A stretch of DNA of 64,000 nucleotides from Liolophura sinensis (lineage: Eukaryota > Mollusca > Polyplacophora > Chitonida > Chitonidae), in NCBI RefSeq assembly GCF_032854445.1, contig NC_088302.1, positions 43,686,645 to 43,750,644 on the forward strand, written 5' to 3'. Below, one piece after another: positions 1 to 64,000 of the stretch. The notes below the pieces were generated by a model, which saw only the letters and a program-made list of their open reading frames with translations, was not told the origin of the DNA and did no database searches. The position numbers and the translations under genes were made by a program. How positions within the stretch are numbered: the first letter of the stretch is position 1; the number at the start of each line of letters is the position of its first letter.

Positions 1-739
1 CAATATACACGTAGCACCTCCTGTGATTGTAGCACCTCAATAATGACACTATGTCCATATTTCGTACCTATCCAGAATATTTCGTTTCTTAAAAAGAAAA
101 ATTCCGCATAACTGACCATTTGAACAGCTTGGTGACTTGAAAACAAGCTGTTTTCTGTGTTACTTTGTTGTACTTTTTTAGTTTCGCTATAATGTTCTAT
201 TTGCAACGTAATGGAAGCATTACTGACATGCGAGAGAGACTCTAACCTAGATGTGCAATCATCTGCAATTTCCCGAAAAGGTTGATTTCTAACACTAGCA
301 TCAGACATGCATAAAACGTTCACCATATTACATTGTGGGTTTATTATGTAGTTAAAATAAAATGAATATCGAAATTTTCTATTAACAGTTAATTTGTGTT
401 CCAGATTATTACAAAAGTCAACATAAATTTGGTGGCTTCAATTAAAATGCACTATTAATGAAGTGATATTTACCTATTAAGGGAATAAGCGTTCCAAATG
501 ACAGGACAGCAGAGGGGGGAAACGTCTAGATAGGTCAGGTACATAACAGGTGTACCAAGACTCAGCATCCAACCAACTGAACTTATTTTAGTCACATCAT
601 TGTTATATTTTTTCTAGCATTTAATCAGGACACTGTTACTTGATACACAGTTTAATAAAATATCCCTGCAATATACGACGATTAAACTTTTTCCTTAAAA
701 CGCTGTATAAAGTCTATATACACAATGTTCAGCATTTGT
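1..739. other. Flank downstream of E74; no gene seen
   Basis: AT-rich sequence without a recognisable coding segment, RNA gene or clear repeat. It may contain the end of the E74 3' UTR if a distal poly(A) signal is used; another TTTATT (AATAAA on the minus strand) is at 340-345. Confidence 0.4.
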
Positions 740-740
740 C

Positions 741-746
741 TTTATT
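741..746 (-). promoter_or_regulatory. Candidate poly(A) signal AATAAA
   Basis: TTTATT on the plus strand reads AATAAA on the E74 strand. A second copy is at 875-880. Such hexamers are common in AT-rich DNA, so this is only a candidate. Confidence 0.25.
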
Positions 747-970
747 AAAATAGAGAGGAGTTGTGCAACTCAGATGATACAAACTTCATTTTATATAAAT
801 ATACAACAGCTTCAAACATAACAGAGGAAATAGATACATATATCTATGTAAACTTTAACAATAAAACAGGCACATTTATTCATTCACGCATGCCTTTGAT
901 ACAAGTACAGTACATCTGTGTTAAGCTTGGAAAGAAACATCAGTACTCACCACACACTCTGACTGCAGGA

Positions 971-1275
971 TTCATTTGGTCAACCTTATTCTCAAACTCA
1001 TTTGATCAACCTTTTTCTCAAACTCATTTGATCAGCAATTCATTTGGTCAGCCTAACTCTAAAATTCATTTGATCAGTTATACTCTAATTCATTTGGTCA
1101 CCCTTACTCTCGAACTCTTTTGATAAGCCTTTTTCTCAAACTCATTTGATCAGACTTATACTCTAATTCAGTTGGTCAGCCTTACTCTCGAACTCATTTG
1201 ATCAGCCTTTTTCTCAAACTCATTTGATCAGACTTGTACTCTAATTCATTTGGTCAGCCTTACTCTCTAACTCAC
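971..1275. repeat. ~26-bp degenerate tandem repeat
   Basis: About a dozen imperfect copies of a unit like CTCATTTGATCAGCC followed by TTTTTCTCAAA. Variants swap TTTGATCA with TTTGGTCA and CAAA with CGAA. Copy length drifts from 24 to 29 bp. It falls in the inferred 3' UTR of E74, so it may be transcribed. Confidence 0.8.
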
Positions 1276-1800
1276 AAAGCCAGCCTACACATCACTGCAC
1301 GTGTTTATAGCAAATGCAGCAACTTTCTGACTGAAACATTTTAATACAGATCAGGGCAGAAAACATATAGTTAGTAGAACAAAAAAAACGTCAAAACACA
1401 CCAAAAAAAAAAAAAAAAAAAAAACTGGTGACTTGAAGTTGTACTGGCCTCCAGGTGATATACAATTGAGTCATATCTGCCCAATATCTGCCCAATCTTG
1501 TGTACAAGGACTTCTACACAAACTGGCATACTGATGCAGCGTTAGGTGCCTTTAAAATTGAAAACAATTTTACTGGCACATTTTTAACCTGTGTTACGAT
1601 CACACAAGATACTGATTCTGAAGTATTCAGGCATATATACAATTCACAATGTATATACATAGCACTAAAAATTCCTCGCTCGTTCACTGTAGTAGCCTAG
1701 TATCACACTCACATGCTTCCACACTAATCATGAGTAATGAATCTGCTGCCCATAGTGTGCCATGGCCTTGTAAGTTCAGTCGTACAGAATATGGATGTGA

Positions 1801-1859
1801 GGGGGGAGGGGCGGTGAGAATTGTGGGGAGGGGCGGTGAGGGTTGTGGGGAGGGGGGGA
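1801..1859 (+). other. G-run tract (quadruplex-capable) in E74 3' UTR
   Basis: Repeated GGGGAGGGGCGGTGAG-type units with at least four G-runs of four or more. On the E74 transcript strand it is C-rich, so any RNA quadruplex would be on an antisense RNA. DNA quadruplex or i-motif formation is possible. Confidence 0.5.
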
Positions 1860-1961
1860 AAGGCATTATGACATTGCTGTGTCCACAGGCCTAAGGCACT
1901 AAGGGTGATATGATGAAGTTTATGTACAATGACCAATGAAAACTTGAGGTAAGGAGAGTTT

Positions 1962-2070
1962 CTATGCATTGCAGCAATCAATTTCTACTATTCCTTGGGG
2001 TACTTCTGCAAACTGATACACCAGCCGCTGGCCATCCACCTTATTCAAAATTCCCCGCGCGTAGTAGTAC
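1962..2070 (-). CDS. Eip74EF: E74 last coding exon: end of ETS domain and stop
   Basis: Preceded on the minus strand by the acceptor TTTTTACCAG (CAG at 2073-2071). The first base completes the Arg codon split by the upstream intron, then 35 codons and TAG (1964-1962). It encodes [15 protein letters not shown] followed by LVYQF: the end of recognition helix 3 with the invariant tyrosines, then beta strands 3 and 4 of the ETS fold. The last residues read [15 protein letters not shown]. That EIDC ending right after the domain matches the insect E74 C-terminus and is the main evidence that this is the protostome form. Drosophila has Gln where this protein has Ala in YYYxRGIL. Confidence 0.93.
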
Positions 2071-2713
2071 CTGGTAAAAATAAAACCCAATCATCAGTCA
2101 TAGAATACATAACAGATTCACAACATTGGCATTCTTCAAATTATCAAACACTTGCAAAAATCTATCCTTCAGTGGTACAGAAAGTCTCCAAGAAAAAGTA
2201 CTCTCCATGGACAAATGATACTTTAATAAACCATTAACCCTTAAAAAAACAAATTCAAAATGGCTGGCTGCCATGTTAGTGGGTCTCTTTGTTGCTTTTC
2301 TGCACAGTGACAGCCTGTGTGTTACCGTTAAGCTATAAACCTATCACAAACTCATTTGACACAATGCAAAAGGAACTCATATCCTTTGTATGAAATTGGT
2401 GTTTTCTCATGAAAAGTTCTCATAATCTCTTAAACACTTGTACCAATTAACCATGGTATAAACATGAATGTATTGTTGTTGTTATATAAGAAATTGTGGC
2501 TCTGATAAAGACATTCAGAAACTGACCTGGCTGGCTACTTTTTGTTGAAATATGTTGTCAGCATGTTAATTAACCATGATTCTTTAAGAATATGTGACTG
2601 ATTATGGCTTTAATAACGAGATTCTTTAAGACTAACGAATCTTAAACAAAGGGTGCTAGTAAGGCATGTACATTCACATATATGGTATTCTTCTAAACAC
2701 AATCTAAACTTAC
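2071..2713 (-). other. E74 intron within the ETS domain
   Basis: A 643-bp intron, donor AAG|GTAAGT and acceptor ACCAG, splitting the Arg codon of MGRALR in phase 2. Nothing else recognisable inside. Confidence 0.8.
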
Positions 2714-2906
2714 CTTAACGCCCTGCCCATTGTTTCGTAATTCATTTCAGGTTTGTTTTTATGCTGGCCCCACAACTTAGACACAGCTTTGGAGTCAACA
2801 AGCTTAAAAATTCCCTTCTCCCTGTTTGTCCACTTGATATACCTTGGGCAGGTGTCTCTGTTTTGTAAAAGTTGAAGCAAGAACTCCCACAAATAGATGG
2901 TACTAC
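2714..2906 (-). CDS. Eip74EF: E74 exon carrying most of the ETS DNA-binding domain
   Basis: Acceptor TCTTGCAG|GT and donor AAG|GTAAGT. Two bases finish a split Ser codon, then 63 codons, then AG of the next Arg codon (193 nt). The translation starts [15 protein letters not shown] and continues through the [26 protein letters not shown] and [15 protein letters not shown] blocks. It holds the three spaced tryptophans of the ETS hydrophobic core (WEF, KW, LWG) and helix 3 with its DNA-contacting arginines. The IYLWEFLL start and [12 protein letters not shown] block are typical of the E74/ELF1/2/4 subfamily, not of ETS1, ERG or PEA3. An intron just before IYLWEF is consistent with the ELF family. 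Confidence 0.97.
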
Positions 2907-3254
2907 CTGCAAGACAAAAGAAAATTTGGGACTGTAACTGTGGTGTACAAGATAACAGTTTATAAATTTTTGATCACCAAAGCAGTTTGTAATTAGATTA
3001 AACTGTGGCTGTATTGCAAAATCTACATGTATGTAGCAAGGCAGCAATTCGCACATATATGTGCAAATAACAGAAGTTTCATGGCATGTAAGCATGTATT
3101 ATCACTGACAGCACAACTGTCTTTCTCTGGGGAATAAAGACATCGAGGGATCACTCCATTCTACCAATCCGACATCTAACACCCAACATTCTATGAACAC
3201 AGCATATTAATATTATTGTGATAAATATACATGTATGTAAAAATGTGAACTTAC

Positions 3255-3314
3255 TTTCTCGTTTCCTTTTAGGTTGATTTATTGGGCAGTCTAAGAGGTC
3301 TTTGGGTTTTCGAC
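3255..3314 (-). CDS. Eip74EF: E74 basic linker exon before the ETS domain
   Basis: A 60-nt exon, too short for a simple ORF scan. Acceptor TCTCTTGCAG|GTCG, donor GAAA|GTAAGT. It adds 2 nt + 19 codons + 1 nt, phase 1 to phase 1. The translation is (G)RKPKDLLDCPINQPKRKRE(S). RKPKD and PKRKRE correspond in place and charge to the basic segment before the ETS domain of ELF1 and E74, and PKRKRE looks like a nuclear localisation signal. The split Ser made with the next exon runs cleanly into STIYLWEF. Confidence 0.88.
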
Positions 3315-3856
3315 CTGCAAGAGAGAAAAGATATGTCCATGACCACTAGCTCTCAATGCTGTTATTTATTTATGTGTAATTCACTGGTGGGTAATGACAT
3401 ACTTTACATGTTTTCACATCTACTAGTATGGGCCAGAGAAGGCCTTTACGACATGTTAAACCCAAATGTATCAGGTATTACACCACATGATGTACACTGA
3501 TTGTATCAGCAATGCACTTCACAAATTGTTGAAATGCTAGGCCTTTCTGCTACTACAGCAGTATTTCCAGGCCTCTTTAAGAGAAAATAATGCACTGATT
3601 TTTTCTAACTACATGTATCTCTTAAGACACTGTATGTACTTTCCAAACATGAGGTGAAGTTCTTAAAACTTCACCTTGTTTATTTATTCAGCACGTATTT
3701 CTTACATATTGAAATGCTACCATATATCAGAATAGTTTTTTTCTTTTGGATGTCAACCTAGAATAAAAGAATATACAGCGCATCAATCTTAATGCCTCCT
3801 TTCGCTGTTCAGATGATGTGCCTGAAAACCTGAAAAGGTTATCATTGTGCGTTTAC

Positions 3857-3985
3857 CTTTTTTACTCTTGTGCTTAAGTGGTGAGTCCGAGGGTGAACCT
3901 GGGCCTGACTCACTTCCACTACTGTAATGCATCACAGAGGAGGGAATGAGGGGGGTAGTGCCACTGCCACTGAACACTGTGTGTT
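3857..3985 (-). CDS. Eip74EF: E74 Ser/Gly-rich linker exon
   Basis: Acceptor TTCTGTTGACAG|AACAC and donor AAAAAG|GTAAAC. 129 nt, 2 + 42 codons + 1, phase 1 to phase 1. It encodes HTVFSGSGTTPLIPSS, then a Ser-rich SSGSESGPGSPSDSP run with several proline-directed phospho-site candidates (SP), and ends PLKHKSKK. The terminal Lys-rich stretch joins to GRKPKD of the next exon to form a bipartite-like basic patch. Probably a disordered linker; no fold is apparent. Confidence 0.85.
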
Positions 3986-4021
3986 CTGTCAACAGAAAAC
4001 ACATTCATTGTATTTCAGTAT

Positions 4022-4101
4022 ATTTGTTTCATTGGTGTTTAATGCCGTACTCTTTTCACTTACTTGATGGTGGCAAGCATCATGGTGGGAGGAAACCTAT
4101 T
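4022..4101 (-). repeat. SINE-A fragment
   Basis: Matches the 3' part of the tRNA-derived SINE family found at 5925, 6625 and 56226: GTTTAATGCCGTACTC, CACTTACTTGATGGTGGC and GGTGGGAGGAAACC. Degenerate, 5' end missing. Confidence 0.6.
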
Positions 4102-4149
4102 TCAGTATATTGCCGATGAATACTGCTCCCATATTTCATAGTTTGATCA

Positions 4150-4186
4150 GTACTCTCTATGTACCTAAAGCGTACGTAGAGAGTAC
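4150..4186. other. 15-bp inverted repeat (hairpin)
   Basis: GTACTCTCTATGTAC (4150-4164), a 7-base loop, then GTACGTAGAGAGTAC (4172-4186). Fourteen of fifteen positions pair. Intronic; function unknown. Confidence 0.8.
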
Positions 4187-5435
4187 ATGTAGCTGAAATA
4201 GATGTCTGTGATTGGTGAACTCTGAGCATAAATGTACATGCTGATTACTTCTTTACCTGCGTTTTACACCTTCTTTCTAGACCTGGAGAACAGGTCAAGA
4301 GCATTGGGGTCTAATGGTATCTTTATATTGTCCAATGCTCTAATATCAAGCACGGCTGTTTTACTTTGACTTTAGAAGAAAAATAACACTACATTCTACT
4401 TTACCAGTAACACCGAATGTACTCACAAATGCATGAATGTATGTGGCTGTGAATGCAATTTCAAATTCATGACCATACAGTTTCCTCACATATAAATATA
4501 TGTAGATATGTAGCCTGCAAAAACTCCAATAAACTAAAAAAAAAAAAGAGAGAAAAACTTAAAGGAAAGCCTCTTTGAATTTGATAGATGCTTTATATAG
4601 AAAAGAAAAGAGAAATTCACCAAAATCATAAGGAAAGCTACAGAAGACCTGCAATGTTCAACAGATGTTCCACTCTGCATATGCAGCTGATTCTATGAAT
4701 ATGTCAATCTGGATTTGAAAGCTAGTGACAGCTAAATGCAATATAGCTAAAGGTTCCTTTCAGTGACAGTATTAGGCCTTTTGAAAAACTGTACCTCTAC
4801 ACCTGTATATAGGTAAACCAGGACACGTCAATGTCTATACAGGTAAGGACTTGTGCTATTCAGAGCCACACCTATGTTTGCTGTGTTCAGTATTAGCTGT
4901 GGTTATCTAGTTCCTTCCCTGCCCACTGTCCGTGTCCTATGTAGGGATATGACTGTCACTACAGGCAGGAACTTACTCCTAAACATGTGCACACAGCCAC
5001 AAAAGCAAAGCCAATCCTGCTAAGCCTTTAACTTTTCACCCATTATGAACTACAGGAAATACGCCATACACATTGGAGAGTCGGAAATGAAGCATATCCT
5101 TCAGTAATGTAACACTCAGGCCTTTTGCCCATCAAAAAAAAAAAAATTTATTTTACTGTAGCTACGTAAATAACCCTACGACTGCTACTGTGGAGTTTAC
5201 ACAGGATTTTGTTTTTAATTTATTTTTGATTTATGTGCACAAGGAAGTAAATCATGTACATGTAGGACTAAACATGAAAGTGACAAGTTTGTAATTACTC
5301 CGATTCATGGTAAATCATTCTGTGTACTGTATAACACAGAATAGGTTACATTGTAGTATTTTAACAGCCTTCATACATCAAGTATAACTACAGCATTAAG
5401 TCAGTATTCAAGGAGAAGCTAACATAACTGGTTTA

Positions 5436-5541
5436 CTCAGAAATTTAAATCATGGTGCCAAACAAAGATTTTCATTAAGTTTTCATCACTCAGAAATTTA
5501 AATCATGGTTCCAAACAAAGATTTTCATTAAGTTTTCATCA
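5436..5541. repeat. 53-bp tandem duplication
   Basis: Two adjacent copies starting CTCAGAAATTTAAATCATGG at 5436 and 5489, differing by about one base. The near-identity indicates a recent duplication. Intronic. Confidence 0.9.
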
Positions 5542-5924
5542 CTGAGATGGGTTCTTAGGAGATCTGTCCATGTTAGACCCAGACAACTTCACCAAATGCA
5601 GCAAATCTAAGAAATTACTGCTTTCTAAACTGTAATGATAATTTTTTTTTATTTTGTCTGTTTTATTTTTGTATGTTGTATCATGTGTACACATCTACCT
5701 GGACTATGAACAATAGTTTCACTACATGTAGGTACATGTACATGTGCATCTTCCGCTGGAATAGAGACAATATAAAGCTATCCACTATCTGATTGGGCAT
5801 CAGTGTTTTTCTTGTGTTCGTTTTACACAGGCTAGGTCAGTTGTGTTTCTCTATCATTAAAGCGGCTAACAGTGAGGCTAACATTCAATTATAACACCTA
5901 TGTATTTGCTGCTGAATTTATCTG

Positions 5925-6145
5925 TCTTGTGTTTTATGCCGGCCTCTTATGGTGAGAGGAAACCGGGCAGTGCCAGGAGGAAACCCACAACCATCTGCAG
6001 GTTGCTGCTTGCCTTCCCACATATGGCTAGAAAGGAAGCCAGCATGGACTGGACTTGAACTCACAGCGAACCCATTGAGAGGTGACAAGCTCCTGGGACA
6101 TTTCATTTTGCTGACACTCTGATCACCTCAGCCATGGAGGCCCCT
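5925..6145 (-). mobile_element. SINE-A, nearly full length
   Basis: Read on the minus strand, it begins with a tRNA-like head (GGCCTCCATGGCTGAGGTGA, then B-box-like GAGTTCAAGTCC) and runs to a conserved tail with GGTTTCCTCTCACC and GCATAAAACAC. Similar copies lie at 6625, 28256, 49234, 53084, 54205 and 56226 in both orientations, which shows it is a dispersed retroposon. The tail normally ends in a short ATAAA-type repeat. Confidence 0.75.
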
Positions 6146-6624
6146 ATTTGATATTGAATATAGTGTGATTTTCTGAGGACAACCAGCCAGAAGTAAATGT
6201 AAATGTATTTTATAATCCAACACGACACCCAAGAGCCTAAGATAGAGAGAGGTTTTTATCAAATTTGAGATTAAAATCAACACAGAATTGAAGCCAGAGT
6301 GGGGCTGATAATGTTACACCTCATTCCCTTTCCTTGCGTTATCAGAGTGCCTGGGAGATGTCAAGGTCTAGTCCTAGATAGAATACAGGTAGTCAGTCAC
6401 ACAATGACTACTCGGACTTTACCAAGCCTACTTCATCATATATGGTCACTAGTAACTGGGGCATGCCGTTTATAACTATAACCAGCCGTCAGATTTTAAC
6501 ACTTAACATATACATGCACAAACATGATTAGGAATGTCATACACTTTTACATGTACAAACCTAGGCTCTGTCCCACCAAGCCACTGAGCACTATTACACT
6601 AACAGTTGATGTTACATGCACCTT

Positions 6625-6790
6625 AATTTTATTTATCTATTTATTTTATTGATGTTTTACCCCATACTTAAGAATATTTCACTTATACGAGGGCAACCAA
6701 CATTATGGTGGATGGAAACCGGGCAGAGCCAGGGGGAAACCCACAACCATCCAAAGGTTGCTGGCAAACCTTCCCACGTACGGCCGCAAG
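6625..6790 (-). mobile_element. SINE-A, 5'-truncated copy
   Basis: Contains the family blocks TTATTTTATTGATGTTTTAC, AAGAATATTTCACTTATACG, GAAACCGGGCAGAGCC and AACCTTCCCACGTACGGCC. The tRNA-like head is missing. Confidence 0.7.
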
Positions 6791-7028
6791 CACTTTAACT
6801 ACCAGTGCCCAAGTCTTTAGCATGTGTTGCCACTGTACATGAAGGTACAATCAATGATGATAGCTATGATACCTCAGCGGATTATGGCTGTGTACACAGG
6901 CATTTTGTCAGAAATGTAGCTCTGTCCATTCGAGACCAATACATGCGTGTATGAATATATTTACATGTCTGCACCACTGGTACAATTCATGTATGCCAAT
7001 TATGAACAACGAGCACATACATGTGTTC

Positions 7029-7062
<34 letters not shown>
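7029..7062. repeat. (AT)n(AC)n microsatellite
   Basis: An AT dinucleotide run passing into a short AC run. Confidence 0.9.
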
Positions 7063-7063
<1 letters not shown>

Positions 7064-8255
7064 GTTTATATATCACGTGAGTGTACTTTATACACCCATA
7101 TACACACATATATGGAGTTGTCCAAATAATAGTGTTATACCCGGTCAAAAACAGGTATTCTTTTTTGAGCGATATGTGCAAACGAAATCTACCGCTACAC
7201 GTCACATGTGACGTGTGTTTCAGCACCCAATACTTTTGGGCCAAATTTCAAAACAGTTGTGGAATTTCACATTTTAATCTTCAGTTATGCATTTTTCTTT
7301 AAAAAGGGCATTACGTATCAAAGCCCCTGGGTCATGTGTACAAGTGGTGAAGCTTTTGAGCAGGAAGAAAAGAAAATTAATTATTTCAAAACCTGTATCC
7401 ATGTACATATATGAACATGTGTATGTACTTGTTGCTCATAATTAGTCGACCTGAATGATAAAAACTCAACAAGGGATAGGTGACCCATAATAAACGTTTA
7501 TCTCCTCAGGTAAAACACGAAGCTTACCCTGCCTCAACGTCAACAACACCACATCGCTTCGCTGCGTAATGTGCAAGTACTATCAGGTGATGCACTAAAC
7601 GTCATGGAAGAGCACCATCCCTGTTTTCTCAAATCCTTGTTATACATGTATGCAAATCACATTCAGTGCTTTGTCAAGATATGAAAGATTATATACATAC
7701 TTCTGCCAGAGCCCTGGGGAGTGGCAGACATAAAATCGAAACACAGATGTGTCGCTTGTGCCTTCTGGAGCACCTAGGTGAACTAACTGTTAACAACATC
7801 TACCACACAAACTCTCTCTCAACCATTCTATCCTTCTAAACAGACAGTGTCATTTCATACAAAAGAAAGTACACATTTCTGACCTAGTTTAATAGCGTGG
7901 CAGCTTAAATGCTGCTTCAAAATGTTTCGAATATCATCTCCAATATTTCCCAAAAATTTTAAAAAAATAAAAATAAAAAGGGACCAAAAATGTTGGTTGG
8001 TTTATTCAGTTTTTTCTACACATTCCAACACTAGTGTCTGTAGGTTTTACTTGATCCACACTCAGCATTGTGCATGTGTTTTTTGATATATAGGCCCAGT
8101 GCTGACATCACACCTGGTCAGATCAAAACATTACAGTTTATGTCCAAAATAGGCCAAGAAATTGAATGTGTACCTGCCTTTAACACGTGCTAGAGGGTTA
8201 AGAGTGGGGTCTAAAATGTAATGACTGTGTATTTTAGCTTGAGCTGTGTGCTTAC

Positions 8256-8387
8256 CTGGCCTCATGGCTATGTGTGTGGCTGTGTTAAAATGAGCAGGTA
8301 AGGGTTGGTGAGCCGGTGGGGGCTGACAGAATGGTGCAATGAACGGTCCAGGGCTACCATGAGCCACAGGTGAGATTGGAGAGATAG
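8256..8387 (-). CDS. Eip74EF: E74 Pro/His-rich exon
   Basis: Acceptor CCTGTTTCAG|CTATC and donor CCAG|GTAAGC. 132 nt, 2 + 43 codons + 1, phase 1 to phase 1. The translation runs ISPISPVAHGSPGPF, then IAPFCQPPPAHQPLP and AHFNTATHIAMRP. Low-complexity, Pro-, His- and Ala-rich, like the linker between the PADSGVSD block and the ETS domain in insect E74, though far shorter. Three SP dipeptides are possible kinase sites. Supported by both splice sites and phase, not by a recognisable domain. Confidence 0.82.
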
Positions 8388-8653
8388 CTGAAACAGGAGT
8401 ACCATAAATCTTCATACAAACACATCACCAGGTAAGCTTTTATACACAAAATGGTAAACACAACCGCATAAATAAGTAAACCTAAAACATCACACTATGT
8501 ATTCCAGAGCGAAGACATACATGTACACGGTGCAATGGTTATCTCACACCCAATAAATACTGTACAGAGTCGTGAATCAGCTAAGAGTGAGAACAAAGTC
8601 TAAAAGTACATGTAAATTTACACAGTAAAATTCAAACAAGTTTACACACGTAT

Positions 8654-8872
8654 TGTAAACCCTCACCCTTTTCACCCACTAAAGCACTTTTTGTAGTGGA
8701 ACTTATGTACACATTTACACAGAAAATGATGCTAAAATTGATCTGTCTGTATCACTAAAGATGCAAGCTTCATAAAACTAAGCAAGTTATTTCTCTACAC
8801 CTCCTAGTTCTCTCAGAATGTTTCAAAATCATGGTTGCAGGGGTGGTTGAAAAGGTTGAAGAAGTAGGGTAT
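8654..8872. mobile_element. Small TIR element, family B
   Basis: Ends with AAAAGGTTGAAGAAGTAGGGTATA, shared with many elements here, and starts GTAAACCCTCACCCTTTTCA, an approximate inverted copy. The interior (AAGATGCAAGCTTCATAAA, TTATTTCTCTACACC) matches 41725-41932 and 50440-50600. About 220 bp, no ORF: a non-autonomous MITE. Confidence 0.6.
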
Positions 8873-9020
8873 ATAAAATTTGCTAATACTAATGCTAATG
8901 AGATTTCGCTGCAAATGTACATAACACCTAATCTGTAGCATGTAATGTCCATGTTTAATTATAATATGAAATTATGCGGCAGTTGGTAACAGTAAACCTG
9001 GGACGTAAGACTGGGTATAC

Positions 9021-9101
9021 CTTGTAATCGAAGGCGAGCATCGTCAGAGTTGCTGTCCAGATCTGACACGCCACTGTCTGCGGGACTTGGTGGTAAACAT
9101 G
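9021..9101 (-). CDS. Eip74EF: E74 conserved PPSPADSGVSD exon
   Basis: Acceptor GTTGTCTTTCAG|CATG and donor CAAG|GTATAC. 81 nt, 2 + 26 codons + 1, phase 1 to phase 1. The phase-consistent frame reads CLPPSPADSGVSDLDS, then NSDDARLRLQ. PPSPADSGVSD is a hallmark block of E74 proteins; insect E74 has the same words followed by VDSSSS. A different frame is open through this exon and is misleading. SP and the acidic DSGVSDLDS stretch suggest a phospho-regulated degron-like motif (DSGxxS form), an inference only. Confidence 0.95.
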
Positions 9102-9412
9102 CTGAAAGACAACAAACACAATCACAGTTAGAAATGTGTACCTGTCATACATGGTGCCTTTATCCCATCATTAACAGATGGACATGGGCAACCAATGAAA
9201 GGCTCCTTTGTATTTAACAGCAAAGAAACAGCCTAACCAATGTTCAAAGATTACCAAGCCCCAGAGAGAAATGTGAAGAAAAGAATTGTTATACATCTGT
9301 GATGTTGAGTAACATGCATATATGTACACGTATAACCAGTACTTATTTAATGGACAACCAAGTTCTTCACAGTTTTGAAACCAAGGTATTCCATTTTTTT
9401 TGCAAAATCTTC

Positions 9413-9594
9413 AGATTTTTAACAGAAGAATATTGATCTGAGTGTTTAGATTTTTTAACAGAAGAATACTGATCTGAGTGTTTAGATTTTTTAACAGAAG
9501 AATATTGATCTGAGTGTTTAGATTTTTTAACAGAAGAATATTGATCTGAGTGTTTAGATTTTTTAACAGAAGTATATTGATCTGAGTGTTTAGA
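9413..9594. repeat. 36-bp tandem repeat, 5 copies
   Basis: Five copies of a 36-bp unit GATTTTTTAACAGAAGAATA then TTGATCTGAGTGTTTA, almost identical; the only differences are single-base changes and one T-run length. It lies 312 bp upstream (transcript sense) of the PADSGVSD exon, inside the intron. Confidence 0.95.
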
Positions 9595-11017
9595 GCAAAA
9601 TAATGACTACAGTATTAAAAATACACTTAATTAATTAATTAACTGTAAAGAAAAAAGCAGGCATTATTAAAATCTGTTAATTGAACATAATGGTTAACAA
9701 TGAACACTCTGACTTCATAATATTCTACTTTTATGTTTTGCACGTTACTTACGCTTTGCTTGATGATCACAGTATATGTACAACATTTACATATAGCATA
9801 CATTCTAACATTCTATATTGTACTATATACATGCTGTACATGTATTAATAATTATCCCTCTAAACAATAATTATAAATATTTTCTTAAGGTACATACACC
9901 TGATTATTATAACATGAACAATATATGAGCAAAGAATAATTGAGATATCTGGGAATCTGTGACTCCATGTTAAGACTATTAGTCTCAAGCAGCAACTTAT
10001 ATCGAGAAAACGTTTTAATTTCCAGGAGCAAAGCAGAAAATTTGTAATTTGTTGTATTCAAACATCTCAGCTCATACAATTACTCAGTTACTTAAAGCAA
10101 GATACTGGATTACTGGGCCAGGTGTTTAAGCTTTGTCGTATTCATCATTTATGATTCTTCAATTTACTATGAAATATGTACATGTAATTGTACTAGTTGC
10201 ATACATTGTGCGTGTCAGTGGTGTATTCAAATAAGTCATACGAAGGTGTGTACATATCGCTTCAGGGGAAGTGAGCATAATCAAGATGCCTAAAAAGCTT
10301 CCTTTTTTGACAAATGTTCAACGTAGTGTTAATAAATGCCCGATGTTAACTGATGAGATGTACCACAGGGCCTCAGACACAGAAGGTGATAAGCTGGAGC
10401 AAAGAGGAATCCATCCTGAGCTCATTAAATGTCTATCCATGCTGAAAATGTATACAGGTAGTACTAGTTCTGTTACAGGTGAATGTCTCACCTGGCCTAC
10501 TTCAACTCAATGAAGCCTGATTAATGTAAATAACACCTATCATTAGAAGAACAGGATCTCTTCACCACAAAAACAAAAAAATTCACTAACATCAGCAAGA
10601 TGTATATCTCCCTACATTTTTTAACTGTTTTTTCCATTCCTAAATGAGGAACTCAACCGTTTCAATGTAAAAGTACCCCGGAAAAAATTGTGCTTACTAT
10701 TTCAAACATTTGTTTATAATTAACAAAAACTGCATAAAAGATTACAGAATGCTGCATCCCTTGGGCTGTTCCTTTTTTTAAAAAATGTAATCAGGGAATA
10801 ACGTTAGTAGACTAACTGTAAATTACATCCATGATGTATGTACACATGGTTGTGTAGTTGTACATGTGCTTAAATTTCCCTTCCCAAATAACCTTGTCTG
10901 ATGGTATCACCAGGATCTACTTAAACAGGCCGAAACCCTGCAGGCTATGAACACATATGTACATGTACACTGTAAAATTGGATCTAGGCCGAACTGTCTG
11001 CCTCCCTGTGCGTTGGT

Positions 11018-11034
11018 GGGGGGGGGGGGGGGGG
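11018..11034. repeat. Poly-G run
   Basis: Uninterrupted run of about 17 G followed by a G-rich purine stretch to about 11070. Prone to sequencing error in length. Confidence 0.85.
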
Positions 11035-14000
11035 TGGAAGATGGGGGTGGGAGGGCACGGGGCTGGGTTGGGCAGGGTGGTGTGTAATGTTTTGGTGATC
11101 ACTTAATCAATACGCCCACATGTACATACACCTGTCTATTTGCTGCTTGTGCAGGTAGTCTACACGTAGGAGCCACATATTCACAAACAGGAACTTCTAA
11201 AACTGATACTACATGTTCTTTCAAAAGTGACCACAGCAGAGGACTCCAGACATTACAAAAAAAACCAAAAAAAAAAAAAAAACCTCTAGTGTCAGTTCAT
11301 AGGTTGAAGCTTCAATCTATGCACTGAATATAAATGTTTCATACACTTTTGATATTATGTCAGTCTATGTACAGGTATATGTACCTTGGCAAGAAGAACA
11401 GAGAATTAGCCCACATTGCACAGTCAGCAAATTAGATTATTATTCATGACACAGGTAATGCTTGCATTGTAACATATTGCTTATAATGAATGAATGATTT
11501 CAGCTTAACAAGGCCATATGTCAGCAATACTTCAGCCATAGTGTGGTGAAATGTTGTTTGAAAGATTTGGCGATATGTAGATCATATCCAAAAAAGCTTA
11601 GTGACAGTACAATTTCTGATATATTTCCTAAGGAAGGAATCATTCCAACACTAGCGCTCAAAATGGAACATGAAGATAAACACGTCCCTAACATATGTGT
11701 GCTAATGCAAAATGCAGTTGGTGCAAGTTTTTAGGTAGAGTTCATATGTGACACTGTCTGACCAGTTGCTTCCTCTGCACGCACTGTCTGCAGTGTACTC
11801 TCTGACCCAGAGCATCTAGCAGACATAGCAGCATCCAGCAGTCAGCTGAAACACACTGCCAGCACTCTGAAGGAAGTCCACCTGTGTGTGGGTGATAGAG
11901 TGCTTCCTTCCCTCCCTGTTCCTCCTGATGAGAACAAATACCTTAGCAGGGGACAGTTCACTTTGGCCATACAAGGAAAGGGGAAGCACAAACAGCCTGG
12001 AGTACAAACAGTGTGTCTACACTCCGCACAGGTGTGTGCTGTCTGACCTGTCCATCAGTATCACCTGGATACCTGGACTGCTCTGACAAAGTGTACCTAG
12101 TCAACAGACTCCCACTGCCCCTACTACCTGGCCTCAGCAGAAATACAACCAATATAAAGCTGCTTATCTAAACGCCTTGCTAATAAAGACAATTCGACTT
12201 TTGACTTGTCTCCGACCAAAGAAATATTTTCCTGATAATACAAGCAAAAATTATTTACATAATAAAACATTGGAGAGGAGATGGTTGGAGTAAAGCAGTT
12301 TTTCCTGAATGATTGTTTTTCTGGCTATTTCAGGTGAAAAAATACACAGAGAACATACAGCTCATCCTATAATTCCAGAATACCCAGATGAGCTGTCAAT
12401 AAGGGTAGCCTGCTGCATACTGAGTGCCTCTGAACGCATCCATACAAACATAACTTCCATGATAAATATGCCTGGTCAGATGCCCCCTGTGAACTTCAAC
12501 CACAGACTCGACGTAGATTTCTAATGCACCTCATGTACTGGGGTTACATCCTGATAAAAACTTCTCCGGATATCATCATTATAGCCCATCAGCATACAGC
12601 CGCTGTAATCCCACGGAAATTAGTTCATCACTTGTATATAGGCAGTGTATGTAAACCACTATTCTCCAGCTAAGTACACAAAGCGCTTCTCAAAGAAGAC
12701 ATAAAAAATAAAACTCATTCATATTTTTAATGAATTAATAAAAAGGAAAACAAAAGAATATAGAAAAATGTGCTTTCTTTCAATGTTGTATTTATAAATG
12801 AAAGAAAAAATATGAGAAAAATGTATGTTGTACCTTGAGGGCAACCAAGGGGGAATCTTAGACAAAAATCATGCAAACTAAGCTAAACAAAAACTAATCA
12901 TAAAAAATAAAATATAAAATACATGTAGATATATGTACGTGTAGAAGTGTATTGACATATACATGTAACTACACAACTACCAATTCTGTCAAATAATTTA
13001 TTATACACTGTAAACCTTTCCATAACCATTTAAATTCTCTGCTGATCATCAACTTTTTCAAGCAGAATTAAATAAGACAAAATCTTTCCAGGGGGTTTGA
13101 AAGCATAAATATAAAAATATTTTGGCATATAAAAATATTAACTAGTGATAATGAAAAAGAATGATAGCTTAAGTTTTTCTTTCTTAAGTTAAGAAAACAA
13201 AAGAAAGAAAAAATGAAACAGCCGTGAAGCCAGCAAACAGAACAATCAGAGCAGCGTATCTTGAATGAGCTACTTAATACACATGTCAACAAAGTGTATG
13301 TCATGTGGCGCTCCATGTGCTATTGACAAGAGCCATTGACAAACAAATAAAGAGCATGACTTGCACTTCCTTTAAGGCTGGCTTCCTGACTGGCTGGTTG
13401 ACAGAGGCCGGTGATACCCAGGCAATTCACGTTTTGGAAACTGTTGATTGTTGACAATGGCACGACACGTGGTTTGCTGCCTGGCCTGGCACTGACATAG
13501 TTTACCCTTCCGTAATCTTGACATTCAAACTCAAGTGTATACAGAAAAACACTTTTCACAGAGTTAAGCAAAAATTACACTTACTTTAGCCTTTGATATT
13601 TATTCCAAATCAAGCAGAATTTTTTTATCAGGCACACTTTTGCCTCAATCAAAAAAAACCATATTATCAAAAAGTTTTTATATAATTCTTATTAACTATG
13701 TGAAGTTTTATCCTGCTCCAAGCATGGCGCACTAAATAAAGCCACATCATGCACAGCTATATATTGTGCTCTAGTCTGATACATACATGTAATTCTGCAA
13801 CAGGAACGGCTTTGTGCACAGCAGGAAAGCTAAAACAAGCTAACAGCACCTGTTCACCATAAAGGAGAAAAAAGTCCTTTTTTTCCCCCCCACAAGAACA
13901 GACAAAAGCATGGAACTATGACGGCATAGACTCATTCTTAGCATATCCTGACAAAAACATGGCTTGGTGAACAATGGACAAGGCATCTAACAAAACCACA

Positions 14001-15068
14001 AGCATGAAATTCAGCAGATGTAGCCATGCATCGAGCAGAGCATCTACCGCCTTTCTATATATTCATCATGGCACTATGGGTATAAGGCCATGCATGCTGC
14101 TATGGACAAGTGGTCAAAAGTGGATTCAATCCCAAACACTACAAAACTGCCAAGATTCCCAGCCCAAATCACGACACAGAACATATTACATACACTTGTC
14201 AAGTGTAATACCCAGCATGAGGACGATCTTTTTCTTCTAAATTTATCAGTGGTTACAATATTAGTTCATTGCACAAAGAGACACGTCGACCCACATTGGT
14301 CAATAATGGAAATGGACCAGTATGATTACTCAGTTTGAAATTTTAGACTAGCTTCCATCCTTACTGAAAAAACCTCCTAGCACAACCAGAGGCCAAACAA
14401 ATATTACATCTGCTCCATGACTTGTTGGTACATGTACATGTACATAAGGTTTTAAATACAGTCTGAAACACTGTACTAACTGAACATGGCACTGTTCAGT
14501 AGGTATTTACATTCCTGTTCACAATCACGGACACCTGAATCTTTGCCTTACTTGGACAAGTTGTGACCCCAAATATGAACACTATGTAAATTAAATGTTC
14601 ACTAGCAGGAGCTGAATGCCGTATGCTTACGCATGTGTGTGTGCGTGTGAATGTGTAGTTTGATATGAGCGTCATAGAAAACTGATGCAATAGTGAAACA
14701 TAGCACCAACATGTAGCATTAATAGGAACAAACATGCAATGTCATGCTTGTCATCCAACAAACACGGGACACAGATACCGTCATAGTGGTCAGCTGTCCT
14801 AAGGTATTTAGGCCTACTACAGAGACAAGAGACCAAACCGATCTACACAGTACATGTATACTCTAGGTACTTGACTAGAAAATTACCTTTCCTTGAAGCC
14901 AATTTTAACACTGATTCAGGATCATATGTGTCCAGGCTTATAAAAGTGGGTACATGTACTTTTATACTTCAAACCTCCTTTTTCGCACACCCGCCACCCA
15001 GCCAGCAAGGGGAATTAACTAGCACCTGGGGTAAAAATACATGTAAATATGCGGTGAGTGGACTATAC

Positions 15069-15200
15069 CTTGGTGATGTAAGTTTAAGATGCCTTGTAAG
15101 AAGGTTTTGTTTTCACTACTGGTACTGGGACTGTCCATACTAAGAAGAGCCTCTGCTGCCACTTGTCTCCCATTGGTCTGCTGCTCCTCACATGCATCCA
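15069..15200 (-). CDS. Eip74EF: E74 AAEALLSMDSP exon
   Basis: Acceptor TGTCTGTTGCAG|TGG and donor CAAG|GTATAG. 132 nt, 2 + 43 codons + 1, phase 1 to phase 1. The translation is DACEEQQTNGRQVAAEALL, then SMDSPSTSSENKTF and LQGILNLHHQ. The AAEALLSMDSP block corresponds to AAEALLNMDSP/MESP of vertebrate ELF1, ELF2 and ELF4, so this exon ties the gene to the ELF subfamily independently of the ETS domain. The block is probably a short amphipathic helix used in protein contact. It joins in phase to the PADSGVSD exon through a split Ala codon. Confidence 0.94.
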
Positions 15201-15353
15201 CTGCAACAGACAAGTATAGACATTCACATGTCAACAATGAGCTTTACACAAGATCACCATACATATACACTATAAACTGTTGATACATTCATGTCTCTAG
15301 GCCCGATGGTAGCACTTGAAAAGTGTATTACAAATATGTATTCTTCGTAATAA

Positions 15354-15355
<2 letters not shown>

Positions 15356-15422
<67 letters not shown>
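15356..15422. repeat. (TA)n microsatellite
   Basis: About 33 uninterrupted TA units. Confidence 0.97.
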
Positions 15423-15431
<9 letters not shown>

Positions 15432-15554
15432 CATTTGTGGTTAAACATGTTCAACTTATATGCAAAATTATGCTAAACTTTTATGTCTATGCATCAAAAG
15501 ACATTCTACGGTGACATAACGTAATGCTTTGAGGATTGTTGCCCACATTACACC

Positions 15555-15880
15555 AACAATGTGCATATGTTCTGGTTGCAACCAGATAGGCCTGTTACCA
15601 ATGCTGACATTACACCATCAACATTATTCTCTGGCTGCCACAGCATGCCAGCTGTATTTCACACAGTAGTTAGACTGGTTACCAATGCTAACATTACACC
15701 ATCAACATTATTCTCTGGCTGCCACAGTATGCCAGCTGTATTCAGCTGACCAGACAGGCTGGTTGTTGACACTGACATTATACCACCAATGTGAATACCC
15801 TGGCTGTAATGTCAGGCTTTTCATTTTTATTATTATCCAAGCAGAGCTGTTGGTCTGCTGACATTACACCACCGGTGTTA
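15555..15880. repeat. 84-bp degenerate tandem repeat
   Basis: Two close copies of an 84-bp unit, with TTACCAATGCTGACATTACA near 15596 and its near-copy near 15680, both continuing CCATCAACATTATTCTCTGG. Weaker copies with the words CTGACATTACACCA and TCTGGCTG flank them on both sides. Confidence 0.8.
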
Positions 15881-16044
15881 TCTTCTGAATGCATGGTATG
15901 CACAGTGTTATTTTAAGTCTGCATCCTGGCAACTTTCCCTACTATAGAGGGCATGTGGTGAATAGTTAGTGGTGTGTATGTGCACACCTTGGCTTACAAC
16001 CACCAGAAATAGACCAGTGTAGTAAGGGAAAGTTGGCAGGGTTT

Positions 16045-16070
16045 AGAGAAAGAGAGAGAGAGAGAGAGAC
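16045..16070. repeat. (GA)n microsatellite
   Basis: Short run of GA dinucleotides. Confidence 0.85.
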
Positions 16071-19000
16071 AGCTTCGTACATTCAATACTGTCACATCAC
16101 CACAACCTTGTGTGGCTGGCTGGCTGGCTGACTGACCCACACTTCTATTACTAGACTGCTCCACACCTACCTGTATCATCACAGTCATACACTGGGGATA
16201 TACATGTTAAAGGCATGTATCTCTATCTTCTAATACTATATAGTCATGCAGAGTTTAATGTCACAGGTATAAAGCCCTGTCCTGTTCAGGGGTACATGTA
16301 TGAGTGAGCTGACATGCGACAGCTGTAATAGTTACCAAGGTGTGCTCCCTCCAACCACCCCTTGATTACACACATGTTTATAGCACACTGATCCTATCAG
16401 CCCGGCACATCAGGTCATCCTGTACATCTACATTTCCTCTTCCTGCCCATCCATTAGAATATATAATCAATACAACAGGAAGTATGTTCATGAAGAATAA
16501 CAAGCAAAGTCATCTCTAGGGATAGGCATAATACAGATACAAAGGGCAAGATGGCTGCCCGATGAGGAAGTATGACTAAATATCATGGGACTCACTCGAT
16601 TAATAAAATCAGCATTTATTTCAAATTATACCAGCTAAAGTGAAAACTTTTTATACACTGTATCAAACACTGACAAGTCGTGATTAATGTGTGATTTTTA
16701 GCTAATCTTAAAGTACAATGACAACCTGAAATTCAGAAGTTAGCTAATGAAATTTTCATTCAAATGAAAATCCAGTAGTTCTTTTAGTACTGAGAATATC
16801 TGTTTCCTGTGTATGAGAATTGATATATTTGCTTTTCCTGCATAATTTCTCAAATATTCTTTTGGAAAAAAAAATCACAAGTTGCATTTAAAAACTGGAA
16901 GAAGGAATTTCTTGATGTATGTACATGTATACCGTTCAATTTTTCTTCACAACCGTTTATCCAATCAAACAGACACTTGCCCAGTGTATTGCTGAAGAAT
17001 CAAGGAAGTGCAGTGTGAAGTATTTCAAAAATTGTACACTGCATACGCAAATAAGGCAATGATAGCATCACATATGGAAACCAGACACTAGTACATGTAA
17101 ATGTAGTACATACATGCTGTAAATGTATACCACGTTAGCACAATAGTTATGAAGAGTGACTTCTTCTTTGTAGAGAGCTATACGACAGACGGAAATAATT
17201 ATAAGGAAGGAAAAAGTACAGTATATTATGCATTTATGTATCCACTACCTGTCTGGTGAAAAATCAAGAAATGCTTTGATGACAGTTTTCTGTAGGTTAG
17301 TTTTCCTCTTTCTCCTCAGATGCTATGTGACATGTGTAACTAGAAGCCCTTCAGTCCCCACAAGGGACTGGTCTTGTTATGTTCGTTTTGTCAAAGCAAA
17401 AGAAAGGCAGAGAGGAAATAGAAGTGGCTTGAATTCATGGTTCAAGACATGCCCCATGGTTCGCTAAGAAGCTCGTCTGGACGGTATACAAAAGCTGTGA
17501 CATGCACAATGTACATCAAACAGAGCTGGCTTGAGCGGATGACAATTGGCCGGGTCTGTTTGGTCACTGAGAACAGTGAACAGCCTTGGAAGCTACGCAC
17601 AGGCTGACAATTGCTCACTATTATACCATACAAATATCTCTCTACAGGCCAAAAACTACCAGGACTGGTTTTCCTACTTCCTTGACATACATGCCTGGGT
17701 ATATATGTTAATTTTGGTAGTTTACCAAACAAGGGTCTCCTGGCTACCAATCTCCAGATATGGGCATGGAGAAAGGGCCTAGATACCAGCCAGTTATCTC
17801 AAGGCTTTAGGCTCAGGGCTTGCAGCTCCAGGGGAGTTGTCACTTAATGTCCAGGTACACAATGTAATTGTACCTACGTGGACGGCCACCCATACCTAAA
17901 GCTTAAGATGCTCTAGTTCACATATTTACTTCTGCATCTTATTACAGTATTTTTTCTTTTTTGTTGTTGTTGTTAACATCTTTTTTTTTGCATCTGCTCT
18001 AAAGCACATTGTATAAACATTAGGAAACACAAAATTATTAAGGAAATATAACTAATCAGAGGACAAGTAAAATGTTGGCCACTTAACAAATGAGGAAGCA
18101 TGTTTTCAAAGGGATTTTTTTTTCCTGCTGGCCAAGCAATGTTGTTCTGATCAATATTGACACAGTATTGCAGGCTGCGATCATTAAACATTGACCCTAG
18201 TCACATGTTAAAGCACATGGATGAGACTGAGGACTCGACCCAGCCTAATCTATCTTCCCACTCTTCTAGGGACTTTGGAACAGGCTTTGTTTATACGACA
18301 CCAGCCAGTATTTTACACATGACAATGCCCTGATACATCACTACATTACCTTCTATCCCAAGTGCCACATCGTATTTATGACACACATACTATGTATCTA
18401 TAGCCCTGGCCAAAATACATGACTGTTTGCAAGGGAGGGGTCTTGTAGGGATATGGGGTATGGCCTACCAGACACATATATGAGCATCAATAGATCACCA
18501 TGGAGAGATGATATTATGTTGCGCTGACAGCAGCTATATCCAGCTATTCTAAAAACCCTGCCAGACGCCGGCTTCAAGGCTGCCACCATTGACGTCACAA
18601 CTATAGCCTGAAAACAACTGTTACATCTGCATTTTTCATCGTCTACATGTGTACACAACGTGCCTCGGGAAAACAGGTTCTACCACAACAGTCAGGGAAA
18701 ATGCCAGGCAGAAGGGATCAAGAGGGAGAAAAATCTGCTGACAACATTTTGTTGTTTTTCAGAATAAAATGAGGCTATACAAATCTCCTAACAGTGCTAC
18801 TCATTAACATCACTATCATTTAGAGCATCGATATGTGTGAGGAACACAGTGGTGAAGGTGACAGCTGAAGCTGGTCATCAACAAATTTGTCAAAATCCAA
18901 TTATATAATACACGTAATGTATTTCACCTAAAACTATGTCCAAAAGTGCTTTTTTGGAGAAAAATATGTGTCACAAAATATAAGTTTTGTTGGTAAAGCT

Positions 19001-20387
19001 TAGATGTTTCCAGTAGAATATCATATTAACCTCCCCACACAAACCTAAAAACAGATTTCCCAGAAAAGATGAGAATCACGCAAAATGATAAACAAGTCAT
19101 GGACAAAATTTGGGGTCAAGAATAGCAGTTGATCCAGACCCAGATGTACATATATGTTCTAATGAGTTATACTATAATACTTCAATTGCATACTGGATGT
19201 CACGCATTAAACAGCTGGCAAAACCACACCCTTTATAACATATCTACGTACTAACAGAAGACCGCTAAGGACTGTGGTCTATACAGCTGTCAAGTAACAA
19301 AGCTTTATACAGCCAGATTATTATGGATCTATAGATATGTGCGGGTATCAAATCATCTAAGGTTATTACACATACTACAGACAGCAGACAGGATATAGGC
19401 AGGTCATTTGCCAGCTAACATGTACCCCAGCCCTCCTAGCAGGACAGCCTGTGGCTCTGTGTACAGGAAATCAGTGACATTTTGCCTGGTCCACATGTAG
19501 GAGTGTAGGAAGTACATCCAGCCTCAACTTAACACATCCTGTTAAAGCTCGTTCTGATATAAGATATGTACAAGGTACATGTAGCTAGCTCCATGGGTAA
19601 GGGAATGCATGTCCTTAGCCAGGAAATCCAGGCCAGCACAACAAGCCTGGGCCGAGTGGCTGACAAACACTTACATGTAATGTAATGTAATGTAGATATC
19701 GGGTCCAGCAGGACCTAGTTCCCTTGTAAGGGAATCCTGACCATACAGGCCCAGACAGTTCTGATTCTGGTTTATGCTCACCCTAACCTACACAGCTATA
19801 AAGCCTCTAGTCTAACAGTAGTACTGGCTGCTCATCCACCTGTTGATCGGATGTCAATCTGAACTCACTACTCTGACATTAGAGCTGTACAGTTATCAGA
19901 CAGTCTCACAAGTGTACACGAGTCTGGCTGGCTTCCATCTACAGTTGTATCTGTTCTGGTTTCACATATTAACTACATATACAGTCCTATACACAGACAG
20001 CATAATATACCTTGAGATACATTTGTGAACATGTGGTGATATTGAAAACAAAGATCCTAATACAGGGCCAAGACTTCCCAACAACTATCCCAGAAAAATA
20101 CCCAACTGTACGTCCTGATATATTCAGAATATGCAGCTCCTTGTACTCTCAACTGAGCTCTATATGTAGAATGTATACATGATATTAGTAGACAGCGTAT
20201 CACTTCCTGACAAGGATTTAACAGTATAATGATGATCCGAGTCTTTAAGTCAGAAGAGAGTCAGAACACATGTAAACAGCTTTCCTCTTCCATGCTGTAA
20301 CAGCTCATACGCCATTACAAGGAATACCAACACATTCTGAATGTAGGTGAGAAAACCTTTGAAGGTGCTTCTATAATATATACTTAC

Positions 20388-20663
20388 AGTATCGTCTCAT
20401 CATGGTTTTTTTAAAAGTGGTCGGGTAGCCGTTTCCATTGCCTGTACTGGCGGAGCAGCTGGAAGTATCGCTGTACGAATCCTCTGAGTCTCGCCTTGGT
20501 TTTTTCATTGACAAGTCTAGTACTGGTTCATCCGTGTCCATTTCCATCTTAATGTTGAGCTGTGGGGTGGTGAGGAGGTGTCTACTCTGAGGGTAATACT
20601 CCATTGGAGATAGCAGCGGGGACACCGGGCCCAAATGTTCCCTGTCCACCCGGCCTCTCTCTA
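20388..20663 (-). CDS. Eip74EF: E74 regulatory exon with SUMO and CtBP-type motifs
   Basis: 276 nt, 2 + 91 codons + 1, phase 1 to phase 1. Donor TACT|GTAAGT is strong after an unusual T. Acceptor GTTAGCAG|TAGAG is acceptable but has a weak pyrimidine tract. The translation contains ERGRVDREHLGPVSPLLSP, MEYYPQSRHLLTTPQL, then IKMEMD (a psi-K-x-E SUMO consensus with acidic tail), VLDLSMKK (a PxDLS-like CtBP-binding form), a PEST-like DSEDSYSDTSSCSAS run and TTFKKTMMRRY. Together these suggest a repression/modification module. The frame is also open for seven codons upstream of the acceptor, including an ATG at 20682 with a TGA two codons before it, so the exon could start a transcript instead. 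Confidence 0.87.
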
Positions 20664-20900
20664 CTGCTAACATGGTTAACATACTGGCTCAGCCACCACC
20701 AACTGTTTAACACAAATCTGGGTCACACTATATAATATGTCCTGATGTACCCCTGGCCAAGGGAAGTCTGGTGGGTAGAATCTGCTCTGATTAGCCGGAA
20801 CTTGACTGCCTGTCAAATACACAGCCTTATACACACAGCGGTCCTCAGTCTTAGCCGCTGCAGTCTGGGGCTTCCCAACTGTCACATTCGTTAAGGTAAC
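20664..20900 (-). other. Possible upstream extension or alternative start of the regulatory exon
   Basis: After a possible acceptor TTTTGTTCAG (20902-20901), a frame stays open for about 74 codons to a TAA near 20678. Its composition is protein-like (for example FYPPDFPWPGVHQ), but it is not the frame of the exon below, and a possible donor at 20750 leaves the wrong phase. It may be 5' UTR of an internally initiated transcript starting at ATG 20682 or 20673, or non-coding sequence. I do not recognise it. Confidence 0.25.
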
Positions 20901-22154
20901 CTGAACAAAATGTTTTATCTCTGGTCCTTTTCCCCATGTCCATCAACCTCTAGTGACGCTGGCCATCTGATCCTGGCCTAGAGGAAATCCAGACTGTCAC
21001 TCAAAAAATGTGTGCTGTGTAGGCCAGGGGGGGGCTATGGAAATGCAAATAGATCAACTAAATAGAAGTGCCCTGGCTTCCAGTGTTGGAGCATGTCATG
21101 CTGGGCTAGCATGTGACTAAGGGTCATCCACTCAGAGGTCAACCTTCACTGTGATGTAAATCAAGATCCTCTTTCATAATTGCTAACACTGCTCAATAGA
21201 GCTTTTGAAAGCACTGAGCTCCTGGTGTTGTGGTCCACTATAAATAGACTCAGGTTTACTGCCACGGAAGTCAAACCTGCTCTCAAAGAAGCTGTACAAT
21301 GAACGCTGGCAATCTGCATATACCTGGAAGTCTTGAGTAGCTAATAATGCAACTCTGCACATACATTTACAGCTGTGGAGGCCTCCAATATGTACATGTA
21401 TACTTCTGATCCAAACAACCTGTGTATATAGGGAATAGAATGGCAGCATAAAGCCTAAGCGGTAGACCATGTACATGGATGCCTACACTCTGTTATGCTG
21501 CATGCAGTAGGGTATAGGGTGGTACCAGAGCCTGGGGCTCAGTCAGCATGATCACTACACCTGTGATACTACTATATGCAACACGTGGTTACAGGTGATA
21601 TTAAAAATTATAGCTTAAAATATGGATGCTAGCAAACCATTTCAACTAATTCAACTAGTTCAACAACTAATTCCTGGACTGATAATTTCCTGCATGATGT
21701 GCAAAAGACAAAAAAAAAAACATGTCAGAATTATGAATATCCACGCATACATAACAATGCATAATGGCTATTAATAATTTCTTCACATCTACAATACACC
21801 ACCATATGTCACTGGGAAAATGTCATAAATGTACCTACATGTATTTGATAGCTATACTGCAGAGTTACACACATGTAGATGTACATCAGTGTAAATCCCA
21901 CATACAATCTCCACAACTGCTAGTCAAATGGATACATATACCTGCAAATGTTGCATTAAAATGGCATCAGTAACATTTAGCGCCAGAGGAAAATTAAGGC
22001 ATTAAGAAAACTGCATGTATTCGAATTTCAACAGTAGTTGCTATACTACCACACATGTACCCATGTATAATTCTGGCATAGCCTTAAAGCAAATTTAACC
22101 TAAATTTACATTCATGTACCTATTCATGTACCTGTTCATGTATCTGAAAGATCT

Positions 22155-22330
22155 TTTGAATGAATGAATTCTTGGAGTTTAACGTTATACTTAACAGATT
22201 TTCAGTCATATGCCAAAGAATTGCTGCCTCAACTGAAGTATGATGCTTAAGACACCAGATATGACATCCTACATAGTCTTTCGTATGACCTGGCCCAGGT
22301 ATGATCCCAGGTCTCCGGACTGAAAGACCG
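22155..22330 (-). mobile_element. SINE-B, partial copy
   Basis: Shares GAGTTTAACGTTATACTTAA, TTTTCAGTCATATG and a GACCTGGCCCAGGTATGATC block with the elements at 39700 and 40676. The tRNA-like head is mostly lost. Confidence 0.6.
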
Positions 22331-23224
22331 TTGAAATATTCAATTACCATTATATACAATAACAATGTATCAATGAACAGTTGTTGTTGCATGAAATCTA
22401 TTAAGTTTTCAATGACATACTGCCTCAATGACCTTTCCCTCTCCCCCTTGTAATATATTGGCTTCAACACTTTTCCAGTTGCTAGCAACTAGGCTCAACA
22501 CGAAATTGTGCATGTGAATATCTCTGAATTTGCTCGTTTTTCAGACATACTTGTATGTACATCGTAGCTTTAATATGAAAGTCATTTCAGCGATAGGAAA
22601 AGAAAACAGAAGTGTGCATGAAGGTGTCTATTGTCAAGTGTGTATGACGGATCCATGGGTAATTAACCTGGAGATGATCAAGCAGGTGGGAGGCTGCTAG
22701 ACTTGGGGGTTTGGGTTGGGGGTGGGAGCATACAAAATGGAGTATTGCTTATCCCTGCACAGTTTTTGTGTGTGTGATTCTCTGAATGGTGTGGTCAAGA
22801 AAAGTAAACAGTGTCCAGGATAAGCCCTGTCTCCTCAACATTGTAGCAGACTTGTGGGGCTATAACAAGCAGCCTGACAAAGTGGATAGAGCAGCCATTC
22901 AGGCTGTCCTGGCCACTGAGCCTTATCCTCTGACACCGTACATGTACTGGGAAGATATGAACTGTCTTATGCATGTATATATCTTGATCATATCTTGTGT
23001 CTATGCAAATCCTAGTCTTCATGCCAAAATGGAACAGTTGCTAATGGACATATTAAGAGATTATTATGAGCCAGGTTATTTACTATCACTTCAATAGTTA
23101 TATTTAACTTGTTCTACAGTCTAGTGTTGCCTAGAATCCACTGAACAATCCCGAATTAACAGAAGTGTGAGAATTGGACACTTGGCTATAAACAAAATCC
23201 TATAAACCTGTGCTTATACATCAA

Positions 23225-24075
23225 GACAATGCTGGAAAGATGAATATCTGGTTAATTACATAACGCTGGAAATATGTACATCTGGTTAATTACATAATGC
23301 TGGAAACCTACACATCTGGTTAATTACATAATGCTGGAAAAATACACATCTGGTTAATTACATAACGCTGGAAACATACACATCTGGTTAATTACATAAT
23401 GCTGGAAACATACACATCTGGTTAATTACATAATGCTGGAAACATACACATCTGGTTAACTACAAAATGCTGGAAACATACACATCTGGTTAACTACAAA
23501 ATGCTGGAAACATACACATCTGGTTAATTACAAAATGCTTGAAACATACACATAGGGTTAATTACATAAAGCTAAAAACATACACATTTGGTTAATTACG
23601 TAATGCTGGAAACATGCACATCTGGATAATTACATAAAGCAGGAAACATGCAAATGTGATAACAACACTGGAAAAATGAACACTTAGTTAATTACACATA
23701 GTCGGAAACATGCATACCTGGTTAATTGCACAACAATTGAAACATGAACATCTGCTTAATTACATAAATAATGCAAGAAATGTGTGTACACCTGTTTACA
23801 GCTGCATGATGCTGGAAACATGCTTAAAAATGACCTGGAAACATGCATGTACAATGCTGGAAACATGCCCACCTGGTCAAATAGACAACACTGGAAACAT
23901 GCATGCTTGGTATTAACACAATGCTTGAAACATGCACACCTGGTCAAATAGACAACACTGGAAACATGCATGCTTGGTATTAACACAATGCTTGAAACAC
24001 GCACACCTGGTCAAAAAGACAACACTGGAAACATGCATGCTTGGTATTAACACAAGGTTGGAAACATGCACACGT
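23225..24075. repeat. 34-bp minisatellite evolving into a 67-bp higher-order array
   Basis: From about 23225 to 23720 there are about 14 copies of a 34-bp unit TGCTGGAAACATACACATCT then GGTTAATTACATAA. After a degenerate stretch, 23850-24075 shows nearly identical copies of a 67-bp unit that is two diverged 34-mers (ATGCTTGAAACATGCACACC and CACTGGAAACATGCATGCTT halves). Units share the core CTGGAAACATGCA. Short frames in it are by-products of the repeat. Confidence 0.92.
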
Positions 24076-24269
24076 GGTGAACAACCCAGCTGAATGGATG
24101 GACAGATAGACTCCTCTCTTTTTTCCAAAGATACGACGATATACAATAGGAATAAAATGCCAGGTTTTCATGCACTAGCACCAGGAAATGCATTTACATA
24201 AAGCTTTATATAGTGGGGCTAAATAATTGTGCTTCCTCATATTTTACATGGAAAACTTAGGGATTTGTT

Positions 24270-24456
24270 TATTCTACAGGCCATTGTTTGCAATGTGTTT
24301 ATTCAAGCATATTCTGAAGACGTTATATTGTGAAGATTGATAAATTATATATATTTTTTGCTGAAGCCCTGAAATGTAGTTTTGTTGCCAAAATCAAATT
24401 ATAAATGTGTATAAATTGCTCTTTCATCTGCAAAAAGGTTGAGGAATTAGGGTATA
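24270..24456. mobile_element. Small TIR element, family A
   Basis: Ends AAAAAGGTTGAGGAATTAGGGTATA. The interior shares TTTATTCAAGCATATTCTGA, AGCCCTGAAATGTAGTTTTG and AAATTGCTCTTTCAT with the copies near 36.9, 39.1, 46.6, 47.7, 49.4 and 51.7 kb. The left end is degraded. Confidence 0.6.
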
Positions 24457-24723
24457 TACATGTACTGTACACTTCCAATGACGGCCCAACAATTATTAAC
24501 TACTGTGTTAGTCAAGAAACATATCCATGAGGTTCTAACAATTCTGTATCAACTTGTGCAAGCACTTGCTCATGGGGATATATTCTTAATGTATCTGAAC
24601 TGGTTTTCTGCACACAGCACAGAAAACCAGTTTTACACTAGATAACAGAATGATTTTTTTGCTTATTTCGCTGTTGTTGAATGTCACTCTCAGGAATTTT
24701 TCACTTACACAATGGTTATCCCG

Positions 24724-25040
24724 TTTTATGTGTGGAAGGAACCAGAGTGGTAAACCATCAACCATTGGTAAGTTACTGCTGAACCTTCACATGTGTTATA
24801 TATTTGCATCTGCTGTACCAGAGTTGTTGACAAGTGATCTATCCAGTTTTATGTGTTGAGGGAACAAGAGTGGTAAACCATCGACCTTTGGTAAGTTACT
24901 GATGAACCTTCACATGTGTTATATATGTGCATCTGCTGTACCAGAGTTGTTGACAAGTGATCTATCCAGTTTTATGAGTGGGGGGAACCAGAGTGGTAAA
25001 CCATTGGCCTTTGAGAAACTACTGACAAACCTTCGCATGC
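24724..25040. repeat. 123-bp tandem repeat, about 2.6 copies
   Basis: Copies begin TTTTATGTGTGGAAGGAACC at 24724, TTTTATGTGTTGAGGGAACA at 24847 and TTTTATGAGTGGGGGGAACC at 24970. Each continues AGAGTGGTAAACCAT, and the first two run through CACATGTGTTATATAT and ATCTGCTGTACCAGAG. The third is truncated. Confidence 0.93.
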
Positions 25041-27371
25041 CTGACATCCGAGATGTTGACAATGGTCAACTTCATGCGAGACCACACAAGTGAGCGCATT
25101 TGACCACTCACATGGATGTAGAAAATGTGATGTTAATTTGTCAGTTTGAAATCATTATTAAGATCTTTGCAGATGCAAACCTACAGCAGGACTTTAACAG
25201 CCAGGACATGATGTACATAGAAACACTTTTGAAAAATCTTACGTGCTGCTCAGAGATGCATCAACATCGAACATGTAGATACACAGGCTTAATATCAAAC
25301 AAAGCAGTATAATGATTTGACACAACACATAACTATACATTAAATTTAATACGCACACAAAAGAATATGAAGAATTTGCAAATGTGCAAAATTTTTACAT
25401 CGTGGATTGTTTCTGAGCTTGCATGTCCTGCGCCAATAAAACTGAACTACTTGGGAGTCTATGATAGCGAGAGCACACCTGAGTAAGTTTGTGTGGGCAG
25501 GTAAAACTGGGTTAGTGATCTCCGGATTGGTTCCAGATCTCGGCCAGTTCACTTATACCAGGGTATATACAAGCAAAGTATAAGAAATACCAGTAACACT
25601 ATCTAGTGGAAATCCGAAACCACCAGGCACTTGTTTGCTTTTCTACTAGATATCTCTTCACGGTTCAGTCACTTTTATAGCAGCACATGTACAAGAAGAA
25701 GCCTTTTCTAGGATGGACAGAAGAACACCAAGTTTGCTGTTTCTTAATCTGGTGATACATACGCATGCCTGGACATGTTCTACAGTTCACTTCCCATAAC
25801 TGTTTCAAGTGCAAATACTCTATGACAGCTGACCGAGTTTTCTACAAAGGTAGGACCTCAGGAGCTTACTTAACGGAAATGCACAAGTCGGAGAGGACGT
25901 AACCACAAAATCATATGAATTACACCATTTTTTTTTCAATTGGTGGCAGATGCAACAGAATAGTATACAGTTTATATAAAAGATCAAATTTTGTACTTAT
26001 AATTTAGTTATGGACACTGTGACCTGTTTGTATTATATACATGTAACCACATTTACCACCTTCAGCCTAAAGGGTAAAGTACATCCAGCGTTATTCAGTG
26101 CATGCAGTCATTCATGTACATCTTAAACAGGATATACATCAACAATACATCCTGCTTTCTTCATGAACTGTATCATTTTTTTGTCCTCAATTAGTAAAAC
26201 TGAGACGTGCCTTTTACTTTAAATGCAAAGGGAGTGTCTTATTCAGGATGTTGTCTATAACTATAGACCAGATGTAGATGCTGAACAAGGTGTTTACAAA
26301 ACACATATCCCATCCCCCTTTCTGTGTTGTAATGGGAAATATCAAGATACACAACCAGGTGTATACTGAGTGTAGCTCACACCTGCACACCTGCTCATTC
26401 AAACCTTAAGTCTAAAATAGCAAGGTGGGTATTGTATATATATAAAAAAAAAAAAAAAAACACCATCTGGAACCTAAGATCATTTTTAAGAACATAAGAC
26501 ATTCTCAAATTTTTTTCATTTATTTGATGATTCTTAAATTTAGCATGTTTATAAGTGGATGAAACAAGACAGAGCCTGCAGTGATAACCATGCATGTGCC
26601 CGATTGCCAGAAAAATTAGTGATCAAAAAATTGTATATGACACCTCTTTTTACGTCTTCAGAATGTATATCAAACAATGCTCATCAATATACGCCATAGC
26701 ATACCCCCCTCCCCCATCCCCCCCACCAAAAAGAGAATAAATATGTGTTTGTTTATTGACATAGACATGATGTGTGTTTGTGATAGTGAGTTAAGGATTG
26801 AGTTAGGTCTGGGGTATCGTGTCAGTGACATTGTCGTTGCCGCTGCGGCTGTTTGCCTAGATCAGCCCCCAGGTAATAACAGCTTTGGCTGTTTTCTGGC
26901 CAGGTGAGAAGAAAGCAGTGAGGAAGTGTCTGGCAGGCTGCCCTGTATCAGCGCCATCACATAGCTGACGTGGGGGTGGGATTACTGTCACACATCACAT
27001 GGCCGGCCGCATGGAGGAAGGCTGTTAAACTGACCCCACTGCGCAGCAGCCACACTGTTTGCCTGGATCCTGAGCCAGGATTTCTCAAACACTTCAAGTT
27101 TACCTGAAGCACTTCATGTGGGCTAAAACAATCAACTACATGTACAATCCACTCTCGTCTATAACCAAACTATACAGGAGGGATCTTTCCAGGAATGATG
27201 ACATGGCTTCCTTATAGGAAGGTTTAAACTAGTTTATATAAAGGACACTAACTTCCGTAAATCTTCACAAGATGCGTATGTCAACAGAAAAGCACTTAGC
27301 AAGCACGTACAATTCAGCAAAAAATTTCATCTCTCTATCCCCAAGTGCATTTGTATCTCAAACATGTCACA

Positions 27372-27390
27372 GGGGGGGGGGGGGGGGGGG
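27372..27390. repeat. Poly-G run
   Basis: About 19 consecutive G. Confidence 0.85.
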
Positions 27391-27871
27391 AGCTTCAACC
27401 ATAAGTCCCAAAGATAATCATGGTATTGCTATTTGGTTTCTTAGGGCCATTACTGATTCAATATTACTTTCAATAAGCACATAATGTACCTGCAGGCATA
27501 AACTGGAATTAGACTCTCTATAAACAGAAAATCCGTTTTAAAATGATCTGTATAAAAATGAATAATTCAGCAGCGTTTAAAGCTCAGAATCAGGTTTTTA
27601 GTAAATGCCATGCTACACATGGTGGGGCAGAAATTTAGAGCATATACACGTATAACTCGTCTCAAATGCCAGGTACATGAGACATTCTCAATGGCCTTTG
27701 TGAAAACGTGATATGCTTACATGTGTAAGTATCAGTATTGAAATTATATACACAACTATTTCAGGTAGAACCAGTCCTCTCGAATGCTCTCTATTTATAC
27801 CATGCAATATACAGCAGCCCCTGAGGTATAAACTGACATGATGTTACCTTCCCATGTACACAAATACACAC

Positions 27872-27934
27872 CTTTGTCCACTGACCGGGGGTTTACACTG
27901 ATGCTAAATTCATCATCCATTTCAACAAAGTCAT
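27872..27934 (-). CDS. Eip74EF: E74 acidic micro-exon
   Basis: A 63-nt exon, acceptor CCCTATAAATGCAG|AT and donor ACAAAG|GTGTGT. 2 + 20 codons + 1, phase 1 to phase 1. The translation is (D)DFVEMDDEFSISVNPRSVDK. The acidic EMDDEFSISV core resembles in position and character the acidic DDDDDITLTVE stretch that precedes AAEALL in ELF1. The split Asp (G + AT) is formed equally by either upstream exon (41986 or 37880), and the outgoing G makes Val with the next exon. No motif alone identifies it; the phase closure and composition do. It may be constitutive or cassette. Confidence 0.72.
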
Positions 27935-28255
27935 CTGCATTTATAGGGAACTCTAAGCTCTCTTTGTATCATCTTTTTACCCAGATACTTTTAACATACC
28001 ATGCAGTTTAAGGCAGTTAAGAAATTGAAACGGAGTATTTGTACAGGTACATGCATAGATTGAGCTGTCAATGATTCTAGAGCTAAACACGACCTCAGGC
28101 CAGATTAAATGTTACACAGCTTTTCTGGGGGTTCTAGACAAAGTCAGTCTGTATCTACAGATTACATGTATGACCTGTAATACTACATGTACATGTGGCA
28201 TAAATACCTCAAATAACCTCACCTCAAACATTTTCCATTTTCACAATTGCAGTCA

Positions 28256-28400
28256 GTTATTTATTTATTTATTTGTTTGGTGTTTTATGCCATACTCAAA
28301 CACATTTCCCTCATATGACAGCGACCACCATTACGATGGGAGGAAACCTAACAGAGTTCAGTGGGATCTACCAGTTTACATATGGATGGGGGAAGTGACC
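28256..28400 (-). mobile_element. SINE-A, partial copy
   Basis: TTATTTATTTATTTGTTTGG then TGTTTTATGCCATACTCAAA and ACGATGGGAGGAAACC. Interior diverged, head lost. The 141-codon plus-strand frame over it is not a gene. Confidence 0.6.
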
Positions 28401-31400
28401 AGGAAAATCCACAAACATTTGGCTATTATTAACATTTTGATTTTAATACCTTACATGTATTGGTGGAACAACAGTGTTCTTAATGCTAAGGGTTGAAATG
28501 AAGAAATTTAGAGGTTGGTCATTCTTACATTAGGCTCCCAAATGTCTAAACCTTGACGGAGAAACCACCATTTACATAAACACGTCATTGGAAGTGGCCC
28601 AGTTCTATGGTTTATTTTACTTACAGTTCTATACTGAAATCAAGAATTTCTAACTGGGTAATGTACCTTTACGAACCTTCACAATCATAGTTGTAACTGT
28701 GCCAGCTAGAGCTGGATTTGAGCACACAACCTCATTAGTCTAGGAAGGACTGGATGGAGAAAGAAAAGATTTGGCACAATGAGCCACAGATAACCCCAAA
28801 GCTCTATCATACAGAGATTCTTACTCTACAGTTCATGTACATGTATGGGGAAATATTTTTAAAAAATCTAATAAACTCAATATTATGAGTTTCAAAACAG
28901 AAATAATCAATATCTTGAAATAAAATAACTGTGTTTTTGTCCCCCAATGAGCAGGTGCATTTGGCATTTGATAATGGTACATGTAAGCTACATCTTTCAA
29001 TAAATAGATGTACCCTAAATCCTTGTACAGTGTACTGCAAGAACTGGCGTATTATACGAGTAGTATCTGATCTGGATATGTCATTTTATAATTTCTGTGG
29101 AGTTCAAATATGCCCCAACATGACCAATAAATCTATGAATTATATTTTCAAACTGCATCTGAAATTTTAGTTTAGAGGTTGAATTTGCTGAGGATTTTGG
29201 GTAGTTAAAAAAGACACTGAAAATAGCTATCAGACCTTTGAGGTGATTAGTATATCTGTAAGAAGGGTGGTAAAATGTAATTTGTCCATGGGGTCATTAT
29301 AACTGTGACTTCTATGAATCCCTTAATACAGTGATGATGGCCATAAGATGGCATTACATGTATTATTCCAGAATGCTACGGCCAAAACAACGATGAAATT
29401 CCTTACAGCAAAAACAAAGGCCAGTCAATAGCTAGTCAGAACAAAACATGTACATGTAGGTACAGAAAACAATGCAATATACCATTTGTACTGGCTTTGT
29501 TGATCAGTATACACAAGGGAATGGCTGGCAGCTGAGGTAGCCATGTTGGCCAACCATTCTCTACAAACGACTATTCTGGAGCAAGATTATTGCCATATGG
29601 GAAGAACACGAAGGAGGAGAATATATCAAGAATTGGTGCCCTTGTTACCTGACCACCTCAATTGTTCTACTGATTAACCATTGTTCTTAAGGCGTAAAAC
29701 AAGTTTTTGTTAGCAAAACACAATATTATATGTAAATATCACAAAGGTGAGTATAAAAGTCAGTTCCAGATTGATGTTTATCTCCTTGAGAGAATATAAT
29801 ACAACCATTTGAATATACTCTCCATTAAACCTTGTAATAAATAGGTACAGTTACCATCAGCAGTAATCTCATTCTTTCATTTTGAAAATGTTTGATTACA
29901 TTTATCTAACAGTCACAGCTGGCCTCAGTTCCCTTCCACCATGATCTTGGCCCCTATGGTGTAAGTGAAATAGTTCTCAGTACAGTGCAGAACACTAATC
30001 ATATAAACGAAATAAAAATAAACAAACAAAAGACAGCTACAAAGTACTGCTTGTGCCAACACTGAGAAGAAAGCCCTTGTAGCCACTGCTTCAGGCACAT
30101 TCTCCTTACAGAAATAAAAAATTTAAGACAATAATCATCAGATATACATTTTCATGTTCACAATAAAACTATTTCCATCTAGAAGTTGTATCTAAGGAAT
30201 CTATTCTTGAATAAATTCAGCCCTTTTGATAAATGGCTACATGTAAGGACAGTTCTAGTTTTTTTGCCATTGTAGAGAAAAAAATGCATAGTGACATGTA
30301 ATTTTGCTAAAATTGGTATGGAAACTGCAGTACATCCAGTTAGGTCCCGTTATTTACAATGTACCCTGTAGATCTGAGCAGGGAGAAAGCCAGGATGGCA
30401 CGCTTGGGGAAGCTTCCTCTGGCCCCCCACACCACTAAGCTTCCTCTTGACATTTACTGTCACACAGCAAACCCACTCACTCACAGGAAAGGCTAATTGT
30501 TCACAATTTCAGAAATTGCTCTTCCTGTTGTGTTTTTTGTTTGTGGAGAAAGAGAAGGGCACAGGCCTACTGTGCTGATATTCATAAAGCTGATAATGTG
30601 TTGTGCATGTCTGTGTTTATACACGGACATGTTTTCCATGCCACTGGGGACATATTTGATGCAAGTTTTGTCATGCATGCATCATGAATTTTGTACATTT
30701 CTATCATCAGAGATGGGCCAACTAATGACTCAGATTCCAAGAAAGCAATGTATCCAAACTATATCATTTAGGGTTGAAACTCAAATAAATGTACCCCAGA
30801 ATGCTAAATACACATCTGTAAACACAAATGCTTTTATCTATGTACAATGAGTTGTAGGCCACATGACAAGCTTAAAGGAGAAGAAAACTTAACACAATGA
30901 CATTATAGCCTGAAAAGAGCACATTTTTTTTCTATCTGGTGGTGCCTGCTGCATAATTTTGCGATTTTTCCTCGCCATACACGTGAAGTTTGAAAACGAA
31001 AAAGCTGGGATAAATCAATGAGTTCATCTTTAACACCCTGTAATTTATGCTGGAGGTGTGTTGCCTATCAGCCAATGAATGTTGTTAAAACTGCCGGCTT
31101 GTTCGTATAAACTTGGAACTTACGTCCAACATTCCGGTTCCCCGGTTGTCAAATGGAAAACAAACTGTACTGTTCGCTATCTTCTGGGAGAAAGAGTTCT
31201 ACCAGAAATGTACAAACTGTACATCGGCAGTTTCCGATGGCTATTCTCCTCCTAACACAAAAGACTTCAGGACTAGTTCTTAGGGAAAATGGAGTCCCCC
31301 ACAGGCGACTATGGCGCAGACTTTATTTATAATTTATTAACTTGAGGTACTTGAGAATATTTTTTTATGGCATGCGAGGCAATACATACTCTTTTTAATG

Positions 31401-34400
31401 ATATTTGTGTGATATTTAAATATTCATCTCCTTCAACTTGAACTATGAAAATGGCATAAAACTAGTATACAGCAAAGTCAACACAAATAGAAAACTTTGC
31501 CTGTAATATGCAAACTATATTTTTCCATTCCATTTATCCACCTATAATGGACAGACTACAAGTACAGAGCAAAAATCATTACAAGAGTAGGTCCAGGCAC
31601 TGAAAAGTATTTATACTGAACAGGGCATTAAGTTTAGCTATATTTCTAATATATATAGTTATATATCCTTTCCTTTAATGTTGGATGATGTCTAGATACA
31701 TTAAACCTGTGAACTATATACATGTATAATTATAGGATTTTAAATGAAGTTATTTGAATATCTCTACCTGTCATACCCATCCTCAAAAACACAGTGTTGG
31801 TGAAGTCAGGTGGACAGGTAGAAAGCACTTTAAGAAAAAAAAAAAACCCTTGGCACTAGTGTTGAGATTTTATCATACTGTCATGACTGCACAGTACAGA
31901 TTATCATTTGCCATATATATGTTGCAAAAGGGAAGTGGTAAATCCCCTTCCTACATGTATCAAGAAGGGCCAAATCTGTGAACTCATGCAATTATCAGTG
32001 CACGTGTCCTCATAAAAAGAACATTTGCACTGCAAGGTCACAGAAAAAAAAAGGTTGTGTTCTACTGTCATTTGGGCCCTCTGTGTAGCTCGTCCTTAAG
32101 TCTCCTTTTAAAATAAATGATTTTAGTACATCCCTTGCCTAACATCTAGACTGTTATGTTGGCAAATTTGGTGTTTGCCATGTTTAGCAGTTAAAGCTTT
32201 ATGGACACCAATGTCCACAACAAGGTTCTTGTACTTCATAAAGAGTACTCCTTAAAAACATGTGGTGTGATCTTAAAATTAAAGTGATACCTTAGTTTGA
32301 GGACAAAGTATGTGAAAATATATAAATGGTATGAATGAACCCCTATGAAAAAGAACTAGCACCATCATTGCATGTTTCAAAAGAATTTACGATGAATAAC
32401 ACTATTTAACCGTTACATATATGAGCAGTCTTCAAAAACAAAATCTATTATATTAAGCTAGTTTACGTAAAATCTTCATGTAACATGATAATATTCTGTG
32501 TGTGATGTAGAATAGGAAGACGTGACATTGAGTCAGGCAACTTTGCTGGACACTGAAAACACAGCATCCTTTTGGCCGATATGTCAGAAATTACTCCAGC
32601 CAAAAATGGAAATGACAGAAAACTTTTACTCCATGTGATTCTATGTTAATTTGGCGATTTTAATGCAGTGAAATTTTTTTTTAGCAAAACATCTCTGATC
32701 CTTATCATTTGACCTTGCTTTTCATAGGATGCAGAGAGTCTGACACTTGTCAAGCTCTTTAAAGCACATTTGCACATGCGTCAGCAATAAACATCTTCTA
32801 GGAACATAAACAACACGCAGACATAAAATGTCGCGAGTGAAATTCCTTCTGGTTCTTCATCAATAGCCAAGATGACGTACAACAATTTCATTCCTTACTG
32901 GGTGTTGACCGTTTCTAAAACTGTTCAAGGATCAAAACTGTAGCATTCCTATCTACCAGACCCAAGCAACTAACGATCAAAGCCTACAAGTTCTGTGATG
33001 ATTACATGCCCCCAAGGCCAAATCACCTTAGGCTATACATGGCTTTATTACATTAACAATAAACACGGTTGAAAAGCTAATACCTTCAACAGATGGTGGC
33101 TAGACGCCAGGGCTAAATATAAAACCAAATTTAACACGAGTAACACTGACCATGCAACTACATGTACTTGCTTAAGATCTTTTAGAGCTGCCTTATTAAA
33201 AACACAGGAGAAAAAGTTGTCTTGCCCAGGTTGAAAGCTGCACGTTTTCCTTCATTTCCTGGTCATGACTTACCAGCTGGGTAAAAAGTTCGCCATCACA
33301 ACAGCCGGATGAACAATGGTGGACTGTCCTCCATTGTCTAATGGCCATTGTCTTCAAGACGCATACTTCTGTAATTAATATTAAGCCTGAGCACGGAAGC
33401 TGAAAAAAGGCACCTTTCTAAAATCAGAACATCTAAAAGGAATTTGTAGCTATTGCTAGGTGTAACTATAATACCACCTTTGTGACTGCATGACAATGTC
33501 TTCATCATTATCTCATGCTGCGCTTAATCTCCTCTAGGTAAACCCTCCCTTAGTAATGATTCACGGAAAATGTGTTACACAACCTGGACTTTCACCACAG
33601 GTAGGGTCAGTCATATCAAAATGTCCAGGTGATGAGACTCTAGACTATACTGGTGCTACATGTACTACTAGTTTCATGCAATAGCTGTGCAATTTTCGAT
33701 CTTTGTGCTTCATGGATATGTACATACATGTGGATCCAAACTTTTAAGTTTTGGAGTTGTATTTGATAACACTACATGGAAATACTTACCTGCTAACTAC
33801 TACATGCAGGTTACCTGATGAAAAGTAAAATATGGATGTGTACACATTCATGTATTAATTTGATGTATTATTTGCGTCTCTCAGTACAGTGTTGATGGGA
33901 GACTCAAGGACGACCTACACAAACGGTCCAAATGACAGTAGAATGCAACATTTTCGTATGTGACTTTGCAGTGCATGTGAACTTCATACATGTTTTACGA
34001 GCATATGTGCACTGATAATTTTTATGTAATAAAGGAAAGAACAAATGAGTTCACAGCTTTGGACCGTCTTGATAGAGGCGGAAAGAGTTTTACTAGATCT
34101 CTATTACATGTACAGTCCACGACCCTTTTCCAAAAAGTAATGCTAGGCTAGTAAAGTTGACTATACATGTAACTGGAATGACAACTAAAGGCTCACTGGT
34201 ACATGTCTGCCTTCATGATCATGACCTGAACTGAAGCAACCAGGTGGGTCAGAGAGTAATTAATACCATTGTGGATTATAAATGTTTGGACAGTTCATGC
34301 AAATTTAAAAAGACACTTACAACGTGAGACAAAGTTTTAAGTAATGGTATTTATTGGTGGAATTGCCTTGTTATTTTGATTGAAATCTGAATCTAAGCCA

Positions 34401-36118
34401 CTCTGTAAGACAGGTCTGAAGTTGGGGGTCACATGACCACCCTTTCGTGTCTAAAACAAAATACCCATCCATTGTTAAGGCATTGGGGAAAAGGTCACTT
34501 TTTGCCACGTCACTTTTGTGGCCTCTAGCTTCCGATGTCTTACAGAATACTAGTTTACTTTCTGAAACAAAAATTCAAGGGGACATAACCCAAGCCACTG
34601 ACAGGGAACAGTTTCAGTTTACTTGAGAGTTACTCCCCTTGAACTGGATATAAACGGGAACACACACACACATATATATATATATACACATATACATATA
34701 TTTATTAACTAGTGTGAAATCCTTCTTTAGCCCCTACTTACTTTACATTCTGTTATAGTGATGTCTATTTATTTCAGAGATAAAGTTTTCCAGATAGGGC
34801 ACAGACTCATTTATTTCAATACATGTTTCTCTGATAGCTAAAATTCACTTTTTGATATCTCAAAACATTCCGTCCTGCACATACCACGAAAAAAAAATCA
34901 GATGTGTAAAAATGATTTATAGATACATGCATTGTATATCAAAATTCAGCACATCTGAAACAAACAATAATTAGACAAATGTGGAATTCTTTTTTGTGAT
35001 ATCCGCCTCTTATGAAAAAAGGTTCTCCCTAAATTTATAACTAGGTGAAATGGTTTTCTAGGACAGTATGCATACATGGACTACTTCTACTTCCACTTTA
35101 ATGTAAAAGAATGATAACTGCAATTTCTATAAACCGCATAAATTCTAATACATGTTGCTCTTTAACAAATATGTTGATTACAATAGTTTTTCAAGACTGT
35201 TCAAAATAATTTCAGGTTTCTGAAAAAGATTTAACGACAGCTGAAATACATCATCCATATATCCATGAAAGCTTGCCATTTATTTTCAGTCAAAAACATC
35301 TGGGAATGTATTTGACATACCTGAAAAGACAAGATATCTTTAAGGGACTTCCTAACAAACGAAATTCAGAATTTTTCAGTTGGTTCACTTAAATAAACAA
35401 AAAATATGAGCTGCATTTGCCTCGTAAATGTTTAAATACCCTGGGAACATATTTTCCAAAAAATGAACCTAAAGAACTAAAACGGGAATCTGTCGCAAAT
35501 CTAAACTGTCAGCATGATGAGATAACATGCCAATGAGGCAGCACAAAGATTCCCACAATGCGCTGGTTACTCAGGAATTGCATATAAAACCATACGACAG
35601 AGTCAAAGTAAATTATAAATCTACTAAATCAAATACGATCTTCATTTCTACTGATCGCGTATTATAAAGTACTCATAGTTCCCAATGATCTGTACAAAAA
35701 CCGTGATCGACACTACAAGGGGAGGAAACCAAGGCAAAAAAGTCAATCTCTGCCATGTTTCTAATATAATGACCTGAGTGTGTCAATAGTCAACAGGAAA
35801 ACACTGCGTAAAACTGAACATTTGATTGTCCACTTAAAGTTGGACACATGTCAGTAGACATCTAGAAGTGTTAACTTTATGTACAACTATTAAAATGGAA
35901 TTAACACATTGAAGAAACAGAGGAATTAATAATACCAAAAAAATAAAGCGTGAATGAAATTTGGAATTATTAATATGGGGAAACAAGATGACCATGGTAA
36001 ATGTCTGAGTCACTGCAGGTTGATCCTACTCAAGAATCTTAAAGCTAGAAATGTGTTGAGAGTTGTCTCCCTTGTCTAACAATGCATAAAACATGAAAGT
36101 TATGGAACAAACAATGGA

Positions 36119-36183
36119 AGTAGGCATTATGGTGGGAGTAAACCTGAAGGAAACCCACGACCATCCGCATGTTGCTTTTGGGT
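36119..36183 (-). repeat. SINE-A fragment
   Basis: GGCATTATGGTGGGAGTAAA and GAAACCCACGACCATCCGCA, the central block of SINE-A only. Confidence 0.55.
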
Positions 36184-36897
36184 ACTAAACCCACATTTGA
36201 CTGAGACACTGCTCATTAGAAACAATAAAGTCAGGTTCAGCAGTCCACACCTACAAATATAAATCTGCATCTTGCTCACCATCAAATATTAGGTCCATTT
36301 AAGAAGACCCCAAACTGGTTGCAAGAGAAACCATTTTAAATTAACTGTAGAGCATGGCTATATCTGACCAAACAGCATTAACATCCCAACTTCACTGTTA
36401 GTACAGGACATTGACTGTACAAAGTATGTACTAGCTAGATCACTATCCTTAGTGACTACAGGCAAACACGTACTTCAATCCTTTTGTATATAAATTTATT
36501 GATTTAAAGGACATTCTTATGAAAGAAAGAAGAATACATACAACGTAAAGTTTATACAAGCGATTAGTCTCAGATTTTGTATGAAGCAATTAACCATATC
36601 CCCTGGTGAGGAAATTCAACTGAAATATTCTAAAACATATGTAGCAAGAAGATTAGGCTGCTGGTGAAAGTGAAAAAAACTGACCACTATTTAGCCCGTA
36701 ATTATGAGAATTGACTGTCCCACAGCATTAAAGCAAGGACAAATAATTCAATTATTGTTTCATTCTTGCATTTCTGTGGAGGGTGGGGGACTGGTGTTAA
36801 GAACTGCAATATAAGAATTTTTCACTGGTTCACACAGAAAAAAAATCTAAATATGCTTAATGTATGAAAACAAAAAAAATAAAATGCTTAACTAAAA

Positions 36898-37108
36898 AAA
36901 TATTTCTTCGACCTTTTCACATACAAAAGAACAACTTTCAGTGCAATTTATGCACATTTTAAATTTGATTTTGGAGACAATGGCTGAATTGGCCAATTTC
37001 AAGACTTCACAACAAAATAATATTACCAGTGTGCACAGAACAATTCATTCATAATATGCTTGAATATATACCTTGGAAACATGCGATAAGGTTGAAGTAA
37101 TACCATAA
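36898..37108. mobile_element. Small TIR element, family A
   Basis: TATTTCTTCGACCTTTTCAC at the left, and ATAAGGTTGAAGTAATACCA at the right, its approximate inverted copy. The interior has GAACAACTTTCAGTGCAATT, TTTGATTTTGGAGACAA and ATATGCTTGAAT, shared with 39141-39352 and 46642-46862. No ORF. Confidence 0.7.
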
Positions 37109-37739
37109 TATAAACAAATAATGTAGCACGCATTACTGTATTTTTACACATCATCAATCACCGTGCACAGTTATCCGTTTTGTAAATTGAAGGCTTCAAA
37201 TACCGAGTAAAAGTTTGGAAAATAATGTTGGGAGCATACTTGATAACACAACACCCCAAAAACGGTGAAGAAGCAGTTATTATAAAGATCAAAGACTGCA
37301 TCATAATGTCTGCTATGGAGATTGTGGACGCCTCCTCCCCACTAAACAACAAACGGAATGTGCTTTCACTGTATTTTAACATTTCACACCTTCACAACAA
37401 AATGTGCTAATAAATATGTTTATGTTTTTCCTGAATGAGCACTTTGTGATGACCCATTATGACTGACAGTGAGTGACATTGACAAAGGCGGAAATGCCTT
37501 TCGACTTTTCGTAGGCTCTGCCATCTAACTCACCGCCAGTTTTAATGAACATTTACTTATGTCATCGAGCTGTCAAACACAATAGTGATACAAATGACAA
37601 AATTTGCTTTATTATAAGTAGCTATTAATTCGCAGCAGTCATCAAAATCCATTCGTATAATTACAAGTTTATATCAGTTCGTTCCTAGTGCAGACGATGG
37701 TTCAATAATAACAGGAAGTGAGTCGAAAACCAGCATGTA

Positions 37740-38310
37740 TTGTCACTTCCTGGTATTGAGTACTCAGGAGCGAGCGCTTATCTGCAGCTGGCAATCCTTG
37801 ATATTTTTCCGATGTGTTAGGAAAAGAACTACAGACCTTAGTTGCGACCGAAACCCTATCCTAAATTGCTTGCATTTACCTGCCTGAAGCAGAACATCGA
37901 GATTATTCTGCCGCTTCATCTTCGCCTTCTCGGCCATATTGGGCATCTCCCGTAACCATGCGCACGAATACTACCCTGGTGAGAAAGCCGGAAGCGATAG
38001 ACACAGAAAATCTAGTACGCTGAACTATCTCGGTTACACGACAGAAGTAGGTCACCATTGATAAACCGTTCACTCCATGTTCGCTCAAAAGTATTAAATT
38101 CTGACAAGAAGACTTGCTTTATTGAGAACTTCTGCGTATTGTTACTGTGCAGTGCGAAATCACCTAGGTTAAGTGGTACAGGGTCGATGCGGAAGCGCTT
38201 GGAATGTTTACCACATGTGAGGATTCCCCTGGCACGTTGCCAACACAGCGGGCGCTGTCAGTACTTGCACGTTTCACTGGATTTATAGGGCACGACTGTG
38301 TAACGGGTTA
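37740..38310 (-). promoter_or_regulatory. CpG-rich promoter-like patch of the short E74 form
   Basis: CpG dinucleotides are dense here (for example GCGGGCGCTG, CTTCGCCTTCTCGGCC, GATGCGGAAGCGC) against CpG-poor flanks, and the patch surrounds the first exon at 37946-37880. It contains an ETS-type site CCGGAAG at 37988-37994, with further AGGAAGTG-type sites nearby at 37712-37720 and, inverted, at 37744-37753. No TATA box is evident. Promoter status is inferred from CpG density and position. Confidence 0.6.
37880..37946 (-). CDS. Eip74EF: E74 alternative first coding exon (short form)
   Basis: ATG at 37946-37944, 22 codons plus one base, donor CAGGCAG|GTAAAT. The peptide is MPNMAEKAKMKRQNNLDVLL then QA. 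An in-frame TAG lies 10 codons upstream, so the start is inside this exon; ATG at 37937 is a second choice. The outgoing phase 1 matches both the micro-exon (giving Asp) and the 20.6-kb exon (giving Val). With the common exons it would give about 413 residues. The short basic KAKMKRQ segment recalls the basic end of the long-form exon (RRKQKLKKKRQ). It lies in a CpG-rich patch, as expected for a true 5' end. This is analogous to E74B, by inference. Confidence 0.72.
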
Positions 38311-38746
38311 ACTTGACGGGGTTATGCGAATTTAAGAAATTAAAAAAAAGGTTTTTTTTTTGTTTGTATTATTGTTATTTTTTATTTTTATGATTTTTTT
38401 TTCTTTACACTGGTTAAATTAAGGATGAATAATGTTACAATGAATGAAGTATATACGTAATGGTTCAAACCAGGACAATTAGAGAGTATTTATATTGAGA
38501 GACCCATTATTGTACACTCTCCATGGCAAGCCATTTAAATCCATTAATTCCATGCTCATCAGTGAAAAATAATGAAATTCGTGTTATCCAATGAATGCTC
38601 TGTACGAGCAAAATAGCTTGAGTACATAAGTTAGTACATACACACAAATTCTTCAAAAGGTTTTAAGTAGCTTAATGTGCATGTAAGACAGCTGAACTTA
38701 CTAACCTTACATGTTTTCATCCATGTTACAAGAGGTGGTTAAGTTT

Positions 38747-38749
<3 letters not shown>

Positions 38750-38800
<51 letters not shown>
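38750..38800. repeat. (AT)n microsatellite with T-run
   Basis: About 25 AT units followed by ten T. Confidence 0.95.
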
Positions 38801-38808
<8 letters not shown>

Positions 38809-39140
38809 TTTATATGGGCAGGGTGGGGTGGGGGTGGGGGGTTGCTTTTGTGGTGAACTACTGGTTCAAAAGCAGGTGTGAAACCCATTGTAGTTCTTAC
38901 AAATTTGTATTTAGGTAACTCATCATAGGCTAACCTTCTGCCTGTCTTCACATATATTGCTGGGTAAACATGGCAAACACTCTCATTCAGCTTAAACTGA
39001 TTTTGTGAACCAATAACTGCCTCAACCATTCTTCATATATTCATGTACCTGCACTCTTTTGGAGTCAATTACCAATATTTGTTATTGTAATGTAGAAAAG
39101 GCATGAAATGTTTCATAATTTTCTGTTCATTGCACCAAAG

Positions 39141-39352
39141 TATACCCTATTAACTCCACTTTTTTCAGACATGAAAGAGCAATTTATGCACAATTTTAAT
39201 TTGATTTGGGAGACAAAGCTACAGAGGTTGGATTGGTCAGTTTTAGGGTTTCACAAAAAGTAGTTTGATCAGTCACACCGAATGATGCCTTCAGAATATG
39301 CTTGAATAATCAACTTGCAAACATGTGAAAAGGTTGAAGAATTACAGTATAT
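39141..39352. mobile_element. Small TIR element, family A
   Basis: TATACCCTATTAACTCCACT at the left, AAAAGGTTGAAGAATTACAG TATA at the right. Shares GAGACAAAGCTACAG, GGGTTTCACAAAAAGTA and TTCAGAATATGCTTGAATAA with its relatives. TATA at both outer ends suggests a TA target duplication. Confidence 0.7.
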
Positions 39353-39372
39353 ACCATTATGCTGCCTAGTTT

Positions 39373-39450
39373 CTGCCAACCACAAAGCTGGCAGCCTCGA
39401 AATAAGTGAAATATTCTTGAGCATGTCACCAATCAAATAAATAAATAAAA
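39373..39450 (+). repeat. SINE-A 3' fragment
   Basis: TAAGTGAAATATTCTTGAGC then CACCAATCAAATAAATAAAT: the 3' end and tail of SINE-A in sense orientation. Confidence 0.6.
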
Positions 39451-39699
39451 CATGCCATTATGTCATCTTCCGGTTTAGTAGAAAAATGCTGTTTTAGCTT
39501 ATTACTTTTTATAAGCAACCTCTGTTCTTGTTCATGCATCTCATTCCAGAGGTAATTGCAGGGAAATTAAGAAAAGGGAATTACCTAAACTTTAAGGTGT
39601 TAGTCAGGTCATACAACAGGATCAACACATAACTGATTCAAGGGAAGTAAGTCTCTATTTCATAATGAAGGATTATCCCCCCTTATTTATATTGCGTGA

Positions 39700-40028
39700 G
39701 TGAGTGCATAGGGTTTAATGTCATACCTAACAATTTTTCAGTCATATGACGATGAAGGAGTCCTTAGAGTGCATGTATGTGTAATGTAACTCCTTGTTAC
39801 AGGATAGATTTCCTGCGCTCTTTTATCTAGTGCTACTTTACTGAGACAATTTACTGAAGGCAAAGTAAGTTGCCCCACCAGTGGTTGCACTATACCCTTA
39901 ATGCTGAATGCCAAGCGAGGAAGCTACATCTTCCTCTTTTAAGGTCTTAGGTATGACCCGACCCAGGACTGACCCTGGATCTACTGCCCCCAAAGGGGAC
40001 ACTCTACCAACTGAGCCATCAGGACTGG
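39700..40028 (-). mobile_element. SINE-B, nearly full length
   Basis: On the minus strand it starts with a tRNA-like head: GATGGCTCAGTTGGTAGAGT (A box) and GGGTCAGTCCTGGGTCGGGT (B-box region). The body ends in CATATGACTGAAAAATTGTT and ATTAAACCCTA. Copies at 40676 and 22155. The head looks derived from a Lys/Pro-type tRNA. Confidence 0.75.
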
Positions 40029-40675
40029 TTACCTTAATTACTGAATACTACCATGTACAGTGCCTAATCTCACAATATTATCACACAATATTATCACACA
40101 TGAAGCATCACTAATTGTGACTTACATGTAAACATTAACACATTAAGTTGCATTTCTGCTTCCCACCATGTAGTAAACACTACAAATTTTCTTCCGTTCT
40201 GTTTTGCCTGATTTCCAGACAGCTGTTTGGAGTACGCAAGTACTCACACTGAACAGATCATATGGCAGAAAAACAGAAGCAAAATGTTATTTTCCTAAGT
40301 TTCTGGGTTTATTGTCTCTTGATTTAAACATGCCCATGCCATAATAAGGCCGCAATATTGCCAAGTGATATTAACCCTCAGTCAACCATTCATTCTTTTT
40401 AACTTCAAACTACTGACACAATTCAAATGCACGAAATTTGTTAAACCGTTTTTGATCTCAAAGGGTTACAATGCTTTAAACTTGAGAGAGTATTACTGTT
40501 TAAATACTTAAGACTGGCATGTGTCATGTGCCCCACTGTCTGACTTCTTCAGTGGGTGTCTCCCTGGCCAATTCAGCGAAGGTACTGTTTTTGTCACACT
40601 GATAAATCCCTGACCACTGGGATCAAAGACCTGAATCCAGCTCTCCCAGGTATGTATGTATGTATGAATGTACGT

Positions 40676-41020
40676 ATGCTTTGGGGTTTAACGTCGCACA
40701 TAACAATTTTTCAGTCATATGGCAACAAGCAGTCATTAGGTGTGTGTACATATATTGTGTCTTCTTGTGGCAGGGTGGGTCCATTCTGCCAAAGTCCTAC
40801 CAATACTGAATTATCATGCCGAAGACATAACACCCCACCCAGTCACATTACACCGACACCGAGCCAACCAGTCATGTTTCCTTGCTCTAACCTCTCAGTG
40901 CTGAGTGCCAAGTGAGGCAGCAGCAAATACCATTTTTGCTTTGGAATGACCCGACCTTGGTTTGACCCTGGGGTCTCCCGACTTCGAGGCAGACGCTCTA
41001 ACCATGAGGCCATTGAAGCT
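40676..41020 (-). mobile_element. SINE-B, second copy
   Basis: Same orientation and layout as 39700-40028, 650 bp away: GGGGTTTAACGTCGCACATA, ACAATTTTTCAGTCATATGG, and at the head GGCCTCATGGTTAGAGCGTC with a B-box-like GGGTCAAACCAAGGTCGGGT. About as diverged as the first copy. Confidence 0.72.
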
Positions 41021-41090
41021 GTCCAACTCTCACTGGTTCAACTCTAACCATGAGGCCATTGAAGCTGTCCAACTCTCACTGGTTCAACTC
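40996..41090. repeat. 46-bp tandem duplication at SINE-B head
   Basis: CTCTAACCATGAGGCCATTG begins at 40996 and again at 41042, each followed by AAGCTGTCCAACTCTCACTG. The duplication covers the A-box part of the SINE and its flank, and looks recent. Confidence 0.9.
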
Positions 41091-41724
41091 CAGTTAAAAA
41101 TCAAGATGTTTATGTGGTGCTTGATAAGGGGCAGTCCTATGATATTACCCAGATTTAGCACCCTGAGATTTGGAGACCCCAGACCAATTAAACACTGTTA
41201 TAACAGACTTTCCTGGCTCCACATATACCCACAATCCGCTATACCACAAAAGATTAAGGGAAGGGTTTACAATCTGAGAATGATCTGTAACAGGTAATAA
41301 AGGCTCCATTCTGGAAGGATATTCTCGGGCATACATGAGGAAGACAGAAGAGTCCTTTTAACAGTCGCATATTTTTTAGTTGCTTATTCATTCAATTATA
41401 TGTTGATTATGTTTATTCCCTCTTTTTGTTTTTTCCATGAAAATGGCTAGAAAGTTATTTCTGGGGACTTCAATACCACACAGACCATAATCACATCTTT
41501 TCATCAAGATCACAGATCACAGTTCACAGACATCCTTTACCATGTAAGCATATAGACTATGGGTAATTTCAGAGTGTTGAACTCAACAGTCAAACCCAGA
41601 CGATCTGATATTATCACATGCGGGAAATTTCAATGGTGTCTTACCAAAGCTAAGTGGCTTCCCAGGACATACCAGCATCCTCCAGCCATAACACTGACAG
41701 GTATCATATAAGTAAAACAGCATA

Positions 41725-41932
41725 ACTGTAAATCTTCAACCTTTTTAACCTCTAAAGCAATTTTTTGTGGAATACATGCATACAGTTAATATAGAAGTGA
41801 AGATAAAATGCTTTCTTTGTGTCAATGAAGGCGCAAGCTTCCTAAAGCTATGCAAATTACTTCTCTACACCCAATAGTTCACTCAAAATATTGGTTGCAG
41901 ACGCGGCTGAAAAGGCTGAAGAATTAGGGTAA
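41725..41932. mobile_element. Small TIR element, family B, next to an E74 exon
   Basis: ACTGTAAATCTTCAACCTTT at the left and AAAGGCTGAAGAATTAGGGT at the right are inverted relatives. The interior matches 8654-8872 (GGCGCAAGCTTCCTAAAGCT, TTACTTCTCTACACCC). It ends 53 bp past the donor of the long-form exon. Confidence 0.65.
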
Positions 41933-41985
41933 ACAACAATCAAATGAAGCAAATAAATAAATAAACAAGGAAGCACAACACCTAC

Positions 41986-42481
41986 CTGACTTTGACAGCA
42001 GGAGTTGTCTTTTCTTTTTGAGTTTTTGCTTTCTGCGTTGCTGGTAGGACATGCCTGGTTTCTGAAGGGTGTTTTGAGGTGGGGCTTCATTGTTCCAGGT
42101 AAGCTCGTCCTCCTCACCTTCCTCTGACCCAGCTTGTGACAGGCTGTCGTCTAAGATCACAGCAGGCAGGGAGAAGTCTTTATGGAATGTGTCTAGGGAA
42201 TGTGGTTTAGTGGAGAAGGAGCAATGGTCCAGGTCGGAATGGGGCCAGCTGTCTTCCTCCAAGTCAGACAGTCTCTCGCTGACATCCATGCGTAAATCCT
42301 GGTGAAATCTCTGACACGGCTGGCTTTCTCCAAACTCATCGCAGGGCAGATTGAGCGAGGAGTGGGCCACCTCACTCCAGTCCATGTCCCACTCTCGATG
42401 AAGACCATGCAGTTGGTCTGTAAAGTTAAATTCGGCCAGGATCTTTGGTTGGTGAACAACGATCACAGATGGACCTGAATT
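41986..42481 (-). CDS. Eip74EF: E74 long-form N-terminal exon (acidic, then basic)
   Basis: Strong acceptor (TTTTTTTTCTCTCTCTCTCTACAG) and donor TCAG|GTAGGT. 496 nt: 165 codons plus one base, phase 0 in and phase 1 out. It starts NSGPSVIVVHQPKILAEFNF, which recalls the FPAVIVEHVP block of vertebrate ELF1/4. The middle is acidic (RLSDLEEDSWPHSDLD; SEEGEEDELTW), as expected for an activation domain, and the end is strongly basic (RRKQKLKKKRQLLL), a likely nuclear signal. The outgoing G forms Asp with the micro-exon or Val with the 20.6-kb exon. The same strand, phase closure and the VIV block support membership in E74; a nested separate gene is less likely. Confidence 0.78.
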
Positions 42482-44063
42482 CTGTAGAGAGAGAGAGAAA
42501 AAAAATTACAGTGAGCGACTTACAGCTCTGTTGAAATGACAAATACCACCATTTCAACCATTTTGAATGTTATGTATGATTCGCTGGCATTCAATGTACG
42601 TTTTGTTTTATACACAGCTGTAGATGTCGATGTAGCTAAATCTTAATTTTCGTGTGATGAATTGCGTTTATAGTGTCTTCAGGAAGACTTTGCCTTAATT
42701 ATTATGACCAGGAGACCTGCACTGATCACCATTTGTTAATAAGTCTACTTGCTCATTACAATTAACTTGTGTTTATATTTTATATCATTCATACATTTTT
42801 TCAATGTTAATTAGTATTTTCAATCCATTTTTTGTTATACTGTAGCCTTTGTGCAAACATGGTCAGTTCACGTTGGGAGTAGCTATGGCAACTCTGCCAA
42901 GCAATCCAAACATGGACTAGTATGTAAACCCTTTTTAGACTTCACTCACACTAGTGAAATATGCACATGAAATAAACAGACATACAACTGTCAAGACATG
43001 TATCTTGAGTCCTTATTTGATATCATCAACAATTTGAAGACCGGATCCCCTGGTGACAATTGTCACACACTAATAGAGACTAATCACACATTGTTTTTAG
43101 ACAAGGGGATGGTAATGCAGACTAAGCTCTTTGTATTAAGGTTATAAAATCTGTTTGACATTCTAATTTATTCACTTTAAATTGATCAAAATTACTCAAG
43201 TTCATCACAACATCTGCTGACAAGAACAGTGAAAAGTTTCGAAAACTAATACGGGCAATAATATATGTCCTGAGATCAGTTAGCCATATTCCCATCTTTC
43301 CTTCCACATTAACCCATGCATCTGAAGGCTTAGCCGCAGGGAAGTATAAAGTAAATCTCACATCTAATGGTACAACAATATGCAGCCTCGTACAAACATC
43401 ATTTGGTTCTTTTCTTGATTTTGTTTTCAGGCAAGAGGTATTATCTCTACAAATCAAAGTCACCTTTATCCGTATAGTTTCTGGACTCGGGCATTTGTGC
43501 TCTTTACGTACATTACTATCATTATCTTTGCAGATATTTATCATTCTGTTGGCAAAGAAACACTATTGGTACTTGTCTCGCAATGCAGAACAAGAGCATA
43601 AGGGGGCATAGCTCTCCACACACAAATTACTGCTAATCCTAGACTAGCACAAAATGTGGTTATTCTCTTCATTTAATGAAGAAAGCAATTTATTTCATCT
43701 GAACATTTCTATCAGTTCATGCTGTTTACTGGTTCAGCATTTCTATGAAGTCAAAATTCGTTCGCAAATGGGTATATGACTGAATGACACCACCAAAGAT
43801 AAAATAAGATATGTTTAGTAAAACAGACATGTATGTCATCTTTGTTCTTTACTATTTTCACCATAATACAAATAAGTAGGCCCCTATTATTAGGCTTCTA
43901 TAGAAAGGTTTCCAGAAATGGTTACCATGTCAACAGAGCATGTATGTCTTGGAAATAACATGGATTCAGATGGAAATAGCTGTTTAATGTTCAGTATATT
44001 TTTAAGCCAATTTATTTGAAGACACTAACTAACCAATAAACAGATATATCATATTACACATAT

Positions 44064-44129
<66 letters not shown>
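44064..44129. repeat. (AT)n(GT)n compound microsatellite
   Basis: About nine AT units joined to about 24 GT units; Z-DNA-prone. Confidence 0.97.
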
Positions 44130-44131
<2 letters not shown>

Positions 44132-46641
44132 GTCAGATTTCGCACTGATCATGAATCATGAAGACTCTGTCTCAAGAATATGAAAACATCTTTTCTTTAA
44201 GGTGATTGCATTAATTAGCATGCATGTCCAAAGCAATGTATACTCTTGTGAGTGTTGTCATCATGACCTGGAGCTACCATTATCTGATCAACAATCCATC
44301 TAAGCCTCTGTCTGCAGGCACAGTCATTTACAATTACCTGATAATAACTACAGCTCAAAAATGTACCCGATACTAAAATATAAATAATTTGACAATTACA
44401 ACATTAGCTGATCAGACATACTCACACAGACAATGCAAACACGCAGCTTATTCAGTACCTAGAGGTGGCAATGATACAGCATTGCACGGAGATTAAATGT
44501 CCATACACGCACAGTGGGCAGTTAAAGCTAACTCGCTGAGCAATAAAGTCCTATGTTTGAATCCAGTTCTCACTACTTTGGCTGAGGCTTTAAGTGAAGT
44601 GATTTGTCAGGTAGTACCTGGTAACAGTCAGTGGTTCACTTCAGTTTCTTCTACCCATAAATCGTCTGATTGCCCATTATAGGTCAAACACTCTAGCTTC
44701 CCCGTCACTGCCCACAAATCATTTTATTCCTCTTCTGGGCATTCATTATTTCATTTTGTGCCAGAAAATGACACAAAAGGTGAGAATTTCAGAAAGGAGA
44801 GCCCTAATAATGATAATGAAACTGAAAATTGTTCTGCTACCCGCACAACATTTTCCAAAATATCCTGCAGGGAATTAAGGAATCAAATGTCATGATACGT
44901 ATGATGCAATAATAAACAACTGAACATATGTGACAGCCTGCAATGACATAGCTGTGATATATGTCAGCATTATTCAAGTTACAAGCTAGGTTTCAGTCAT
45001 ACTGCTCTCACACACGTTCATATTTGACTCCAGTAAGCTCTCACATTTCACTGTTTCTGCGGAATACTTGTAAGCTAGGAAGATAAAACTGAGTAAAAGT
45101 CATAAGCAAACGTGTAAACAACAACTGAATGAATTCAGATTTCTTGACTTTTGGAAAATTATTAAATAAGCAGATTTGAAACCACATATATGCATGTAGT
45201 GAATGGGTCTGTCCTTAGCAATGCAACCTTAAAAAATATATCACATTAAAATTTGGCCTTATTCGCTATGGTTTGTTGTTTGTTTCTATCCAAATAATTC
45301 CCCATGAATGAGCTGTTCATCAGGGTCTACTAGCCCAAACCAATAATAATGTTTGCTTATTTATGCGAACACATTCTTGGAAAACTCAGATGTGGAGGTA
45401 CCAGTTTTGTCTCAGATCTGGTTTGGATATCATGCTGTTTACATGCAACATATTAAATGCTGTGAGCCATTATGGATACTAGTTGTCTGTGCCACGGTCA
45501 CCAAGGTGTGTAACCACTGGTAACTGTAAAATTTTTCTCCAGCAGACACTTAGAGAGCTAATGCTGGATACCATAGCAACAAGGCATGAACCCGTCTTTA
45601 CCAACAATGCTTTGCAATAAACAAATCAATGGCGTAATTACGTTTTAGGGCTTTTGGGATATTTACAGTAGTTTGATAGCCGGAGACTCAGATCTGACTA
45701 ATACAGCTGCATATAGATGTACATATAGTACACTTTACAGCTATAGCTACACACTCTGCCCAAGTTTTTACCTGCACAAAGACTGCCACTGAACTATATT
45801 TATGTGTTCATTTGACTGTTAATTCACTCGCTGATCCAGGAAGCTTATCTGAATCGTGTTTTGCGCAGTACTCAAGAATATTTTACTTTGACAACAGCAG
45901 CCAGCTTTATGCTTTGCAGACCTTGCTTGATACTCAACAAGTTGGTAATGATTCATACATCTTGGGATAGAGATACAGGCATCACATCATCACAAACTCA
46001 CATTACATTAGGCACAGATACAAAAGGGTCATTAAACGCCTCTACATTCATTTGCTGCATTGAATAAAATTAGAGAAAAGCCATTCAATGCTAAGCCATG
46101 TCCAGTTTCCTCTCTTAACACTCAATCAATGGTTTGTATATGTAGTGTCACCTGCATAAGTTTAATGCTTGTCTTGTAACAATGTGTTCTTAAGCAGCTA
46201 ACAACCATGAAAAACCTGAAATATTTTTCCCAGTAAACTACAACAGACATGATTATCTTAATTGCATATTACATAGAGCTGTCTTCTTTATTTGTGAATG
46301 TCAGATGGTGCATGTGGCCGTATGTTTTTGTTTGAATCTTCTTATAGCTTAACCAAACTTTTTTGTCTTCACACACAATGCAGACTATTCAGGGCAAACC
46401 TGATGAAATGTTATCCTGTTATGCATAGCCTTCTGTGTCAGAGCGAATTTTTTAATAATCTTTTTAAAAATAATTAAAATGTAGGCTCAATATTTCCCTT
46501 CCACTGGGCTCTGATTTCTGCCATCAAAGTGCTGCATAGCTGCCCTATAAATGAAATGTCCTTGAGTACCGTTTGGCGAAAACACCAATCAAAAAATTAG
46601 CATAAACATTTTGCTGCTACACAGTTAAAATGCGCCATTTA

Positions 46642-46862
46642 TATACCCTATTTCTCGACCTTTGTGCATATGAAAGAGTAACTTTCAGTGCAATTTGTGC
46701 ACATCTATAATTTGACTTTCATGAAAGAAACAAGATTGGTTGGATTGCCCCATTCCAGGGCTTCACAGACAGTATAATTTTATCAGTTTACACAGAACAA
46801 AACCTTCAGATTATGTCTGAATAAACACCTTGCAAACATGCGAAAAGTTTGAAGAATTACCT
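46642..46862. mobile_element. Small TIR element, family A
   Basis: ATACCCTATTTCTCGACCTT at the left and AAAAGTTTGAAGAATTACCT at the right. Interior: AACTTTCAGTGCAATTTGTG, CCAGGGCTTCACAGACAGTA and CACCTTGCAAACATGCG. Confidence 0.72.
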
Positions 46863-46929
46863 ATTTCTCTCTTTCATGAAGCTTTAAGCCCATCAGATAC
46901 AATTTTAATCATATATATTTAAACATTTA

Positions 46930-46952
46930 TTATATATATATATATATATATA
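46930..46952. repeat. (TA)n microsatellite
   Basis: Short TA run. Confidence 0.85.
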
Positions 46953-47441
46953 TTTAAACATTTTTTATTATTATTTTTTATTATTTACATTTATGAGTGA
47001 TTATAAATCAAGGCAAGGATACAGTTATTTGAGATCTGACACTTGTAATTTTGGTTTCCATGATAAGATGGTCACATTTTCAAATGGATGAATTGCCTAT
47101 TATATCCAGCCTTCCTGTACATACATGCAACAGTAAAGATATGCTCCTGAATGTGCATGGCTGATAATGACTTTACCAATTTCCAAAGATATTGTTCATG
47201 CGTGTAAGCAATATGTATATAGTGTCAATTTGGAATAAAGATGGAGATTGACAAACTGAACCATTTCACAATGTTTTGTTTATCACATTTGCTTCTTTCA
47301 GCTGCAATACATATCTGCTGTACTACAGGTAATTTCATGTAGATATCTGCATCAGACTCGATCTGCTTGTAGTACAAGCTTGACCACGGTTGAACGACCT
47401 AGCTGTATTAGTTTTGCTGTGGCCCTTGACCCTAGGCTCAC

Positions 47442-47562
47442 CTTTTTTCGAGGTCCATACGGAATGTTGATAAACGGATCTGCCCTCAGTGTGCAGTCAG
47501 GCGACTCCAATGTCAGTCCAACTGCAGCCATAATGCAGTGAGTGCTCTGTGGTACTCCAGTC
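47442..47562 (-). CDS. Eip74EF: E74 candidate first coding exon (long form)
   Basis: Acceptor GGTTTAATTGGCAG|GACTGG and donor AAAAAAG|GTGAGC define a 121-nt exon. The first ATG (47531-47529) has a good Kozak context (ATTATGG, A at -3, G at +4) and opens 30 codons: MAAVGLTLESPDCTLRADPF then INIPYGPRKK, ending in phase 0. That is the phase required by the exon at 42481, giving GPRKK-NSGPSVIVV. The MAAV start echoes vertebrate ELF1, but such a short match is weak. With the downstream exons the long form would be about 586 residues. It could also be a first exon reaching further upstream, since the frame stays open past the acceptor. Confidence 0.6.
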
Positions 47563-47747
47563 CTGCCAATTAAACCAAACAAAACACACTCTTCAGTCAC
47601 ATGGTAAAACCTACTGCACACTATCCACACAGGTGTCTAAGTCAGACAATACATACACAGTACATGTATTATAAAATGACATAAAGCTCCGTCAATGATG
47701 AGCGTTCTGATGATTTCAGAAAGTCGTTTGAGGCCTGTTCGGAAGGC

Positions 47748-47973
47748 ACTGTAATTTTTGAACATTTTCACATGTAAGTAAAATGTTTGTTTAAGCATAT
47801 TCTGTTGGCATTACTCTGTGTAGATTGATAAAATGATACTTTTCCTAAAATTAGAAAATCAATGAACAATGTAGTTTTGTCCCAAAACAAAATTACAAAG
47901 GTGCCTAAATTGCAATGAAAGACTTCAAAATAGGTCTTTTTCATTTGTGAAAAGGTTGAGGAAACAGGGTAGA
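47748..47973. mobile_element. Small TIR element, family A
   Basis: CACTGTAATTTTTGAACATT at the left and GTGAAAAGGTTGAGGAAACA GGGTA at the right. Interior in the opposite orientation to the 46.6-kb copy (AAGCATATTCTGTTGGCATT, TAGTTTTGTCCCAAAACAAA). Confidence 0.65.
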
Positions 47974-49233
47974 ATGATATCCTACTGGGAAAATGTAACA
48001 TTAAAAGCACCAGAAGAAATATTTTATGGCATATGTTTGCCTTTAAAAATATGTTTTTTGAGATGAAATTTATGGTCGCATACATAGATGTACATATAAC
48101 ACTATGTAAGGCCATTGCAAAATGCTAAGAGCTCTGATATACTCTGTACAGTGCACTACACAATGCAATTTATGAAGAGCAATTCGCAATACATGTATTA
48201 AAAAGAACACAACAATGCATCTATGTTGCTGCGCATACAGATGTCTGCTGATAGGTGTCACAGCACAGATTCAAAATGATCCCGCTACAGGCTATGACAA
48301 TGGCTGATTCCCATCAGTATTGTTAACCTTATGATGCACATCAAGGTCTTCACCCATCCTAATGTCTTACTTATTTGATGGACAATTTTCGTTATTATCA
48401 AGAATATGTCATTTGTATGTGACGGCACCGGAGTTAAATATGATACCGTACCACTGGGAGATGCAGAACAGAGTTAAAATGTGCACCCATGTTTTTATAC
48501 GTTTTTCATTTATACATGGAACTCGTGCCTTATAGTGCCACATTTTATTATACTGATGTTTACAGGTGAAAGCTGTTCACTTGGGTTATCACCGAATTGT
48601 AATGATCACGTGGGGGACGTGTATGTTGGCGCGTTCTGCTGCCAGTGCCATATGTGTCTGCTGACTAGGTTATCTCCCTTTGTTCAGAGTTGAAAACAAT
48701 GGTCGCAACTCTACATGATTCGCCTATGGATGGGTATTCTGCACTGAATCTGCAAGATAAATTCGTTGCTGGGTTATTCAGTGACGTAATACAGAAATAT
48801 ATGGTGTCAGTATAACTGCCATATTGGATGAGGTGTCTATAGTGGTTACTGACCCCATATCATTCTGTATCCATGACCGAGCAAACATGTAGCAAACAGT
48901 AAGTACATCCCTGGTCATATTCTTTTGTACATGGAACTATACATCAGTGTATTTTGTGAGTATTCTTCAACCTACCTACCTAGCTATATCACACAACATA
49001 TACTTTATACCATACAATACTTGGAACTCAAATACCATATGTTCTAATATACGCACGCGCCCCAGTCACGTGTAATAATACACCAGTGGTATACATTACA
49101 CAGCATATGTGTCTCTATATTTGTATTTAATTTTTTAATCTGGGAATTATTTTCAATGTAATGAACATGTCACTTCATACGTTACTAATCCTTCAAGCTG
49201 GGTATACACTATAGCTGTAATTCATATAAATTC

Positions 49234-49420
49234 TTGTTCAGCTCATGCTGGCTTCCTCTCTGGCCATAGGTAGGAAGGTCTGTCAGCAACCTGCAGATGG
49301 TCGTGGGTTGCCCCCGGGCTCTACTCGGTTTCCACCCACCATAAGACTGGCCGCCGTCGTATAAGTGAAATATTCTTGAGTAAAGCCTTAAACATCAATC
49401 GAATAAATAAACAAATAAAA
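49234..49420 (+). mobile_element. SINE-A, 5'-truncated, sense
   Basis: GTTCAGCTCATGCTGGCTTC, TGGTCGTGGGTTGCCCCCGG, GTATAAGTGAAATATTCTTG and tail CAATCGAATAAATAAACAAA. Confidence 0.75.
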
Positions 49421-49421
49421 G

Positions 49422-49629
49422 TATAAATCCTTTAACCTTTTGACATGATTTACAAGATGTTTATAACAGCATATTCTGAAGGCATTATTCTGTGTTGACT
49501 GACAAAATTACACTTTTTATTACACTCCAACCAACGTAGTTTTGTCTCCAAAGGGAAATTAAAAATGTGCATAAATCGTACTGACCTTTGATCTTTCATA
49601 TGCGCAAATGGTTGACGATTTAGGGTACC
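49422..49629. mobile_element. Small TIR element, family A
   Basis: Directly abuts the tail of the preceding SINE. Left AATCCTTTAACCTTTTGACA, right AATGGTTGACGATTTAGGGT. Interior GCATATTCTGAAGGCATTAT and GTAGTTTTGTCTCCAAAG. Confidence 0.65.
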
Positions 49630-50439
49630 TAATTGCTTTCAGCTTGAACTACATGTATTCATGTCAAACGCATAACAACATAAAGCTATAGTTCTAATCC
49701 TTAGCAGTAAGACAGCATGACCATATATAAGTAGGTGCTACAAAATGAATAAGCTGGGTACTATGTACACACAGTAAATGTTACATTCTGTCAACCATGC
49801 AGCCTACACACACAGTCTATACTGAATCACGCCACAATGATACCAGCTGATGCTCGCAGTAAAATCAGAGATATTTATACCTGTATATGTGTACCCGACA
49901 GATACATCTCTCTGGTATTTGATGGGCTCGCACTAAATGTTCCTATAGTCGTTCTTTATCAGATGTATAGACAATTTGACCTGGGCTCAAACTGCAAGCA
50001 GTCTACAGCTACAGACTTGATTTATACATCACTGTCATATGACCCTATGTTGCTAAGGTATATTTACAAAGGCATGAGTTGTCATGGCTGATAGCATGCA
50101 GTGTGAACCAGCGCAAAGTCTGCCTGTTAATTGTTGACACAGATCCAGCTAGATCTATATTGCGCAATTTTACATCCCATTTTACATTTCAACACAATAA
50201 AAAGAGGAAATTCCAGACTTCTCGGATAATGAATTTATATATGTATGTTTCAAATAATTTGACTAGTAAATGCAGGCCAGGTTATGATGGTATGTGTATA
50301 ATAAAAAACGTATTATGTACTCTGCATCAAAAGCCATTTTAATATGATGCATGCAATGCCTTCCCCACAATTTTTTATTATATTTGTACATACATAACCA
50401 TCATATATGCAATTGTTTGCTCTCTAAATCACGGGATTT

Positions 50440-50600
50440 TTTGCGGAATTTATGCATATAATTATTCTTAAAACACATAAAAATGATTTGTTGGAATCAC
50501 TACAGCTTCATAAAGCTATGCACATTATTTCTCTAATTCTATAGTTGTATCAAAATATTGGTTCTAGAGGTACTAAATAATTGATGGTAAGGGAGGGTAT
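50440..50600. mobile_element. Small TIR element, family B, degraded
   Basis: CTACAGCTTCATAAAGCTATGCA and ATTATTTCTCTAATTC with CAAAATATTGGTTCTAGAGG, as in the 41.7-kb copy; ends GGGAGGGTATATA. Confidence 0.5.
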
Positions 50601-51521
50601 ATATATATACTTTAATGTATATTTGACTACAGAGACCCTTAGCTCAGGAGATTCTCACTCTATAGCTGTCATCCAGGACGACAACAACCTCTTGACCAAT
50701 CAGATTGCATGCAATTCTGCTACTACATATCCGACTAAAGGTCATGGGATCTTTTTACTCATTTATTCTACTGACTTAGGTTTTACCCCATGCTCAAGAA
50801 TTTTTTACGAATATGATTTCAGTCAGTTTTATTGGTGGTGAAAACTGTAAATTACAGACTGACAAACTCTTTAACATTTATTATTTAACACACATATATA
50901 TAGGCAGATAATATTGGTGGAAGAAGATTAAACCATAGGTCTTCAGCGAACATTAAACAGCAAAATTGGTTGTTTATGAGCGTCCACATTATGAGGCCCA
51001 TTGTGGAGGGGAATAATTAACTGAAGTCAACCTAATTCATAAGCTAAACTGTTATGACAGATTTGAGCAATTCCAAACCTCATACAGATGATACTATGTA
51101 ACCCAATCTATATGTTGGCAAATTAATTTTTTTTGTCATACAAGAATTCTACATTCCAGACAAACACAGCTATCAATGCATGTATTATATCAAACAAGTA
51201 GTAAACGTATGTGCGCGCACGTATATGTTGTCCACGACACTGCACATTTCACGCATGCACCCGGATGCCCGATGCACTGAACAGTTATCAGACTAATTAC
51301 TACATCAGGTGGTTCTGAGCTTGACTCCAGACAGTTTAACCTGGTAAAAGCCGGATATGCTCAACCCCAGTGTATCTCTGCATAATAAGATAGACAGGCC
51401 AGAGGTCATGACCTTGGGTAAAACTTTCTATAAATGTATTCTGGCATAAGGCATATAGAAATCAAATGCACTGTATACTGTCCTACCATACAACTACAAC
51501 TCTGTCATAGTTTACTGACAA

Positions 51522-51690
51522 TACCATAGTTCCTCTAATTTTTGGGACACCTGGGCTGTTCTTTTTACCAATATGTACTTGTAGCATAAATATATTTTTT
51601 TCCACATGGTTAGCTAATGAACGACATATACATATCTTCACTTTTCCCAAAAATTGTGAGAGAAATGTAATTGTTGGCTAATGAATTTAT
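51522..51690. mobile_element. Small TIR element, family C
   Basis: TACCATAGTTCCTCTAATTT then TTGGGACACCTGGGCTGTTC. Shares its interior (AATGAACGACATATAC, CTTCACTTTTCCCAAAAA) with 61547-61776. Confidence 0.6.
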
Positions 51691-51698
51691 TAACAATA

Positions 51699-51895
51699 CT
51701 GTAATTTTTCATACTTTATTTTTAAATGTTTATTCAAGCATGTGGTGAGGACATTTTTTTGTGTAGACTAATAAAATTATACTTTCTGTGAAGCCCTGAC
51801 ATTGGCCAATTCAAACAATGTAGCACTGTCTCTAAAATCAAATTAAAAAGGTGCACAAATTGCATTGAAAGTTGCTCTTTCATATTGCACAAGGT
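51699..51895. mobile_element. Small TIR element, family A
   Basis: CTGTAATTTTTCATACTTTA at the left; TTCAAGCATGTGGTGAGGAC, GAAGCCCTGACATTGGCCAA, TAGCACTGTCTCTAAAATCA and TTGAAAGTTGCTCTTTCATA within. The right TIR is lost. Confidence 0.6.
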
Positions 51896-53083
51896 ACCAG
51901 GCATCTATAATCAACTTCATGCAATATTTATATGTATCATCAGCAGTACAATTAAACAGAGAGGCGTACGTGACGTGACTCTGTTGATAGTTTCTCCACC
52001 TACATACTACATGCATATTAATTAGTAAAATAATATAATCACCAAACAACAGATCTCACCTGTCTAATTATAATGATATGCACCAGGATGCATTCTGGCA
52101 GAAAATCTTACAGGAAAATAACTGACAGTGTGTTGTATAGTATGACTTGTTTGTTTGTTAATTTGTATTCCCTCTGGGACAAAACTGTTTACTTTTCAAG
52201 CAGATTAAGGTACCGTACATAGTTCACTAGATACAGTTACATGGCATCAAGATCTCTCAGGACAATTTTTCTAGAGTTTTTCTTGTAAAATTTCATACCA
52301 AAATGCTTCATGATGTACTCTATACATAAAATTGTGGAATCCACCGTTTCCATAGTTACAGGCGCTGATTAATGTGAATAGGAATACATGCGCATAAATA
52401 TAAAGAGACCCATGCATGTACTTTTCTACCAGTATGCAATACACCCCCAATATGCAACATTGTACCTATATCCTTCCAAATGAGCACTGCTCTGCCCGTG
52501 TAAGAAACCAGTAACTTAAATGCAGAGAGGCAAGTTCACAGAATACAGCTGTGCTGTATTTGACACAAATAATGCTTTGTTTCATATATGACCTATCAAG
52601 CAGGATTTCCTCTTTTAAGCTTTCAATCTGGTAGCCACACATGGATATATGTACATGCATATTGCTGCGTTAATATTTTCAAGATATCATATGCACACGA
52701 CACAACCACTGAATGACTTTTGTACTTAAGAACAAGTCATTTAAGTCAACCCAGGTAAGAACAGTTCATAGAGGGGTAGCATGGGACGTCATCACTCTGG
52801 TGGAACAACCAAGTCTCAGCGGCCATGTTGGAGCAGTTTGACTTAATCCATCATGGCTGCCAGCTAACATCATTTCACAGAAACCCATATCTTCTTTTCC
52901 AAATTAAAATCTAACCAAAGGAATGGGTGGAGTAGAAACAAGAGGAAAATGTATCTAAACAAAGAGATCACCTGACCAACAACTTTATGCACTACATAGG
53001 ATGTGATATTTAACGTGGAATGCGTGTATGCCATCTCGCCATATCATATTTATAGTAAACATTGCTGTGTGTAATTGTGGGGG

Positions 53084-53310
53084 ACTTTGTCGCTGAGGGG
53101 GTTTGCGCAGCACAATGACCCCATAGCCTCCCACCAGTGGTCACTGTGAGTTCAAGTCCAGTTCATGCTAGCTTCCTCTCCAGCCGTACATGGGATGGTC
53201 TGCCAGGTGGTCATTGATGGTCTATCTGGCTTCCTCCCATCATAATGCTGGCCACTGTCGTATGGAATATTCTTGAGTATGGCGTAAAACACCAATCAAA
53301 TAAATTAATT
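53084..53310 (+). mobile_element. SINE-A, nearly full length, sense
   Basis: tRNA-like head GTCGCTGAGGGGGTTTGCGC and B-box GTGAGTTCAAGTCC; body TCATGCTAGCTTCCTCTCCA; tail GTAAAACACCAATCAAATAA. Confidence 0.78.
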
Positions 53311-53319
53311 ACTTATACA

Positions 53320-53545
53320 TTTGATTTTTGCTGAACACCATATTCAAGAATATTTCACTTATACGAGTGAAGAAAACCAGGGTACCCGGCACATAAAACC
53401 ACCAGCATTTAGCAAGTTACTGATGAGCATGGTCATCAACGAACAAGCTGTGAAATTCCCTGTCTCAGGCTGGGTTTGAACCTACACGTAGTGTGATCTA
53501 GTGACTGAAAGGCACACGTCTCTAACCAGTAAACCATGGCCCATT
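53320..53545 (-). mobile_element. SINE-A-like element, antisense, diverged
   Basis: Abuts the previous copy in inverted orientation: TATTCAAGAATATTTCACTT ATACGAG, then a diverged middle, then at the head GGGCCATGGTTTACTGGTTA and GGGTTTGAACC-type B-box sequence. Possibly a sub-family with a different head. Confidence 0.6.
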
Positions 53546-54204
53546 CCCAATTTGGGACCAAGACATGAGAGATTTTTACCCTAATTCTTCTCACTATTTT
53601 TGACATACATGTAGTTGTCTGCTCATTTGAGCCAACATTTAACAGGAATCCACAGTTTCTCTTCTGTCACATAGTTACAGTCCATCTAATGAGCAACACA
53701 TTCATATCTTTACTCTTTCTGACATACAAGGTTTTTTTGGCTTAAAAGAACACACAATATACACATATATCAATAAAGTATTAAATCAGACGTCTAAAAA
53801 GCAAAAGCTTTTATTTTTTTGAAGTTGCACAATCGAGATATCCCAGATCCAAGTAAACAAACTCAACCACATTGATGCCATCGAAAGTGCGGCTATGTTA
53901 TTAGTTTTAGCCAGTCATGCCAGTCAAATGCCAGTTATTTCTGTAAGCTGAGGGAGTGTCTGACTTTCAGTGTATGTCACCCAAACCCTGCTTGGGGCAG
54001 GAGTGACACAACATCACATTACCGTTTGCTTTAACGAGGCATCTCATCGCCTTGTAAAAATTCCTTATTGGAAGTTGATTTATAAAGCTACCTGAAGCCC
54101 ATCAGACACTAAAAAAAAATGTCTTGCTAAAATACTTAGGTTATGTCATTCTTTTCACCTCTTTCCTTCTAAAAAATCACTACTACTAACATGAGTTCTA
54201 AAAA

Positions 54205-54300
54205 TCATTTATTTATTTATTTCATTGGTGTTTTACGCCAAACTCAAGAATATTTCACTTATACAATGGTTGCCAGCATTATGGTGGGAGGAAACTTAGT
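54205..54300 (-). mobile_element. SINE-A, left part of an interrupted copy
   Basis: TTATTTATTTATTTCATTGG, TGTTTTACGCCAAACTCAAG and GCATTATGGTGGGAGGAAAC, then interrupted. The missing continuation (GGGGGAACCCACAACCATCC) resumes at about 54699. Confidence 0.75.
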
Positions 54301-54308
54301 CTGCAACT

Positions 54309-54689
54309 GCTCTGGCATTAGGTTTGGGAAAATTTGGGTTGACCAAGGATGACCCCAAACCAACGTCAGAGCGCGCTCCATTTAAAAACCTGATGCAGTT
54401 GCTGTGGCAGTGTGTCACAACGTGTCACAAAAGCTATCTATCACATACATCTCCAAAACACTTATGTTCCTTGTCTTTTTATTGTAAGCACAACGTTGAT
54501 ATGTTAATTCCTAGGCTGCATGGGTCCAACATGCCGGATGCTGAGCATCCTTGGTGACGCTCAGCATCCGGCAGCTTTGACATATTTGACAGGGGTAACA
54601 GCATCAGCTTTTTAAATTAAGTGCAGTCTGACATTGGTTTGAGGTCATCTATTGCTGAACTAAATTTTTCCAAACCTAACATCAGAGCA
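54309..54689. mobile_element. TIR element (~380 bp) inserted in a SINE-A
   Basis: The left end TGCTCTGGCATTAGGTTTGG and the right end CCAAACCTAACATCAGAGCA are inverted repeats. Similarity continues inward for about 70 bp (AAAATTTGGGTTGACC... and ...CTCAAACCAATGTCAGA when inverted). No ORF of useful size. Its place inside a SINE-A defines it as a younger insertion. A target duplication is not clear. Confidence 0.7.
54532..54573. other. Perfect 15-bp stem hairpin inside the TIR element
   Basis: TGCCGGATGCTGAGC (54532-54546), 12-base loop, GCTCAGCATCCGGCA (54559-54573). GC-rich and perfectly paired, in contrast to the AT-rich surroundings. Confidence 0.92.
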
Positions 54690-56225
54690 ATCTCGGACTG
54701 GGGGAACCCACAACCATCCACAGGTTGCGCAATTTAGAAGAATTACAGTGTATAAAGAAGTCCACTTCTGTATATCTGGATGGTGTTCATGAAGCACCCA
54801 CACACGAGCCATGAGTCAGTCTGCGCGTTTTATAGCCAACTGAAACATAGTAACCTCCCACCCTCCCCCACTCGCCCATCACCCCCAGTCTTACCCAACA
54901 CCCCCTCTCCACAGACACTGACACACTGTCTGCCCTGCTGTCTAGCACACCTGTACACAGGATGACCCACATTTACCTGTACCAAACTTACACACCATGA
55001 TTCATGCATGCTATAAACTACCGCTGCAAGCATGGTAAAAAGCTGACATGTACATTAGCATTTCAACTGAACACGCTTTTCTAAAATGTTCTCTTTCAAA
55101 AAATATGTTAATGCAGTTTATCATTCTTCACATGTTAGCTGTCAATGCTGGGTTATATACCTGTACTTTCTTTTGATACTATGGAAATGAAGAATGTACA
55201 TGAAATGCCCACAAATGTTTCTTTAAATATCTTACGCAGAAATTAACATGACTGACACTTACAAAAGTCTCCATCTTTTTTGGTGGCCCCACCTGGCATT
55301 CAATAGTTAACCATAAAATATTCCAGTTAATTGAATCATTTTGTTTCTACATTTTGGCTTTTTTTGTTTAATGATAAATTTTATTTCGCAACACATATCT
55401 TCACACGCATACATATACTGCATTGTAATTGGAGTGCAGTGAGTACAAAATACAGCTATGGAATGCATGCATATGTATAAGCACAATCACATGACCTAGC
55501 TCCACCTGCTGATGAATATGTATTTACAGGTGTGTTTATTCATATTCAAAAAAGCCCATTATAAAATCCATGTGCTGTGTGTTAATTTAACAGTAGAGCT
55601 ACAGCAATTGGAGTGACATGGGCAAAGAACATTGGTAATTACGTATGCATAATCAGCATTAATATCGTCAATTGATGGAAAGAAATTTATGTATGCTTAA
55701 ATACCTCTGCTAAAGAATACCAACACAGTAATTACAACTTTTTCTTAAAATTCCTACTGCATAAAAAGTCACGTAGAATCAAATGAACTGCAATTTCTGC
55801 CCTAAATATTGCCTCTTTAAGAAGCCATTCATACACACACTTTACCCTTTCCCTCTTTATGTCATACTGTCAACTCAACATCATTTAGTCTACTGTCTTT
55901 TGATTATGAGTTTTTCTCCAAATATTTCAAAATGGACAAACTGGTGATACTAGTCTGTAGATACAAGCTGTGTTCATTAACCAGCTTTCAGACTATACTA
56001 TACATTTATATCCTTCTCTCTGGTTATATGAACCTTGTACGAATTAAGTTTGCTGAAGACTTTCCTTTCAATACACCATATACAACTGCAATAAAACTGT
56101 CCGACATCTTATAAGAAGAAATTTCTTGATTACTTAAGGCCTCAAACAACAATAAATAAGCAGATAAATAAGTAGATAAACAAATAGAAAAATAAATAAA
56201 AATCTCACAGTTTACATGATCATAG

Positions 56226-56486
56226 CTTCTGTGGCTGAGGGGGTCAGCATGCCAGTGTTGCACAGTGAGTAAAGTGCCTCCCACCAATGCAGTTGCTGTG
56301 AGTTCAAGTCCAGCTGATGCTGCTTCCTCTCTGGCCATACATGGGAAGTCTGGCAGCAACCTGCGGGTGGTCGTAGGTTTCTCTCGGGCTCTGCTGTCCT
56401 CCCACCATAAATTGCCGGCCATCGTCTTTGTATAAGTGTATTATTCTTGCATATGGCATAAAACACTAATCTGATAAATAAATGAA
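56226..56486 (+). mobile_element. SINE-A, full length, sense
   Basis: Head CTTCTGTGGCTGAGGGGGTC, B-box GTGAGTTCAAGTCCAGC, body GCTTCCTCTCTGGCCATACA, GGTCGTAGGTTTCTCTCGGG, CTCCCACCATAAATTGCC, tail AACACTAATCTGATAAATAAA. The clearest complete copy in the window. Confidence 0.82.
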
Positions 56487-56806
56487 ATCTATGTGTGTAT
56501 ACAACAACCATCTTGAACAGAAGACTACATGGTCAAACTGTCCAATTATCCATTCAGTCAACACAACAACATACCCAGTCTTCAAACAGGCTCAGAGAAA
56601 TAAACACACATTAAAAGCTTCCAGCTGTTCTCTATCAACAACTACATGTGCAGTCTACAGACCTGTTAATGACAGCATCTTGAGAGTGCACTCATTTCTA
56701 TGGCAATGCACGTTAGTATAAGTAGCAGTAGTTTGCTGCCATGGAAATTTTATTGTGAGAATATACCATGTCTAAACAATAGGTTGTATAACCTGTGACC
56801 TATGCC

Positions 56807-56836
56807 ATGCTCATAGAGTCAAGGTTCTATGAGCAT
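56807..56836. other. 11-bp perfect inverted repeat
   Basis: ATGCTCATAGA (56807-56817), 8-base loop, TCTATGAGCAT (56826-56836). Intronic or upstream; function unknown. Confidence 0.75.
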
Positions 56837-57263
56837 ATCAAGAACTGAGCATCTATATAGTCACAGCTGACATTGTTGATCAACAGCTAGATGTCCATGA
56901 TAATCACAACATCACCACGGACATCTTCACAGTCACAACACCTGTCCTCATGCATACCTGATTTATATAGATCTCTTATTTCTAGTGGCCTCTAGTCCAC
57001 CTGAGGAATATCGGGTGGAACATCTGATTGCTGCCGACCTGTTATTAAATGAGTTTACAATTTCCTTCATGCCTGTTTGAGGGCATGAAGAGGTTTTACA
57101 ATGTAATTAAATATCTATATACTTTGTTTACAGGATATGGTCCCATTGAATTAAAAGTTAGAGTTGCATATTTCAGTTTCAGAGCTTGTTAATCTAATCA
57201 TAGCATCAAAATGATGGTTTGATAGGTACATGTAATTACATGTGGTATGGCAGTAAAACTTGT

Positions 57264-59308
57264 CCACTGACAAGGTGGAAATACAAGATGGTAAGACGGC
57301 GTGACATGGTGGTAGGACAGGGAGACAAGGTAGTAAGATAGGGCGACAAGTGGAAGGACAAAGTGACAAGGTGGTAAGACAAGTTGACAAGGTGGTCAGA
57401 CCAGATGACAAGGTGGTCAGACCAGGTGACAAGGTGGTCAGACCAGGTGACAAGGTGGTCAGACCAGGTGACATGGTGGTCAGACCTGATGACAAGGTGG
57501 TCAGACCAGGTGACAAGGTGGTCAGACCAGGTGACAAGGTGGTCAGACCAGGTGACATGGTGGTCAGACCTGATGACAAGGTGGTCAGACCAGGTGACAA
57601 GGTGGTCAGATCAGGTGACAAGGTGGTCAGACCAGGTGACATGGTGGTCAGATCAGGTGACAAGGTGGTCAGACCAGGTGACAAGGTGGTCAGATCAGGT
57701 GACAAGGTGGTCAGACCTGATGACAAGGTGGTCAGACCAGGTGATAAGGTGGTCAGACCAAATGACAAGGTGGTCAGACCAGGTGACAAGGTGGTCAGAT
57801 CAGGTGACAAGGTGGTCAGACCAGGTGACAAGGTGGTCAGATCAGGTGACAAGGTGGTCAGACAAGTTGACAAGGTGGTCAGACCAGGTGACATGGTGGT
57901 CAGACCTGATGACAAGGTGGTCAGACCAAATGACAAGGTGGTCAGACCAGGTGACAAGGTGGTCAGACCAGGTGACAAGGTGGTCAGACCTGATGACAAG
58001 GTGGTCAGACCAGGTGACAAGGTGGTCAGACAAGTTGACAAGGTGGTCAAACCAGGTGACATGGTGGTCAGACCTGATGACATGGTGGTCAGACCAAATG
58101 ACAAGGTGATCAGGCCAGGTGATAAGGTGGTCAGATCAGGTGACAAGGTGGTCAGACCAGGTGACATGGTGGTCAGACCAGGTGGCATGGTGGTCAGACC
58201 AGGTGACAAGGTGGTCAGATCAGGTGACAAGGTGGTAAGACAAGTTGAAAAGGTGGCCAGACCAGATGACAAGGTGGTCAGACCAGGTGACATGGTGGTC
58301 AGACCAAATGACAAGGTGATCAGACCAGGTGACATGGTGGTTAGACCAGGTGACACGGGGGTAAGACAGGGTGACCAGGCAGTAGGACAGAGTGATAAGG
58401 TTGTAAGGAGGATGGTAGGCCAATGTGACATGGCAGTAAGACAGGGTGACAAGACAGTAAAATAGAGTGACATGGTGGTAGGACAGGGTGACAAGATGGT
58501 AAGAAAATGTGTCAAGGTGGTAGGACATGGTGACAAGTGATAGGACAGAAGGATGAGGTGGTAATACAGTGTGACAAGGTGGTAGGACAGAGTAACAAGT
58601 TGGTAGGACATTGTGATATAGTGATAGGGCAGAGTGACAAGCTGGTAGGACGTTGTGACCAGATGGTAAGACAGAGTGACAAGGTGGGAGGACAGAGACT
58701 CCTGAATGTAGGACATTGTGACAAGGTGGAAGGATATTGTGACATGACAGTAAGACAGAGTGATAAGGTGGTAGGACAGAGTGACCCAGATGGTAGGACA
58801 TGGAGACATGGTGGTAGGAGAGAGTGACAAAGCAATATGACAGGGTGACAAGGTGGTAGGACAGGGTGACAAAACAATACGACAGAGTGACAAGGTGAAA
58901 GGACGGTTTGACAAGGTGGTAGGACAGTTTGACAAGGTAGTAGAACAGGGAGAAAGTATGGTAGAACAGGGTGACAAAGCCCATAGGACAGGGTGATAAG
59001 GTGATAGGACATTGTGACAAGGTGATTGGACGATGTGACAAGATGGTAGGAAAGAGTGACAAGATGGTAAGATAAAGTGACAAAGTGGTAGGACATCTTG
59101 ACATTGTGGTAGGATATTGTGACAAGGTGGTAGGACATGGTGACAAGTTGGTAGAACAGGGTGACAGGGTAGTAAGACAGGGTGACAAAGCAATAGGACA
59201 GCTTGACAAAGTGGTAAGACAGGGTGACAATGTGGCAAGGTAGAATGACAAGGTGGAAGGACATTGTGACAAGATGGTAGACAACAATGGTATTACAAGG
59301 TGGTAGGA
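57264..59308. repeat. 21-bp minisatellite, about 2 kb
   Basis: About 97 copies of a 21-bp unit. The core (about 57361-58350) is homogeneous, GACAAGGTGGTCAGACCAGG T, with variants at the GACAAG/GACATG, CCAGGT/TCAGGT/CTGATG and CAAGTT positions. The outer right arm (58350-59308) is older and degenerate, GTGACAAGGTGGTAGGACAG G. Since 21 is a multiple of three and the unit lacks stops in several frames, long frames of 241-695 codons appear on both strands (heptads such as DKVVRPG and TTLSPGL). These have no start context, splice link or codon signal of a gene. Confidence 0.97.
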
Positions 59309-61305
59309 TATGCAATTGCAAGTCAAAAAATGCAAACTCATGCAGAGTACCATTGCAGGCATTCAATCTTTTTTTCCCCACATGCCTGACAGTGTTCGGC
59401 TGCAGGCAGTCTGTGTAATGTAGTATGGTGCAGCTGTGCTTTCTGTCCTACAAGAATAATACCTGTATACTATTACCCCCAGTTCAAGAGGTACAGCTTT
59501 CAGAACTGTGAATAATACATGAAAGGTGCACACAGAACTGGATGTTACCTACACGCTTGACTATTTTTCTTTTTTCTCTCTGCCTGCACACGCAGGGACA
59601 ACCTGTGAGGTGAAGAGACTAGGTCAGTATGACACCGGTAAAAGCCTATGTACAAGGCTTGAACAAAACCATGCGCACCTGAGAAAGCAGTTCATGCCTC
59701 ACTATGACCAGCCATCTATAACAAATCTGAAACGGTAGCAAACACAGATAACATGAGAAAGTATCCGCAAATAAAGTGATTGGACTGTACCTGCTTCGAT
59801 CAGCTAACACCTGAGAGATCAGGTGTACGTATACATGTATATTCTGCTACAACCTGATATACTGGGAATTGTGACTTACATAAAACTGTTTTTAATACAT
59901 TGTGTGCACGCATGCATGTATGACCTACATACCATGTATGATAGATACACCAGTTCATATACAATCATGTATACCACTCAATCCCACTGGCTACTTGAAA
60001 CTATACCGCTTGGTATTTTGAAACACCTATGTAGAAACAGCACAAAGCCCACCTGGTGTTATGTTACCTGTATTTCAGCTCAACAGCTTATCTCTGGGGA
60101 ATTTGTTCCTAAGTTTTCAAAGTGAAAGCAATCACAGAAGCAAGTAAGCATTACTGGAAAAGACCAATGAGAACTATATCTGAAAACCACACACAAATTT
60201 TTGCCACGGGTGTTAAATGCATTTAAACATTCAATCAGATTCTGGTATTTAATGTTGAGGCAGTTTGTTTATGTGCCTGAGACATGAACATTTCTAAACG
60301 TAAACATAATAAAACTTATCCCAAGAGTTATAACAAAAGTAAAAGAACTGTTATATTTGTGATAGCACTGTCATCCCATATTATCAATATAATCCACAAA
60401 GCCAAGGGTCAAGGTTCTTTCCACAAATGCCTACTTCATTTTTTGTTTATTTAAATCTGAACTTCTTATCTAGATGAGTTTATGCAATAATATCAAACTG
60501 GTATGTTATTATTTCTGTTAAAATAATAACAAACGTTCCTTTATTTAACTGAAAGATTAAGAACACCTTGCATGGTAAAATGGAGCTATAATTCCAGTAC
60601 AGTTATGTATATGTTTAGTTGTCACACTTCAATCCATGCACACCTGGGCTTTCAGTATTTTTTGAGGTTTGATGGCTTGTTTGTTTCAGCAGACTTGTCA
60701 GACTTTATATCATTTGATACTGACAAGGGCAAAGGTTCTCAACACCAGCATGCCAGTACAGTAGCGCACACCTCACACTTTAGCTGGTTACTAGTAATCC
60801 ATCCACCGTTAAACTGTGTATTGTTAATGCAAATGTTTTTTGATATGAAGACCATGCAGCCAACTGTATGCCGCATTTAAGCCAGGGATGCAGCCAGCTG
60901 ACTGACACAAAAATGTTCAGCATACCTGATGATGTCACAGATGACACCGCAATCAGCGGTACAAATAATTCTTTCTTACGCAAATGACAAATGCTACTCA
61001 TAGAACTCATTACTGGAATGTAGCTTTATACAGAACACATCAACAAGGGCAAACACACTGGGTCACCTAGTAAAGTATGTGTACATAGAAACTAACAGAC
61101 CTAATTGTTCACATGTCCTAAGTAGCCATGAATGTATAATTATAAAGTCACTGATCAAGCAGTGCAATTGTTAACACTTGCCAAGAATTAATTTGCCTGA
61201 GCTTTGCTACAACTATAGAAATATGTCAATACAATAGTCTACATACATGTATGCCTACTGTATTGTATGTACTCTATGATAAGCTATTAAGTATCATTAT
61301 AATAT

Positions 61306-61308
<3 letters not shown>

Positions 61309-61358
<50 letters not shown>
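61309..61358. repeat. (AT)n microsatellite
   Basis: About 25 AT units. Confidence 0.96.
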
Positions 61359-61361
<3 letters not shown>

Positions 61362-61546
61362 TATTCATGTACCAGTACAGAGACAACATTCTGTTTGGCG
61401 TGATGATTATAATTTCCATATGCGCAGTATTACAGATTAAAACATGTAGTCATGCAATGTACCGTTACTTTGGTAGAACAGATACACCAATACATTTATA
61501 TTAACCATGGCAAGGTTATACTTTAGGCCTATACATACATGTACAC

Positions 61547-61776
61547 TACCCTATTTGTTCTAATTTCTGGGACACCTCATCTGCTCTTTTTATCCAGTAT
61601 ACATGTAATTGTAGCAGGAATATTTAGTTCTTTATTCTCATAGGGTTAGACCATTAAATGAACAACATATCGGTACTCACATCTTTACTTTTCCAAAAAG
61701 CTGGAAAAAGAAATGTAATATTCTGCTTTCAGCACTACTTATATCTGTCCCAAGAATTTGAAGAATTAGGCTAGAT
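61547..61776. mobile_element. Small TIR element, family C
   Basis: TACCCTATTTGTTCTAATTT at the left and AATTTGAAGAATTAGGCTAG at the right are imperfect inverted repeats. Shares GGGACACCTC, ACATCTTTACTTTTCCAAAAA and AGAAATGTAATATT with 51522-51690. Confidence 0.68.
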
Positions 61777-62331
61777 ATGGAGTTAGCTTTGTGTAGATTC
61801 ATGATAAACTGAAAAACTACAGTATTTGTAACAAGAAAACAGTAATTAATTCATTCTCGGCTTCCGTAATGTTGACTAACCTACAAAGGGCCTACATAGT
61901 CTACTTAAATATTTCATATATAAAGGCACATCCTGTTTCCAATTCCTGAACACCCTAGATAACTTACAGGCGCAGGTTGCGCATATACGAATGTATGTAT
62001 GTTCATAGTATAAATATTAGGCCTACAGTAGTCTATGTACGCGTAGCTACGGCTAAACACATGTAAACAGTCTGAGGTTCAGGGCTGGACGTATGCAGAT
62101 GTATCTATAAATGTTTCAACTGGTCAGGGTTTAGGAATATCGTCTGATATCATCACACCGTCACGAGCAGTCACGACTAAGCACAGTGACTCACCACGCT
62201 AACCTAAATGCAGTGCAATACTCAACTACACGAAGCCTTCATGTAGCTGTCACTTTCTGTTTACAAAAGCCGTTTGCAATGACCTCAAATAGAGTCTGAA
62301 AAATTGGATATCCCATCAATTAAAATCTTAC

Positions 62332-62595
62332 CTGATTAGAAAATGCTTCCAGGTGGCGTTCCTTTGGCTGCGGGTTGAGGTGGGGAAAACACAACAGAAA
62401 CGGAGTTTGACAAAAGCTTGGGTTCCGCCCCGCAGTGGTCACTCGACTCCCAGCAAGATGTGGTGAACTGTAATAGAGGCCTTGAGCAACCACAACAACA
62501 ACAACTCTGTTCTCGGTCCAACTGGTTGTGGAAATAAAGCCTCTGATAGCCCGATTACTGCACATCCAAGTCTGATCACACAGTCTCAAGGCCAT
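62332..62595 (-). CDS. Distal E74 5' exon; coding status uncertain
   Basis: A clear donor AATCAG|GTAAGA ends a relatively GC-rich, CpG-containing segment, which suggests a first exon. A frame from ATG 62595 is open for 88 codons to the donor in phase 0, the phase the 42.5-kb exon accepts, so a direct splice would extend the N-terminus by 88 residues. The peptide (starting MALRLCDQTWMC, with a run of six Val) has no family match and does not look like an ETS-factor N-terminus, and its splice to the 47.5-kb exon would not be in frame. I favour 5' UTR with an incidental open frame. The transcription start is probably between 62.6 and 62.8 kb. Confidence 0.4.
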
Positions 62596-62722
62596 GGACT
62601 AGAAAACCGGGGGAGTTGACGCAGATTCGTCACTGACAAACACAAGCCTTCGTGGAAATCCTCGGGGCTTTCCCGGCAGTATTCCAGCCAAACATTATCA
62701 GTGGTCCGCCGCTCAACGCAAG

Positions 62723-62733
62723 CCACGCCCACC
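62723..62733 (-). promoter_or_regulatory. GC/GT-box (KLF/Sp-type) near the distal 5' exon
   Basis: CCACGCCCACC on the plus strand reads GGTGGGCGTGG on the E74 strand, about 130-390 bp upstream of the 62.3-62.6-kb exon. Single motif match only. Confidence 0.35.
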
Positions 62734-62918
62734 ACTCTAACATAACCGCCAATGTTCACGTCTAGCCAGTTCTTGTGATATACCAAAACAATTCGGATTT
62801 ATGTTTGTGTTTCAAAAGTGTATTGTACATTTTAAGGTCAATGAAGAAAAACTTTTTAAAAAATCACTTGCCTTGTTGACAGTATATTAATTAAAAATAA
62901 TTCCATAGGTGACCAGAT

Positions 62919-62990
62919 GGTTCTATGGTGTAATGGTTAGCACTCTGGACTCTGAATCCAGCGATCCGAGTTCAAATCTCGGTAGAACCT
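62919..62990 (+). tRNA. tRNA-Gln-CTG: tRNA-Gln (anticodon CTG)
   Basis: A 72-nt cloverleaf with no intron. Acceptor GGTTCTA pairs fully with TAGAACC, discriminator T. Anticodon stem CTGGA/TCCAG with loop CTCTGAA gives CTG. The T arm contains GAGTTCAAATCTC (B box) and the D arm GTGTAATGGTTAGC (A box). The sequence is nearly the same as animal tRNA-Gln-CTG genes, differing mainly by one compensated acceptor pair. A TTTT run follows at 62999. It lies between the divergent E74 distal exon and PGK. CCA is not encoded, as expected in eukaryotes. Confidence 0.97.
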
Positions 62991-62998
62991 AGTATTTC

Positions 62999-63002
62999 TT
63001 TT
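62999..63002 (+). terminator. Pol III T-run terminator for tRNA-Gln
   Basis: TTTT within AGTATTTCTTTTCTG, nine bases after the tRNA 3' end. Confidence 0.7.
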
Positions 63003-63654
63003 CTGTCTTTTTCCTCCCCGCCTTTTTTTTTCTTATAGTAGTTGGCCTGTTTTTTTACTTGACCATGCATCATCTAACATCATCCCTGTGTCTACAGCAA
63101 GACAAATTAAAAGAAACATTACTGAAGGTAACGTGAAAAGATGAAATCTCCAAAAAGTTAATGTCACAAAGTTGAAATAAAAAAATAACTTGAAAAATAA
63201 AAAAAGAAATGAAAATGTGGGTAAAAGCATGATTCTGAATAAAGTATAGAAAAGTGTAATTTATAAGAGTTGTGTAATAGAATTTTCATGGATGTCCACA
63301 GTTAACATCTGCGTGACAGGGTTAATTGCTAATTAGTGGATAATCAAACCAGACATTCATTAGTGCCTGGAATTAATAATGTAAAATAGTTCTACGATGG
63401 AGACAAATACGTATCTAAAAATAGAATATTGTACCCACTTGCTTGGCACAGCTAGTCTGAAAACAGGTCTACATGCACAATGCAAATGTTGTATTGTCTC
63501 CATCAGGCACCTTGTCTACCAAGGGAGACAATGCGATGGTCATGGATTATCCCCCTTACTCTACATTTCTGTTCCCGGCATAAGCACCCTCGGACTCAAT
63601 TGTCACCGTCGTAAAGGAAATAATCTGTCGTTGTGCGTCACTCCAACTTTCCAA
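63003..63654 (+). promoter_or_regulatory. Upstream flank / 5' UTR of PGK
   Basis: Between the tRNA and the PGK start. The last 250 bp are richer in GC than the AT-rich 63.1-63.4 kb part and probably hold the promoter and 5' UTR. No TATA box in a convincing position; the transcription start cannot be placed. Confidence 0.35.
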
Positions 63655-63716
63655 ATGGCACTCAACAAACTTGCAATCGATTCCGTGGACCTCTCAAACA
63701 AGCGAGTTCTAATCAG
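63655..63716 (+). CDS. PGK1: Phosphoglycerate kinase, first coding exon (partial gene)
   Basis: ATG at 63655 (context CCAAATGG) opens MALNKLAIDSVDLSNKRVLI plus AG of a split Arg, followed by the donor AG|GTACTT. This is the N-terminus of phosphoglycerate kinase, the cytosolic glycolytic enzyme that makes ATP from 1,3-bisphosphoglycerate and ADP. Animal PGKs start with a similar [20 protein letters not shown] segment, and the next residues, VDFNVP, hold substrate-binding Asp and Asn. The intron after this Arg is at about the position of intron 1 in vertebrate PGK1. The remaining exons (about 395 residues) lie beyond the window. Confidence 0.92.
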
Positions 63717-64000
63717 GTACTTGATGTTGACTATATTGTTGTTGTTGCACATGTACGACCTTGAAACTGAGACAGACGCCGTTGACATGAACTTGTTAAC
63801 TGTGTTGTAATAGGACAAGGTCATTCGATTCCTGCACTGTGGCTTGTCTTGCAGCAGAAAAACGTTTGAGCTTGTTGTGGATAAAATATATCCCCTTACC
63901 CTTCTTCGTGTGTGACCGAATAATGACGTAACACGCACAACATGTAGGCCTAATACTACACAATGCCGGTAGCAAAATACAGCGTAATTTTAATACAGGC
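63717..64000 (+). other. PGK intron 1 (start)
   Basis: Begins GTACTTGATG. No second exon is seen before the window ends. Confidence 0.75.

Follow-up and report, generated by a model that had tools for sequence, protein, structure and literature searches.

The window analysed here, a 64,000-nucleotide stretch of Liolophura sinensis contig NC_088302.1, carries on its minus strand an ETS gene that runs from about 62.7 to 1.96 kb and that is, as judged from its sequence, an E74/ELF gene of the ELF1/2/4 subfamily, in agreement with the first-pass annotation. The two exons encoding the ETS domain are unambiguous (Pfam PF00178, Ets, 1.8e-34). Of 58 sequences listed in a comparison with the PDB, ELF2 (3e-51) and ELF1 (1.4e-47) match best, followed at a distance by ETS homologous factor (1.5e-25), and the domain is nearer to the ELF1/2/4 kind than to other ETS groups. 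A search of viral contigs for relatives of the ETS exons confirmed none. The features of the gene are given below in the direction of transcription; donor ranks are among 4404 minus-strand GT sites, acceptor ranks are among 3733 sites, and a slash within a sequence marks an exon junction.

62260..62759, minus strand: distal promoter-like CpG cluster (21 CpG per 500 bp, observed/expected 0.71) and candidate 5' UTR exon ending at the donor at 62332
47442..47562, minus strand: candidate long-form exon with a start codon at 47531 (MAAVGLTLES...); acceptor rank 202, donor rank 8
41986..42481, minus strand: acidic long-form exon (E42), phase 0 in and phase 1 out; acceptor rank 3, donor rank 10
37828..38327, minus strand: internal promoter-like CpG cluster on the short first exon (29 CpG per 500 bp, observed/expected 1.03)
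37880..37946, minus strand: first coding exon of the short form (E38), MPNMAEKAKMKRQNNLDVLLQA/G, phase 1 out; donor rank 42; best match to the ELF2B 19-mer
27872..27934, minus strand: small candidate exon of 63 nt, acidic and open, phase 1-1; acceptor rank 321, donor rank 31
20388..20663, minus strand: candidate exon (E20) with VLDLSMKK, phase 1-1, 276 nt, open; weak acceptor (rank 896), donor rank 145
15069..15200, minus strand: shared exon (E15), V/DACEEQQTNGRQVAAEALLSMDSP..., phase 1-1; acceptor rank 148, weak donor (rank 383)
9021..9101, minus strand: shared exon (E9), CLPPSPADSGVSDLDSNSDD..., phase 1-1; acceptor rank 48, weak donor (rank 433)
3857..3985, minus strand: shared exon, phase 1-1, from its open frame and splice-site scoring
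3255..3314, minus strand: shared exon with GRKPK and KRKR, a basic stretch N-terminal to the ETS domain; acceptor rank 1
2714..2906, minus strand: first ETS domain exon
1962..2070, minus strand: second ETS domain exon and stop codon; the protein ends directly after the domain with ...VEIDCCNA

The exons that the first-pass annotation had assembled stand, but two common exons, E15 and E9, had been overlooked. The human and fly sequences used for comparison were provisional and only partly checked, the ELF2B 19-mer for length only. E9 is the top match in the window to the middle region of the provisional Drosophila E74A sequence (E 5.5e-07), and E15 is the top match for all four provisional vertebrate N-termini, with weak E-values calculated without composition adjustment (ELF1 0.021, ELF2A 0.85, ELF2B 0.069, ELF4 0.64). 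The 27.9-kb exon and E20 found no homology support in the sequence comparison; the former would belong to the long form and perhaps to the short form too, and E20 could alternatively begin a protein at in-frame ATGs shortly upstream. E42 and E38 do end in phase 1 at GT donors, as had been claimed, and their proposed joins to 27934 or 20663 stay open to the stop codon at 1962. This is, however, weak evidence for those joins, because every junction from E42 or E38 into the first ETS exon is phase 1, and frame alone cannot tell which exons are joined. Splicing from 20388 directly to the acceptor at 3985 would create a stop codon (T/AA).

Drosophila-type E74 features are present, with the fly sequence again provisional. 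As in Eip74EF, the ETS domain lies at the extreme C-terminus, unlike in ELF2, which extends past it, and the PPSPADSGVSD segment of E74A occurs in the window gene. Identity to E74A over the two ETS exons is 85% and 79%. Residues 1–150 and 241–420 of E74A gave no convincing match to the N-terminal exons of the window. The proposed layout of the gene likewise resembles that of Eip74EF, in which two units (E74A and E74B) with differing N-termini have a single ETS end; in the fly, E74A induces and E74B represses (PMC2040218). Our limited literature search returned nothing relevant on E74 isoforms in molluscs or on E74 in Lophotrochozoa.

The second point of comparison is vertebrate ELF2, which also has long- and short-form 5' ends (ELF2A/NERF-2 and ELF2B/NERF-1) with a common ETS domain. 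The published study describes ELF2A and ELF2B as products of alternative promoters that oppose each other, ELF2A activating and ELF2B repressing; ELF2A itself has two promoters, P1 and P2, and the 19 residues unique to ELF2B are required for its antiproliferative effect (PMC5371273). The predicted short form of the window gene similarly has a unique start of about 19 residues that ends in a similar peptide, and the sequence after the ELF2B junction resembles E15. E15 and a PAVIVE-like motif are also points of likeness to ELF1 and ELF4, whose provisional long N-termini were compared. The long-form N-terminus of the window gene is far longer than that of ELF2. No match to Pfam Elf-1_N (PF12310) was obtained at E up to 10 with two models without E15 and two N-terminal models with E15, whereas the provisional ELF1, ELF2A and ELF2B sequences match this family at 1.9e-45, 1.3e-40 and 3e-10.

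The resemblance of E38 to ELF2B was assessed in several ways. Counted from its second ATG (37937), E38 encodes 19 residues, and its end, NNLDVLLQA/V, resembles NQLDLLIRA/V of the provisional ELF2B sequence, flush at the phase-1 junction; the conserved core comprises 9 residues. When anchored at the junction, E38 scores 28 against the provisional 19-mer; the next best of 700 candidates on the minus strand reaches 13, and the best of 622 on the plus strand reaches 18. A score of 28 was attained by 7 of 100000 peptide shuffles. Shuffled 19-mers attained it somewhere among the candidates in 74 of 5000 trials on the minus strand (1.5%) and 134 of 5000 on both strands (2.7%), so the match of the short exon alone is only moderately significant. 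E38 and E15 taken together reach a local score of 64 against provisional ELF2B, attained by none of 20000 shuffles (maximum 48), with E15 contributing part of it. Plain tblastn with an ELF2B 20-mer placed the E38 segment fifth in the window (E 2.4); with a 57-residue ELF2B query, E38 was absent among the matches listed, apart from an unrelated 4-residue match. An NCBIfam search with the short protein gave no match. Window and comparison peptides sought as strings in the literature were not found, and a limited search on ELF2B/NERF-1 in invertebrates, or alongside Drosophila E74, returned nothing relevant.

Two readings of this resemblance have to be weighed. The short form could be the counterpart of Drosophila E74B and of protostome origin, its likeness to ELF2B being convergent or due to chance. 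Fly E74 likewise consists of two units with unique N-termini and a common ETS C-terminus, one inducing and one repressing, and the frequency with which shuffled 19-mers match equally well leaves room for coincidence. However, the match to the provisional 19-mer stops precisely where the phase-1 junction lies, and the exon after it resembles the continuation of ELF2B; we consider this reading distinctly improbable. The Drosophila-style logic invoked by the first-pass annotation persists as a long acidic form, a short form and a common ETS end, but the parallel that can be tested for the short form is ELF2B, which appears to be the closest among the vertebrate ELF and fly E74A sequences compared. 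That the short form would lack the acidic N-terminal exon, as had been suggested, is supported by the sequence.

The distribution of CpG bears on where transcription might start. In the window as a whole, CpG is depleted (observed/expected 0.35), with TpG/CpA at 1.38 and GpC at 1.03. SINE-like repeats, perhaps of a molluscan kind, are present; exact-pattern scans for them in prokaryote and viral collections gave no hit. An Rfam search of the window returned a tRNA as its sole match. Among 63501 windows of 500 bp, the median is 5 CpG and the 99th percentile 20. The cluster on E38 is the top of all these windows, and the cluster on the distal exon is joint second among non-overlapping peaks. These positions suggest two promoter-like sites in the gene, at 38 and 62.5 kb. 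It is highly improbable that E38 is a chance open reading frame within a CpG-rich regulatory element of a gene with a single N-terminus: the exon is short, at 22 codons, but the strongest CpG peak of a low-CpG window lies on it, and both its match to the ELF2B 19-mer and the combined score with E15 argue against coincidence.

CpG-rich stretches within genes need not be promoters, and a good acceptor-like site (score 5.7) lies upstream of E38 at 37975, so that the 38-kb exon could be part of a transcript starting further upstream. There would then be a single distal promoter, with the 38-kb exon spliced from an upstream non-coding exon and the CpG cluster representing an enhancer or another unmethylated region. 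We regard this as quite unlikely, the 38-kb peak being the strongest in the window. An in-frame stop codon is located between 37975 and MPNMAEK, and the short protein would start in the 38-kb exon even under such an arrangement.

The first-pass annotation had counted three or more candidate 5' ends, which the CpG landscape does not establish as separate promoters: the strong intragenic peaks sit at 38 kb and at 62.5 kb, and an acceptor-like site is present at the 47.5-kb exon. CpG over this exon does not exceed 11 per 500 bp, a count attained by 10.7% of windows; unlike in ELF2, the exon itself has no strong CpG peak. A weaker peak at 48379–48878 (16 CpG, a count attained by 2.7% of windows) makes a further start upstream of the exon possible. 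Three or more promoters, with an additional start near 48.4–48.9 kb or past 63.4 kb in the manner of ELF2A P2 (exon II), would accord with this peak, with another at the window edge (63484–63983, 21 CpG) and with the two promoters of ELF2A itself. The 48.4-kb peak is nevertheless below the 99th percentile and ends 0.8 kb short of an exon that carries its own acceptor-like site, and we judge such an arrangement unlikely.

The 47.5-kb exon and the donor at 62332, which had been proposed to mark further 5' exons, are present in the sequence, with strong donors (rank 9 for 62332), but a single distal 5' end followed by an internal exon is the easier interpretation. No acceptor scoring above 4 is found in 62900–62332. 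The frame of the ATG at 62595 runs into a stop codon in the 47.5-kb exon when spliced there and is open only if spliced directly to the 42-kb exon; translation from this ATG via the 47.5-kb exon was rejected on account of that stop. E42 is acidic (29 D+E versus 17 K+R, net −12). Near its start, PSVIVVHQP resembles the provisional ELF1/2/4 motif PAVIVExVP, its score ranking second among 72002 stop-free 10-mers and first on the minus strand; 9 of 2000 column-shuffled motifs reached this score inside E42.

We consider it reasonably likely that this E74/ELF gene has two promoters with the logic of ELF2A/ELF2B, yielding a long activator-like and a short repressor-like protein. The open exons, their frames, the CpG peaks and the sequence resemblances are direct observations, from which we infer that the promoters are active, that the exons are spliced as proposed and that the two forms have opposing functions. 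The long protein, made from the distal promoter (about 62.5 kb), would begin in the 47.5-kb exon and include the acidic 42-kb exon. The internal promoter (about 38 kb) would give a short protein whose first 19–22 residues end in NNLDVLLQA and whose first exon would be spliced to the common 15.2-kb exon, perhaps via the 27.9- and 20.6-kb exons. With the ETS domain common to both, the two proteins should recognise identical sites; the long form would most likely be an activator, and the short form most likely its competitor and a repressor. The N-terminal peptide of the short form could act as a docking motif (LDVLL, hydrophobic-x-x-hydrophobic-hydrophobic).

A transcriptome paper on a sea cucumber notes a single elf gene in sea urchin that is homologous to human elf1, elf2 and elf4, and cites the ELF2B study (PMC6992634). 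A start of the ELF2B type may be older than the divergence of protostomes and deuterostomes. The earlier suggestion that the promoter layout is older than insects or arose twice is thereby recast as a stronger claim about an ELF2B-type start, although it is unproven. It is plausible, if short of probable, that the bilaterian ancestor had an activator/repressor pair of starts, from which both E74A/E74B and ELF2A/ELF2B descend, and that the internal promoter and the ELF2B-specific repressor peptide (N-x-L-D-h-L-h-x-A, ending at a phase-1 junction) have persisted from before that divergence. Should the short start prove homologous to that of ELF2B, insect E74 and vertebrate ELF2 could owe their opposing isoforms to a single inheritance rather than to two separate inventions, and the repressor peptide of 19 residues would be of sufficient age for its partner to be sought by comparison.

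On sequence evidence, the window carries a minus-strand E74/ELF gene. The nearest solved structures to the joined short protein are human ELF2 (3e-51) and ELF1 (1.4e-47), followed by the next ETS protein at 1.5e-25. The window protein ends directly after its ETS domain, as fly E74A presumably does. Both this C-terminus and a PPSPADSGVSD segment resemble the presumed fly sequence and hint at a protostome source, on which any great age of the ELF2B-type start described below would depend. The exons listed in the first-pass annotation are present with usable splice sites, but the set was incomplete, having overlooked two shared exons, E15 and E9:

2906-2714 and 2070-1962, minus strand: ETS exons (Pfam Ets, 1.8e-34)
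9101-9021, minus strand: E9, encoding CLPPSPADSGVSDLDS; the window's top match for what we take to be the middle region of fly E74A (5.5e-07)
15200-15069, minus strand: E15, encoding V followed by DACEEQQTNGRQVAAEALLSMDSP

E15 is the window's top match for all four presumed human ELF N-termini tried, with weak E-values (0.021, 0.85, 0.069 and 0.64, computed without composition adjustment). Among 3733 acceptors, those of E15 and E9 come 148th and 48th, and their donors rank low (383 and 433 of 4404, scored with assumed weights). Models including both exons encode 542 (long form) and 256 (short form) residues, each with a single stop. Every boundary from the acidic 42-kb exon (E42, 42481-41986) or the first coding exon of the short form (E38, 37946-37880) into the first ETS exon is in phase 1; therefore, all six exon combinations tried are open, and frame is uninformative about which exons join. 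The earlier proposal that long- and short-form exons join in frame thus holds as an open reading, but not as evidence for particular junctions. No homology support was found for the candidate exons at 27.9 kb (27934-27872) and 20.6 kb (20663-20388). The latter region (20388-20690, minus strand) has in-frame ATGs just upstream of the acceptor, and its VLDLSMKK segment resembles what we take to be a CtBP-binding motif; this exon might start a further form.

E42 is acidic (net -12) and contains, after its first three residues, PSVIVVHQP, which resembles the presumed PAVIVExVP motif of ELF1/2/4. This match ranks second of 72002 stop-free 10-mers in the window and first on its own strand, and 9 of 2000 column-shuffled motifs scored as well inside E42. 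Counting against this resemblance, Pfam Elf-1_N gave no match at E up to 10 in the window N-termini scanned, whereas the presumed human N-termini do match.

The short form, judged by its predicted start, resembles vertebrate ELF2B. The ELF2B start, which we take to be 19 residues ending in NQLDLLIRA and followed by V, is paralleled by E38 read from its second ATG: also 19 residues, ending in NNLDVLLQA, with V formed across the phase-1 junction with E15. The junction-anchored score of E38 against this presumed 19-mer is 28, compared to runners-up of 13 among 700 minus-strand and 18 among 622 plus-strand candidate first exons. Shuffling the window peptide reached 28 in 7 of 100000 cases; a stricter test, in which the query was shuffled and run against every candidate, reached 28 in 74 (minus strand) and 134 (both strands) of 5000 trials. 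E38 plus E15 gives a local score of 64 against ELF2B, to which E15 contributes part, reached by 0 of 20000 shuffles. In plain tblastn, the E38 segment is only fifth with the presumed ELF2B 20-mer (E 2.4) and is not listed with a longer ELF2B query. No report of an invertebrate start of the ELF2B type turned up in a limited literature search. According to PMC5371273, vertebrate ELF2A, an activator, starts at P1 or P2, while ELF2B, a repressor, starts at P3 and has 19 unique residues required for its antiproliferative effect.

The window is CpG-poor (o/e 0.35), with TpG/CpA in excess (1.38) and normal GpC (1.03), which we read as a methylated genome. The highest CpG density per 500 bp lies on the short first exon (37828-38327, 29 CpG, o/e 1.03). 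The next peaks, with 21 each, are at 62260-62759, on the distal exon (a candidate 5' UTR exon, donor 62332), and at the window edge (63484-63983, o/e 0.87). The edge peak could be another promoter or belong to a neighbouring gene; no Pfam family matches its ORF (63603-63989). A tRNA gene lies close to the distal exon, on its upstream side:

62919-62990, plus strand: tRNA-Gln(CTG) gene

A CpG cluster alone is no proof of a promoter. Because peaks sit on the short first exon and the distal exon, with a maximum of only 11 over the 47.5-kb exon (47562-47442; 10.7% of 500-bp windows reach as many), the pattern favours two promoters, the 47.5- and 42-kb exons being putative internal exons of the distal transcript. 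A stretch on the coding 42-kb exon (42166-42665) has 15 CpG. Three or more 5' ends had been proposed. Besides the two promoter-like CpG sites, a third start may, with lower probability, lie near 48.5 kb: the fourth peak (48379-48878, 16 CpG in 500 bp, o/e 0.78) stops 0.8 kb short of the 47.5-kb exon on its upstream side, and ELF2A likewise has a second promoter, P2 (PMC5371273). In another reading, E38 is joined to an upstream transcript through an acceptor-like site at 37975; an in-frame stop upstream of the E38 start means that the short protein would begin in E38 even then.

A minisatellite (57283-59284; 47.9 copies of a 42-bp unit, or 21-bp units) has a unit length that is a multiple of three and hence long ORFs (713 aa); the Baculo_PEP_C hit that it gives in Pfam (5.6e-11) probably reflects the repetition itself. 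The intron that separates the 27.9-kb exon from the 20.6-kb exon holds tandem arrays of 34-, 67- and 123-bp units (23228-24078 and 24717-25039). A SINE-like core, TATGGTGGGAGGAAACC, has nine copies within 3 mismatches, against 0.10 expected:

4081, 5948, 6704, 28332, 36128, 49327, 53228, 54280 and 56393: SINE-like core copies

Under the two-promoter arrangement, both forms would bind ETS sites; the long form would activate through its acidic part, and the short form would occupy the same sites and repress. The LDVLL peptide of the short form, whose counterpart in ELF2B is presumably LDLLI, perhaps docks a partner. In fly, E74A and E74B share a common ETS C-terminus and have unique N-termini (PMC9225820), E74A inducing and E74B repressing (PMC2040218). 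According to PMC6992634, human elf1, elf2 and elf4 have just one homologous elf gene in sea urchin, which makes one ancestral gene with both starts plausible.
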